44,255 nt of DNA from NCBI GenBank assembly GCA_017631315.1, contig JAGBTN010000006.1, positions 1 to 44,255 on the forward strand, read 5' to 3'. Position numbers and translations under genes: made by a program. The notes beneath the pieces are model-generated. The model had not been told where the DNA came from, did not search any database, and was given only the letters and a program-made list of their open reading frames with translations. The stretch is from Bacteroidaceae bacterium (GTDB taxonomy: Bacteria > Bacteroidota > Bacteroidia > Bacteroidales > Bacteroidaceae). Below, in pieces: positions 1 to 44,255 of this stretch; position 1 is the stretch's first letter; each line of letters starts with the position of its first letter.

Positions 1-3000
1 AATGGCGCAACGAAGGATAGAGATGATGAATTATTAGCGTCGTTCAACGCAGACACTAACCAAAGTAATAATATTATTTCCACTACAGTTAAGTGGTCTT
101 ATGTTGTTAATGGCAGTGCCCCAGTGCTTTTGTATCAAACAAATGTTTCCACATCGGAAGGTATTATTGAATATGCTACACCGGAAGTTACTCTTGAGTG
201 CGAAAGTCCTTATGCTATTGTTAATGGTAATGAAATCGTTGTTGAATTAAGTATTGAGGACGACCCTTCATTAGAAGGTAAAATAGAAAGAGAAATTAAT
301 TGGGGTGATTGCATAGACAATAGATACAACGGTGAAATATCTGCGAAGTTCAATCCTGCCGAAAAAAAGGCGAATGATTATACAATTACCTCTGAAGTTA
401 CCTGGACTTATACGAAAGAGGGGGAGACAGCCCCAATTGTATTGTATAGTAAAAATTTAGACAAAACAGAAACTGGTGCTGCAGAGATTACGGTGTATGC
501 TGAACCAACGTATAACCTTGATACAAATATTATATATAATTCTTTCGTAGATGTAGAAATTCCGATTGATGCTTTTATTAATAATATTGTGTCAAATAGA
601 GAAATTATTAAAAGTCATGAATTGGTCGTTGATAATAAAAGCTACGAAGGATCATATACACCAGATAAACCAGAAGAGGAAAAGGTTTTCCAATTAAAAG
701 CCATTTATAAGTACGGTGAGACTGTTGTACTCTACGATAAAAAGCCAAAATACAAAATCAATATCATCGATAAACCCGAATGGGGAACAAACTTCAAGGA
801 GATATTTGGCACAAATGCAAATGGGGAAGCGGATAATTATCTTTATACTACCTCTGAATTACTTAGCAAATGTTCTAAAGTTATAGAAGTGCAACAATCT
901 AATAATAGTGATGTAGCAATAGGATTGTCTGGCAAATACTCTATTAATGATTATAGTCCAACCGAATTTACCGTTGAAAATTCATCACTAAAATCAGTTC
1001 CTCTCAGAGATCTTTGTTCTTCGTTAAATATGGATCAGGAAAATATGATTAAATTCTCATTTTCTTATGAAGTTCAAAATCTTTTAGAATTAGAAGGAAA
1101 TACGGATTTAAAGTGTAAAAACGAGACAGCGTATATATACTTATGTGAAAATATTGATGCAACTTTACCTGACAATCCTACTCTCGAATTTTATACACGT
1201 GTTGGTGATGGAAAGATAAATGACTTGAAAGCAGACCAAATATCGTTAACAGTAGTTGGTGGGGATCCTGGATTATGGAAGTTTGAGCTTAAGGATGATG
1301 ATAATGAGAATGTATTATTAGATGATGATGTTTATGTTGAAAATGAAAGCGTCAAAATAAATATTAATTATGAACGTTTAAATTTTATAGATAAAGATGC
1401 AGGTCTAAAGAGCTATAGTTTATATGCTAAATATGTTGATGGAATAACAGAAATAGGTACTAATGAATCTAAAGCTGTAATCAAAATCAATGTAGAGCCA
1501 GAGCCAGAGTTAGATGATCTCGTTGTTGGATTATTAGGAGACAAAGGAGTTACTTATAACCCAGTGAATGAAAATGATTATGATATAAAGTGTTACAAAG
1601 GCGATAAGATAAAGTTATCTTCATCTTCCAACACATCCAGCACATCCTACACATCGAGCTGGAAGTACAAGGTAGGTAAAACTGCTAAGGATATAACGTG
1701 GGGTGATAATATTTCTTTCGAATCAGAGGATGCAATTGGTACAATTGAATTCTATAGCTATTTGAAGGATAATAGTAAGGAGAGGCTTGTCAAAACAATA
1801 AATCTTCAAGTTGAGTATCTTTCCACCCCCAGTGTAGATTTTAATCATGAGTTGCGTGACGTTGGAGATCAAGTAAAAGCAAATAAGTTGTGGGACGATG
1901 CAACGCAAGAAGGTAATAGACTAGATTTATACGCCGGTTGGGAAAACTTAAAACTAGAGTTTATGCACCAAAATGGCTACGATGAAGGATGGACTTATAA
2001 CTGGAAACTTGATGGAAATGATGTTAGTTATGAGAAAGGCTTTGACTATGAGTTAAAAGATCCTACCGATGATGCCATGGGTTATGAGGATAAAGTAATC
2101 TCTTTTACATATACGAATTCTATTCCTGCGAGCAATTATCAAGATGGAGTAAACATAGGAATTGCTGAAACGAAAAACTATTATATACGTGTTTGGCGAA
2201 AGGCAGAAATGCCAACTAAAATTGACGATATTTCCTTAAAAGATAATCAAAACGTCAATAATAAAGTCAACGAAACTATGGCAATTCGTGAAGGAAATGA
2301 CTTGGAGTTATCATTTCCGAAGATAAAATATTGCTTTGTTCATAATAATGATAATGAAGGAGATGTAAATACTTATGTTCTAAAAGATGATAAAGGAAAT
2401 AGTAATAGTATTATAGGCGTAGATAATACGACGCCGAGGCTAACACATACGATAAAGTCCATTGAAAATGAAGAAACAAATAGCGATTTTAGTTTTGGTA
2501 CAAACACGTATACATTAGTTATCTCTAATCCGGGTCCTCGTGATATACCTTGGGAGAAATATGAAATCCCAGTGGAAATTACCGTCTACAATCGTCCAGA
2601 GACTCCCACCTCTTTGGTGTTAAAGGGGAATGGAACCAGTGGTACGCTTATTATTACTTATGACGAACGACAAGATCATCAGTTCCAAGTTCCTGAAGAT
2701 TACTCTATTGTCTTTAGATATTCTGATAAAAAAGAAATTTGTAAAATACCTAATGGTGGTAATGACAGGCGCTGGATTACTGATGCGGAAAACATAACAG
2801 ACAATATTGGAGAGGCATATGCTTTTTCTCGGTTGATTTATTATGAGGAAGGTGATAAAGAAGGTCATGTAATAACAAGTGGAAGAATATTAAGAGATGC
2901 TAAGGAGGGAGATGAATCATGGGATGAGTCTAGGTATAATGTGCCGAAGAGTGAGATACTCGAGTTAAGAGCAATAACACGTGCAGGTGGAGGCGACTAT

Positions 3001-3162
3001 ACTGCTATTCAATCTGTAGAGCCAGAAGAAGAGATGGTTAGTGTATATAATACAAATGGTGTAAAGGTTGCTACTTCAACAGAAAACCTTAAACCAGGTA
3101 TTTACATTATTCGTTCCATGCAAAATGGTGAGATGAATAGTAAGAAGCTTTCAGTTAAGTAA
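1..3162 (+). CDS. Large repeat-containing T9SS cargo protein, 5' truncated
   Basis: The reading frame is open from base 1, so the true start and any signal peptide lie upstream of the window; the GTG at 124 is not a real start. The visible 1053 codons are rich in Asn, Asp, Glu, Tyr and beta-strand-like stretches. At least three related modules recur about 309 bases (103 residues) apart: a W-[ST]-Y/I-Y-K-Y strand followed by an APVLLYQ/APIVLYS/ETVVLYD strand, near bases 90, 399 and 706, suggesting Ig-like domains. The last 40 residues look like a type A T9SS sorting domain (VSVYNTNGVKVAT, then LKPGIYIIRS, then KKLSVK). It is therefore probably exported through the outer membrane and anchored or released at the surface. 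It is followed after 19 bases by a barrel gene, as the first visible gene of a long operon. The function of the repeats is unknown. Confidence 0.85.
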   Translation, partial: NGATKDRDDELLASFNADTNQSNNIISTTVKWSYVVNGSAPVLLYQTNVSTSEGIIEYATPEVTLECESPYAIVNGNEIVVELSIEDDPSLEGKIEREINWGDCIDNRYNGEISAKFNPAEKKANDYTITSEVTWTYTKEGETAPIVLYSKNLDKTETGAAEITVYAEPTYNLDTNIIYNSFVDVEIPIDAFINNIVSNREIIKSHELVVDNKSYEGSYTPDKPEEEKVFQLKAIYKYGETVVLYDKKPKYKINIIDKPEWGTNFKEIFGTNANGEADNYLYTTSELLSKCSKVIEVQQSNNSDVAIGLSGKYSINDYSPTEFTVENSSLKSVPLRDLCSSLNMDQENMIKFSFSYEVQNLLELEGNTDLKCKNETAYIYLCENIDATLPDNPTLEFYTRVGDGKINDLKADQISLTVVGGDPGLWKFELKDDDNENVLLDDDVYVENESVKININYERLNFIDKDAGLKSYSLYAKYVDGITEIGTNESKAVIKINVEPEPELDDLVVGLLGDKGVTYNPVNENDYDIKCYKGDKIKLSSSSNTSSTSYTSSWKYKVGKTAKDITWGDNISFESEDAIGTIEFYSYLKDNSKERLVKTINLQVEYLSTPSVDFNHELRDVGDQVKANKLWDDATQEGNRLDLYAGWENLKLEFMHQNGYDEGWTYNWKLDGNDVSYEKGFDYELKDPTDDAMGYEDKVISFTYTNSIPASNYQDGVNIGIAETKNYYIRVWRKAEMPTKIDDISLKDNQNVNNKVNETMAIREGNDLELSFPKIKYCFVHNNDNEGDVNTYVLKDDKGNSNSIIGVDNTTPRLTHTIKSIENEETNSDFSFGTNTYTLVISNPGPRDIPWEKYEIPVEITVYNRPETPTSLVLKGNGTSGTLIITYDERQDHQFQVPEDYSIVFRYSDKKEICKIPNGGNDRRWITDAENITDNIGEAYAFSRLIYYEEGDKEGHVITSGRILRDAKEGDESWDESRYNVPKSEILELRAITRAGGGDYTAIQSVEPEEEMVSVYNTNGVKVATSTENLKPGIYIIRSMQNGEMNSKKLSVK

Positions 3163-3181
3163 CGGTATAGGAGACGTATTT

Positions 3182-4810
3182 ATGAAAAAGATGTATAAAT
3201 ATTTTTTGCTTTCTTTGACGTTAGTTTCTTTTGGATATGTAAATGCCCAAAAGCCGATAACTCCACTGGAACGTAGAATTATAGAGAAGGCACTTGATAA
3301 CTTCGAAATGTATAAGTCATGCATTACAGTAGCCGATGACGAAACAAGAAGTTATTTCCTTGAGTTATTTAAGGACAAAACAGTTCCTGTTTATAACGAT
3401 TTGCTTGGAATAAGCAGTAAATCGGACATCAATATCTCTGATTATTTGGAGGAGCAGAAGGAGAACGTAGTCTCGCCTATTATCAGGATACGAAATGTGA
3501 ATAGAGACAAGATATGGGAAGAGGACGGCAAGTGGAAGGTTCAGTTGTCTTTTGACAAGAGTCTAAGTTTCCAGAATCCATGTGGTATATATTTTAATAC
3601 AGAGGATTTTTATGGCAAGATGTTTAGAGAGTCAATGATTCTTAGTTACGATGAAGTCAATCAAACATGTCGTATTGAATCAATTACAGGTAAGATTGAT
3701 AGTGATAGGAATTTGCCTGATGACTATTGTATTTTAGACTCAACAAATGTTAAGGACAATCGTGTTATTTACAGACATCGTGATGGCAAGAGCGAACGAG
3801 TAAACTTCAACAGTTTTGGACAGATGTTACTTACTTCGGGGTATGAAAAGAATCAGTTCTACTATCCTGACAATGATGTGATGTTAAAAACTCATTACAA
3901 GCCGGAATGTCACCTGATGACTCTTTCATATACAACTCACCAGTGGAGACTTAAAGCATATTATGATATAGGCCTTGGAAACTCATTGACTTTAGGAGAT
4001 AATTCTTTTTATACAGAAAGTAGTTCTAAATCAAGTTCTTTTGGCATAGATGCAGGTTATGTTTTCCCGTCGGAACACAAAATTAAGATTGGTGTGTTTA
4101 TGGGATTAGGACTTTCAAACTATAGTCTGGACCTCACAAAACAAACAAAGTCATACGTGTTTAAAGCAAAAGACATAGATAAGGACGACTATATGCGTAA
4201 CTATGAAAATATAAACATGGCGCAAACAACCAAGATCAAAGAGTTTTCGATTCCAATATATGCTGATTTCGATTGGCGATTCAGCAAATGGGCATCTTTT
4301 TATGTAGATTTAGGTTTAAAGCTTAACATGAATATCTCCAATAGTGTTGGAGAATTTAACGGTAGCGTCGGGGAAGTGTATGGTGTTTATAGTCAATATG
4401 GTAATTTGCGTCTTGATAAAAGTTGGGGCTATGAAGGATTTACTGATAATTTGAAATTCACTAAAGATAATCTCAGCAATAATGAGAGTTATATTTCTGT
4501 CAAGAAATTTGCTCCAGATCTTATGTTGGGAGCAGGTTTTCGTGTAAATATACCTCGGACACCGTTGGCTGTAGATTTAGGAATCGGATACCAGATGGGC
4601 TTTGGCGATTTGATTTCTGTTTCGAGAAAGTCTGTAACAACGGATATGGATGAAAAGCAAACGGATCAGATTATCTGGATAACATCTGATTACGAGAATC
4701 CAGATAAGAAAAAGCATGTGCAGGAACATGTTCAAGATCTAATTGTGCATGCAGGTTCTGTGTCACGTGGAGTATTGAAATTTAACTTGGGCTTAATCTA
4801 TAAATTTTAG
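3182..4810 (+). CDS. Outer-membrane beta-barrel protein with N-terminal periplasmic region
   Basis: This 542-residue protein begins with a clear signal peptide (about residues 1-22, ending VNAQ). Residues 25-240 form a soluble, charged region; the rest alternates aromatic and hydrophobic residues in beta-strand fashion (for example LKAYYDIGLGNSLTLG, FGIDAGYVF, KIGVFMGLGLSNYSL). It ends in the outer-membrane signature VLKFNLGLIYKF with a terminal Phe. It resembles the small Bacteroidetes porin-like barrels in general form, but I do not recognise a named family for the N-terminal part. It sits 19 bases after the T9SS cargo gene and 6 bases before the next gene, so it is probably co-transcribed and may be a surface partner of that cargo. 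The partner role is inference. Confidence 0.75.
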   Translation: MKKMYKYFLLSLTLVSFGYVNAQKPITPLERRIIEKALDNFEMYKSCITVADDETRSYFLELFKDKTVPVYNDLLGISSKSDINISDYLEEQKENVVSPIIRIRNVNRDKIWEEDGKWKVQLSFDKSLSFQNPCGIYFNTEDFYGKMFRESMILSYDEVNQTCRIESITGKIDSDRNLPDDYCILDSTNVKDNRVIYRHRDGKSERVNFNSFGQMLLTSGYEKNQFYYPDNDVMLKTHYKPECHLMTLSYTTHQWRLKAYYDIGLGNSLTLGDNSFYTESSSKSSSFGIDAGYVFPSEHKIKIGVFMGLGLSNYSLDLTKQTKSYVFKAKDIDKDDYMRNYENINMAQTTKIKEFSIPIYADFDWRFSKWASFYVDLGLKLNMNISNSVGEFNGSVGEVYGVYSQYGNLRLDKSWGYEGFTDNLKFTKDNLSNNESYISVKKFAPDLMLGAGFRVNIPRTPLAVDLGIGYQMGFGDLISVSRKSVTTDMDEKQTDQIIWITSDYENPDKKKHVQEHVQDLIVHAGSVSRGVLKFNLGLIYKF

Positions 4811-4816
4811 TGTATA

Positions 4817-5695
4817 ATGCAAAATTTCGAATGTAAGGACTGTGGAAAAAAATTCTCTTCAGACGATAAGGAGTTGGTAAAATGTCCGCATTGTGGCAGC
4901 GACAATGTCGATTATGCAAGTTTTCACGTCCCATACAAAAAACTTGTCATAGTCTCTCTGTTTTTATTAATAATAATCATCATTGTAAAGATTGACTTTA
5001 AAACTGATCGACCTTCAGACAAATCTATTGCCGAAGGAACAACACATACAGAAGTTGAATCGATATCGAATTGTGATGAAGAGGAACTAGAATCGGAGGA
5101 TTTAATACAAGAAATTAAGGAATTAGGTATTGATGTGCTGCCAACGATTAAGGGTGTTGAAAGGATAGAACTTGATGCAGATGGTAATTATAATGTTACT
5201 ATCAAAATAGAACATACGCCTAAGAATGGATATACTGTTATAATAACAGATTGGGAAACTGGCAGTGTAGTTGCTAAGAGCAAAAATGGTAGTTTTAAGG
5301 GTGTTCCATTCAGTAGGAACGGTGGTAAATATTACGCACAGATACAAGATACTTCTACAGAGGAGCCTTTATGCGATCCAACAGAAATAACGGGTTTTGT
5401 AGAAGTAAAGAATATTTCAAAAAAATTATCTGTAAGTGAGCTGCAGGAATTAATAAATAAACAAGATCCTTCTCTCTTAGGACATGATAATGAATACCTG
5501 TCTCCAGTATATCAGTTGATGTATGAAAACTTACCTCAAGACTATGAAGCACCAGATAATCTCTCTGATGTTTTCGAGATGTTAAATATGGAAGTTTGGA
5601 CTTCTGTAGAGGTGACCTCCTTGGAATACGATGATACAAAGCATGTTTCGTTAATAAAATTGACGGTGAAAATGCCAAGTCGTCCTAATTTTTGA
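4817..5695 (+). CDS. Zinc-ribbon membrane-anchored protein
   Basis: This 292-residue protein starts with a zinc ribbon: Cys6-x2-Cys9 and Cys23-x2-Cys26, with the context CKDCGKKF and CPHCGSDN. A single transmembrane helix follows at about residues 43-59 (LVIVSLFLLIIIIIVKI), then an acidic linker. An Ig/Fn3-like beta domain lies at about 110-195 (NGSFKGVPF, KYYAQI), and a C-terminal domain of about 90 residues ends in a VTSLEYDDTKHVSLIKL strand. The ribbon should be cytoplasmic and the C-terminus periplasmic. The C-terminal two thirds are similar in layout and motif to the next gene product, so the two are likely paralogues. No enzymatic motif is visible; a sensing or scaffold role would be a guess. 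Confidence 0.7.
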   Translation: MQNFECKDCGKKFSSDDKELVKCPHCGSDNVDYASFHVPYKKLVIVSLFLLIIIIIVKIDFKTDRPSDKSIAEGTTHTEVESISNCDEEELESEDLIQEIKELGIDVLPTIKGVERIELDADGNYNVTIKIEHTPKNGYTVIITDWETGSVVAKSKNGSFKGVPFSRNGGKYYAQIQDTSTEEPLCDPTEITGFVEVKNISKKLSVSELQELINKQDPSLLGHDNEYLSPVYQLMYENLPQDYEAPDNLSDVFEMLNMEVWTSVEVTSLEYDDTKHVSLIKLTVKMPSRPNF

Positions 5696-5732
5696 GATTA
5701 AGAAATTCTTATCATAAATTAAATAAAACATT

Positions 5733-6614
5733 ATGTCAAAAATATTTGGCTATCTTGCTGTATTTATTATAGCAACGTTTGTTTCTTTCTTTATTACAGA
5801 TTCATTAAAGAAGAAAGATTACAATGAAGTTTCTAAAGAACACCTACAAACACAGATGGTAACACCCGGGCAAAACAATGTACTATCAACAACTAATATT
5901 TCTCGGGAAGAAAATATCAGTCCTTCTTCACCAAAACAGATAATAGAAGAATCAAAACCTGTTAATCTGCAAAAAGTTCCTCAACAAGAGGCTCCTCAAC
6001 AGAAGATATCTCAAACAGAAGCATCTCAACCATCTACGCTTCCAAAGTCAGATTCTCCCGAACAAGATAGTCCTGAGGTTTTGAAATTAAGAGCCTCAAA
6101 ACGTGTCGTAAACGATAATACTTATTCCTTTACGGCTACAGTTAATAGCGAGCCTGAAGTATCATATCGCTACGAGTTAAAGAAGGACGGAAGTGTTATT
6201 AGTACTTCAATGGATGGCGTGTTTTCTAATATACCACCATGTGCAAGATATGAACTTCATATTGTGAGTGAATCGGGGGAGGATCTCGCCAAACCAGTAA
6301 TCATTACAGATTGCAAAGATAAATCAGGTCCTAAAAAGATTACTTTAGAGGATTTCCAGAAACGAATGTTAGACATTCAGGATCATATGTTGGACGGAAA
6401 TCGTAATAAGAAAAAAACATTTGTAACAGATGACTTCAGGGTCGTACTTGTAAATAAAAACAAGGAAATCGACGGCGATTATGAGGTGTATGATGTTCAG
6501 GATGTTAAGGGGATGATATATACATATAATAAATGGAAAGATGCTCGTGTTGTTAGTTTAGAGTACGATTCAAAAGGATACGTCAAGCTTGCAAACATAG
6601 AGGCAGTATATTAA
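5733..6614 (+). CDS. Membrane-anchored protein with Gln/Pro-rich linker, paralogue of the zinc-ribbon protein
   Basis: This 293-residue protein has one N-terminal transmembrane helix (about residues 4-22) and no zinc ribbon. A low-complexity Gln, Pro and Ser-rich linker (about 35-112, with repeats of the type VPQQEAPQQKISQTEA) suits a segment crossing the periplasm or peptidoglycan. Residues 118-205 look like an Ig/Fn3-like sandwich (MDGVFSNIPPCARYELHIV), matching FKGVPF...YYAQI in the preceding gene. The C-terminal domain ends ARVVSLEYDSKGYVKL, matching EVTSLEYDDTKHVSL. It lies 37 bases downstream of its paralogue and 20 bases before the next gene. The shared domains suggest that the two proteins form or regulate one envelope complex; that is inference. 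Confidence 0.7.
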   Translation: MSKIFGYLAVFIIATFVSFFITDSLKKKDYNEVSKEHLQTQMVTPGQNNVLSTTNISREENISPSSPKQIIEESKPVNLQKVPQQEAPQQKISQTEASQPSTLPKSDSPEQDSPEVLKLRASKRVVNDNTYSFTATVNSEPEVSYRYELKKDGSVISTSMDGVFSNIPPCARYELHIVSESGEDLAKPVIITDCKDKSGPKKITLEDFQKRMLDIQDHMLDGNRNKKKTFVTDDFRVVLVNKNKEIDGDYEVYDVQDVKGMIYTYNKWKDARVVSLEYDSKGYVKLANIEAVY

Positions 6615-6634
6615 TTTAACTAATCCGAAACGCT

Positions 6635-7285
6635 ATGAGGAAATTTAATTTTATTTGTTTGTTTCCAATACTATTGCTTTTCCTGAATACTAAAATCCAG
6701 GCTCAGGAGTATTATCATTTTATATATATAGAACACGAAATAGGTAATCATAAGAATTTATTATGTGAAAAGCTAAAAACATTGCATGAGGATGCAAAGG
6801 AAACAGGTGATGCGTTGATTATCTATCTTTCAACAGGTAACCAGGAACAAGATTTTGGTCTTTGTTCCTACACTAATCTTAAGGACCCGTTTGGAAATGG
6901 ACAAGATACAGATGATGCATTCAATTCAATTATTGCTATGATTCAGGATTCCAAATCACTTCCTGTAAACGCACAGGCCGATGTCAATAATGTTATTAAA
7001 ATTATGGATGCATATAACTTTGTTGATGAAAAAGGGGAACTAAAATACCCAAAAGTTAAGATTGACTTTTATGCAGGAAATCGTTTTTGGAAATTAGGTT
7101 TTAATAATACTGTAATTGCACATTTATATTCGATTCTGCGTATTTCAGAAATGCCCAAAAACTCCGTTGATTTTCGTGTGTTTGTCCCAAGAATTGATGA
7201 TAAGTTAAAATACCCAGAAGGGATGCCGTTTGGTGAAAACAATTTAGACGGGATTAATGGTTATGTTAAAATAAACAAATACTAA
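6635..7285 (+). CDS. Periplasmic or secreted protein of unknown function
   Basis: This is a 216-residue protein with a signal peptide at about residues 1-23 (LLLFLNTKIQA, cleaved before QEYY). The mature part alternates predicted strands and helices: YYHFIYIEHE, then a helix NLLCEKLKTLHEDAKE, then the strand ALIIYLSTGN. This could be an alpha/beta fold related to von Willebrand A or Rossmann-like folds, but no metal-binding motif is visible. A second half contains KVKIDFYAGNRFW and VDFRVFVPRID strands. It sits 20 bases after the Gln-rich anchored protein and 13 bases before the vWA gene, within the same transcript. I do not recognise the family. Confidence 0.65.
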   Translation: MRKFNFICLFPILLLFLNTKIQAQEYYHFIYIEHEIGNHKNLLCEKLKTLHEDAKETGDALIIYLSTGNQEQDFGLCSYTNLKDPFGNGQDTDDAFNSIIAMIQDSKSLPVNAQADVNNVIKIMDAYNFVDEKGELKYPKVKIDFYAGNRFWKLGFNNTVIAHLYSILRISEMPKNSVDFRVFVPRIDDKLKYPEGMPFGENNLDGINGYVKINKY

Positions 7286-7298
7286 ACAATTATAAGTT

Positions 7299-9698
7299 AT
7301 GATTAGAATTTTAAGAATAGCAGTATTGTGGCTATATGTTATTAGCGCATTCGGGCAAACGGATCTGCCTGGCTCATGTTCTGTTGCATTACCCAAATTA
7401 CTTGAGCCGGATTTGTTAAGAGATAATGACATTCAGAATTTTCTTAATAGCCCTAATTGGGGACAAGATAATAAAACAACTTCATATTGGAAGGTTTATA
7501 GTGATCGTGCGAATAATGTAACATATAAGTCTCCAAGTAATAAATCGGAACGCTTTGCTTTACTTCGTTTTAATGAAGAACTTCGTATTGCTCAAATTAA
7601 AGACGGATATGCGTTGGTATATGTAGAGCAATACGCTGCAGCAATCTACCCCAAGATTAATAAACCGATTTCAAAAGGTTGGGTGCCGATGACTCATCTC
7701 CTTTTGTGGAGTAGTTGTCCTGCAGACGAAAAGGGCATTTACCATAAGGCTCTTCCTTTGGTTAATGTGGATGAATGGGTTAAGGCAAAGAATAATGGCA
7801 CGGAAAAGGAAATGGGCAAGGTCTTTGACAATCCGATGGCAAAGTCTAATCCTAAAAAAATTAGGGCAAGTATGGAATTCTACTTTGTCATGAAGGAAGA
7901 CAAACAAAGTGGAATGGTTTTATTGTCAAAACGTAATATCTTAACAGGAACAACATCCCAACTGCTTTATGGTTGGGTGAATAAGGCTTCGTATGTTTCT
8001 TGGAACCAACGTACATGTCTTGAACCAAACTGGACACCCGAAGTTGCAGAGAAATATTTAGGAAAAACGGTTCCTGTGTTTTTTGATGATAAACTTTCAG
8101 AACAATGTGCTTCTATGCCGTTAGGGCGCACTAATAATTTAAAGCAGGAAGCTACAAAATACCGTATGTATCCAGACGAGATGCGTTACCCTATTTTAGA
8201 TAATGATTCAGATAATGACAACATATACAAGGTAACAGCCTTCGTCGCTCCAGGAAGTAAGGATGGACACGTCCGACGAATCCGTACAGAAAATGACTCT
8301 TCAGAAATTCAAAGGAAGGAGGAAGCAGCAAGCCTAATAAGGAATATTAATATTATTATGGTAATAGATGCAACTTCTTCAATGAAAGAGTTTTATCCGA
8401 CTGTTCAAAAAATTGTCCAAGAAGCGAACTCTTATTTTAGCAAGGAAACAGGTAACGTTGTTAAGGTAGGTGCAGTGCTGTATCGTGATTACCCAGATGG
8501 AGGATTATGTACAGAGTACATCCCAATGAAGTCACCGAATAGTCCGGAATTAGCGTCTTTTCTTATGACTGCAGGTAAAGGTGGAACACGAAGCGTCGCA
8601 GTTTCTGCAACAGAGGCATTATACAAAGGAGTTGAGTTGGCATTAGATTATCAAAAAATGGGATATGAGCCCAAGAATAGTAATATGATGTTCATCATTG
8701 GTGATTGCGGAAATGATCCCGAGGATACTAAGTGCTTGAGTGTTGACCAATTAGTTCAAAAAGCCATTGATGTCAACATGCAAATTTCTGCTTTCCAAGT
8801 TTATAATCCCAATGAAACGCCATACAAACTATTTCGTGAAAACACAAACGGATTAGTAAAAAAGATTGTAGAAGCTCAATACAAATTGCAAGAGTCCAAA
8901 AACATTAAAATATTTTGGGAGCCAAAGAGTGATGGCTTTGAATTTAGAACGAATTTACCGGATGAGCAGCAGTTTTTTATTGGTAATACACGTCGCCCTA
9001 AAAGTGGTGAAAAAATGGATTTAGTAAAACTTTACGATATTATTAGAGCAAACTATATCCAATATAATACTTGTATAGAAGCACGTGTGGCTGCTATTTA
9101 CAGAGACGATGTAGACGTATTCCTTGATGATGATAGAAGTGCATCAGCAGAGGCTAACTTGATTCTTTGGAATAAATATTTTGGAGAGGATGTCATAAAA
9201 AAATGGGCACAGGACGGACTGATTACAGCCAAGGAAGGATATACGCATAAAAAGGACAAAGAAAGCGGATATGATTACTGGCAACCTGTTATTTACATTT
9301 CAAATGCCGAATATAATGATCTGATGAGCAAGTTGCAGCCAGTTACGGCTGCCGCAAATGAAGGAAGTGAAAATCGTCTGCCATTTATAGAAGCCATGAA
9401 AGAGCTTATTAGGACTTTATATGGAGATATAGGTGAGAAGGAAATGATGAAGAAGAACACGAAGGAGGTCATGGCTCTTGTGGCAGGGTTGAATGTAAAA
9501 TCAGATGCACTTGGCAGTGGAAGAACTTTGATGGAAATTCAGGACAATAAGGTTGTAGGTCAAGATGAATTTCAAACCATGATTTCAAACTTCAAGGATA
9601 AGTACGAGAAATTAGACCGAATGAAAAACGGATACAAATATTCCATAAAGATAGCGGGTGATACGTGGTACTGGATTCCTGTTCAGGATCTTCCATAA
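7299..9698 (+). CDS. Secreted vWA-domain protein, TssR-like
   Basis: This 799-residue protein has a signal peptide (about residues 1-19, cleaved after AFG). Residues 60-250 appear to hold two SH3-like beta modules, each closing with a Trp-rich turn (GWVPMTHLLLWSSC near 127-140 and YGWVNKASYVSW near 224-235). A vWA domain follows at about 350-520 with a complete MIDAS set: D357-x-T359-x-S361, T430 and D469 (FIIGDCGND). The C-terminal 280 residues are mostly helical and unassigned. This architecture recalls TssR of the Bacteroidetes type VI secretion system (T6SSiii), a family with relatives outside T6SS loci. No sheath, Hcp or baseplate genes are visible here, so the TssR link is by architecture only. 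It probably works in the periplasm with the neighbouring envelope proteins. Confidence 0.7.
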   Translation: MIRILRIAVLWLYVISAFGQTDLPGSCSVALPKLLEPDLLRDNDIQNFLNSPNWGQDNKTTSYWKVYSDRANNVTYKSPSNKSERFALLRFNEELRIAQIKDGYALVYVEQYAAAIYPKINKPISKGWVPMTHLLLWSSCPADEKGIYHKALPLVNVDEWVKAKNNGTEKEMGKVFDNPMAKSNPKKIRASMEFYFVMKEDKQSGMVLLSKRNILTGTTSQLLYGWVNKASYVSWNQRTCLEPNWTPEVAEKYLGKTVPVFFDDKLSEQCASMPLGRTNNLKQEATKYRMYPDEMRYPILDNDSDNDNIYKVTAFVAPGSKDGHVRRIRTENDSSEIQRKEEAASLIRNINIIMVIDATSSMKEFYPTVQKIVQEANSYFSKETGNVVKVGAVLYRDYPDGGLCTEYIPMKSPNSPELASFLMTAGKGGTRSVAVSATEALYKGVELALDYQKMGYEPKNSNMMFIIGDCGNDPEDTKCLSVDQLVQKAIDVNMQISAFQVYNPNETPYKLFRENTNGLVKKIVEAQYKLQESKNIKIFWEPKSDGFEFRTNLPDEQQFFIGNTRRPKSGEKMDLVKLYDIIRANYIQYNTCIEARVAAIYRDDVDVFLDDDRSASAEANLILWNKYFGEDVIKKWAQDGLITAKEGYTHKKDKESGYDYWQPVIYISNAEYNDLMSKLQPVTAAANEGSENRLPFIEAMKELIRTLYGDIGEKEMMKKNTKEVMALVAGLNVKSDALGSGRTLMEIQDNKVVGQDEFQTMISNFKDKYEKLDRMKNGYKYSIKIAGDTWYWIPVQDLP

Positions 9699-9714
9699 TT
9701 TGATAGTTGGGAAA

Positions 9715-10587
9715 ATGGGAAAATTGTTTGAAATACAAAACTTGCGCTGCTCCTACGATAAACACTATCGTGAGGGGCTGTCGCGAGTTGTACTTGAAAT
9801 TAAACATTTTGCGATTCCGCGTGGGAAAAAGATTTTCATCGTTGGAGAATCAGGAATAGGCAAAAGTACTATCCTGGAGACATTAGGAATGATGAATAAT
9901 ACTATTGTTCCAGGAGATGAAACTCGTTTTGTTTTTTTTGATGCAGATGGGAATGAAACAAATTTAAAAGGACTATGGGAAAAGAAAGATAGGACGTTAA
10001 GCGATTTTCGGCTCAAGAACTACAGCTTCATTTTCCAAAGTACTAATTTAATGAAAAACTTTACAGCATTCGAAAATATAGCTTTTACAAGAATGCTTCA
10101 AGGCTTTACGCGTTATTCATGTTTCCAGCGTACAAAGAAAATTCTCGAGGATTTAGGCCTAGAACACGTTGAACCTACGCGTATGGCTCAAGAACTGTCT
10201 GGCGGACAACAACAACGATTGGCTTTTGCCCGTGCTATCCTTCCTGATTTTAGTGTATTATTTGGTGATGAACCTACAGGTAATTTGGATGCGGAAAATG
10301 CAATTCGTGTGATGGAGATTCTAGATAAAAAATTGAAGGAACATGATGGGGCAAGCGCTATTATTGTTAGTCATGACATGCATTTGGCTGTTACTTTCGC
10401 TGATGTTGTTGTTAAAATACGAAAGTGTATTCGTCCAAAAAATCATGACGAGGACGAGGATATCGCATATGGAGTTTTAGACAGCGAATGTATTTATGTA
10501 CCAGCAGACAACAGAAATAATAACTGGACAAACGGGAAGGAGATATTTACCAGTTCTGAATTTGAGACATTCTTACGCAAGAAATAA
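9715..10587 (+). CDS. ABC transporter ATP-binding protein, LolD/MacB type
   Basis: This is a 290-residue ATPase of the type paired with FtsX-like permeases. Visible motifs: Walker A GESGIGKST at residues 44-52, Q-loop FQ at 107-108, signature LSGGQQQR at 161-168, Walker B VLFGDE at 181-186 followed by PTGNLD, and H-loop His220. I chose the ATG at 9715 because the upstream GTG at 9658 lies inside the vWA gene and the family starts close to EIQNLRCSYD. It lies 16 bases after the vWA gene and 14 bases before the permease. The C-terminal 60 residues after the H-loop are an acidic extension beyond the usual LolD length of about 230. It likely powers mechanotransmission or lipoprotein/substrate movement across the envelope; the exact substrate is unknown. 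Confidence 0.9.
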   Translation: MGKLFEIQNLRCSYDKHYREGLSRVVLEIKHFAIPRGKKIFIVGESGIGKSTILETLGMMNNTIVPGDETRFVFFDADGNETNLKGLWEKKDRTLSDFRLKNYSFIFQSTNLMKNFTAFENIAFTRMLQGFTRYSCFQRTKKILEDLGLEHVEPTRMAQELSGGQQQRLAFARAILPDFSVLFGDEPTGNLDAENAIRVMEILDKKLKEHDGASAIIVSHDMHLAVTFADVVVKIRKCIRPKNHDEDEDIAYGVLDSECIYVPADNRNNNWTNGKEIFTSSEFETFLRKK

Positions 10588-10601
10588 ATAGTGGATTAGT
10601 A

Positions 10602-12164
10602 ATGAAGCAATATCTTAAATTATTAATGGCTCGTGAGGGCAAGGAAGTCCTGGGTAGGAATGGCTCTAACCTTTGGATTTTGACAATTGTCCTTGTGGCT
10701 ACATTTTTAAGTATCGCATTTAGCGAAGGAAGCCGAATCTATCTTAAATATAAGATGGTGGACCCGTTTACAAACTGGGTAAGTATTAAAAATAGTACGG
10801 ATAGTGAACAATTTGCCAAATTTAAAAAGGCATTGGAGGACAATGATAACAAATTAAGGTTTGGATATAGTAATGTTCAGGTCGATCAAACCACCAATTG
10901 GAACATGGAGGGTGTAAATGACGGTTTGCATGGCTATTACCTTAGCCTCAGGTCCTTTGAGGATATAGAGTCCAATATTGTTAAGGCAATACTAGAAAAG
11001 GAAAATGTTGTAGGTGGTGCTTGTATAGATTCATCATTTCTTAAGAATAATTCTTTAGGTATTATTTTAAGTTTAGATGCGGCTAAATTGTTAGGTTATT
11101 CAGAAGCTCATCTTCCAACATATATATGTCACATGGCTCACACGGAGGGCGCAGACTCTTTAGGGATTCAAGTGTCTGAGTCTGGGTATGTTCGAATACC
11201 TCTTCCTGTATTAGCTGTAGTAAAAAAGCTGCCCGAGAATGTTGATATGGTAATAGGCAGTTTCCTTTATTCGCAGCGTGAGAATAATGTTGAAACATTG
11301 CCATTTAATTTTGTACAGAATGAGAATGAATATTTACACAGTCTTAGATATTTTGTTGCAGATGAAGTGGGTGAAAAATTGTTCCAAGAAATTATAAATG
11401 ATGTTCTTCCAGATAGTTTAAGAGATTGTTTTAACATATATGAGGATCTGGAAACAGAGAATATGAGACCTTGGAGGAGCGGGTCTATGCGATTAGTCTC
11501 TTTCGGGAATAAGAGGTTGTCTCGAAGAACTTACCAGAACATAGCAAATGAAATAGAGAAAAAGTTCGACACAGAATTAGTAGCTCGTGTATATAAGTAT
11601 AATGTGTTGAAACGTCCTTATACTAAAGGTACATTTATATCTGTTGAATTTAAGGATCAGTCTCATATCCGCGATTTTGAACAGTTTGCGAAAGGTTATA
11701 CGGTGCAGCTAGAAATGTCAAAGGTCGCGTCTATGGAAAACTTTAATGCTGTAACGGTAATTGCTCGTATTCTTTCTGCTGCCATGGTAATTTTCTCAAT
11801 TGTGTGTATAATTATGTTTCTTGTAAATATGCTTCAAAGTTATTTCCAAAAGGTAAAACGGAATCTTGGAACATTCAAGGCTTTTGGCATGAATACGCGT
11901 GAATTGACCCTGGTTTATATCATTATACTTATTTCAATTGTTTTTGTGGCCGTAATTATGGCACTAATGGTTACATGGGCTATTCAAGGACTGTTACCTT
12001 TTGTTGGCATTGAAAAGGAGGGATTTAATTATCTTTCGCTGTGGAATGTGACAACATACATTGCATCGACAGTAGTATTATGTTCTACTATCCTTACTGT
12101 TATTATTGTTATGACACGTATGCTTAGCCAAACTCCTGGTGACTTAATATACGATAGGAATTAA
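10602..12164 (+). CDS. FtsX/MacB-like ABC permease
   Basis: This 520-residue membrane protein has the four-helix FtsX-type layout. One transmembrane helix lies near residues 23-41, followed by a periplasmic region of about 340 residues, then three C-terminal helices at about 390-415, 440-465 and 485-508. A cytoplasmic coupling segment (NLGTFKAFGMNTRELTLVY) lies between helices 2 and 3, a hallmark of the FtsX domain. It follows its ATPase by 14 bases. Such permeases use ATP binding to move a large periplasmic domain rather than to carry small solutes, so the partner could be the vWA protein or the other anchored proteins of this operon. That pairing is inference from gene order. Confidence 0.85.
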   Translation: MKQYLKLLMAREGKEVLGRNGSNLWILTIVLVATFLSIAFSEGSRIYLKYKMVDPFTNWVSIKNSTDSEQFAKFKKALEDNDNKLRFGYSNVQVDQTTNWNMEGVNDGLHGYYLSLRSFEDIESNIVKAILEKENVVGGACIDSSFLKNNSLGIILSLDAAKLLGYSEAHLPTYICHMAHTEGADSLGIQVSESGYVRIPLPVLAVVKKLPENVDMVIGSFLYSQRENNVETLPFNFVQNENEYLHSLRYFVADEVGEKLFQEIINDVLPDSLRDCFNIYEDLETENMRPWRSGSMRLVSFGNKRLSRRTYQNIANEIEKKFDTELVARVYKYNVLKRPYTKGTFISVEFKDQSHIRDFEQFAKGYTVQLEMSKVASMENFNAVTVIARILSAAMVIFSIVCIIMFLVNMLQSYFQKVKRNLGTFKAFGMNTRELTLVYIIILISIVFVAVIMALMVTWAIQGLLPFVGIEKEGFNYLSLWNVTTYIASTVVLCSTILTVIIVMTRMLSQTPGDLIYDRN

Positions 12165-12211
12165 TTTTTAAATAACATATTTATCACATATTATTTTAAA
12201 ATTTTAAGGAA

Positions 12212-12964
12212 ATGAAAAAGATTGTTTTTGTAATGGTGTTTTTGATGACATCTATGTTGGTTTATTCTCAGTCAAAGACTTATAAAGTAAAGCAAGGGGA
12301 GACATTAGAAAGCGTGGCCTATAAACACGGCATTCCAGTTGAAACCCTACTTCAAGCGAATCCTCAAGCATTAGATAATTTCCATATAGGAATGAAATTG
12401 CTGATTCCTGCTGCAAATTATGGAAACTTACCAGCAGAAGAAACAGTTGTTGTAAAGGGAGATCGTCCGGATTCTCGTCAAGGAGATGGCAGTGTTGTCT
12501 TAGATATGGGGTTCCAATATGTCATGATTGGTGGTGATGCAAAGGATTTGTTCAAAGACTTTAATTTTGGACTGCTTTCGGAAGTAGGTTATCGTTATTT
12601 TTTACATCATAATGTTTTTGTTGAGGGATTACTTGGTTATAGATATTATTCAATGTGGATGATTAATGATGCTTCTATAAATGTACATAATATCACACTC
12701 CCGATTCACTTTGGAGCAGCATTTGATGTGACTGACAGGTTTGGACTTCGTCCGTTCTTTGGTCCTCGTGTAGATTTCCCAGTTGCAAGTAGAATTGAAC
12801 AAGGAAGTTATTCCGAATCAGCAGACGCAGAAATTGGAGTAACATTAGAATTTGGATTAGATTTCCAATTTGACAACTGGGGACTTCGTACAAGATATGG
12901 GCTCGGTGTAGGCGAATATAAAAATCTTAATTATCTCAGTATTGGCGCATATGTAGGTTTTTAA
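12212..12964 (+). CDS. LysM-domain outer-membrane barrel protein
   Basis: This 250-residue protein has a signal peptide (about residues 1-20, ending VYSQ) and a LysM domain at about 24-66 (YKVKQGETLESVAYKHGIPVE, then NFHIGMKLLIP), which binds peptidoglycan. After a short linker, residues 95-250 form a small beta-barrel with the repeated pattern GYRYF...VEGLLGYRYYSM...FGLRPFFGPRV, ending NYLSIGAYVGF with a terminal Phe. It probably tethers the outer membrane to the wall. It is the last intact gene of the run, 47 bases after the permease, and is followed immediately by a short inverted-repeat element and IS debris, so the operon may have been cut here. Confidence 0.8.
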   Translation: MKKIVFVMVFLMTSMLVYSQSKTYKVKQGETLESVAYKHGIPVETLLQANPQALDNFHIGMKLLIPAANYGNLPAEETVVVKGDRPDSRQGDGSVVLDMGFQYVMIGGDAKDLFKDFNFGLLSEVGYRYFLHHNVFVEGLLGYRYYSMWMINDASINVHNITLPIHFGAAFDVTDRFGLRPFFGPRVDFPVASRIEQGSYSESADAEIGVTLEFGLDFQFDNWGLRTRYGLGVGEYKNLNYLSIGAYVGF

Positions 12965-12975
12965 TATATTATTAT

Positions 12976-13035
12976 ATTGGTGTCCGGAGAAATGTTGTTT
13001 TTTGAAACGCATCATGATTTTCACCGGACACCAAT
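12976..13035. repeat. 60-bp inverted-repeat element, family 1
   Basis: The ends ATTGGTGTCCGG (12976-12987) and CCGGACACCAAT (13024-13035) are perfect 12-bp inverted repeats around a 36-base core, within AT-rich flanks. The same end sequence bounds a 139-bp element at 16716-16854. It looks like the terminal repeats of an insertion sequence with the interior lost, or a miniature element. It lies 12 bases after the LysM-barrel stop codon and might also act as a terminator hairpin. Confidence 0.7.
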
Positions 13036-13059
13036 AATATTTATATAATTTGTCTTGAT

Positions 13060-13297
13060 ATGAAAAACAAACTGATGCCACTATGGGACAAGATTATGCT
13101 TAGAAAAGATATATCATCGAATGTATTAATCATCTGCTTAAGGACAAGGGGAATTTGGTGCATTCAAGACACAGATCCATCAACAATTTCCTGATGAACC
13201 TCATTCTGCTATCAGAGCATATTGCTTCTTTGACAACAAACCTGAGGCCATCAAAGGATATTGTGTTGAGGACAACAAACAACTAACATTGTTCTAA
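13060..13297 (+). pseudogene. IS982-like transposase C-terminal remnant
   Basis: Three frames must be joined to read the remnant. Frame one gives MKNKLMPLWDKIMLRK, a second frame (from about 13107) gives RYIIECINHLLKDKG then NLVHSRHRSINNFLMNLI, and a third (from about 13210) gives AYCFFDNKPEAIKGY then CVEDNKQLTLF and a stop at 13295-13297. This pattern (RYIIE, HSRHRS.NNF, AYCFF..KPEA) matches the C-terminal end of Bacteroidetes IS982-family transposases as I know them. Two frameshifts and the missing N-terminal two thirds make it inactive. The sequence just after it may be the right IS end. Confidence 0.7.
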
Positions 13298-13317
13298 TAT
13301 TATCCCGAACTGACGTA

Positions 13318-13796
13318 AATTATGGTGCAATGTTTTCGGTTGGCAGGACTTTTTATCTGCATAAAAAGCCTATGGGAAAAGTGCTAAAGTTTGGAATTGA
13401 TGCAACTTGGTTCGATTTGGCCTATACTAATTATGATGTGCAACACATAACTTATTGGGAGACGAACAATTTCCAGATTCACGAAGTTGAAGCGGGAATG
13501 CAAATAGGTCCATCGCTTACCCTCAATCCCCCCAAAAAATGAATCTCCATTTTTATTTCAGATATGTACCTTCTTTTTCTTGCTATTACGCAGATAACTC
13601 TTTTCAAGGAAAATACGCAACGTATCTTGTTAGCGGAGGAACGCTTTCCTATAGTTTTTTGGGACTTGGTGTAGAATGGCGTCACAGCACAAATAAGTTT
13701 GACCCGCTACTAAGTTTGGATAGCGCATTAGAGGATGTAAAGAATTTGAAAACCAAAACAAACGGAGTAAGAACATACATAACTTTTAAATTTTAA
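13318..13796 (+). pseudogene. Broken outer-membrane barrel protein gene
   Basis: Two reading frames join to give one barrel-like protein. Frame one from about 13318 encodes NYGAMFSVGRTFYLHKKP and ends at 13542 after SLTLNPPKK. Frame two from 13539 encodes MNLHFYFRYVPSF and continues to TYITFKF with a terminal Phe at 13796. The switch happens in a C6-A6 run at about 13526-13538, where restoring one base would give an uninterrupted frame. The 5' end, including any signal peptide, is absent and replaced by the IS982 remnant. It is therefore probably a dead gene, truncated by IS activity and then frameshifted, although a sequencing error in the homopolymer cannot be excluded. The stop at 13794-13796 is 5 bases before the next gene, so it was probably its operon partner. 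Confidence 0.7.
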
Positions 13797-13801
13797 GAAT
13801 T

Positions 13802-15895
13802 ATGAAGAAAGTGTATCTGTTAGCTACAGTAGCCTTGATTGCGACAATGGGAATGCTTGTTGCATGTCATGAGAATTTCATTAGTGAGATTGTTAATAAT
13901 ACAACAGAATCAAAACTAGTATCTGTTAATTGTAAAATAGATAATATTGCTGGTGTTAATCCTGATTTATATGCTGATTGTCAATTAATGACAATAGCAG
14001 AGCAGAAGCCAGTTAATATTCAAGATTTAAAAATCAACGTTAACCAAAATGAGTGCATTCAGACAATTATGCTTGGTGGTGACAATGATGAAACATTTCT
14101 GATGGCAAGATCTCCTATTAAAAACGGCGAGCAGGTTGAACTTAGTGTAAAGTCAACTACAATCGCTCTTGTCATGATGCACCCACTTCTTTCGCCACTT
14201 AAAGCTGATTCATATGACGAAATGGCGCAACTCATTACGTCCAGTGCGCATTTTCAAAACTTGTACGATGAGATTGAAAAACTTATAAAAGAGAAGAAAG
14301 ATATTCTAAACGAGAACAATGCTGATATGATTATTGCATTGGGTAACGTGATTGAAGATTTGTTCAAGTATGCCTCTGAAGATAATTTTGAAGACTCGTA
14401 TGGTGGAGATCTTGAACCGATAAACATTGAGAATGTAGCGACTCGTGGCAATTACGACAATCCCAAAATATATCCATTATCAGCCTCTATATATGGAGAT
14501 AAATTAACTCTTCAAAATACCAATCTCACGCCTTCATATTATGGTACAATAAAAAGTCCAAGTGGAACAGAACGTCCGATAGTTATTCCTGCCTGTGGAG
14601 ATTGGGGATGGTGGGAATGGATAACGCAAGGTACAATGCGGTATGGCTCAGAAGTTGATTTCACATTCGTTAACGAAGGAGAATATCGATTTCATTTGTC
14701 TAGGGTAAATGAAGCTGCAACAATTGATTTTTATGCCAGATTAACATGTTGTGTTTTATCAACCATAGGACTTCCTACATCAGGGAATCAAGCTGCTGCA
14801 AGTTTTGTTGCGAATAGATGTACATCACTTCTTGGCACATTAGGTAGCCTTGACTCTCATCCTATACCTACGATATTGTCAGTAGTATCAGGCGCTGTAT
14901 GCGACTATCTAGCTATGGAGGCAAGTAAAGACTTAATCACTAAGGGCTGGTGGGAAAATGTAAGAAATATCGGAACAAGAGTAGGTAGAGTTCTCTTGAT
15001 TTATAATATAATAAAGGGCTCTTCCAATATTATTGATAGAATAGCATACGCTATTGCAGCTCCGAAAGAACTAGATTTCTGTCTTTGCTATTACAATGGT
15101 CAAATTTCTACTTGTACAACTGCCAAGCTCTTCAAAGCAGGAGGCGACGAGCAAACAGGGTATGCAAACCAAAAGTTAATGCTTCCACTTAAAGCATATG
15201 TACAGACATTAGGCGATGATGGTTTGTATCATGAATCAAGTAATTATCATAAAGTGAAATTTAAAGTGGTTTCTGGTGGAGGATATGTGACAGATGAGTT
15301 GGTAGCAGCAGATGAGGGAAATGTAGCCCAAACATATTGGTATCTTGGTGATAGCGCAGAAGAACAAATAGTGGAAGCTGTAGTAATAGATATGATAACA
15401 GAAAATGAAATATCAGAAGAACCTATTCGCTATACTGCAACATTATCAAAGGCAGAAGTTACAGTTCGTCTTAACTGGAGTCAACACAGTGGAAATACAG
15501 ATATTGATTTGCACGTTGTTGACCCATATGACGAGAGAATCTGTTTTTATCATATGAATTCTGCTTCTGGAGGTTATTTGGATAGAGACGATACTCACGG
15601 ACCTGGTCCAGAGCATATCCATTGGAGTAATGCTCCTGCGGGTACGTATAAGATATATGTTCATTATTATCCAAATGGAGATGAAGACAAATCTGTCGTT
15701 AGTTATAAAGTTTCAGTAACAGCCGATAGTATAACTTATAGACCCGCAAGTGGATTCATTTCTTATGACCAGATGATTCCTGTTGGACAATTTACTATAG
15801 GAGAAAATCAGACACGTTCAACACTTTCAGTTCCAGACGTTGATAATATTGATGAGATGAAGAAAGATATAGTAAAACACTTAAAAAGAAGATAG
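13802..15895 (+). CDS. Lipoprotein with C-terminal YfaP/DUF2135-like domain
   Basis: This 697-residue protein starts with a lipoprotein signal peptide and lipobox L19-V-A-C22, so it is likely lipid-anchored. The central region (about 100-480) has no family I recognise and includes a hydrophobic stretch near 315-385. The C-terminal part at about 553-640 closely follows the YfaP/DUF2135 pattern: VTVRLNWSQHSGNTDIDLHV, then DPYDERICFY, then ASGGYLDRDDTHGPGPEHI and GTYKIYVHYYPNG. That beta-sandwich is found in cell-surface proteins, often near vWA proteins. It begins 5 bases after the broken barrel gene. Its link to the vWA/ABC operon upstream is plausible, because YfaP-like and vWA proteins often occur together, but IS debris separates them. 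The start ATG gives an ideal signal peptide. Confidence 0.8.
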   Translation: MKKVYLLATVALIATMGMLVACHENFISEIVNNTTESKLVSVNCKIDNIAGVNPDLYADCQLMTIAEQKPVNIQDLKINVNQNECIQTIMLGGDNDETFLMARSPIKNGEQVELSVKSTTIALVMMHPLLSPLKADSYDEMAQLITSSAHFQNLYDEIEKLIKEKKDILNENNADMIIALGNVIEDLFKYASEDNFEDSYGGDLEPINIENVATRGNYDNPKIYPLSASIYGDKLTLQNTNLTPSYYGTIKSPSGTERPIVIPACGDWGWWEWITQGTMRYGSEVDFTFVNEGEYRFHLSRVNEAATIDFYARLTCCVLSTIGLPTSGNQAAASFVANRCTSLLGTLGSLDSHPIPTILSVVSGAVCDYLAMEASKDLITKGWWENVRNIGTRVGRVLLIYNIIKGSSNIIDRIAYAIAAPKELDFCLCYYNGQISTCTTAKLFKAGGDEQTGYANQKLMLPLKAYVQTLGDDGLYHESSNYHKVKFKVVSGGGYVTDELVAADEGNVAQTYWYLGDSAEEQIVEAVVIDMITENEISEEPIRYTATLSKAEVTVRLNWSQHSGNTDIDLHVVDPYDERICFYHMNSASGGYLDRDDTHGPGPEHIHWSNAPAGTYKIYVHYYPNGDEDKSVVSYKVSVTADSITYRPASGFISYDQMIPVGQFTIGENQTRSTLSVPDVDNIDEMKKDIVKHLKRR

Positions 15896-16305
15896 TTTTG
15901 AAGAGTATATCTGAACTAAAATGGCTACTTTTTAAAGTTACAGATTAAACCTTTAAATTTGAAAGAGTCGTATCAATCTCTTTTTTGGATACTATACATA
16001 ATTTTGTGTAAATAGAGAATATGGGATTCAGAAATGTAAGCATCCGATAAACTACAGGTAGTATACCTATCTATACAACAATAGCAACAAATGCTCCACC
16101 GTGAGTAATTGTTGCTATTGTTTTTTTTGATTCTTATTTGTAGTATTCTATCTATTGGTCATAGATTGGGTAGTGTCCCGTTTAGTGTGTCTGCGGCTAT
16201 AAGTTCCAAGCCTGTAAACTTTGGATATCGTTGCAAAGTTAGTTAATAAATTTAATTATCCTCATAAATTCCATTTATTCTCTTCTTCTATTCGGCTTTA
16301 GTCAT
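15896..16305. other. Intergenic stretch between lipoprotein gene and IS256 remnant
   Basis: No coding sequence is supported here. It contains a rho-independent terminator at 16077-16128. The segment near 16168-16200 (GGGTAGTGTCCCGTTTAGTG and following) could be the terminal region of the IS256-like element whose transposase remnant lies next to it; I could not find its matching opposite end. Confidence 0.5.
16077..16128 (+). terminator. Rho-independent terminator
   Basis: Two 14-bp arms, AACAATAGCAACAA at 16077-16090 and its exact complement at 16109-16122, flank an 18-base loop and run into eight T residues (16121-16128). It lies 180 bases downstream of the lipoprotein stop codon and would end transcription coming from that gene. 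Confidence 0.8.
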
Positions 16306-16710
16306 TCATTCGGGGAATAGCTGCATGTCGCATGTGATGTTCGGCAATATCCGGTCATAAGCCTTGTGGTCCATAACAACACTCCCCATTAAGGTCAGTA
16401 CAGACTCTTCATTAGGCATGGCAGTCCTCATACGCGTAACACGCCTGAAATCCCTATTCAACCGCTCTATCCAATTGGTCGTATATATCATCGACTGTAT
16501 TTGCGGGGCATAGTTGAGATAGGTCATATATGCCTTATAGTCCGCATTGTTGCGAAGAAGCTTTATTGACCTATAGTCTTTGCCCCATCTGTCGCACATG
16601 TCCTGCCATTTGTTCCAGGCCATTTCTACGCTATAGTCACGCTACCCTGTGCGGAAAATGTCACGCAGGTCTGCTGCGATTGCCGCTTTATCCCCATGTC
16701 GCACCTTTGC
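16306..16710 (-). pseudogene. IS256-family transposase C-terminal remnant
   Basis: Reading the minus strand leftwards from about 16710 gives VRHGDKAAIAADLRDIFRTG, an in-frame TAG stop, then RDYSVEMAWNKWQDMC and, further on, IYTTNWIERLNRDFRRVTRM, ending LPNITCDMQLFPE at 16306. The IYTTNxIExLNRxxRxxT block is the signature of IS256/mutator-type transposases, with its catalytic Glu. Only about the last 130 residues of a protein normally near 400 are present, and there is an internal stop. It is a decayed copy with no predicted activity. Confidence 0.85.
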
Positions 16711-16715
16711 GTATT

Positions 16716-16854
16716 ATTGGTGTCCGATAAAATGTGTACTTTTGCCCATAGTTATTTGGATGTGTGTGGTAACCGCTAAATAACAGGCTGAATCCTGCAA
16801 ATGGAAACAGCCCTAATTTTTATTCTGTCAAAAAAAGTTTTATCGGACACCAAT
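16716..16854. repeat. 139-bp inverted-repeat element, family 1
   Basis: A perfect 17-bp inverted repeat, ATTGGTGTCCGATAAAA at 16716-16732 and its complement at 16838-16854, encloses 105 bases of noncoding sequence. The outer nine bases, ATTGGTGTC, and most of the rest match the ends of the 60-bp element at 12976-13035. The right end lies 8 bases before the IS66 TnpA remnant. It may be a miniature element, or the abutting ends of two copies of one insertion sequence. Confidence 0.7.
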
Positions 16855-16862
16855 ATATTTTT

Positions 16863-16973
16863 ATGACTAAAGGCGAGTTTACATCACTACAACTCCAGTA
16901 CCATCAGAATGGTAAGAGTTTGAAACAGTTTCTCAGTGATACTGGCATATGTTATTCCAATTATCATTATTGG
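16863..16973 (+). pseudogene. IS66 accessory protein (TnpA) N-terminal remnant
   Basis: From the ATG at 16863, 37 codons read MTKGEFTSLQLQYHQNGKSL then KQFLSDTGICYSNYHYW. This matches the start of the small Bacteroidetes IS66 accessory protein, in which a helix-turn-helix ends in an STYHYW-like motif. The similarity stops at 16973 and the frame then runs into the palindrome array that starts at 16978. About two thirds of the usual length of around 110 residues is missing, so it is a truncated remnant. Confidence 0.65.
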
Positions 16974-16977
16974 GATT

Positions 16978-17099
16978 CTGCAGTCCACTTGATAAAACGG
17001 GACGCGTTCGTTTGGCAAAGTTCACGTGTGAACTTGCCCGACTTCACGTGTGAAGTTTGCCAACTTCTCTGCAGAAAATGGCAAAGTTCTCTTGTGGCC
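16978..17099. repeat. 22-bp-phased palindrome array A
   Basis: Five palindromic sites have centres at 17004.5 (ACGCGT), 17026.5 (GTTCAC-GT-GTGAAC), 17048.5 (CTTCAC-GT-GTGAAG), 17070.5 (CTTCT-CTGC-AGAAA) and 17092.5 (GTTCTCTTGTGG, degenerate), exactly 22 bp apart. The 8-base linkers are TTGCCCGA, TTTGCCAA and ATGGCAAA. The head CTGCAGTCCACTTG at 16978 is also the head of array E at 43050. The first base pair of the arms changes from G..C to C..G in neighbouring sites, so symmetry is kept. It lies between an IS66 remnant and the promoter of the acyltransferase gene. Confidence 0.85.
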
Positions 17100-17179
17100 T
17101 GAATAATATATGGTTGCGACAGGGACGCGGATGCCTGTGGGGTTGTGTTTTGTTGTATGGAAAATTGCTTGCTTTTCTG

Positions 17180-17210
17180 TTGCTTTTCTTGTAGAATTGT
17201 TCTATATTTG
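17180..17210 (+). promoter_or_regulatory. Bacteroidetes-type promoter of the acyltransferase gene
   Basis: A TATATTTG -7 box at 17203-17210 lies 20 bases after a TTG (-33) at 17180-17182, matching the TTTG-N19-21-TAnnTTTG pattern. The start codon at 17231 follows 20 bases later. Confidence 0.6.
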
Positions 17211-17230
17211 CACTTTGATTTCTGCTTTTT

Positions 17231-19249
17231 ATGGCTATAGAATTGATGTTTTCGAAGGCGAACACTCAGGGCCTGAGGGGTATTGCGGCTTTGACGATTG
17301 TGTTTTTTCATGTCGTCTGGGGCTATGGTATTTCTCCTCTGTTGAATATGTGGGGTGCCTTTTTCGTGACGATCTTTATTATTTTGAGCGGTTATGGGCT
17401 TGAGGAGTCGTTCCGGATGAGGGGGCTTGATGGTTTTTGGCGCAAGCGTGTTGAGAAGGTTGTGCTTCCGGTTGCTTTTTTTGTCTGTGCCTATAATTAT
17501 CTGTTTCCATATATTCTTCCTGATGATCCGCTTTTTGAGGGGTCGGCGATGCGGAAGTGTCTTGACGAGTTGTTGTTCTTTAGTCCGCGTTTTTGGTATG
17601 TTTTTTTTATACTGAAGTGGTATTTTGTTTATTGGCTTGGCACTCGTTTTATGGGCGAAAGGTCTCGCTGGATCTTCTTTTTGATATGTGCTTTGATTTG
17701 TTTAAACATGCCTTCTCCTGCCGGACATTTAGAGGCGGAACAGTCGTTTAGTTTCCTTGCTGGCGTGTTATTATCGAGAAAGAAGGAGTGGCTTTGTTCG
17801 CTTAGGCAGAGAGCGGTGTGGCGTTGGTTGGCAATTCTGTTTTTTATTGGCTTTGTATGCCTTGTTTTGAAAACAATTTCTCCTTTCCATGACTTGAAGG
17901 GGAGTATTGCCTATAATTATTTTCTTTGTCCTTTCCGCTTGTCGATTGGCTTGGCTTTCATGCCGTTGCTCACGCTGCTTCGTCCGGACCGAGGTGCTGT
18001 GATGCAGATATTTGGGAAGTATAGTATGGAAATTTACATTGCTCATATCCCGTTTACGGCTATGGTGAAGGATGCGGAAAGTACTTTTGTCTTTTTTGCC
18101 TGCTCGGCCTTTTGCTTTTGTATGTTGTTGATGTATAGTCGTTTTGTTGCAAGAAAGATAGGCATAGCACAGGCATTGTTTATTATTGTCAATGTGCTTT
18201 TTGTGGCTAAATACTCGGCCAGGATTTCCGACACCTTGGCTTTGTGTGCCACACTCCTTGCTGTGGTGTTCTACTATGTTCTTTGCCGTTATGTGCAGTG
18301 GAAGGCGTTGGGTGGAAGGATGGCTTTTGTGCTTTGCCTGATATGTTTTGCAATGATGCCGATTCTGCAATACAGCATCGACCCATATAGCCTCCAGGTG
18401 GACAGATGGTCTGCTCTTCATTTCCCGATACAGAACCTTTTGTCGGGAGTCTATCCGTATGCTGCCAACACACATTTAGGCGGTTATGCGTCGCCGTTCC
18501 CCGTCTGGCAGATTCTGCATGTTCCGTTCTATCTTATGGGCAATGTTGGTCTGTCGTTCTTTTTTGCGTTCGCTCTGTTCTTGTGGAGTATGTTTAAGGT
18601 GCAGGGCAAAGCGAAGGCGACGATGGCGGGGCTGTTGATGTCTTCTTCGGTTGCTGTGTGGTATGAGGTTGCCGTCAGGAGTGATCTTCTGACGAACATG
18701 TTGTTGCTGGCTGCAATGATTAACCTTGTCCTGCATCGTATGAGTAGGGAATGGGTAGATGCGAAGTGTTGGTGGATGGCTTGTGCGGTAGGTCTGTTGG
18801 TAAGCACCAGGATGATTGTACTTGTCCCGCTTGCCATATTGCTGTTCCCCTTTCTTGTAGGGATGAAATGGCACAGGCAGATTTCTGTCGTCCTGCTGAC
18901 GATGCTGGTCTTCTTGTTGACCTTTGCTCCTTTTGCGCTCTGGGACTGGCAATCATTCTATCACTTCGAAATGAACCCTTGGACATTGCAGACGAGACAA
19001 GGGAACATTTCCGATTTCGTCGTTTTCCTCCCGCTTGTGATATGTTTGGCGTTCAATCATAAAATGAATCCCCGCCGCTATTATCGAAACTCAGCCTTTG
19101 CCCTTGCAGCTTTCGTGGCGGTAACGTTCGTGCATAATATGTATTCTGAGGAGAACTGGAACCTTTTCTCATCTACTTTTGACATTACTTATATCAGCAC
19201 CTGCCTGCCATTCTGTTTCATGTCGATGGTCGATAGTGAGGACGCTTAG
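17231..19249 (+). CDS. Acyltransferase-3 domain fused to a second polytopic membrane domain
   Basis: This 672-residue integral membrane protein has many helices. Residues 10-325 follow the acyltransferase family 3 pattern (GLRGIAALTIVFFHV near the N-terminus, with the conserved R and H, then FFVTIFIILSGYGL), which transfers acyl groups such as acetyl to sugars. Residues 340-665 form a second membrane domain with features of GT-C glycosyltransferases or polymerase-like proteins (YSIDPYSLQVDRWSALHFPI, a VYPY motif, SDLLTNMLLLAA, and FEMNPWTLQTRQGN in a loop). I chose the ATG at 17231 because it follows the promoter directly and precedes the first helix. It is the first gene of the polysaccharide locus. 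The second domain's activity is unknown, and fusion rather than two genes is the unusual part. Confidence 0.8.
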   Translation: MAIELMFSKANTQGLRGIAALTIVFFHVVWGYGISPLLNMWGAFFVTIFIILSGYGLEESFRMRGLDGFWRKRVEKVVLPVAFFVCAYNYLFPYILPDDPLFEGSAMRKCLDELLFFSPRFWYVFFILKWYFVYWLGTRFMGERSRWIFFLICALICLNMPSPAGHLEAEQSFSFLAGVLLSRKKEWLCSLRQRAVWRWLAILFFIGFVCLVLKTISPFHDLKGSIAYNYFLCPFRLSIGLAFMPLLTLLRPDRGAVMQIFGKYSMEIYIAHIPFTAMVKDAESTFVFFACSAFCFCMLLMYSRFVARKIGIAQALFIIVNVLFVAKYSARISDTLALCATLLAVVFYYVLCRYVQWKALGGRMAFVLCLICFAMMPILQYSIDPYSLQVDRWSALHFPIQNLLSGVYPYAANTHLGGYASPFPVWQILHVPFYLMGNVGLSFFFAFALFLWSMFKVQGKAKATMAGLLMSSSVAVWYEVAVRSDLLTNMLLLAAMINLVLHRMSREWVDAKCWWMACAVGLLVSTRMIVLVPLAILLFPFLVGMKWHRQISVVLLTMLVFLLTFAPFALWDWQSFYHFEMNPWTLQTRQGNISDFVVFLPLVICLAFNHKMNPRRYYRNSAFALAAFVAVTFVHNMYSEENWNLFSSTFDITYISTCLPFCFMSMVDSEDA

Positions 19250-19299
19250 CACCCATTTTTGCATTGATTAACATTTTGTGGTCCCAATGCAATAAATCA

Positions 19300-19331
19300 T
19301 TTGTCTAATTCGTTATATTATCGTACCTTTG
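19300..19331 (+). promoter_or_regulatory. Bacteroidetes-type promoter of the GT2/Wzi/WecA genes
   Basis: TTTG at 19300-19303 is followed after 20 bases by TACCTTTG at 19324-19331, a near-consensus sigma-70 promoter for this phylum. It lies 81 bases upstream of the GT2 start and would leave a leader of about 75 bases. Confidence 0.75.
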
Positions 19332-19412
19332 TACGATATTTGACATTTATACAATACGCAAGAATCTATAAGTCGGAAAGGCTTTTGAGTCTGGCAGTTC
19401 AAAAGAAGTAGA

Positions 19413-20282
19413 ATGATAACGGCTTCGATAGTTACATACAATAATAACCTTTTAGACCTGGAGGGTATTCTTCGCAGTTTGCTTATTTCGCCGGTGCAGA
19501 AGGTGTGGGTCGTAGATCATAGCGACACATTCATCCGTTTGGAAGGCGAACTGCAAGAGTACAAACGTAAGGACGAAGAGTTCCTGAAGCACGAAGGAAG
19601 AGGCTTTAGGTTAGAATACATCAAACAGGCCAATAAAGGGTATGGCAGCGGACACAATGTGGCATTGCGCAAGGCAATAGACGAAGGAAGCCAGTATCAT
19701 CTTGTGGTGAACCCCGATGTGTGGTTCGGTGCCGAAGTGATACCAGCCTTATGGCGACTGATGGAAGAACAAGAAGACGTGGCACTGGCTATGCCCAAGG
19801 TCCTTTTCCTGAATGGTTCCGTACAATGTCTGGCCAAACTTTTGCCAACCCCCGTTGACCTCTTCTGTCGCTTCTTTATGCCGGCAAAACTTATTGTCAG
19901 GAGAAACAATAAGTTTGAATTACGACATTCCGGCTATGACAGAGAAATGAACGTTCCGTTCCTTTCCGGATGCTTCATGTTCTTGAGAGTCAGTGCGCTG
20001 AAGAGTGAAGGAATCTTCGATGAGCGTTTCTTTATGTACATGGAAGACGTAGATCTCACACGTCGTCTTCATGCAAAGCACAAGACACTCTTCTATCCTT
20101 CAGTAAGCATATACCACAGGTTCAGCCGTCTGTCATATCATAAATGGAAACTCTCGTTGGCACACATGGCCAGCGTCGTGAAATACTTTAACAAATGGGG
20201 GTGGATATACGACAGCAGCAGAAGACGCTTCAACAAGACACTCCTAAAAGAACTAAAACAGCAAACGAAGAATGAGGATTAA
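19413..20282 (+). CDS. Glycosyltransferase family 2
   Basis: This 289-residue cytoplasmic GT-A enzyme transfers a sugar from a nucleotide donor to a lipid-linked acceptor. The N-terminus ASIVTYNNN is the nucleotide-binding strand, VVNPDVWFGA near residues 97-106 carries the metal-binding Asp in the rhamnosyltransferase-like form NPD, and EDVDLTRRL near 211-219 is the catalytic ED region. The acceptor loop SGCFMFLRVSAL fits the WcaA/rhamnosyltransferase branch. The C-terminal 70 residues are basic, as in enzymes that contact the inner membrane. The next gene (wzi-like) overlaps its 3' end by 11 bases, so the two are coupled. The sugar specificity cannot be read from the sequence. Confidence 0.9.
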   Translation: MITASIVTYNNNLLDLEGILRSLLISPVQKVWVVDHSDTFIRLEGELQEYKRKDEEFLKHEGRGFRLEYIKQANKGYGSGHNVALRKAIDEGSQYHLVVNPDVWFGAEVIPALWRLMEEQEDVALAMPKVLFLNGSVQCLAKLLPTPVDLFCRFFMPAKLIVRRNNKFELRHSGYDREMNVPFLSGCFMFLRVSALKSEGIFDERFFMYMEDVDLTRRLHAKHKTLFYPSVSIYHRFSRLSYHKWKLSLAHMASVVKYFNKWGWIYDSSRRRFNKTLLKELKQQTKNED

Positions 20283-21783
20283 ACAATTCATAACTATAAT
20301 TCTCGGCGTACTACTTGTTCCACTTAATATCTGGTCTCAAGCAGACCGTCTCGGCGAAGACATACAATATGGCTTCAGCCTGCGAGGGACAAGCGGCGGT
20401 GGAGACAATGCACCATTCTGGTTTACTAATAATAAGTATGGCCTTGGCCCAGTAGAAAAGCATACCGTTCAAGCACGTGCCTATATCTCAAGAGCAGCCG
20501 AAGTGGACTCTCTTCGTGCCTGGCGCATAGGCTATGGAGCAGATATGGCTGCAGGTTACGGCAACGAGAGTGAGTTCTGTGTTCAACAACTCTATCTCGA
20601 TGTGCAATGGCAGATGCTCCGACTCTCAATCGGACAAAAGCAAAGGGCATCAGAACTCAAGAACGAAGAACTTTCAACCGGCGGCATGACACTTGGCATC
20701 AATGCACGTCCATTGCCACAGCTAAGGCTGGAGTTGCCAGAATTCTGGGCAATTCCCGGCACGAAAGAATGGTTCGCAGTCAAGGCCCATATTGCCTATG
20801 GCATTTATACAGACAATAGATGGCAAAGAAACTGGAATGCCGGCACAAAGAATTTCTATACGCAGAATAGCCTATATCATTCAAAAGCATTGCTCATGAG
20901 GATAGGAAACGAAAAGAGGTTCCCCCTATCCTTGACCTTCGGTCTTGAGATGGCTTGCCAATTCGGCGGAAAGGGATACAATCAAATCGGCTATCGGGGC
21001 GAACAATTTGAAGGTGAGGTAAAACTCGGAGGAAATATCTTCAACGCATTCTTCCCAAGTGGAGGCGATGTAAACGACGATTCTTTTACAAATGCAGCAG
21101 GCAATCATGTCGGTTCTTGGCATGCTCGTTTGGACTGGAAGGGAAAGGGATGGAACGTAGGAGCCTATATGGACCATCTATTTGAGGACCATAGTCAATT
21201 GGCAATGCAATATGGCTTTTGGAAGGATATGCTCTTAGGCATTGAAGTAAATCTTCCAGAAAATCGATATGTAAGCACCCTTGTCTACGAACACATAGGA
21301 ACAATGAATCAGAGCGGTCCTATCTATCATGACGCAACAGTCGAGAATCCTTTGCAGATAAGTGCCAGTGATTCCTACTATAACAATCACGTTTATGGCT
21401 CTTGGCAACATGGAGGCTTCGTCATGGGCAATCCTCTTATTCCATCGCCGATGTATAATTCTTATTTAGGTATGCCTGGTTCGTTGAACAATTTTCACAA
21501 TCGTATTAACGCTCATCACATAGGAATAAAAGGTAACCCAACTCCTTATCTTTCGTGGCGAACATTATATACTTACGAGAAGAACCTAGGTTCTTATGAC
21601 AGGCCGGTAAAGGATCCCCTTAAAGGACATTTCCTTCTTGTAGAGGCTACATATAAACCAAAGAAACTTAGAGGTTTGGGATTTAGTGCAGCATATGGCC
21701 TTAACCATGGAAGCCTGCTCGGAAATGCCAATGCTGCGATGTTAACAGTGTCGTTCGATGGTTGGATTCGTAAATACAACTAA
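20272..21783 (+). CDS. Wzi-family capsule assembly outer-membrane protein
   Basis: This 503-residue protein has a signal peptide (about residues 1-23, ending NIWSQ). The mature part follows the Bacteroidetes Wzi-like family: GFSLRGTSGGGDNAPFWFTN at its start, then RLSIGQKQRASELKNEELST, LRLELPEFW and many amphipathic strands to the end. Wzi is an 18-stranded barrel that binds capsular polysaccharide at the cell surface. The gene overlaps the GT2 gene by 11 bases and precedes a small lipoprotein gene, so it belongs to the envelope-polysaccharide operon. The family and length match; a direct role in capsule here is inferred from context. Confidence 0.85.
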   Translation: MRIKQFITIILGVLLVPLNIWSQADRLGEDIQYGFSLRGTSGGGDNAPFWFTNNKYGLGPVEKHTVQARAYISRAAEVDSLRAWRIGYGADMAAGYGNESEFCVQQLYLDVQWQMLRLSIGQKQRASELKNEELSTGGMTLGINARPLPQLRLELPEFWAIPGTKEWFAVKAHIAYGIYTDNRWQRNWNAGTKNFYTQNSLYHSKALLMRIGNEKRFPLSLTFGLEMACQFGGKGYNQIGYRGEQFEGEVKLGGNIFNAFFPSGGDVNDDSFTNAAGNHVGSWHARLDWKGKGWNVGAYMDHLFEDHSQLAMQYGFWKDMLLGIEVNLPENRYVSTLVYEHIGTMNQSGPIYHDATVENPLQISASDSYYNNHVYGSWQHGGFVMGNPLIPSPMYNSYLGMPGSLNNFHNRINAHHIGIKGNPTPYLSWRTLYTYEKNLGSYDRPVKDPLKGHFLLVEATYKPKKLRGLGFSAAYGLNHGSLLGNANAAMLTVSFDGWIRKYN

Positions 21784-21831
21784 TCTATTAGAAACGTCAA
21801 TAATAAACAGGATTTTAGAAATATACGCATC

Positions 21832-22263
21832 GTGAAAAGACTTTTTTATATATTGATTTTCTTTGTTGCAACACTGTCCATTACAAGTTGTAACAAGTGG
21901 GATTGCAACGGCGACCTAGATGGGATGTGGCAGTTGACGGAATGGAGAGATAAGGAAAATAACCTTATAGCAACTAAAGATGATATGATATTCTATAGTT
22001 TCCAGTTACAAATGGCAAGTTTCCGTAAGTTAGGCGAAGAGAATTATTATATCAGTTCTATGTTGGAGGTTGGCTCAGAGCAGATACGTATCTATAAACC
22101 TGCTATATATAGTGGCGATGGACACGACAAGGAGCAACCGATGTCTATTCTTTCTATTGTGGGTGTGCCAGAAGATGGTATCTTCCATATTGATGTTCTG
22201 ACGGGAGGCACGATGAAACTGAAGACAAATACCCAAGAAACTTTGGTCTTTAGGAAGTATTAA
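21832..22263 (+). CDS. Small lipocalin-like lipoprotein
   Basis: This 143-residue protein starts with GTG at 21832 and carries a lipoprotein signal with lipobox SITSC (Cys20). The mature domain reads DGMWQLTEW...NLIATKDDMIFYSFQLQMA and ends TLVFRKY, the layout of small Bacteroidetes lipocalin-like lipoproteins in which a W-x-L-T strand opens an eight-stranded barrel. No ligand is known. It lies 48 bases after the Wzi-like gene and 25 bases before the WecA-type gene, in the same direction. The GTG start is supported because the following residues form an ideal signal peptide and no in-frame ATG is nearby. Confidence 0.75.
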   Translation: MKRLFYILIFFVATLSITSCNKWDCNGDLDGMWQLTEWRDKENNLIATKDDMIFYSFQLQMASFRKLGEENYYISSMLEVGSEQIRIYKPAIYSGDGHDKEQPMSILSIVGVPEDGIFHIDVLTGGTMKLKTNTQETLVFRKY

Positions 22264-22288
22264 GAATAACGAAAAGTGTTCGAAGATA

Positions 22289-23368
22289 ATGAGTAGTATG
22301 TTATTTCCCCTTTTGACTTCATTCCTTTCGGCAGCGATACTAACTGCTATAGGACTGCCTCTTATTATCAAGGCGTGTCGCTATTTTAATTTCTTCGACC
22401 TTCCTGATAGTAGAAAAGTACATAGTAAACCAATACCAAGGCTTGGTGGACTGATCTTCATGCCTTCAGCAGCTATAGGACTTTTTGTGGCTTCATGGAC
22501 ACAGGTTTTGATGGGAGGGGAAGAGTTTGTATTTGGTGTTTCAACAGTAGCAATGACGTTTGGCGGACTGATGATTTACTTTATAGGAGTCATTGATGAC
22601 CGTTATGGAATGAAGGCTTCTCATAAATTCGTAATTCAGATATTTGCCGCTCTCTTTTTGCCCTTGTGTAATTTGATGATTTCTGACTTGAATGGGCTTT
22701 TCGGTATACATCAAATTCCCATATGGGCAGGTTATATTTTAACTGTTGTTCTTATACTTGTCATTGTGAACGCCATCAATTTGATAGACGGCATAGACGG
22801 TTTGTCTTCAGGGCTTTGTATTTTGATCTTGACGGCCTATGCGGTATTATTGAGTGCGAATTGTGCAATTGCTTCGCTTGATGCGGCAATAGTCGGTTCG
22901 TTGGTAGTGTTCTGGTTTTTCAATGTGTTTGGAAAGGTTGGCGGGATGAAGATTTTTATGGGCGATGCTGGCAGCCTTTTCTTGGGTTATGTTTGTGCTT
23001 ATATGGGCATCAAGAGTTTGATGCGCCCTATTGCACCAGTTGATTGTGGTGAGGAGCAGATGATGATTTCAATAACTTTGTTGCTTATTCCTGTGCTTGA
23101 TGTTGTCCGTGTGGCTTTACAGCGCAAGCTTACGGGGCATGGTATTTTCGAACCGGACAAGACTCATATTCATCACATCCTGATGAATGCTGGTTTGTCA
23201 ATGCACATGACATTAGCCTGTATCCTGGCACTGTTCTTTATGATTTGCGGTATCAACTATGCTTTATGGCAATGCCATTTTTCTATGCCGTTGGTTGTAG
23301 TGCTGGATGTGGCAATATATGTTCTTATTTGGGGCGTGCTGATGCTTGTCGGAAAGTCGGATGATTAA
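22289..23368 (+). CDS. WecA/TagO-type undecaprenyl-phosphate glycosyl-1-phosphate transferase
   Basis: This 359-residue polytopic inner-membrane enzyme transfers HexNAc-1-phosphate from a UDP-sugar to undecaprenyl phosphate, starting a lipid-linked glycan. Family motifs are in order: DSRKVHSKPIPRLGG near residues 36-50, a VIDDRYGMKASHKF loop near 106-119, the catalytic NAINLIDGIDGLSSG near 162-176, and MGDAGSLFLGY near 226-236. A cytoplasmic HIHHILMNAGLS segment near 293-304 is typical of this branch. About ten transmembrane helices are visible. The start at 22289 gives the expected first helix. It ends 21 bases before the convergent dehydratase gene. It probably primes the polysaccharide made by this locus. 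Confidence 0.92.
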   Translation: MSSMLFPLLTSFLSAAILTAIGLPLIIKACRYFNFFDLPDSRKVHSKPIPRLGGLIFMPSAAIGLFVASWTQVLMGGEEFVFGVSTVAMTFGGLMIYFIGVIDDRYGMKASHKFVIQIFAALFLPLCNLMISDLNGLFGIHQIPIWAGYILTVVLILVIVNAINLIDGIDGLSSGLCILILTAYAVLLSANCAIASLDAAIVGSLVVFWFFNVFGKVGGMKIFMGDAGSLFLGYVCAYMGIKSLMRPIAPVDCGEEQMMISITLLLIPVLDVVRVALQRKLTGHGIFEPDKTHIHHILMNAGLSMHMTLACILALFFMICGINYALWQCHFSMPLVVVLDVAIYVLIWGVLMLVGKSDD

Positions 23369-23389
23369 GAGGAAGGCTTTGCCTATAAT

Positions 23390-25324
23390 TTAGTCTAAGA
23401 CTTGATACTTGGAGTGTTGGCTCTTGTATTCTGGTACGATTTCTTTCATTATCTTCACGATTCCGAGGTCGTCGTATGTATGGCTTGCTTTAAGGAGACG
23501 TTCTTCGTTTTGGCAGGCTAATTCGTAATCGTATTCTCGCACTTTGGCAATCATAATCTTGGGATGTGTTGTGGGCAGTGTCTGCTCGGCGTCGTTTAGG
23601 ACTTCCTCGTAGAGTTTCTCTCCATCGCGCAGGCCGGTGTATTGTATTTTGCAGTTCTTTGCTCCGCTAAGGTTGATCATGCGTTGTGCGAGGTCTGCAA
23701 TGCGGACGGGTTTTCCCATGTCGAAGATGAAGATTTCTCCGCCTTTGCCCATTGTTCCTGCTTCGAGCACGAGTTTACATGCTTCTGGTATGAGCATGAA
23801 ATAGCGAATGATGTCGGGATGTGTGACAGTGATAGGGCCTCCTTTTGTGATTTGTTCTTTGAAGAGGGGTATTACGCTTCCATTGCTGCCCAGTACGTTG
23901 CCGAAGCGTGTGGTGACGAATTGTGTGCATGGCAGGTTGCCGTTTGCTTGGGGCAGGGTGTGTGGTGAGGTGGAAATGGCTTTGTTGAGTGATTGGCAGT
24001 ATATCTCGCAAATGCGTTTGGAGCATCCCATGACGTTTGTTGGGTTGACTGCTTTGTCGGTGGATATCATTACGAACTTCTTTGTGCCGTATTTGACGGC
24101 AAGGTCTGCGATGACGCGTGTGCCGTAGATGTTATTCTGCACTGCCATTGCCGGATTGTCTTCCATCATGGGGACGTGTTTGTATGCTGCTGCATGGAAT
24201 ACGTAGTCGGGTTTGTGGCGGCGGAAGATGTCTTCCATGAATGTTTGGTTTGTGATGCTTGCTACGATGGTGTGGCATGGTATGTTGGGATGGTTGCCTT
24301 GCATCATGCGCCGAATGTCGTGCATGGGTGTTTCTGCCTGGTCGATGAGTATCAGTTCTTTGGGTGCGAAGCGTGCCACTTGTCTCACCATTTCGCTGCC
24401 GATGCTGCCTGCTGCGCCTGTGATGAGGATTCGGTTGCCATTGAGGTGTTCTCCGATGGCTTGCATGTTTACTTCGATTTTGTCACGAGGCAGGAGGTCT
24501 TCGATGTCTACTTCGTGCAGTTGGTTGTATCTCAGGTCGCTTTTCCCATCCCATTCTTCTTCCGTGTAGGGCATCATCATGATTTTGATGTTTGCGTCGA
24601 TGAGTGCATTGATGAGTGCTTCTTGCTCGCGGAAGTGTGTGGTCTGCAGTGGGCTGACCATGAGTGTGGTTGCGTTTTGTTTGCGCATGAGTTCCGGGAT
24701 GTCTTCTTCTTCGCTGTATACTGGCAATCCCATGAGCCATTTCCCCCTCATTTTGTTGTCTGAGCTTATGAAGCCTTTGATGGTGTAGCGGTTAGGTGTT
24801 TCGTTGCGTATGCTTTTTGCGAGACTGATGCCACCGTCTAGTGCGCCGTAGATGAAGATACGTTTGTTGTCGTTGTCTGTACGTAGGGTGTCGTACATTG
24901 TTTTGACAATGATGCGCACGGCGGACATTATGAATGTGGCAAAGAGCAGCAGTAGTATCAGTCGGGGGTGGTGTTCCAGGAAGATGTTGTTCTTGTTGGG
25001 GAAGAGTTGATAGCCGGTGTATGCGATTACGGAGCCGAGAATCATTGCGAGGAACAGTCGTCCGAGGTCTACAAAACTGCTGTATCGGAAGATTCCGCTG
25101 TAGGTATGGAAGATGCGGAAGGCGATGGTGTAGGGGATGAGCAGTATGCAGAGGTCTCTGAAGATAGGCCAGAAGTGGATTGTGACTTCGTATCCGCCTT
25201 TGAAGAGGTAGTATGCAAAGTAGCCGCAGAAGATGATGATGAGGTAGTCTATGAGCAGGATGCACCAGTAGGGCAGTGCGTTGCGGCTGAAGTACCAGTT
25301 TGCTATGCGTGAGAAGATGTTCAT
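23390..25324 (-). CDS. Membrane-bound NDP-sugar 4,6-dehydratase (WbpM/PglF-like)
   Basis: This 644-residue protein has four N-terminal transmembrane helices (about residues 20-140), a CoA-binding-like domain (about 152-265), and a short-chain dehydrogenase domain with GAAGSIG at 303-309. The catalytic region is STDKAVNPTNVMGCSK (421-436), in which Met432 and Lys436 replace the usual Tyr-x3-Lys, a hallmark of the large WbpM/FlaA1 group. It would convert UDP-GlcNAc to the 4-keto-6-deoxy sugar for bacillosamine- or QuiNAc-like residues. I chose the ATG at 25324: the upstream TTG at 25366 lies within the -7 box of the promoter at 25355-25385. It converges on the WecA-type gene, with a 21-base gap. 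Confidence 0.92.
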   Translation of the reverse strand: MNIFSRIANWYFSRNALPYWCILLIDYLIIIFCGYFAYYLFKGGYEVTIHFWPIFRDLCILLIPYTIAFRIFHTYSGIFRYSSFVDLGRLFLAMILGSVIAYTGYQLFPNKNNIFLEHHPRLILLLLFATFIMSAVRIIVKTMYDTLRTDNDNKRIFIYGALDGGISLAKSIRNETPNRYTIKGFISSDNKMRGKWLMGLPVYSEEEDIPELMRKQNATTLMVSPLQTTHFREQEALINALIDANIKIMMMPYTEEEWDGKSDLRYNQLHEVDIEDLLPRDKIEVNMQAIGEHLNGNRILITGAAGSIGSEMVRQVARFAPKELILIDQAETPMHDIRRMMQGNHPNIPCHTIVASITNQTFMEDIFRRHKPDYVFHAAAYKHVPMMEDNPAMAVQNNIYGTRVIADLAVKYGTKKFVMISTDKAVNPTNVMGCSKRICEIYCQSLNKAISTSPHTLPQANGNLPCTQFVTTRFGNVLGSNGSVIPLFKEQITKGGPITVTHPDIIRYFMLIPEACKLVLEAGTMGKGGEIFIFDMGKPVRIADLAQRMINLSGAKNCKIQYTGLRDGEKLYEEVLNDAEQTLPTTHPKIMIAKVREYDYELACQNEERLLKASHTYDDLGIVKIMKEIVPEYKSQHSKYQVLD

Positions 25325-25354
25325 GATATTGTAGAATATAAAATGCTTTTGCAA

Positions 25355-25385
25355 CAAAGATAGCAATAATTTGTATACTTTGCAA
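25355..25385 (-). promoter_or_regulatory. Promoter of the NDP-sugar dehydratase gene
   Basis: On the minus strand a TATCTTTG box (25355-25362) lies 20 bases after a TTG (25383-25385). It fixes the translation start at 25324, because the longer reading frame would begin inside the promoter. Confidence 0.75.
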
Positions 25386-25461
25386 GAAATGTGTGAGGTA
25401 AATGCCGAAGGAGGACTTGTATTTCCTTTTATGCCCAGACTAAAAAGTCAAAGGTGTTGTT

Positions 25462-26763
25462 TCAGAATTGGGCTTTCCAGGTTGAGCTTATGACCCATCT
25501 GTTTGCCAGGAAATGGGTGTTGAAGGTGTGGAGGTAGTCGATGTTGAAGCCTACGGTCTGGTTGTGGCTTTGCAGCATGTCGATGACGATGCCGGTTCCG
25601 CCTACGGGTCTTAGTTGTGGTTTGATGTGGAGGAGTGGTTCGCCTACTTGTCGGTTTTCGCTGACGCGGTGGAAGGTGACGCCTTCGTTGTAGCGTACTC
25701 CCCATAGTGTCCGTATGCCGACGTGTATGTCTTTCATGATGGGGTATGTCCATCCGGCTGCGATGTTTCCGTGGTATAGGTGTATGTGTTCGCCCCAGGC
25801 GGTGATGGCGTATTCTGGGACTTCCAGTTTTGCCTGCGACATGGTGTAGCGTGCGATGGCCGAGAGGTAGCATTGGTCGGTGATGAACCATTCGGCTTCC
25901 ACACCGGTTGTTATGGAGGCGCTGCTTCGGATGGTGGCGCCTGTCATGTCGAATCCCTCTTCGGCTTGTGCGAAGTCTGCTGCGCTGAGGCTTCGTCCGC
26001 TTGTTTCTGTTCCGGAGATGAGGCGTATGCCGGAGGCTTCTTCCAGTCGTGGTTTCACCCATGCTTCCCAGTTCCCGTCGGCATTGAGGAAGGGGTTGAT
26101 GCCTTTTCTGCCTATGATGCGGTCGGTGAGGAAGTATGCCAGGTGTGTGCTGACGACGCCGATGCCGGCTCCCATGAAGATGTCATTCATCCAGTGGGCG
26201 TTGTGTCCGATGCGGAGCATTTGTGTTCCTGTGGCTGCAGCGTAGCCTCCTACGGTTATCCAGGGGCTGATGTGGCCGTATTCGCGGCTGAGAATGGTGG
26301 CGCCCATGTATGCGAGCGAGGCGTGCATGGAGGGGAAACTGTTGTTGTTCGAGCCGTCGGGCCGCTCGGCGTTTACGCTCCATTTCAGTGTTTGCGTGAG
26401 TCCGATGGTCAGACCTGTTGCCATCGCATTGGCAACCAGCATGCGTTGTGTGGTGCTTCGCGACTTGACGCCGAAGGCTTTCATGGCCCATGTTGCCGCC
26501 AATGGCGAGAGGGCGAGCCCGTAGTCCTCCCAGCGATGGTTGTTCTCGCGGTAGGGGGCGGGCATTCTGTTGAAGTTGCGGTGGGTGAAGGTCTGTATGA
26601 TGCCTCGTATGGGCATGAAGATGCCGTCGCGGCTGAAGCGCATCTCGTTGCGCACGAGGCTGTCTTCCACAACGAGTTGCTGCAGCAGAAGGGCCAGCGA
26701 GTCCTGGCATCTGCCTGCAGAGGCAAAGCCTGTCAGCAACAGGGCGAGAAGGAGTCTTTTCAT
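25462..26763 (-). CDS. PAP2 phosphatase with barrel-like C-terminal domain
   Basis: This 433-residue protein has a signal peptide (about residues 1-19). The PAP2 catalytic set is complete: K127-x6-R134-P135, P144-S-M-H147 and R184-x5-H190-x3-D194. Such enzymes remove phosphate from lipid substrates such as undecaprenyl diphosphate, phosphatidylglycerophosphate or lipid A. Residues 235-433 are not part of PAP2 domains. They are rich in alternating strands (AEWFITDQCYLSAIARYTMS, IHLYHGNIAAGWTYP, VGIRTLWGVRYNEG) and end in WVISSTWKAQF with a terminal Phe, which suggests an outer-membrane beta-barrel. It follows prs, with palindrome array B in the gap of 123 bases. Whether the enzyme works at the outer membrane is inference. 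Confidence 0.85.
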   Translation of the reverse strand: MKRLLLALLLTGFASAGRCQDSLALLLQQLVVEDSLVRNEMRFSRDGIFMPIRGIIQTFTHRNFNRMPAPYRENNHRWEDYGLALSPLAATWAMKAFGVKSRSTTQRMLVANAMATGLTIGLTQTLKWSVNAERPDGSNNNSFPSMHASLAYMGATILSREYGHISPWITVGGYAAATGTQMLRIGHNAHWMNDIFMGAGIGVVSTHLAYFLTDRIIGRKGINPFLNADGNWEAWVKPRLEEASGIRLISGTETSGRSLSAADFAQAEEGFDMTGATIRSSASITTGVEAEWFITDQCYLSAIARYTMSQAKLEVPEYAITAWGEHIHLYHGNIAAGWTYPIMKDIHVGIRTLWGVRYNEGVTFHRVSENRQVGEPLLHIKPQLRPVGGTGIVIDMLQSHNQTVGFNIDYLHTFNTHFLANRWVISSTWKAQF

Positions 26764-26785
26764 AGGCTATGGCATGTAATGAAAG

Positions 26786-26865
26786 AATGGTTAACCTTTC
26801 TGCCCGAATAGGTTAACCATTCCTGTCTGAAAGGTTAACCATTATTGTCTGAAAGGTTAACCATT
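26786..26865. repeat. 22-bp-phased palindrome array B
   Basis: Four copies of the perfect palindrome GGTTAACC have centres at 26792.5, 26814.5, 26836.5 and 26858.5, exactly 22 bp apart. Each sits in a 14-base block of the form AAAGGTTAACCATT, separated by 8-base linkers (CTGCCCGA, CCTGTCTG, ATTGTCTG). It fills the gap between the 3' end of prs and the 5' end of the PAP2 gene. Confidence 0.9.
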
Positions 26866-26886
26866 ATTTTTGGCATGAAAAGGGGC

Positions 26887-27825
26887 TTAGCAGAGATACT
26901 GGTCGGAGATGCTCTCGTTGCACTCTACACACTGGATGGTTTGTGCCAGAAGCGAAGCGATAGACAACTGCTTCACCTTGCTGCATCCGCCGGAGTAGGG
27001 GATGCTGTCCGTGAAGACCATCTCCTCGATGGCAGAGGCTTCTACGCGCTCATTGGCAGGACCGCTCATGATGCCGTGGCTGGCAATGGCACGAACGCTG
27101 CGGGCACCGTTCGCCTTCATCAGGTCGGCAGCCTTCGTAATGGTGCCTGCGGTGTCCACCATGTCGTCGATGAGAATGACATCGGCATCGGCAACATCGC
27201 CAATGATGTCCATCGTAGCCACCTCGTTGGCCTTCTTTCTCGTCTTGTTGCAAAGCACAAGCGGACAGTTCAGGTATTTGCTGTAGGTGCTGGCACGCTT
27301 GGAACCGCCCACGTCGGGAGTGGCAATCACCAGGTTCTTCAGGTTGAGGCTCTGGATGTAGGGCAGCAGAACGCTCGAAGCATACAGATGGTCTACGGGC
27401 ACATTGAAGAAGCCCTGCTCCTGGTCGGCATGGAGATCCATCGTAATGAGGCGTGTGATGCCGGCCACGCTGAGCATGTCGGCCACCAACTTTGCAGCAA
27501 TGCTGACACGGGGCTTGCTCTTTCTGTCCTGACGAGCCCAGCCGAAGTAGGGAACAACGGCATTGATGGTGCGTGCCGAAGCGCGCTTGGCAGCATCAAT
27601 CATCAAGAGCAACTCCATCAGATTGTCAGCACTGGGGAATGTGCTCTGCACCAGAAATACATCCACACCGCGAATGGATTCCTCAAAACAAACCTCAAAC
27701 TCACCGTCGCTGAACTGGGTGATAGAAAGGTTGCCCAGTTCGCAGCCCAGATTTTGGCAGATCTTCTCTGCCAGATAACGTGACTTGGTTCCGGAAAATA
27801 CCTTAAATGTCTTCTTTTCTTCCAT
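26887..27825 (-). CDS. prs: Ribose-phosphate pyrophosphokinase
   Basis: This 312-residue cytoplasmic enzyme makes PRPP from ribose 5-phosphate and ATP for nucleotide, histidine and tryptophan synthesis. Motifs: KVFSGTKSRYLAEKI near the start, FSDGEFEV, NAVVPYFGWARQDRK (ATP loop), the metal-binding TMDLHADQEQGFF, and the PRPP-binding loop VILIDDMVDTAGT. Its length and end-to-end similarity are normal for class I enzymes. It lies 44 bases downstream of the ThiE/TenI-like gene and upstream of array B and PAP2. The ATG at 27825 is the natural start because MEEKKTFKVFSG fits family N-termini. Confidence 0.97.
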   Translation of the reverse strand: MEEKKTFKVFSGTKSRYLAEKICQNLGCELGNLSITQFSDGEFEVCFEESIRGVDVFLVQSTFPSADNLMELLLMIDAAKRASARTINAVVPYFGWARQDRKSKPRVSIAAKLVADMLSVAGITRLITMDLHADQEQGFFNVPVDHLYASSVLLPYIQSLNLKNLVIATPDVGGSKRASTYSKYLNCPLVLCNKTRKKANEVATMDIIGDVADADVILIDDMVDTAGTITKAADLMKANGARSVRAIASHGIMSGPANERVEASAIEEMVFTDSIPYSGGCSKVKQLSIASLLAQTIQCVECNESISDQYLC

Positions 27826-27869
27826 GGTTTATGTCTTATTATATCTGATTGTATCAAATGATTTCCGAA

Positions 27870-28481
27870 TTAGGCAGAAGCCGCCTTGCGCAGCCTGCGG
27901 AAGTGAGCAATAAGATCCTTGTAGTCTTGTTGCGAGTGGACATCGAAGTGATTCCACAAGTCACCCCTGATGGCCACACCGCCGAACCCATATTCGCGCA
28001 CTTGCTCAATGTTCTCAAGCGACACACCACCCTCGGCCACCACATGGCGGTCTATGATGCCTTGCCGTGCAGCAGCCAACAGTTCGTCGGAGGTAAAAGA
28101 GGCTTTGTTCTCACTTTCCGAGATGCTGTCGAAGATGTTGCGAAGCAAAATGTACTCGCATTGCGATTTATGCTCCCTAAGGCTCTGCAAGTCATAACAA
28201 GTGCGAGTGATAGGCCCCTTGTACGAAGCCGGAGCCTGCGGATGGCGCTTGCTGAGATGAATGCCCATCAAATCAAACTCATCACGTAGATAAAAATGGT
28301 CGTGAACAACAATCCTGCTGCGGTACTGCTCTGGCATAAGGCTCAACAATCGCTCGCAATAGACAGGTTCAGAATCAGGCTTTCGCAAATGGAGAATATC
28401 CAATCCTTCCTCGAAGAGCGTAGTCAAAATCTTATCCTCTTCGACGAAAAACTCCGGACAAGTAAGCAGAATAAGTTTCAT
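27870..28481 (-). CDS. ThiE/TenI-like TIM-barrel protein
   Basis: This 203-residue protein has the fold of thiamine phosphate synthase and TenI. Visible elements are LDILHLRKPD near residues 27-36, VVHDHFYLRDEFDLMGIHLS near 57-76, and GGVSLENIEQVREYGFGGVAIRG near 164-186. Compared with active ThiE, the Asn-Asp-Arg that follows the substrate strand is replaced by His-Asp-His, and the STH motif becomes TCYD. It may therefore be a TenI-like aminase-type or uncharacterised homologue rather than a true ThiE. I chose the ATG at 28481, because the -7 promoter box at 28511-28518 excludes the longer frame. It is the first gene of the run that includes prs. Confidence 0.75.
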   Translation of the reverse strand: MKLILLTCPEFFVEEDKILTTLFEEGLDILHLRKPDSEPVYCERLLSLMPEQYRSRIVVHDHFYLRDEFDLMGIHLSKRHPQAPASYKGPITRTCYDLQSLREHKSQCEYILLRNIFDSISESENKASFTSDELLAAARQGIIDRHVVAEGGVSLENIEQVREYGFGGVAIRGDLWNHFDVHSQQDYKDLIAHFRRLRKAASA

Positions 28482-28510
28482 CCTGAATCTCGGTGTGATT
28501 TTTCTGACTG

Positions 28511-28518
28511 CAAAGGTA
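28511..28518 (-). promoter_or_regulatory. -7 box for the ThiE-like/prs run
   Basis: TACCTTTG on the minus strand lies 29 bases before the ATG at 28481. No good -33 TTTG is present at the usual distance, so the promoter may be weaker or activator-dependent. Confidence 0.55.
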
Positions 28519-28558
28519 TGAAAAAGAAATAAGAAAGAAGAATTTATCATTAAGAAAT

Positions 28559-28589
28559 TTTGCCGTTACCATGCTAATTCCTATCTTTG
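28559..28589 (+). promoter_or_regulatory. Promoter of the GH43 gene
   Basis: TTTG at 28559-28562 and TATCTTTG at 28582-28589 are 19 bases apart, a near-consensus Bacteroidetes promoter. It is 35 bases before the ATG at 28625 and is divergent from the promoter of the ThiE-like gene. Confidence 0.75.
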
Positions 28590-28624
28590 CATGCAAAAGA
28601 ATACAATTAGACATATAATAAGGT

Positions 28625-31600
28625 ATGAAGAAAAGAAATCTATTGGCAGCCGCAATACTCTTTGCCTTTGCCGTATTCCAGGGTAACGCACAGAAAAAGT
28701 ACTCCAACCCCGTCTATGGCTCCGACTTCCCGGACCCAACCGTACAACGAGCACCAGACGGCACATTCTACGCCTATGCCACCGGATGTAAGGGTAAGAG
28801 AAGTACAGACCTCATCAGCTGGTCGAACGTAAGCAACGTAATCAGTCGCCCCACATGGAACGACAGCACCCATGCCGACGGCACCAAAGACTACTACAGC
28901 CTCTGGGCAGCCGACGTCAACTACATCGACGGCAAATATGTCTGCTACTACGCTTCCGCACTCTGGGGCAACGGATCACGTACCGGTATCGGTGTGGCAG
29001 TAGGCGATACACCATCAAAGTTTACCGATAAAGGCAAACTCTTCCGCAGTACAGAAATAGGCGTCAAGAACAGTATCGACGCATGTTACGTCGAAGAATT
29101 CGACAAGAAGTACATCATATGGGGTAGCTTCAACGACATCTGCATAGCAGAGCTAACCGATGACGCCCTTGCCATCAAGAACTTTACACCACTCAACAAC
29201 CCACAAAGCAACGGCTCATGGACACGACACAAAGGCGTAACCAAACTCGCAGGTGGAGCCTTCGAAGGAGCAATGATATACAAGCGTGGCAAATACTACT
29301 ACCTCTTTTGCAGTGTAGGTTCATGCTGCGAAGGCGAAAACAGTACATATCGCACCGTCGTAGGTCGTGCAGAAAAGCTCACAGGACCTTATAAAAATAA
29401 ACAAGGCGGCTTAATGACAAGCGACCAGTACACAACTATCATTAAAGGAAACGATCGTTGGAAGGGTCCTGGCCACAACAGCGAAATCATTGTCGATGAT
29501 GAAGGACAGACATGGTTCCTTTATCATAGTTATGATATGAATAATGGTTGTAATGGTCGTCTCATGCTTCTCGACAAAATCACTTGGGACAAGAACGGCT
29601 GGCCCGTTGTCAATGATGGATGTCCCAGCAGTGGCGAGATGGATGGCCCCATTTTCTATTCTGGAAACGGAGCTAATGTTACTTATAAAGCTTACAATAC
29701 TGACTTAAGCAAGAGCCAATGGAAAGGTTGGGATGTGGTTGCCAGTGAAGGAAGTGATGTGGTGAGTGGTAAGGGAACTGCCTTCATGCCATTTGGCCGC
29801 GTTACGAACGAGGGTGCAACATTCGATATTTCCCAGACTGTCAGCAATCGTATTTCAGATGGTTTGTACGAGATGAAACTGAATGGTTTCGATACTGGTC
29901 ACAGTGTGGAATATTATATTGGCAAGGTGGCTACTCCTGTTCTTTGTCCTGCTGACAATGGTTCTACGGCTCCGACAAGCGATGCTTTAGTTTCTAACAA
30001 TTTCCTCAATGGCAGACTTGGCCAAAGTGTTTATGGTCTTGTGGTGGGTGGCAAGTTGACTTTCGGCATGCGCACTAAGCAGCCTCTTACGACTATTGAT
30101 GGGAAGCCGGAACGTTTCTGTGTGGGTAACATTAATCTTATTTATCGAGACAAGTTGGCGACTGCTGACTCTACGGCTTTGGCTTCTGTGTTGAACAGTT
30201 ATTATGCAATGGTTGAGGACTATGCTAATAGTGGAAAGCCATATTATAAGGGCTACAATGCTACTGTTGCTTCTTATAAGGAGATTGCTGAAGGGACGGA
30301 TGATGCTTTGACACGTTATCAGGAACTTTTGAAGATTCACCGTACTACAGACAGCATACAGACGAGCATCGATGGCTATGCCGAACTGCTTGCCGAGGTA
30401 CAGGTATTGCAGGATAAGGTTGTGGCTGCTGAGGCTGGTGGCTTTGTTACCGAGGAGGCTAAGGATGCTTTGCAGGAGGGTCTGCAAACTTTGGATGAGT
30501 GCGATTGTAAGGACAAAGACTTGCCTGCGCTCATACAGCGTTTGAAGGATGCCGGCCACAACATGATGTATTCTTATCAGACTGGTGATGGCACGAAGGA
30601 TAATCCGTATGTTATTCTTCGCCCCGAGCAGCTTGACCACATGCATGATGTTCTTGTTCAGGACCAGATGGTGTATTTCGTGCTTGGTGCGGATGTGGAC
30701 ATGAAGGGTTTCGACTGGAAGCAGCTCAACAGTTCGGAGAACAGTTATCGTTATCGCATCAATTTCGATGGTCAGGGCCATATTATTCGTAACCTTACGC
30801 CTAATGGCTCTAAGAACTATCCCAGTTTCTTTGGTACATTGTGCGGCGAGATTCGCAACACGGGTTTTGTTGATGCTAAGGTTGATGGTACTGCTTCTGG
30901 TGCTGCTATCATAGGCGGTACTCTCGGACACAGCACTTATAAGGATGCCGACGAGAATTTGCTTCCTGTTATTGTGGAGAGCTGTTATGTGACGGGTTCT
31001 GTTACGAGTAAGGGATATGTTGGTGCTATTGGTGGCACTTTGGGCAATTCGCCTGTGATTATCCGCAACTGCTACAGTGCTGCTGTCATTACGGGCAATG
31101 GTTCGTCTGCCAACTATTCCGGTGGTCTTGTGGGTCGAGTTCGTACAGAACTTACTATTGAGAATTGCTATGCTGCTGCTGCTGTTTCGTCTCCCGTTGC
31201 CGGTGGTATTGTTGCCGGTGGCCAAAACAGCACCACTCCGGCTGCTACATATAATAACGTGATTGCTTGGAATCCGAGTGTGGACGGTGCTACGGCACAT
31301 CCTTTCGGCACGACTACTGCTCTTGACATCTTGGGCGAAACTTATACCTATGCTGGAATGACGGTGAACGGGGAGTCTGTGCAGGGTGGTCTGACCCACC
31401 GAGAACTGCAGACGGTTGCAGGCGCCTGGGGCAGCCCCTGGTACAAGGATCCTTCTGCCGGCAATGGCTATCCTATTCTGGAATGGCAGTTCAAGCGTGG
31501 CGACTATCTTGAGTTGTGTGGCTTCGAGTTTGATAACAACCAGACGGGCATTGAGTCGGTTGTGACGTCAAAGCAGAATGCGCAGAACGATGTGTATGAC

Positions 31601-31681
31601 CTCAGCGGCAGAAAGGTAGCAGGCGGCAAGTTGTCGGGTGGCATTTACATCATCAATGGCAAGAAGAAAGTCGTCCGTTAA
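28625..31681 (+). CDS. Secreted GH43-family glycoside hydrolase with T9SS tail
   Basis: This 1018-residue protein has a signal peptide (about residues 1-23). Residues 25-340 form a five-bladed GH43 propeller with the expected triad: catalytic base Asp37 in SDFPDP, Asp152 in NSIDA, and general acid Glu214 in AFEGAMIY. This family removes arabinose or xylose, and the start matches arabinanase or beta-xylosidase relatives. Residues 345-480 look like a beta-sandwich carbohydrate-binding region, then a helical linker. GLUG-like repeats (IIGGTLG, AIGGTLGNSPVIIRNCYSA, SGGLVGRV) follow at about 745-900, and the T9SS tail (VYDLSGRKVAGGKLSGGIYI then INGKKKVVR) ends the protein. The product should act at the cell surface on plant or host glycans. 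It stands alone without SusC/SusD genes. Confidence 0.88.
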   Translation: MKKRNLLAAAILFAFAVFQGNAQKKYSNPVYGSDFPDPTVQRAPDGTFYAYATGCKGKRSTDLISWSNVSNVISRPTWNDSTHADGTKDYYSLWAADVNYIDGKYVCYYASALWGNGSRTGIGVAVGDTPSKFTDKGKLFRSTEIGVKNSIDACYVEEFDKKYIIWGSFNDICIAELTDDALAIKNFTPLNNPQSNGSWTRHKGVTKLAGGAFEGAMIYKRGKYYYLFCSVGSCCEGENSTYRTVVGRAEKLTGPYKNKQGGLMTSDQYTTIIKGNDRWKGPGHNSEIIVDDEGQTWFLYHSYDMNNGCNGRLMLLDKITWDKNGWPVVNDGCPSSGEMDGPIFYSGNGANVTYKAYNTDLSKSQWKGWDVVASEGSDVVSGKGTAFMPFGRVTNEGATFDISQTVSNRISDGLYEMKLNGFDTGHSVEYYIGKVATPVLCPADNGSTAPTSDALVSNNFLNGRLGQSVYGLVVGGKLTFGMRTKQPLTTIDGKPERFCVGNINLIYRDKLATADSTALASVLNSYYAMVEDYANSGKPYYKGYNATVASYKEIAEGTDDALTRYQELLKIHRTTDSIQTSIDGYAELLAEVQVLQDKVVAAEAGGFVTEEAKDALQEGLQTLDECDCKDKDLPALIQRLKDAGHNMMYSYQTGDGTKDNPYVILRPEQLDHMHDVLVQDQMVYFVLGADVDMKGFDWKQLNSSENSYRYRINFDGQGHIIRNLTPNGSKNYPSFFGTLCGEIRNTGFVDAKVDGTASGAAIIGGTLGHSTYKDADENLLPVIVESCYVTGSVTSKGYVGAIGGTLGNSPVIIRNCYSAAVITGNGSSANYSGGLVGRVRTELTIENCYAAAAVSSPVAGGIVAGGQNSTTPAATYNNVIAWNPSVDGATAHPFGTTTALDILGETYTYAGMTVNGESVQGGLTHRELQTVAGAWGSPWYKDPSAGNGYPILEWQFKRGDYLELCGFEFDNNQTGIESVVTSKQNAQNDVYDLSGRKVAGGKLSGGIYIINGKKKVVR

Positions 31682-31812
31682 GAACCCTTTCCGCTGAATC
31701 CTAACAGACAGAGGCTGGCTCGGTCGCAACATTTTGGTAAAAAGAGAAAGCCTTGATATGCAATCTGTTAAGGGTGAAAAATAAAAACCCTGTGCCTAAT
31801 TGGAAAACATAA

Positions 31813-31878
31813 CACGTTAAGTTGACCAATTAGGCACGTTAAGTTGCCCCGAAAGGTTAACCTATTTTGCCAATTAGG
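31813..31878. repeat. Degenerate 22-bp array C
   Basis: Three 22-base units start at 31813, 31835 and 31857. The first two share CACGTTAAGTTG, and units 1 and 3 share CCAATTAGG. TTAA centres lie at 31818.5 and 31840.5 (22 bp apart), but the perfect GGTTAACC at 31855-31862 is 18 bp further. It is placed between the GH43 and GH38 genes and looks like a decayed or rearranged member of the family. Confidence 0.55.
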
Positions 31879-31925
31879 CAGTAGATGTTTTCGGGCATGA
31901 TATTAGGCATGAAAAATTGTAAGGA

Positions 31926-34900
31926 ATGTATAGTATGAATATCCGCAGTATTACGATAGCAATGGTGCTTGGCTTCACTACTCTCTGCCAGGCACAGGAC
32001 GAGAAGACGTTCTTCCTCATCTCCAACACCCACCTCGACACGCAGTGGAACTGGGATGTGAAGACCACCATCACGCAGTACGTCAAAAATACTCTGGTGG
32101 ACAATATGGCCCTCATGGACAAGTATCCCGACTTCCATCTCAACTACGAAGGTGCCATCAAGTATATGTGGATGAAGGAATACTACCCGACACAGTTCGA
32201 GCAGATGAAGCAATACATTCAGAGGGGACAATGGCATGTCAGCGGCATGTCCGTCGATGCCAACGACGTAATGATGTCCTCTGCCGAAAGTATTCTCCAT
32301 AGTATGCTCTACGCCAACCGCTTCTATCAGAAAGAATTTGGCGTGCGTGGCGGCCGTGACGTAATGCTGCCCGACTGCTTCGGCTTCTCCTATGCCCTGC
32401 CATCGCTCATGCGCCATGCCGGACAAAAAGGCTTCCATACAGCCAAACTCGCCTGGGGCTCAGCCGCCTACGACAAGCTTCCCAACTTCGGAGTATGGCA
32501 GGGAGTGGACGGCAGCAAGGTCTATGCCCTCTACAAACCGGGAGCATACGACGCTCACGAAGAATTCAACAAAGACCTTACGAACGATGCAGACATCCAG
32601 AACAAGATAAAAGCCAACATCTCCGAAAGCGGCCTGCCCATCGCCGTAAGGTACGTAGGACCACGAAGCGACAGAGGAGGAGCCCTTCAGGACAACGCCG
32701 GAAAGGAAGGCGAGAACACCCCCTATTGGCTCAACTACAATGCACAAAAGCAGGATGGTGCCGTCAAGGTGCGTCTCACTACACCCGACGACTTCTTCCA
32801 ATACATGGAAGACCACGACAAAGGACAGTACAAAGTCTGGAACACCGAGTTGCCCATGAAGGTACACGGCGTAGGTTCATACACAAGTTGGGGCGCCTTG
32901 AAACTCTGGAACCGCAAGAACGAATTGCTGGCCGATGCAGCCGAAAAAGCATCCTCCCTTGCCTATTGGCTTGGCCTGCGCAACTATCCCTCCGAACAAC
33001 TGCGCGATGCGTGGGTCCGTATGCTCTGGCAACAACACCACGACGGCTTGCCCGGCACAAGCATCCTGCCGGCTAACGACTACTCCTACAACGAGTCATA
33101 CATCGCCAACCGCGCCTTCGCCCAAGAACTCTCCACAAGCGTCGGAGCAACAGCCCAGGAGATGGACACCCAAACCGAAGGCACCCCCATCGTCGTTTAC
33201 AACCCTCTTTCACACGAACGCACAGACATCGTAGAAGGTTCGCTCTACACCGGACGTTTCCAATCCACAGTCCGTGTGCTCGACCCCGATGGCAACGAAG
33301 TCCTCTCGCAAGTCACCGGTTACGATTTCCCCACACGCCGTCTGCACTTCATCTTCGCCGCAACAGTCCCCTCGCTTGGCTATGCCGTCTACGAAGCCAG
33401 GGTAGGCGAGAAGTCCAGCCTTGCATCCGATCTCACATACACAGAGACGGGCAACAACAGAAGGCTCTCCAACGGCCGATATCGTGTTACAGTAAATGCT
33501 AATGGCGACATCTCTAATCTCTACGACGAGAAGAATTTCCGTACTTTCATCAATTCGGCAGTCCGCCAGCAACTCATCTACGACCACGAAGACACATGGC
33601 CCGCTTGGGAAATAAGTTATACAGATGTGTGTCGAACCCCGTCGTCGTATGTTTCCAAGGCAGTGGAGATGGAGCTTGTGGAAGATGGTCCTCTGCGAAA
33701 ATCCTTGCGCATCAAGCGTCAGCAGGAAGGCTCCACGTTCGTGCAATACGTTCGTATGAATGCTTTGAACGACCGCGTGGAGTGTGTAAACGAGGTAGAT
33801 TGGCAGACACACGAACGTATGCTCAAGGTTAATTTCCCTTTTGCATTCAGCAACGCAAACAACACTTACGACATTTCTCTTGGCACTATTCAGCGCGGAA
33901 TCCGTAGCAGCGACGAGTATGAGGTGTGCGGCCACCAGTGGGCCGACCATAGTACGACGACCAATCGCTATGGCGTTTCTATTCTCTCCGACTGCAAGTA
34001 TGGTTGGGACAAGCCTTCTGCCACGTCGCTTCGCCTTACATTGCTCCATACTCCCTCTTGCAAAAACTACAGTCATCAGGCCAATATGGATATCGGCCCC
34101 AATCGGTTTACTTATGCTCTGCTGCCTCATGAGGGCGGTTGGAGCGAGCAAACGCAGATGCAGGCAGGGCAACTCAATCAGCCTCTTGTGGCTTTTGTGA
34201 GCGACAGGCACGCTGGAAGCCTTGGTCGCCGTGTGGCTTTTGCTTCGCTCGATACGGATAAGGTGTCCATTAAGGCAGTGAAGAAGGCGGAAGACACCGA
34301 CGAAATCATCGTCAGAGTGTATGAGTGGGCTGGTGTGGACCAGCAGGATGTGACGTTGTCATTCCCGGTTCCTGTTGTTTCTGCCCGCGAGGTTAATGGC
34401 ATTGAGGAGGCGTTGGGCGAGGCAAGACTTGTGGATGGTAAGGTTGTGTTCAACATCAATCGCTATCAGCCCAAGACGTTTGCCATTCGTTTGCAGCAGC
34501 CTGCCAATGAGGCTTCGGGCGACAAGTTGGTGGACGAGCAGTGGCAGGCTGTTCCGTTGGCTTATACGATTGACATGATGTCGCCGGACAATGCTCGCGG
34601 TAATGCGTTGTCGTCTTATACTTATGCTTATCCTGCGGAACTGATTCCCGATACGCTTATGGCCGATGGGGTAGGCTTTGTTATGGGGCCACGCCAGAAC
34701 AGTGCCAAGAATGTGCTGCGCCTTTCTCTCGAACAAACGCTTTCTTTCGACAGGAAGCCCGGTTATGATAAACTCTATTTGCTTATGGCGAGCCCGACGG
34801 CCAGCGGGGCAACGGTGACGGTGACTGCTGGCGACCAGACTGTGGAGCTTAGTGTTCCGTACTTCTCCGGTCGTATTGCCGAGCCGCCTTCGTGCACTTC

Positions 34901-35741
34901 TTTGACGCAGAACTATCGCAAGCAGAATGTGGTATTCGCATCTTCTCATGCCCACAAGGTGTCCGACAAGAGCAACCAGTCGATGCAGATGCTCTATATA
35001 TATAAATATGGTGTGACGTTGCCGGAGGGTGTGTCGGAGGTCAAGGTTGTTTCTTCCGACCACAAGAGTTTCCTTTTTGCTGCCAGCACTTCGGCCAGTC
35101 GGTGTGACGACGTGGAGGTGTTTACGCCTCTCACCACAGAGGTGGAGTACGACGAGTTGGGGGATGTGGATTGGATGGACGGCCGTCTTGTGCCGCGTTC
35201 CGTCAGTGCGTCGCATCAGAACGGCACCAACGAGGCAGCTGCCAAAGCGAATGACCAGGATGTGACCACCAAGTGGTGTGTGACGAACTCGCAGAGCCAT
35301 ACGCCTTATCTGCAATATGTGCTGAAGGATACTGCCGTTGTGGAGAGATGGATGGTGCTCGGCGCTGCACGCGAGAGTGGCGATTATGTGGCCAAATCCT
35401 TCAAACTTCAGTATCAGGCCGCAGACGGAACTTGGGTGGATGCCGATGTTGTCGAAAACAATCAGGTGAACAAGGTGGTCCGCACGTTGGAGAAACCCAT
35501 CACCACCTCTCGTGTACGTTTGCAGATGGTGCAGGGCGAAAGCAACGACTACACCACCCGCATCTACGAATTTGCTGTGTATGGTTATCTTAAAGGCGAT
35601 GACCCGACGGACATCGGCACTTCTATTCCTTCGGCAGACGAGCAGGACGGAGCCACCTACAATCTTGCCGGTCAGCGGACGGGAAACACTGCCCGACGCG
35701 GTATCTATATCCGCAACGGAAAGAAGGTTGTGGTGCCATAG
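31926..35741 (+). CDS. Secreted GH38 alpha-mannosidase with T9SS tail
   Basis: This 1271-residue protein has a signal peptide (about residues 1-24, ending CQAQ). The GH38 catalytic domain shows the zinc-binding NTHLDTQWNWD (His36, Asp38), the nucleophile Asp150 in LPDCFGFS, and a QQHHDGLPGTS zinc-binding histidine near 370. Central beta domains follow, as in retaining alpha-mannosidases. Residues near 1090-1220 resemble a discoidin (F5/8C) domain (VSASHQNGTNEAAAKANDQD then TTKWCVTN). The end is a T9SS tail (YNLAGQRTGNTARRGIYI then NGKKVVVP). It would trim alpha-mannose, for example from host or yeast glycans, outside the cell. The start could also be the ATG at 31935. No promoter is evident, so it may be transcribed from the GH43 gene across array C. 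Confidence 0.9.
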   Translation: MYSMNIRSITIAMVLGFTTLCQAQDEKTFFLISNTHLDTQWNWDVKTTITQYVKNTLVDNMALMDKYPDFHLNYEGAIKYMWMKEYYPTQFEQMKQYIQRGQWHVSGMSVDANDVMMSSAESILHSMLYANRFYQKEFGVRGGRDVMLPDCFGFSYALPSLMRHAGQKGFHTAKLAWGSAAYDKLPNFGVWQGVDGSKVYALYKPGAYDAHEEFNKDLTNDADIQNKIKANISESGLPIAVRYVGPRSDRGGALQDNAGKEGENTPYWLNYNAQKQDGAVKVRLTTPDDFFQYMEDHDKGQYKVWNTELPMKVHGVGSYTSWGALKLWNRKNELLADAAEKASSLAYWLGLRNYPSEQLRDAWVRMLWQQHHDGLPGTSILPANDYSYNESYIANRAFAQELSTSVGATAQEMDTQTEGTPIVVYNPLSHERTDIVEGSLYTGRFQSTVRVLDPDGNEVLSQVTGYDFPTRRLHFIFAATVPSLGYAVYEARVGEKSSLASDLTYTETGNNRRLSNGRYRVTVNANGDISNLYDEKNFRTFINSAVRQQLIYDHEDTWPAWEISYTDVCRTPSSYVSKAVEMELVEDGPLRKSLRIKRQQEGSTFVQYVRMNALNDRVECVNEVDWQTHERMLKVNFPFAFSNANNTYDISLGTIQRGIRSSDEYEVCGHQWADHSTTTNRYGVSILSDCKYGWDKPSATSLRLTLLHTPSCKNYSHQANMDIGPNRFTYALLPHEGGWSEQTQMQAGQLNQPLVAFVSDRHAGSLGRRVAFASLDTDKVSIKAVKKAEDTDEIIVRVYEWAGVDQQDVTLSFPVPVVSAREVNGIEEALGEARLVDGKVVFNINRYQPKTFAIRLQQPANEASGDKLVDEQWQAVPLAYTIDMMSPDNARGNALSSYTYAYPAELIPDTLMADGVGFVMGPRQNSAKNVLRLSLEQTLSFDRKPGYDKLYLLMASPTASGATVTVTAGDQTVELSVPYFSGRIAEPPSCTSLTQNYRKQNVVFASSHAHKVSDKSNQSMQMLYIYKYGVTLPEGVSEVKVVSSDHKSFLFAASTSASRCDDVEVFTPLTTEVEYDELGDVDWMDGRLVPRSVSASHQNGTNEAAAKANDQDVTTKWCVTNSQSHTPYLQYVLKDTAVVERWMVLGAARESGDYVAKSFKLQYQAADGTWVDADVVENNQVNKVVRTLEKPITTSRVRLQMVQGESNDYTTRIYEFAVYGYLKGDDPTDIGTSIPSADEQDGATYNLAGQRTGNTARRGIYIRNGKKVVVP

Positions 35742-35745
35742 AAAA

Positions 35746-35825
35746 ACAGGTTAAGCATTATTCGAATAATCCTTAACCATTCCGCCTCGAAAGGTTAACC
35801 TTTCCGGCAATAATGCTTAACCATT
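35746..35825. repeat. 22-bp-phased palindrome array D
   Basis: Four TTAA-centred sites lie at 35752.5 (AGGTTAAGC), 35774.5 (TCCTTAACC), 35796.5 (AAAGGTTAACCTTT, perfect 14-bp palindrome) and 35818.5 (TGCTTAACC), exactly 22 bp apart. Linkers are ATTCGAAT, CCGCCTCG and CCGGCAAT. It begins 5 bases after the GH38 stop and ends just before a terminator, between convergent genes. Confidence 0.85.
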
Positions 35826-35856
35826 TTTGGGGACTTCCCCATAGAGGTAAAGAAAA

Positions 35857-35899
35857 CACCTCCCTGTCTCTGTCGAACGGAGTCGGGGAGGTGCTTTTT
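35857..35899 (+). terminator. Bidirectional rho-independent terminator
   Basis: CACCTCCC (35857-35864) pairs with GGGAGGTG (35886-35893), with a smaller CTC/GAG stem inside, followed by CTTTTT on the plus strand and preceded by AAAGAAAA, which gives TTTTCTTT on the minus strand. It separates the convergent GH38 and flavodiiron genes and probably serves both. Confidence 0.8.
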
Positions 35900-35925
35900 G
35901 TGGGTTAAGGTCTGTGGCCTTCTGC

Positions 35926-37134
35926 CTATTGCTGGAGCATGCTTTCGGCCAGTTTTTCGAGTTGGATTTCGTCTTCGGGCTTCATGCGCGAGCGAATGGT
36001 TACCATCGGTTCCACTATCTGGCAATCCTTCATCTCTTCTATCATCTTTCGCATGACGTTGCCCGCACAAGGTGCCCAACTGCCGTTTTCCACTATGCCA
36101 AACCTGCGTTTCTGGAAATTCTTTATCTGCAGGTGGTGCAGGAAGTCGTGCATGACGGGGAATACGCCACCGTCGTAACTGGCAGCAGCAACCACGATGT
36201 TGGGGTAGCGGAAGGCATCTTCTATGACTTCTGCCATATCGTCGCGGCTCAAATCGCTCACCACAACCTTCTTCGCACCCTTTTGGCGGAGCACTTCCCC
36301 GAGGCGTTCTGCCGCTGCAGCCGTTCCGCCATGGATGCTGGCGTATGCCACAAGCACACCTTCGCTTTCGGGCTCATAGCGACTCCAAATGTCGTAGAGC
36401 CTTATGGCCTCGGCCATTGCCTCACCTTCGAGCACGGGACCATGCAGCGGGCAAATGGTCTGTATGTCAAGGCCGGCAGCCTTCTTCAGCACATTCTGCA
36501 CCTGAACACCATACTTGCCGCAGATGTTGAAGTAGTAACGGCGTGCCTCGCAAGCCCAATCGTCCGTCTCGTTCACCAACGCACCGAACTTGCCGAAGCC
36601 GTCGGCAGCAAAGAGAACCTTCTCCTTGCTCTCGTACGACATGATAACCTCAGGCCAGTGAACCATGGGAGCAGCAATGAAGTGAAGCACGTGGCTGCCC
36701 AAAGAAAGCGTATCGCCCTCCTTGACCGTGATGACACGGCCGTCGAAAGAGAAATCTACGAAGAAGTTGGGCAACATCTTCAACGCCTGTGCACTGCACA
36801 CAAGCTTCATGTCCGGATACATTTCCAAAGCCTCGGCAATAAGCGAAGCGTGGTCGGGCTCCATGTGATGCGTTACCAGATAGTCCGGCTGACGGCCCGC
36901 AAGAGCATCCGCCAAGTTCGCCTTCCACTCCTCCCCCTTGCGGCGGTCGGCAGTGTCCATAATGGCAATCTTTTCGTCCTCAATAAGATAAGAGTTATAA
37001 CTCATACCTTCAGGCACCACATATTGGCTCTCGAAGAGGTCGATGTCAAGGTCGTCGACACCAATGTATTTGATAGACCCCCAAGCCCCCTTTAGGGGGA
37101 TGTCTTGAGCGGTAGTAAAGTTTTCTTCTATCAT
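35926..37134 (-). CDS. Flavodiiron protein (A-type flavoprotein)
   Basis: This 402-residue cytoplasmic protein has a metallo-beta-lactamase-like di-iron domain (about residues 22-265) and a flavodoxin domain (about 268-400). The iron ligands H90-x-E92-x-D94-H95 are visible in THHMEPDHA, with further histidines in APMVHWPEV and CPLHGPV. The FMN loop is YASIHGGTAAAAE. It reduces oxygen to water or NO to N2O, protecting an anaerobe from traces of oxygen or nitrosative stress. Residues 12-20 (IPLKGAWGS) are encoded by a copy of a 27-bp repeat and are an unusual N-terminal extension; conserved sequence starts around KYIGVDD. It is the last gene of the topA-aroK-speA run, 56 bases after speA. Confidence 0.93.
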   Translation of the reverse strand: MIEENFTTAQDIPLKGAWGSIKYIGVDDLDIDLFESQYVVPEGMSYNSYLIEDEKIAIMDTADRRKGEEWKANLADALAGRQPDYLVTHHMEPDHASLIAEALEMYPDMKLVCSAQALKMLPNFFVDFSFDGRVITVKEGDTLSLGSHVLHFIAAPMVHWPEVIMSYESKEKVLFAADGFGKFGALVNETDDWACEARRYYFNICGKYGVQVQNVLKKAAGLDIQTICPLHGPVLEGEAMAEAIRLYDIWSRYEPESEGVLVAYASIHGGTAAAAERLGEVLRQKGAKKVVVSDLSRDDMAEVIEDAFRYPNIVVAAASYDGGVFPVMHDFLHHLQIKNFQKRRFGIVENGSWAPCAGNVMRKMIEEMKDCQIVEPMVTIRSRMKPEDEIQLEKLAESMLQQ

Positions 37135-37193
37135 TATATATTATTTATATTTTAAGCATCTTTCATTCCCCCTAAAGGCAGTTAGGGGGTCTA
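37074..37193. repeat. Inverted pair of 27-bp CCCCC-rich repeats across the speA/flavodiiron gap
   Basis: The left copy (37074-37100) begins TAGACCCCC and ends CCTTTAGGGGGA. The right copy (37167-37193) is its reverse complement at 23 of 27 positions. The left copy lies inside the flavodiiron coding sequence, and the right copy supplies the speA stop codon (TAG). The pair could form a long hairpin with a loop of 66 bases that contains the flavodiiron start codon. Confidence 0.75.
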
Positions 37194-39083
37194 CTCGAGG
37201 TAAGTATATCCGTAGAGACCGGCACGATAGTTGCTGATGAACTCCTTGCCTTCGTTGGGCGTAATCTTGCCGTCCTTGATGGCCTTGCTCACCCAAATCT
37301 CCAGGCGACGAACAAGCTTCTTCGGGTCGTACTGCACATATTCCAGCACATCGGCAACCGTCTCGCCGTCGATAACCTGCTCAATCGTGTAGTTCTCCTT
37401 GTCCACACTGATGTGCACGGCGTTCGTGTCGCCGAAAAGATTATGCATGTTGCCAAGAATCTCCTGGTAGGCACCTACAAGAAAGACACCAATATAGTAG
37501 TGCTCACCATGGCGAACCGGATGCAAAGGAATGTAGTTCGTTTGCTGGCCACCATTGACATAAGCCGAAATCTTACCGTCGCTGTCGCAGGTGATGTCTT
37601 GCAAGGTGGCACTGCGGGTGGGGTGCTCTTCCAGACGAGCAATAGGCATGATGGGGAAAAGCTGGTCGATACCCCACGAGTCTGGCATGCTTTGGAAGAG
37701 CGAGAAGTTGCAGAAGTACTTGTCCGCCATCTGCTTGTCGAGGTTGCGAAGCTCGTCGGGAACATGCTTCTGGTGGTGCGCCAGTTCTGCCACCTCGTGG
37801 CTGATAGCCCAATACAGAGACTCAATCTGTGCCCTTGTCTTGAGGTCGATAATGCCATGGCGGAAGAGGTCGAGCGCCTCCTCACGGATGTCTTCGGCAT
37901 CATGCCAGTCCTCAAGAAGAGAACGCTGTGAGAGTTTGTCCCATATCTCAGTCAAATCATGCACAAGTTTATGGTCTTCGGGGCCGGGAACAAAGTCCTC
38001 CGGCATTTGAGGCGCCGAGACACTTTCCAAGACATCTATGATGAGGACACTGTGATGTGCCGTCAGCGAGCGGCCGCCCTCTGTGATAAGATTGGGATGA
38101 GGTATTTCATTCTTGTCGGCAGCCTCTACGAAAGTATAGACACAGTCGTTGACATATTCCTGAATGCTGTAGTTCACGCTGCTTTCACTATTGCTGCTTC
38201 GTGTGCCGTCATAGTCGACTCCCAGTCCGCCACCGCAATCCACAAACTCGATGTCAAAGCCCATGGCATGAAGTTGTACGTAGTACTGGGCAGCTTCGCG
38301 AAGGGCAGTGCTGATGCGACGTATCTTATTGATTTGACTGCCAATGTGGAAATGTATAAGACGCAAACAGTCGCGTAATCCAAGTTCATCAAGCATCTGC
38401 AAAGCCATCAACAGCTCGGACGAGTTGAGGCCAAACTTGGAGGCGTCACCACCGCTCTCACTCCACTTGCCGCTGCCGTTGCTGGCAAGCTTGATGCGTA
38501 TGCCAAGATTGGGGTGTACACCAAGCTTCTTTGCCGTTTCTGCAATAATAGCCAACTCGGGCAGCTTTTCGATAACGAGGAAGACACGTTTCCCCATCTT
38601 CTGTGCCAGCAAGGCAAGTTCGATGAAGTTCTGGTCTTTGTGGCCATTACAGATGATGAGGCTGTCGCTATCCATGTTCGTGGCAAGCACAGCATGAAGT
38701 TCGGGCTTTGAACCGGCTTCGAGGCCAAGATTATAGCGTTTGCCGTGGCTGATGATTTCTTCCACGACGGGACGCATTTGGTTGACCTTGATAGGGAAGA
38801 TGATGAAGTGTTCGCCTTTGTAGTTATACTCCTTTGTCGCTTTGCGGAAGCACTCGTCTGTCTTTTCGATGCGATTGTCCAAAATATCGGGAAAGCGAAG
38901 CAGTACGGGAGCCGTTACGTGTCGTGTTGCAAGTTGGTCGACGACTTCTTTGAGGTCAACCTGCACGCTGTTCTTTTTAGGCGTGACATAGACATGTCCC
39001 TTTTCGTTGATGCCAAAGTAATTGACTCCCCAGCCTTTGATGTTGTAGAGCTCTTCGGAGTCTTCAATGCGCCATTTCTTCAT
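37191..39083 (-). CDS. speA: Biosynthetic arginine decarboxylase
   Basis: This 630-residue PLP enzyme converts arginine to agmatine for polyamine synthesis. The PLP lysine is Lys99 in IIFPIKVNQMRPV. Other family blocks include GLEAGSKPELHAVLA, the LIICNGHKDQNFI region, LGIRIKLASNGSGKW, LIHFHIGSQI, VDCGGGLGVDYDGT and PNLITEGGRS. The length of about 630 residues matches bacterial SpeA. It starts 32 bases after aroK and is followed after 56 bases by the flavodiiron gene. The stop codon lies in a 27-bp repeat copy, so the final residues YTYLE may have been set by repeat insertion. Confidence 0.97.
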   Translation of the reverse strand: MKKWRIEDSEELYNIKGWGVNYFGINEKGHVYVTPKKNSVQVDLKEVVDQLATRHVTAPVLLRFPDILDNRIEKTDECFRKATKEYNYKGEHFIIFPIKVNQMRPVVEEIISHGKRYNLGLEAGSKPELHAVLATNMDSDSLIICNGHKDQNFIELALLAQKMGKRVFLVIEKLPELAIIAETAKKLGVHPNLGIRIKLASNGSGKWSESGGDASKFGLNSSELLMALQMLDELGLRDCLRLIHFHIGSQINKIRRISTALREAAQYYVQLHAMGFDIEFVDCGGGLGVDYDGTRSSNSESSVNYSIQEYVNDCVYTFVEAADKNEIPHPNLITEGGRSLTAHHSVLIIDVLESVSAPQMPEDFVPGPEDHKLVHDLTEIWDKLSQRSLLEDWHDAEDIREEALDLFRHGIIDLKTRAQIESLYWAISHEVAELAHHQKHVPDELRNLDKQMADKYFCNFSLFQSMPDSWGIDQLFPIMPIARLEEHPTRSATLQDITCDSDGKISAYVNGGQQTNYIPLHPVRHGEHYYIGVFLVGAYQEILGNMHNLFGDTNAVHISVDKENYTIEQVIDGETVADVLEYVQYDPKKLVRRLEIWVSKAIKDGKITPNEGKEFISNYRAGLYGYTYLE

Positions 39084-39115
39084 CTTTTGTTCAATTCAGA
39101 ATTATCAATTCGTTA

Positions 39116-39643
39116 TTACAGTTCCAGTTCTTTGCGGATTAGCTGAACGCTGGTTTGCAGTTTGTCGTAGTTGTCGAGCAGGGTTACATCGACGATGTGC
39201 TTTGCCTGCATATAGAAGTGTTCTCGTTGCGAGAGTGATGTTCGGATGTATTCGAGCAGTTCTTCCGGGCTTTTGCCTTTGATGAGCGGACGTTCTACTC
39301 TGCCCATCTGAAGGTGTTGTGCAAGGACTTCCGGTGTTGCTTTCAGATAGACACTTTCGCTTACGCTTCGAATGTATTCCATGTTGTCGAAGAAGCATGG
39401 AGTACCGCCTCCACAACTCAGTACGATGTCCTCGAATTCTGCTGCCTCGTGGAGCATGTTGCGCTCCAACTCGCGGAATCCGTCTTCGCCTCTTTCTGCA
39501 AAGAGTTGTGCTACGGAACGATGGTAACGCATCTCAATGTACCAGTCGAGGTCGTAGAAGGTGCGTCCGAGTGCAAGCGCGAGTTGTCTGCCGACAGTTG
39601 TCTTGCCCGAACCCATGTAGCCAATCAGGACAATACTTTTCAT
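39116..39643 (-). CDS. aroK: Shikimate kinase
   Basis: This 175-residue cytoplasmic kinase phosphorylates shikimate at the 3-OH in the aromatic amino acid pathway. The Walker A motif is GYMGSGKT (residues 8-15), followed by the shikimate-binding DLDWYIE and FRELERNML, the SCGGGTP loop, and the lid GRVERPLIKG. The start at 39643 overlaps the stop of topA by four bases in an ATGA arrangement, which suggests translational coupling; longer in-frame starts lie within topA and are rejected. It is followed by speA after 32 bases. Confidence 0.95.
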   Translation of the reverse strand: MKSIVLIGYMGSGKTTVGRQLALALGRTFYDLDWYIEMRYHRSVAQLFAERGEDGFRELERNMLHEAAEFEDIVLSCGGGTPCFFDNMEYIRSVSESVYLKATPEVLAQHLQMGRVERPLIKGKSPEELLEYIRTSLSQREHFYMQAKHIVDVTLLDNYDKLQTSVQLIRKELEL

Positions 39644-41982
39644 TTGCGCGTGAAGCGTCGTTTTGTTGTGTTTGTTGTCTTGTCGCTTTGTTCGTTTACG
39701 ATTTGCATGCACTCTTCGTAGGACAGTTCTTTTGCTTTCTCGTGCAATGCTTTAGGCAGACGATAGTTGTTTCCTTTGTATGCGATGTATGGTCCGTAGC
39801 GTCCGTTCAGTACTTCCATTTCTGCATCTTCGCTGAAGGTTTTGAGGTGTCGTTCGGACTCTTCCACATGTTTGCGATGCATCATGATGACGGCTTGCTC
39901 GAAGGTTATCTCCATGGGGTCTGTGCCTTTCGGGATGGAGACGTATGAGCCTTTGTGTGCGATGTACGGGCCGTACTTGCCTGCTCCGATGGTGATTGGT
40001 TCGCCTTCGTACATGCCGAGTTTTCGTGGCAAACGGAAGAGTTCGAGGGCTTCGGCGAGTGTAATGGTTTCGAGTTTCTGGCCTGCTGCAAGTTGTGCGA
40101 AGCGTGGCTTTTGTTTGACGTCAGTGCTTCCTAACTGTGCTACGGGGCCAAAACGACCTATCTTTACGGTGACGGGTGCTCCTGTGGCGGGGTCGTTGCC
40201 AAGCAGTCGTTCGCCAACCTTGTGTTCGGTGTGTGTGTTGATAGACTTCTCCACTTGTGGTTCGAAGTCTTCATAGAATTCTTTTACGATGCCTTCCCAC
40301 GAGATTTTTCCTTCGGCTATTTCGTCGAACTTCTTTTCTATGTCGGCAGTGAAGTTGTAGTCCATGATTTCGGGGAAGTTCTCCTTGAGGAAGTCGTTGA
40401 CAACGATGCCTGTGTCTGTGGGGAGGAGTTTGCCTCTCTCTTGTCCGACGATGGTGCTATGTGACTCTTCGGCGATTTCGTTTCCGGCGAGTGTGATGGT
40501 ACGGTAGTTGCGTTCTTGTCCTGGTTTGTCGCCTTTCTCAACGTATTCGCGTTGTTGGATGGTGGTTATGGTGGTGGCATAGGTGCTTGGACGTCCGATG
40601 CCGAGTTCTTCGAGCTTGCGTACAAGGCTTGCTTCGTTGTAGCGGATGGGGCGTTGCGAGAAGCGTTGTGTGGCAATGATTTGTTCGCGGTCGAGACTGT
40701 CGCCGAGTTTCATGACGGGCAGTGTGCTGAGGTTTTCGTTGTCGCCGTCTCCTTCGGAATAGTTGTCGGTGTGCGTGTCGTTGTAAACGCGCAGGAAACC
40801 GTCGAACTTTATGATTTCTCCGTCGGCCTGGAAGGTTTCTTCTTTGCCGTCGATGCTGATGACGACTTGGGTGCGTTCCATTTCTGCGTCGGCTATCTGG
40901 CTGGCGATGGTGCGTTTCCAGATGAGGTCGTAGAGGCGTCGTTCTTGCTGGTTGCCTTCTATCTGCTGTTGGTCCATGTAGGTGGGTCGGATGGCTTCGT
41001 GTGCTTCCTGTGCGCCTTTCGAACTGGTGTGGTATTGTCGTGTCTTGACGTATTCTTTGCCCATCTGTTCTGTGATGACGCTTTTGCTTGCAGCGAGGCA
41101 GAGTTTGCTGAGGTTGACGCTGTCCGTACGCATGTATGTGATGCGTCCGCTTTCATAGAGGTGCTGTGCCACCATCATGGTTTGTGCCACGGTGAAGCCA
41201 AGTTTGTGTGCTGCTTCCTGCTGGAGTGTGCTGGTGGTGAAGGGAGGTGGTGGTGTGCGTTTGACGGGTTTGGTTGTGATGTCCTGCACCGTGAAACGGC
41301 TTTCCTTGCAACTCTCCAGGAAGGCTTTCGCCTCTTCTTCTGTCGAGAAGCGGCGACTCAGTTCGGCTTTTACTTCGCTGCCTTCGTTGTTGCGGAAGAT
41401 GGCAGTGATGCGGTAGTTTTCTTCTTGGCGGAAGTTTTGTATCTCGCGTTCACGTTCTACGATGAGGCGAACGGCAACGCTCTGCACGCGACCGGCCGAG
41501 AGACTGGGTTTCACTTTTCGCCAAAGCACAGGGCTGAGTTTGAAGCCAACGATGCGGTCGAGTACTCGACGTGCCTGTTGTGCGTTTACCAGGTTGAGGT
41601 CTATTTGCCGAGGGTGTTCTATGGCGTCCAGGATGGCAGACTTCGTGATTTCGTGGAAGACGATGCGACGTGTCTTTTCCGGTTTCAGGCCGAGCACTTC
41701 GTAGAGGTGCCAGCTGATGGCTTCTCCTTCGCGGTCTTCATCGGATGCGAGCCACACGGTGTGTGCCTCTTCTGCTTGGCTCTTCAGTTGTGCCACGACC
41801 TTTACTTTGTCGGCGGGAACTTCGTATTGTGGTTCGAAGGTCTTCTCGTCAACGCTGAACGATTTCTTTTTCAAGTCGCGTATGTGTCCGTAACTTGACA
41901 GGACTTTGTATTTGTCACCCAGGAATTTCTCGATGGTTTTTGCCTTTGCAGGGCTCTCCACGATTACAAGATTCTCCTTCAT
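39640..41982 (-). CDS. topA: DNA topoisomerase I
   Basis: This 780-residue type IA topoisomerase relaxes negative supercoils. The TOPRIM domain has Glu9 in VIVESPAKAKTI and the DEDREGE motif (residues 81-87). The active-site Tyr283 lies in GRITYMRTDS. The C-terminus has Toprim C-terminal repeats (GRFGPVAQLG, GKYGPYIAHKG, GRYGPYIAYKG) in place of zinc fingers, as in other Bacteroidetes enzymes, and a basic tail KRRFTRK. I chose the ATG at 41982, since a -7 box at 42013-42020 excludes the ATG at 42015. It is the first gene of the topA-aroK-speA-flavodiiron run. Confidence 0.97.
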   Translation of the reverse strand: MKENLVIVESPAKAKTIEKFLGDKYKVLSSYGHIRDLKKKSFSVDEKTFEPQYEVPADKVKVVAQLKSQAEEAHTVWLASDEDREGEAISWHLYEVLGLKPEKTRRIVFHEITKSAILDAIEHPRQIDLNLVNAQQARRVLDRIVGFKLSPVLWRKVKPSLSAGRVQSVAVRLIVEREREIQNFRQEENYRITAIFRNNEGSEVKAELSRRFSTEEEAKAFLESCKESRFTVQDITTKPVKRTPPPPFTTSTLQQEAAHKLGFTVAQTMMVAQHLYESGRITYMRTDSVNLSKLCLAASKSVITEQMGKEYVKTRQYHTSSKGAQEAHEAIRPTYMDQQQIEGNQQERRLYDLIWKRTIASQIADAEMERTQVVISIDGKEETFQADGEIIKFDGFLRVYNDTHTDNYSEGDGDNENLSTLPVMKLGDSLDREQIIATQRFSQRPIRYNEASLVRKLEELGIGRPSTYATTITTIQQREYVEKGDKPGQERNYRTITLAGNEIAEESHSTIVGQERGKLLPTDTGIVVNDFLKENFPEIMDYNFTADIEKKFDEIAEGKISWEGIVKEFYEDFEPQVEKSINTHTEHKVGERLLGNDPATGAPVTVKIGRFGPVAQLGSTDVKQKPRFAQLAAGQKLETITLAEALELFRLPRKLGMYEGEPITIGAGKYGPYIAHKGSYVSIPKGTDPMEITFEQAVIMMHRKHVEESERHLKTFSEDAEMEVLNGRYGPYIAYKGNNYRLPKALHEKAKELSYEECMQIVNEQSDKTTNTTKRRFTRK

Positions 41983-42012
41983 TGTCGATTCTGTGTTTTT
42001 TGATTTTGGGCG

Positions 42013-42020
42013 CAAAGATA
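42013..42020 (-). promoter_or_regulatory. -7 box of topA
   Basis: TATCTTTG on the minus strand lies 30 bases before the ATG at 41982. The usual -33 TTTG is not at the right distance; the nearest TTTG is only about 11 bases upstream. The box decides the topA start codon. Confidence 0.6.
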
Positions 42021-42328
42021 AGCATTTTTTCCAAACTACACATTATTTATATGCAAAAATCAGTCCTTTGCTAAAACTTCTCCTCCTTGCTGCCTTCTTT
42101 ACTCCTTCTTTTTATATGTGCGCCATGCAGACGCACGCGAGGCACTTTCTCTCCGAGAAAAGGTCGATAATACGAATCTATTTCGGCAATGCCAGGGGCA
42201 GAAAGCGAATGGATATAGTCGAACGTTATGGAACATGCAAATGTCATTCCATCATAACCTGGAATTCAAAAAGAGCAGAAAGAAGAAAAAAAACGATTTG
42301 GAGTAATCGGAATTCAATCAAAAAGTTA
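42021..42328. other. Intergenic stretch between divergent topA and the cohesin-like gene
   Basis: No gene is supported here. A plus-strand open frame (41906-42370) overlaps the start of topA and shows no recognisable family, so it is not called. The stretch changes from AT-rich near topA to mixed composition at 42110-42280. Apart from the short inverted segment TTTCTCTCCGAGAAA near 42150, I see no structure in it. Confidence 0.5.
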
Positions 42329-42336
42329 TATCTTTG
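42329..42336 (+). promoter_or_regulatory. -7 box of the cohesin-like gene
   Basis: TATCTTTG lies 30 bases before the ATG at 42367. TTTG at 42297-42300 is 28 bases upstream, too far for a normal -33 element. The box rules out the in-frame TTG at 42334 as a start. Confidence 0.55.
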
Positions 42337-42366
42337 CAAGGCAAAGTATGTAAACAGGAAACCACT

Positions 42367-42990
42367 ATGAAGAAGATACACCTCCTTGTTCTTGCACTTT
42401 TTGCCTGCATCGCAGGTTGGGCGGAGGACAACAACAAGTTTTATTTCACCGATGCTGTCATCAAGCCTGGCGAAACGGCAAACATCGAACTCTGCATGAG
42501 AAACGAAGCCACAGACCTCTCTTGCCTCGAAGCAGAGATACAACTGCCCGAAGGACTCTCTGTCGTTAAGGATGCAGAAGGGAATCCCCAGGCAACACTC
42601 TATCGCAATCGCATAGCAGATCACGAAATTCTTGCCAATGTCCTTGCAGACGGCAAATTGAAACTCCTTGTCAGCTCCGTAAGCGGTCAGGCGTTAGACA
42701 ACGTCGAAGGCCCGCTGCTCAGTTTTTGTGTTCGGGCAGACGATACCGCTCCTGTAGGAGAATGTGCAGTGGAGACCGTAGGCGAATCGTTGCTCGTAAA
42801 TGCCAGCGCAGAAGCCTTCTATAGTGTTGGTGTAAAGGGCATTGTGCAGATAACCGATGATGCAACATCCATCGAAAGCCTTCAGGAGCAAAGTCGAAAC
42901 GGCCTTATTTACAACACCTCTGGCCAGCGCCTGAACAAGAAGCAGAAGGGCATCAACATCATCAACGGCAGAAAAGAACTCCACAAGTAG
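42367..42990 (+). CDS. Small cohesin-like secreted protein with T9SS tail
   Basis: This 208-residue protein has a signal peptide (about residues 1-19, ending AGWA). Residues 22-155 have the layout of a cohesin-like beta-sandwich: FYFTDAVIKPGETANIELCM at the start, then LEAEIQLPEGLSVV and KLKLLVSSVSG, and FCVRADDTAPVGE. The C-terminus is a T9SS sorting tail (LIYNTSGQRLNKKQKGINII then NGRKELHK). It is thus likely exported to the surface, but with no dockerin partner visible here, its binding target is unknown. The start at 42367 follows the promoter and gives the signal peptide. Palindrome array E follows its stop codon. Confidence 0.8.
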   Translation: MKKIHLLVLALFACIAGWAEDNNKFYFTDAVIKPGETANIELCMRNEATDLSCLEAEIQLPEGLSVVKDAEGNPQATLYRNRIADHEILANVLADGKLKLLVSSVSGQALDNVEGPLLSFCVRADDTAPVGECAVETVGESLLVNASAEAFYSVGVKGIVQITDDATSIESLQEQSRNGLIYNTSGQRLNKKQKGINIINGRKELHK

Positions 42991-43049
42991 GCAACCACCT
43001 TACGCTACTCCCTTGTTATGAGCGATGCCAAGGTGAATTGCAAAACATC

Positions 43050-43190
43050 CTGCAGTCCACTTGGCAAAATGGACGCGTCCGTTCTGCCAAGTCCACGCGT
43101 CCGCTGAAAAAACTACTCCAGTGTAATTGTCCAACTTCTCTGCAGAAGTAGGGGAACTTCTCTGCAGAAGTCGGCGAAGTTCTCTTGAGC
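43050..43190. repeat. 22-bp-phased palindrome array E
   Basis: After the head CTGCAGTCCACTTG (43050-43063, shared with array A) come sites centred at 43075.5 (GGACGCGTCC), 43097.5 (CCACGCGTCC), a degenerate site near 43119.5, then 43141.5 and 43163.5 (both CTTCTCTGCAGAAG) and 43185.5 (GTTCTCTTGAGC). All lie on one 22-bp grid. Linkers include TAGGGGAA and TCGGCGAA. The array lies between the convergent cohesin-like gene and the small conserved gene at 43291. Confidence 0.85.
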
Positions 43191-43290
43191 GTTTTCTTAA
43201 CCTCCCGCAAGGAGTGCTCCGTTGCGAAATAATACAATCGTTATTCCCCGGTGTGAGAACTGGATTGAAAGAAGTAAGTTCGTAGTACGC

Positions 43291-43662
43291 CTACTCCTTG
43301 TTTTCGGCATAATACTCGTCCCATTGACGCTGCACTTCGCGCCAATCCACTTCGTCGCCACTGGCAACCGCTTCGGCCAGACGCAGTTCCTCATCGCGCT
43401 GCCTCTTCTCTGCATGGCGCAGTTTCATGCTCTCGATGGTTGCATCGTCAAGAATCTGGATGGCACCTCGCCGTATGCAGTTCTGCAAATCCTCAGGCCC
43501 GAAGGCCTTGCCCTGCACATTGAAGTCGGCAATATTGAACTCGAATGTCGTGCGGAGCGTATGTCGCACCATCTTTTGCTGAAAGCGAGTGCCGGCCATC
43601 TTCCTTGCCAGCAACTTGCCGATAACGTTTATTTCGCGTTGTGAAAACTTCTTTCTTCCCAT
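43291..43662 (-). CDS. Small conserved charged protein of unknown function
   Basis: This 123-residue protein begins MGRKKFSQREINVIGKLLAR, a basic N-terminus, and continues with HTLRTTFEFNIADFNVQGKA and a strongly charged helical C-terminus (MKLRHAEKRQRDEELRLAEA). There is no signal peptide or membrane helix, so it is cytoplasmic. The pattern and its own -7 promoter box (43682-43689) support a real gene. It resembles small conserved Bacteroidales proteins, but I cannot assign a function. The start ATG at 43662 lies 19 bases after the -7 box. Confidence 0.7.
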   Translation of the reverse strand: MGRKKFSQREINVIGKLLARKMAGTRFQQKMVRHTLRTTFEFNIADFNVQGKAFGPEDLQNCIRRGAIQILDDATIESMKLRHAEKRQRDEELRLAEAVASGDEVDWREVQRQWDEYYAENKE

Positions 43663-43681
43663 TTTTGGTCAATTTGCGGTG

Positions 43682-43689
43682 CAAAGATA
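43682..43689 (-). promoter_or_regulatory. -7 box of the small charged protein gene
   Basis: TATCTTTG on the minus strand is 19 bases before the ATG at 43662. The upstream TTTG is only 12 bases away, so the -33 element is uncertain. Confidence 0.55.
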
Positions 43690-43946
43690 CACATAAATAT
43701 CCAAACCACACCTCCTTTCCCGTATGTTTCTGTCAGTCGGGCAATGTCTTTACCCCAAACAACCACAAGCTCCCCCGTCATGATCTCGCATCAAGACAAG
43801 AGAATAAGTAGTCTTCAACCTTCCCCGACATGATCTCAATACTTGCTGTAATATCATCACGTATCCTTTTCCTTTTCGCGCGTATTATATATATAATGTG
43901 TAAATATTAAAGATGCATATTGTTTGCTAAAAAGTTGTGTGAATGT
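43690..43946. other. Intergenic stretch before the rRNA promoter, with a direct repeat
   Basis: No gene is supported. Two related 16-base segments, CCCCCGTCATGATCTC (ending 43787) and TCCCCGACATGATCTC (ending 43837), lie exactly 50 bases apart. The following part (43878-43946) is AT-rich with a TATATATATAA run, as expected for an upstream element of an rRNA promoter. Confidence 0.55.
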
Positions 43947-43977
43947 TTTGTCAGTTTATTGAAAAGGTGTACCTTTG
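43947..43977 (+). promoter_or_regulatory. rRNA operon promoter
   Basis: TTTG at 43947-43950 and TACCTTTG at 43970-43977, 19 bases apart, match the Bacteroidetes promoter consensus. An AT-rich region precedes it and the rRNA leader follows; the 16S gene starts about 255 bases downstream. Confidence 0.8.
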
Positions 43978-43984
43978 CAGTCGC

Positions 43985-44232
43985 AAATGAGGCTTTCCCG
44001 TGCCTCTGGTACGGGTAGGGTTTTGATGCGCTCCATTTGGAGTCGAGTTCTTTGAAAGATTTACATAGACAGAAATTGTAGTACAAGAAAGAAAACGTGT
44101 AAGTTTGCATATAGCAGACGAACACAAGTGAACCGTCAATATTCTTATTAATAGGATATATGAGTAGTACAGGTTCAGGCTCTTTTCTAAATCAGACAAG
44201 TTCTGCTTTTATAGCATTACTAATGATATTTT
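43985..44232 (+). other. rRNA leader
   Basis: This stretch between the promoter and the 16S gene includes GTTCTTTGAAAG near 44048, similar to the GTTCTTTGA motif common in Bacteroidetes rRNA leaders and resembling an antitermination boxA-type region. No tRNA or open reading frame is supported. Confidence 0.6.
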
Positions 44233-44255
44233 ACAATGAAGAGTTTGATCCTGGC
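44233..44255 (+). rRNA. 16S rRNA, 5' end only
   Basis: AGAGTTTGATCCTGGC at 44240-44255 is the universal 16S 5' sequence (primer 27F region, E. coli position 8 onward), so base 1 of the gene is near 44233. The window ends after about 23 bases of the gene. Confidence 0.95.

Follow-up and report, generated by a model that had tools for sequence, protein, structure and literature searches.

Between the genes of this Bacteroidaceae contig lie short palindromes that recur every 22 bp, and the question they raise is what reads them: a protein on the double helix, an enzyme that copies repeats, RNA that folds into hairpins, or nothing at all.

Arrays of palindromes on an exact 22-bp grid

A sequence-only reading of the window (the whole 44,255-nt stretch analysed here) had described five such loci, and all five were found where it had placed them, each on an exact 22-bp grid (Table 1). 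The array at 26.8 kb, flanked by two minus-strand genes and directly past the 3' end of the ribose-phosphate pyrophosphokinase gene (prs), has an A-rich left and a T-rich right border. At 35.8 kb the neighbours are convergent (a glycosyl hydrolase family 38 gene and an ODP-family flavoprotein gene), and the units GGTTAAGC, CCTTAACC, GGTTAACC and GCTTAACC include one-sided variants of the core. Arrays of a second family lie at 17.0 and 43.1 kb. In the former, arms AACTTC and GAAGTT enclose the centres ACGCGT, CACGTG and CTCTGCAG; the element begins with CTGCAGTCCACTTG and ends with AAGTTCTCTTG, and the 43.1-kb array has identical start and end sequences. The 43.1-kb array is a dispersed repeat: a 24-bp stretch near its start has 33 strand-wise matches with at most three mismatches, both strands matching at some places.

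Table 1. Palindrome arrays and flank units in the window. Unit centres were read off the sequence; both flank units rest on a profile over 88 flanks, the individual instances being weak.
Feature	Position	Strand	Units
Second-family array	16994..17103	.	Five, exact 22-bp grid; centres 17004.5, 17026.5, 17048.5, 17070.5, 17092.5 (the last weak)
Weak flank unit F (consensus SSYN|NRSS)	26760..26781	.	One grid step before the 26.8-kb array
Four-unit GGTTAACC array	26782..26869	.	Centres 26792.5, 26814.5, 26836.5, 26858.5
Weak flank unit F	26870..26891	.	One grid step after the 26.8-kb array; overlaps last bases of prs
Composite array	31804..31869	.	Three on a single 22-bp grid; 31814.5 and 31836.5 with one intact CGTTAAG half, 31858.5 is GGTTAACC
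Four-unit array, GGTTAACC family	35742..35829	.	Centres 35752.5, 35774.5, 35796.5, 35818.5
Second-family array	43065..43196	.	Six; centres 43075.5 to 43185.5

The proposal that these loci belong to a genome-wide, non-coding, phased system held up in the host genome. Within 584 kb of it, 105 of the 113 GGTTAACC sites lie in arrays, and all 88 pairs of sites no more than 150 bp apart are spaced 22, 44, 66 or 88 bp; three control 8-mers had 6, 7 and 8 sites and 0 pairs. The whole genome holds 270 pairs at 22 bp (reversed control, 0), which corresponds to at least about 90 arrays, a perfect four-unit array giving three pairs. When spacings between palindromes were counted in a 400-kb sample, peaks appeared at 22 (44 pairs), 44 (28), 66 (20), 11 (15) and 33 bp (11), and the phasing survived comparison with three first-order Markov shuffles, which gave 5, 3 and 1 pairs at 22 bp. 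That sample comprises 20 stretches of the same genome, partly chosen near matches, so array densities in it are biased upward.

The typical element has four units, with one end A-rich and the opposite end T-rich, and weak flank units sit on the same 22-bp grid (profile over 88 flanks). Different cores occur on a single grid inside one array. The arrays are intergenic and for the most part close to gene 3' ends, as judged with a home-made ORF caller; their polarity and A/T-tract counts bear no relation to the direction of transcription.

Related genomes keep the layout and change the core

The genomes compared are incomplete drafts (87% complete for the host, 72% for its sister species); stretches L075 and L076 were chosen for their matches, and the prs, ODP, Band7, SpoT and nadA loci for their window-genome arrays. 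P values throughout are uncorrected. The sister species carries 238 pairs of the window-genome type at 22 bp, so the phasing also survived the comparison with close relatives; a single pair occurs in each of two of the 59 other congeners, and the remaining 57 have zero. Other cores occupy the same layout elsewhere: CCGCRYGCGG, with 418 pairs in G026 and 404 in G051, and GACCGGTC, with 37 pairs in G015. Linker centres are TGGCCA-like in both the GGTTAACC and the CCGC families, and the flank profiles of these two families are in register (r 0.52, against a mean of 0.01 and a maximum of 0.30 when shifted); in the GACCGGTC family the TGGCCA-like linker is weak (3/16, background 8%). Under a strict 22-bp step G051 departs from the four-unit mode: 10 of its 17 arrays have three units. 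Synteny at nadA-polA was uninformative, since just 2 of 30 loci have polA after nadA.

The two-unit pattern was also seen in 20 stretches of viral contigs; L323 and L324 have another unit, with one mismatch, next to the pair, and L314 has a third unit two steps on.

Half-sites are conserved and arms do not compensate

In 22 matched arrays of host and sister (including the sister counterpart of a spurious two-unit match within a gene, L035 4370, itself one of the 46 host arrays), about 24 of 656 cells differ at the four core positions and about 95 of 483 at the three linker positions (p 2e-18; counts back-calculated from rounded rates). Core divergence is about five times lower than linker divergence, and linkers have diverged to roughly the extent of the first 66 bp outside the arrays (12-20% differences). 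Of 87 sister units in these alignments, 82 coincide with a unit of the host array. The low core divergence could in part reflect conversion between arrays instead of selection.

The sequence-only reading held that arms change in a compensatory way, so that selection seemed to act on symmetry and not on sequence. Its example, GTTCAC..GTGAAC against CTTCAC..GTGAAG, is present at 17.0 kb but does not represent a rule of the GGTTAACC family, in which arm identity inside a unit is lower than chance (z -4.4, 258 units). Positive covariation of arms was found neither inside these units nor between hairpin partners in 52 four-unit arrays, own plus sister, where outer half-site positions gave z of -0.5 for (L1,R4), -1.2 for (R1,L4), -3.0 for (L2,R3) and -4.2 for (R2,L3); compensatory evolution as a rule is rejected on both sets. 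Among 286 units, one-sided core changes that leave the partner half intact number 54 (GCTT) and 32 (CCTT), and the symmetric GCTTAAGC occurs once; doubly changed cores overall are not rarer than chance (23 observed, 20.7 expected). Within one genome it is half-site sequence that is conserved, contrary to the earlier view, and the core variability that had been noted is real between species and families but does not extend to free variation inside a family. Two other species, with an unrelated core family, show alternation of strong and weak half-sites as well: across the linker, CG-CG occurs in 1 of 37 cases (7.8 expected, p 7e-6) and in 6 of 62 (14.1 expected, p 3e-5). Arms that do not covary, together with this alternation, favour protein half-sites over hairpins.

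What may read the arrays

On balance, and from sequence features, we lean slightly towards the arrays being cooperative binding platforms for a putative sequence-specific dimeric protein. Each array would, as double-stranded DNA, seat one dimer per 22-bp unit cooperatively, with usually four dimers lined up along roughly one side of the helix; the data are consistent with the earlier suggestion of dimers every two helical turns. The constant scaffold would be the 22-bp step, the usually four units, the A-rich and T-rich borders, the TGGCCA-like linker centres and the flank units on the grid, and the 8-10 bp core would be the species-specific address. Placed mostly after genes, the arrays would most likely serve to insulate or terminate transcription units, or to organise the chromosome at these sites, by acting as a protein roadblock; should the protein-array reading hold, we rate such a 3'-end roadblock or insulator role as evenly balanced. 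Were the binder replaced or altered in specificity, the arrays of a lineage would switch core together, and the swap of motif at constant layout points to a putative DNA-binding system with a rapidly changing address code.

Several observations weigh against this reading. Joint replacement of several hundred units would be difficult for a host regulator, and a copying element could achieve it more readily; predicted RNA folds are strong; doubly changed cores occur at chance level; the mode in G051 under a strict step is three units; the TGGCCA-like linker is weak in the GACCGGTC family; and no binding protein was found. At the SpoT locus of G034 and G005 an apparent intrinsic terminator precedes the array (by eye), which is thus not needed as a terminator there.

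Of nine neighbours of divergent arrays scanned for regulator genes, seven belong to ordinary metabolic, redox, envelope or tRNA-synthetase families and two to no family. Beside arrays in other families of the phylum no common DNA-binding gene was seen by eye; the neighbours there include a cysteine desulfurase and a transporter (L283), a 1000-aa ORF (L300) and a 349-aa ORF (L289).

It is rather unlikely, in our estimate, that the arrays are a selfish MITE- or REP-like repeat, non-autonomous and multiplied either by a transposase or through conversion between its copies, with the palindromes recognised by the copying enzyme and gene 3' ends serving as insertion-tolerant places. High copy number, intergenic position, species-specific families, several of them per genome, and patchy sharing would all fit, as would the fixed modal length and the inverted A-rich and T-rich ends. 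Next to the prs 3' end, the G026 and G051 arrays run in opposite polarity, which is what replacement would leave (by eye). In occupied sites, inspected by eye, no target-site duplication was seen. However, inserted copies should decay evenly, yet cores are far less diverged than linkers, and 12 of the 13 host arrays in the stretch shared with the sister have a counterpart; the 13th would lie past the end of the sister sample, so neither gain nor loss is seen there. The Y1 transposase family PF01797 has a match in 22 of 61 genomes (17 above cut-off) and none in the host or the sister. At the six best Y1 loci a 22-bp array lies about 180-790 bp away on one side in three and on both sides in none. 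The tags of REP elements are rare: GTAG/CTAC in 1 and CGTC/GACG in 2 of 187 units, where random 22-mers would give 11% and 14%. On these counts RAYT/REP identity was rejected for the two genomes.

That the arrays act as RNA or DNA hairpins, either intrinsic terminators or stabilisers of mRNA 3' ends, with unit 1 pairing with unit 4 and unit 2 with unit 3 and the A-rich and T-rich ends making them bidirectional, appears improbable. Their 3'-end position and A/T-rich borders agree with it, several array-less species have ordinary terminators at the same prs site (by eye), and the mean z of the predicted folds is -4.55 over 36 arrays (72 folds), whereas that of 131 controls is -1.21. These folds are strong because neighbouring palindromes pair, so the missing loop, which the earlier reading took to disfavour RNA hairpins, does not exclude them. 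Partners nevertheless show no compensatory changes, matching half-sites are avoided in a second family, strand bias with transcription is absent, and hairpins would not need a core common to the whole genome. A search of both strands of the window against Rfam 15 gave 0 matches above gathering score.

Period-22 repeats are frequent across the genus, and their consensus units exceed shuffles modestly in palindrome score (5.37 against 4.55; other periods 4.69 against 4.37), with p ≤0.05 in 6 of 35 compared with 5 of 52 of other periods. We nonetheless regard an origin as ordinary, functionless minisatellites born by slippage, for which these repeats and those of 22-23 nt in P. gingivalis (PMC4596501) speak, as highly improbable: linkers, unlike cores, have diverged about as far as adjoining DNA, arrays centre on four units, a single grid can carry different cores, and in a Chitinophagaceae array about ten GGGTTAACCC units are joined by unrelated linkers.

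Relation to known systems

Lrp/AsnC-type octamers bind phased operators, their four dimers occupying palindromic sites spaced by about two turns, which would fit four array units. As the specificity factor this family was rejected: in the AsnC-family ortholog compared, the recognition helix SRAA(V/I)HQRV is constant (18 of 20 rows) across congeners whose cores differ, the sister row being read because those of the window species and G056 are mis-called ORFs. Noc, SlmA and MatP each have tens of dispersed, mostly single palindromic sites, and the arrays would resemble these in offering tens of such sites to one protein; for none of the three do we know of phased four-unit arrays or of such a core change between close relatives.

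Porphyromonas gingivalis belongs to the same order as the window organism. Its BrickBuilt elements are imperfect tandem 23-nt repeats at 19 dispersed intergenic loci, with 1 to 22.8 copies per element, a leader and a tail with IS-like terminal repeats, stem-loops and dyad symmetry, and internal repeats that have no match outside the species (PMC4596501). They are not known to form a fixed four-palindrome grid with interchangeable cores, and at least about 90 arrays here compare with 19 loci there (PMC4596501). Judged by the published description of these elements, membership was rejected: the step is 22 (88 of 88 pairs), not 23, and the flanks hold only weak grid units. REP/BIME elements are likewise clustered imperfect palindromes, intergenic, many downstream of genes and in several families (PMC3733652, PMC6006769); the arrays differ in having no GTAG/CGTC tag or Y1 match, and in their short palindromes at an exact 22-bp step.

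Significance

Dispersed palindromic repeats as such are already known. A literature search outside subscription journals and preprints found none described as a fixed, usually four-unit grid in which close relatives exchange the core but retain the step, the number of units and, at prs at least, the place; for Prevotella and relatives it gave no description beyond the P. gingivalis repeats. As a tentative possibility, on the doubtful side, we suggest a phylum-wide class of address arrays, with a constant scaffold, a palindromic core of each species' own, and several hundred gene-end sites rewritten jointly when a putative DNA-binding protein changes specificity; if true, this would be a bacterial counterpart of rapid centromere- or PRDM9-like site turnover. 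If a transposase reads the arrays, they would represent a new way to hold repeats in exact helical phase. If a protein does, they would belong to an abundant chromosome-level DNA-binding system of a common gut lineage, for which the literature search gave no description, and their many core families would be a natural experiment in which binding specificity and hundreds of sites change jointly.

Phased palindromes in the host genome

All five loci that a sequence-only reading had named as phased palindromes are present in the window (see the table). In the host genome (G000), we found 270 places where two GGTTAACC palindromes lie 22 bp apart with at most one mismatch; the reversed control yielded no such place. 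An exact-site census over 584 kb, made up of the window and 27 further stretches, gave 113 GGTTAACC sites: 105 within arrays, 4 in genes and 4 in other intergenic positions, one of which is the unit at 31.8 kb. All 88 pairs no more than 150 bp apart were on the grid, at 22 (40), 44 (26), 66 (20) or 88 bp (2); three control palindromes had 6, 7 and 8 sites in the same 584 kb and formed no pairs. When palindromes were sought in 400 kb without a preset motif, the 22-bp series appeared again, together with spacings of 11 and 33 bp. The claim that this phasing exceeds that of shuffled sequence held: in three shuffles, the 22-bp spacing was shown by 5, 3 and 1 pairs.

Arrays and repeat-bearing loci in the window and in metagenome-assembled genomes (MAGs)
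Feature	Location	Description
GGTTAACC-family arrays	window, 26.8 and 35.8 kb	
Second-family arrays	window, 17.0 and 43.1 kb	arms AACTTC/GAAGTT, several centres
Composite array	window, 31.8 kb	two units in which one CGTTAAG half is intact, joined with one GGTTAACC unit on a single 22-bp grid
Mutator-family transposase fragment (PF00872)	window, 16306-16623 (-)	~370 bp before the 17.0-kb second-family element
Bacteroidaceae MAG RGIG4268	roe deer colon	three-unit pattern
Bacteroidaceae MAG RGIG6660	sheep rumen	three-unit pattern
Tannerella MAG		three-unit pattern
Prevotellaceae MAG		three-unit pattern
Chitinophagaceae MAG	L283, ~6484-6703	three-unit pattern; ~ten GGGTTAACCC units in 22-bp phase, their linkers unrelated; flanked by convergent ORFs

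Array anatomy and placement

Among 46 arrays, 30 have four units, nine have five, four have three, two have two and one has six. In six of the nine five-unit calls, an end unit carries three mismatches in its core; one of the two-unit calls is a chance match within a gene. The half-site consensus of GGTTAACC arrays is roughly [GTA]AA[AT]GGTT. Inner linkers are C/A-rich and outer ends A-rich, with weak flank units (consensus SSYN|NRSS) one grid step beyond the arrays. Linker centres are TGGCCA-like; a TG..CA word (background 8%) occurs in 23/90 linkers of the GGTTAACC family, 3/16 of the GACCGGTC family, 3/4 of the TTAACNNGTTAA family and, in the family with core CCGCRYGCGG, 32/39 (G026) and 27/34 (G051).

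For placement, we used the 41 arrays that comprise three or more units and have two neighbour genes. None lies within a gene, nor do any of 22 arrays in the sister species (G023). Tandem, convergent and divergent contexts number 22, 14 and 5 (sister: 13, 6 and 3), and the convergent:divergent ratio of 14:5 contrasts with 52:66 when gaps of 100 bp or more are counted (p 0.024). Of the arrays between tandem genes, 18/22 are closer to the 3' end of the upstream gene (p 0.004; sister, 10/13). Array polarity and border tracts show no relation to transcription direction.

Conservation of the core in relatives

Across 101 genomes (61 of the genus and 40 of the order), GGTTAACC pairs number 270 in the host, 238 in the sister and one each in G015 and G019, with none in the other 97; the reversed pattern is absent from host and sister and occurs 1 to 3 times in six others. 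The three-unit pattern matched 30 stretches from five organisms in genome_contigs. We matched 22 of 26 sister arrays to a host array. In these pairs, the four core positions diverge by 1-7%, positions -6 and -7 by 4%, -5 and -8 by 14-15%, linkers by 10-29% and the 66 bp immediately outside by 12-20% (differing cells, core ~24/656 vs linker ~95/483; p 2e-18).

Conserved scaffold, exchanged cores

Congener stretches carry 22-bp arrays with other cores, for example AAGACGCGCGTCTT (G001), TACGACC|GGTCATA (G015), TTCCCAGCCTGGGAA (G032) and ACATACATGTATGT (G034). At L024 13226, the host itself has ACATACATGTACGT-type units on a 22-bp grid, resembling the ACATACATGTATGT family of G034 (L120); since this array stands alongside other families, several share one genome. 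A survey covered 186 congener loci from 54 species (971 kb in all), some of the loci having been picked because of matches. Its commonest period was 22 bp (35 arrays), found at the survey threshold in 15/54 species, followed by 14 bp (10). The 14-bp repeats form a second, weaker class of 10 regions.

The GACCGGTC core forms 37 pairs in G015 and none in the other 60 genomes; its reversed control gives 1, in G041. CCGCRYGCGG pairs number 418 in G026, 404 in G051, 7 in G035, 3 in G000, 2 in G012, 1 each in G005 and G052, and 0 in 54 others (reversed control, 4 in G034). In samples from G051 and G026, arrays have A-rich and T-rich ends and a modal length of four units when steps of 21-23 bp are allowed (11/21 and 11/23); with a strict 22-bp step, the mode is three in G051 (10/17) and four in G026 (9/19). 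Long 22-bp arrays of more than four units occur in G012 (L099, L171), one of them with a Y1 gene of IS200 size ~180 bp away.

On the 3' side of prs, the best period is 22 bp (identity at least 0.69) in 10/30 species and 23 bp in two more (G048 and G041), with differing cores; strong repeats of 21 (G052), 16 (G046) and 18 bp (G019) also occur there. By eye, the prs arrays of G026 (L092) and G051 (L094) share a core family in opposite polarity, as inversion or replacement of the array would produce. Outside the genus, three genomes of the order sample have 21-, 22- and 23-bp repeats. These tandem repeats, in other families of the order (L166, L161 and L165; periods 21, 23 and 22 bp), have units that appear partly palindromic by eye. 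The repeat step may differ among lineages while staying close to two helical turns.

Hairpins or half-site recognition

No Rfam match to a known structured RNA lies within the window, REP tags are nearly absent from the array units, neither host nor sister has a Y1 transposase match, and Lrp was rejected as the specificity factor because its recognition helix is constant across congeners. Predicted folds are strong (mean z -4.55 for arrays vs -1.21 for controls), and if pairing were under selection, partners should covary. Positive covariation was absent, both for flank identity (z -4.4 within units, -6.2 across linkers) and for hairpin partners (z between -0.5 and -4.2). The CCGC family agrees: two half-sites of CG type face one another less often than expected, both across linkers (p 7e-6 and 3e-5 in two species) and within units (p 3e-5 and 0.047). 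Core changes often affect one half only: of 286 units, 86 have GCTT or CCTT opposite an unchanged half and one has GCTTAAGC, although doubly changed units overall occur at chance frequency (23 vs 20.7 expected). This half-site pattern is what sequence-specific recognition of half-sites, alternately strong and weak, would predict.

Phased palindrome arrays are real, many species of the genus have them, and the literature searched contains no description of them. Within dispersed palindromic repeats, a fixed scaffold with a swapped core is an unusual combination.
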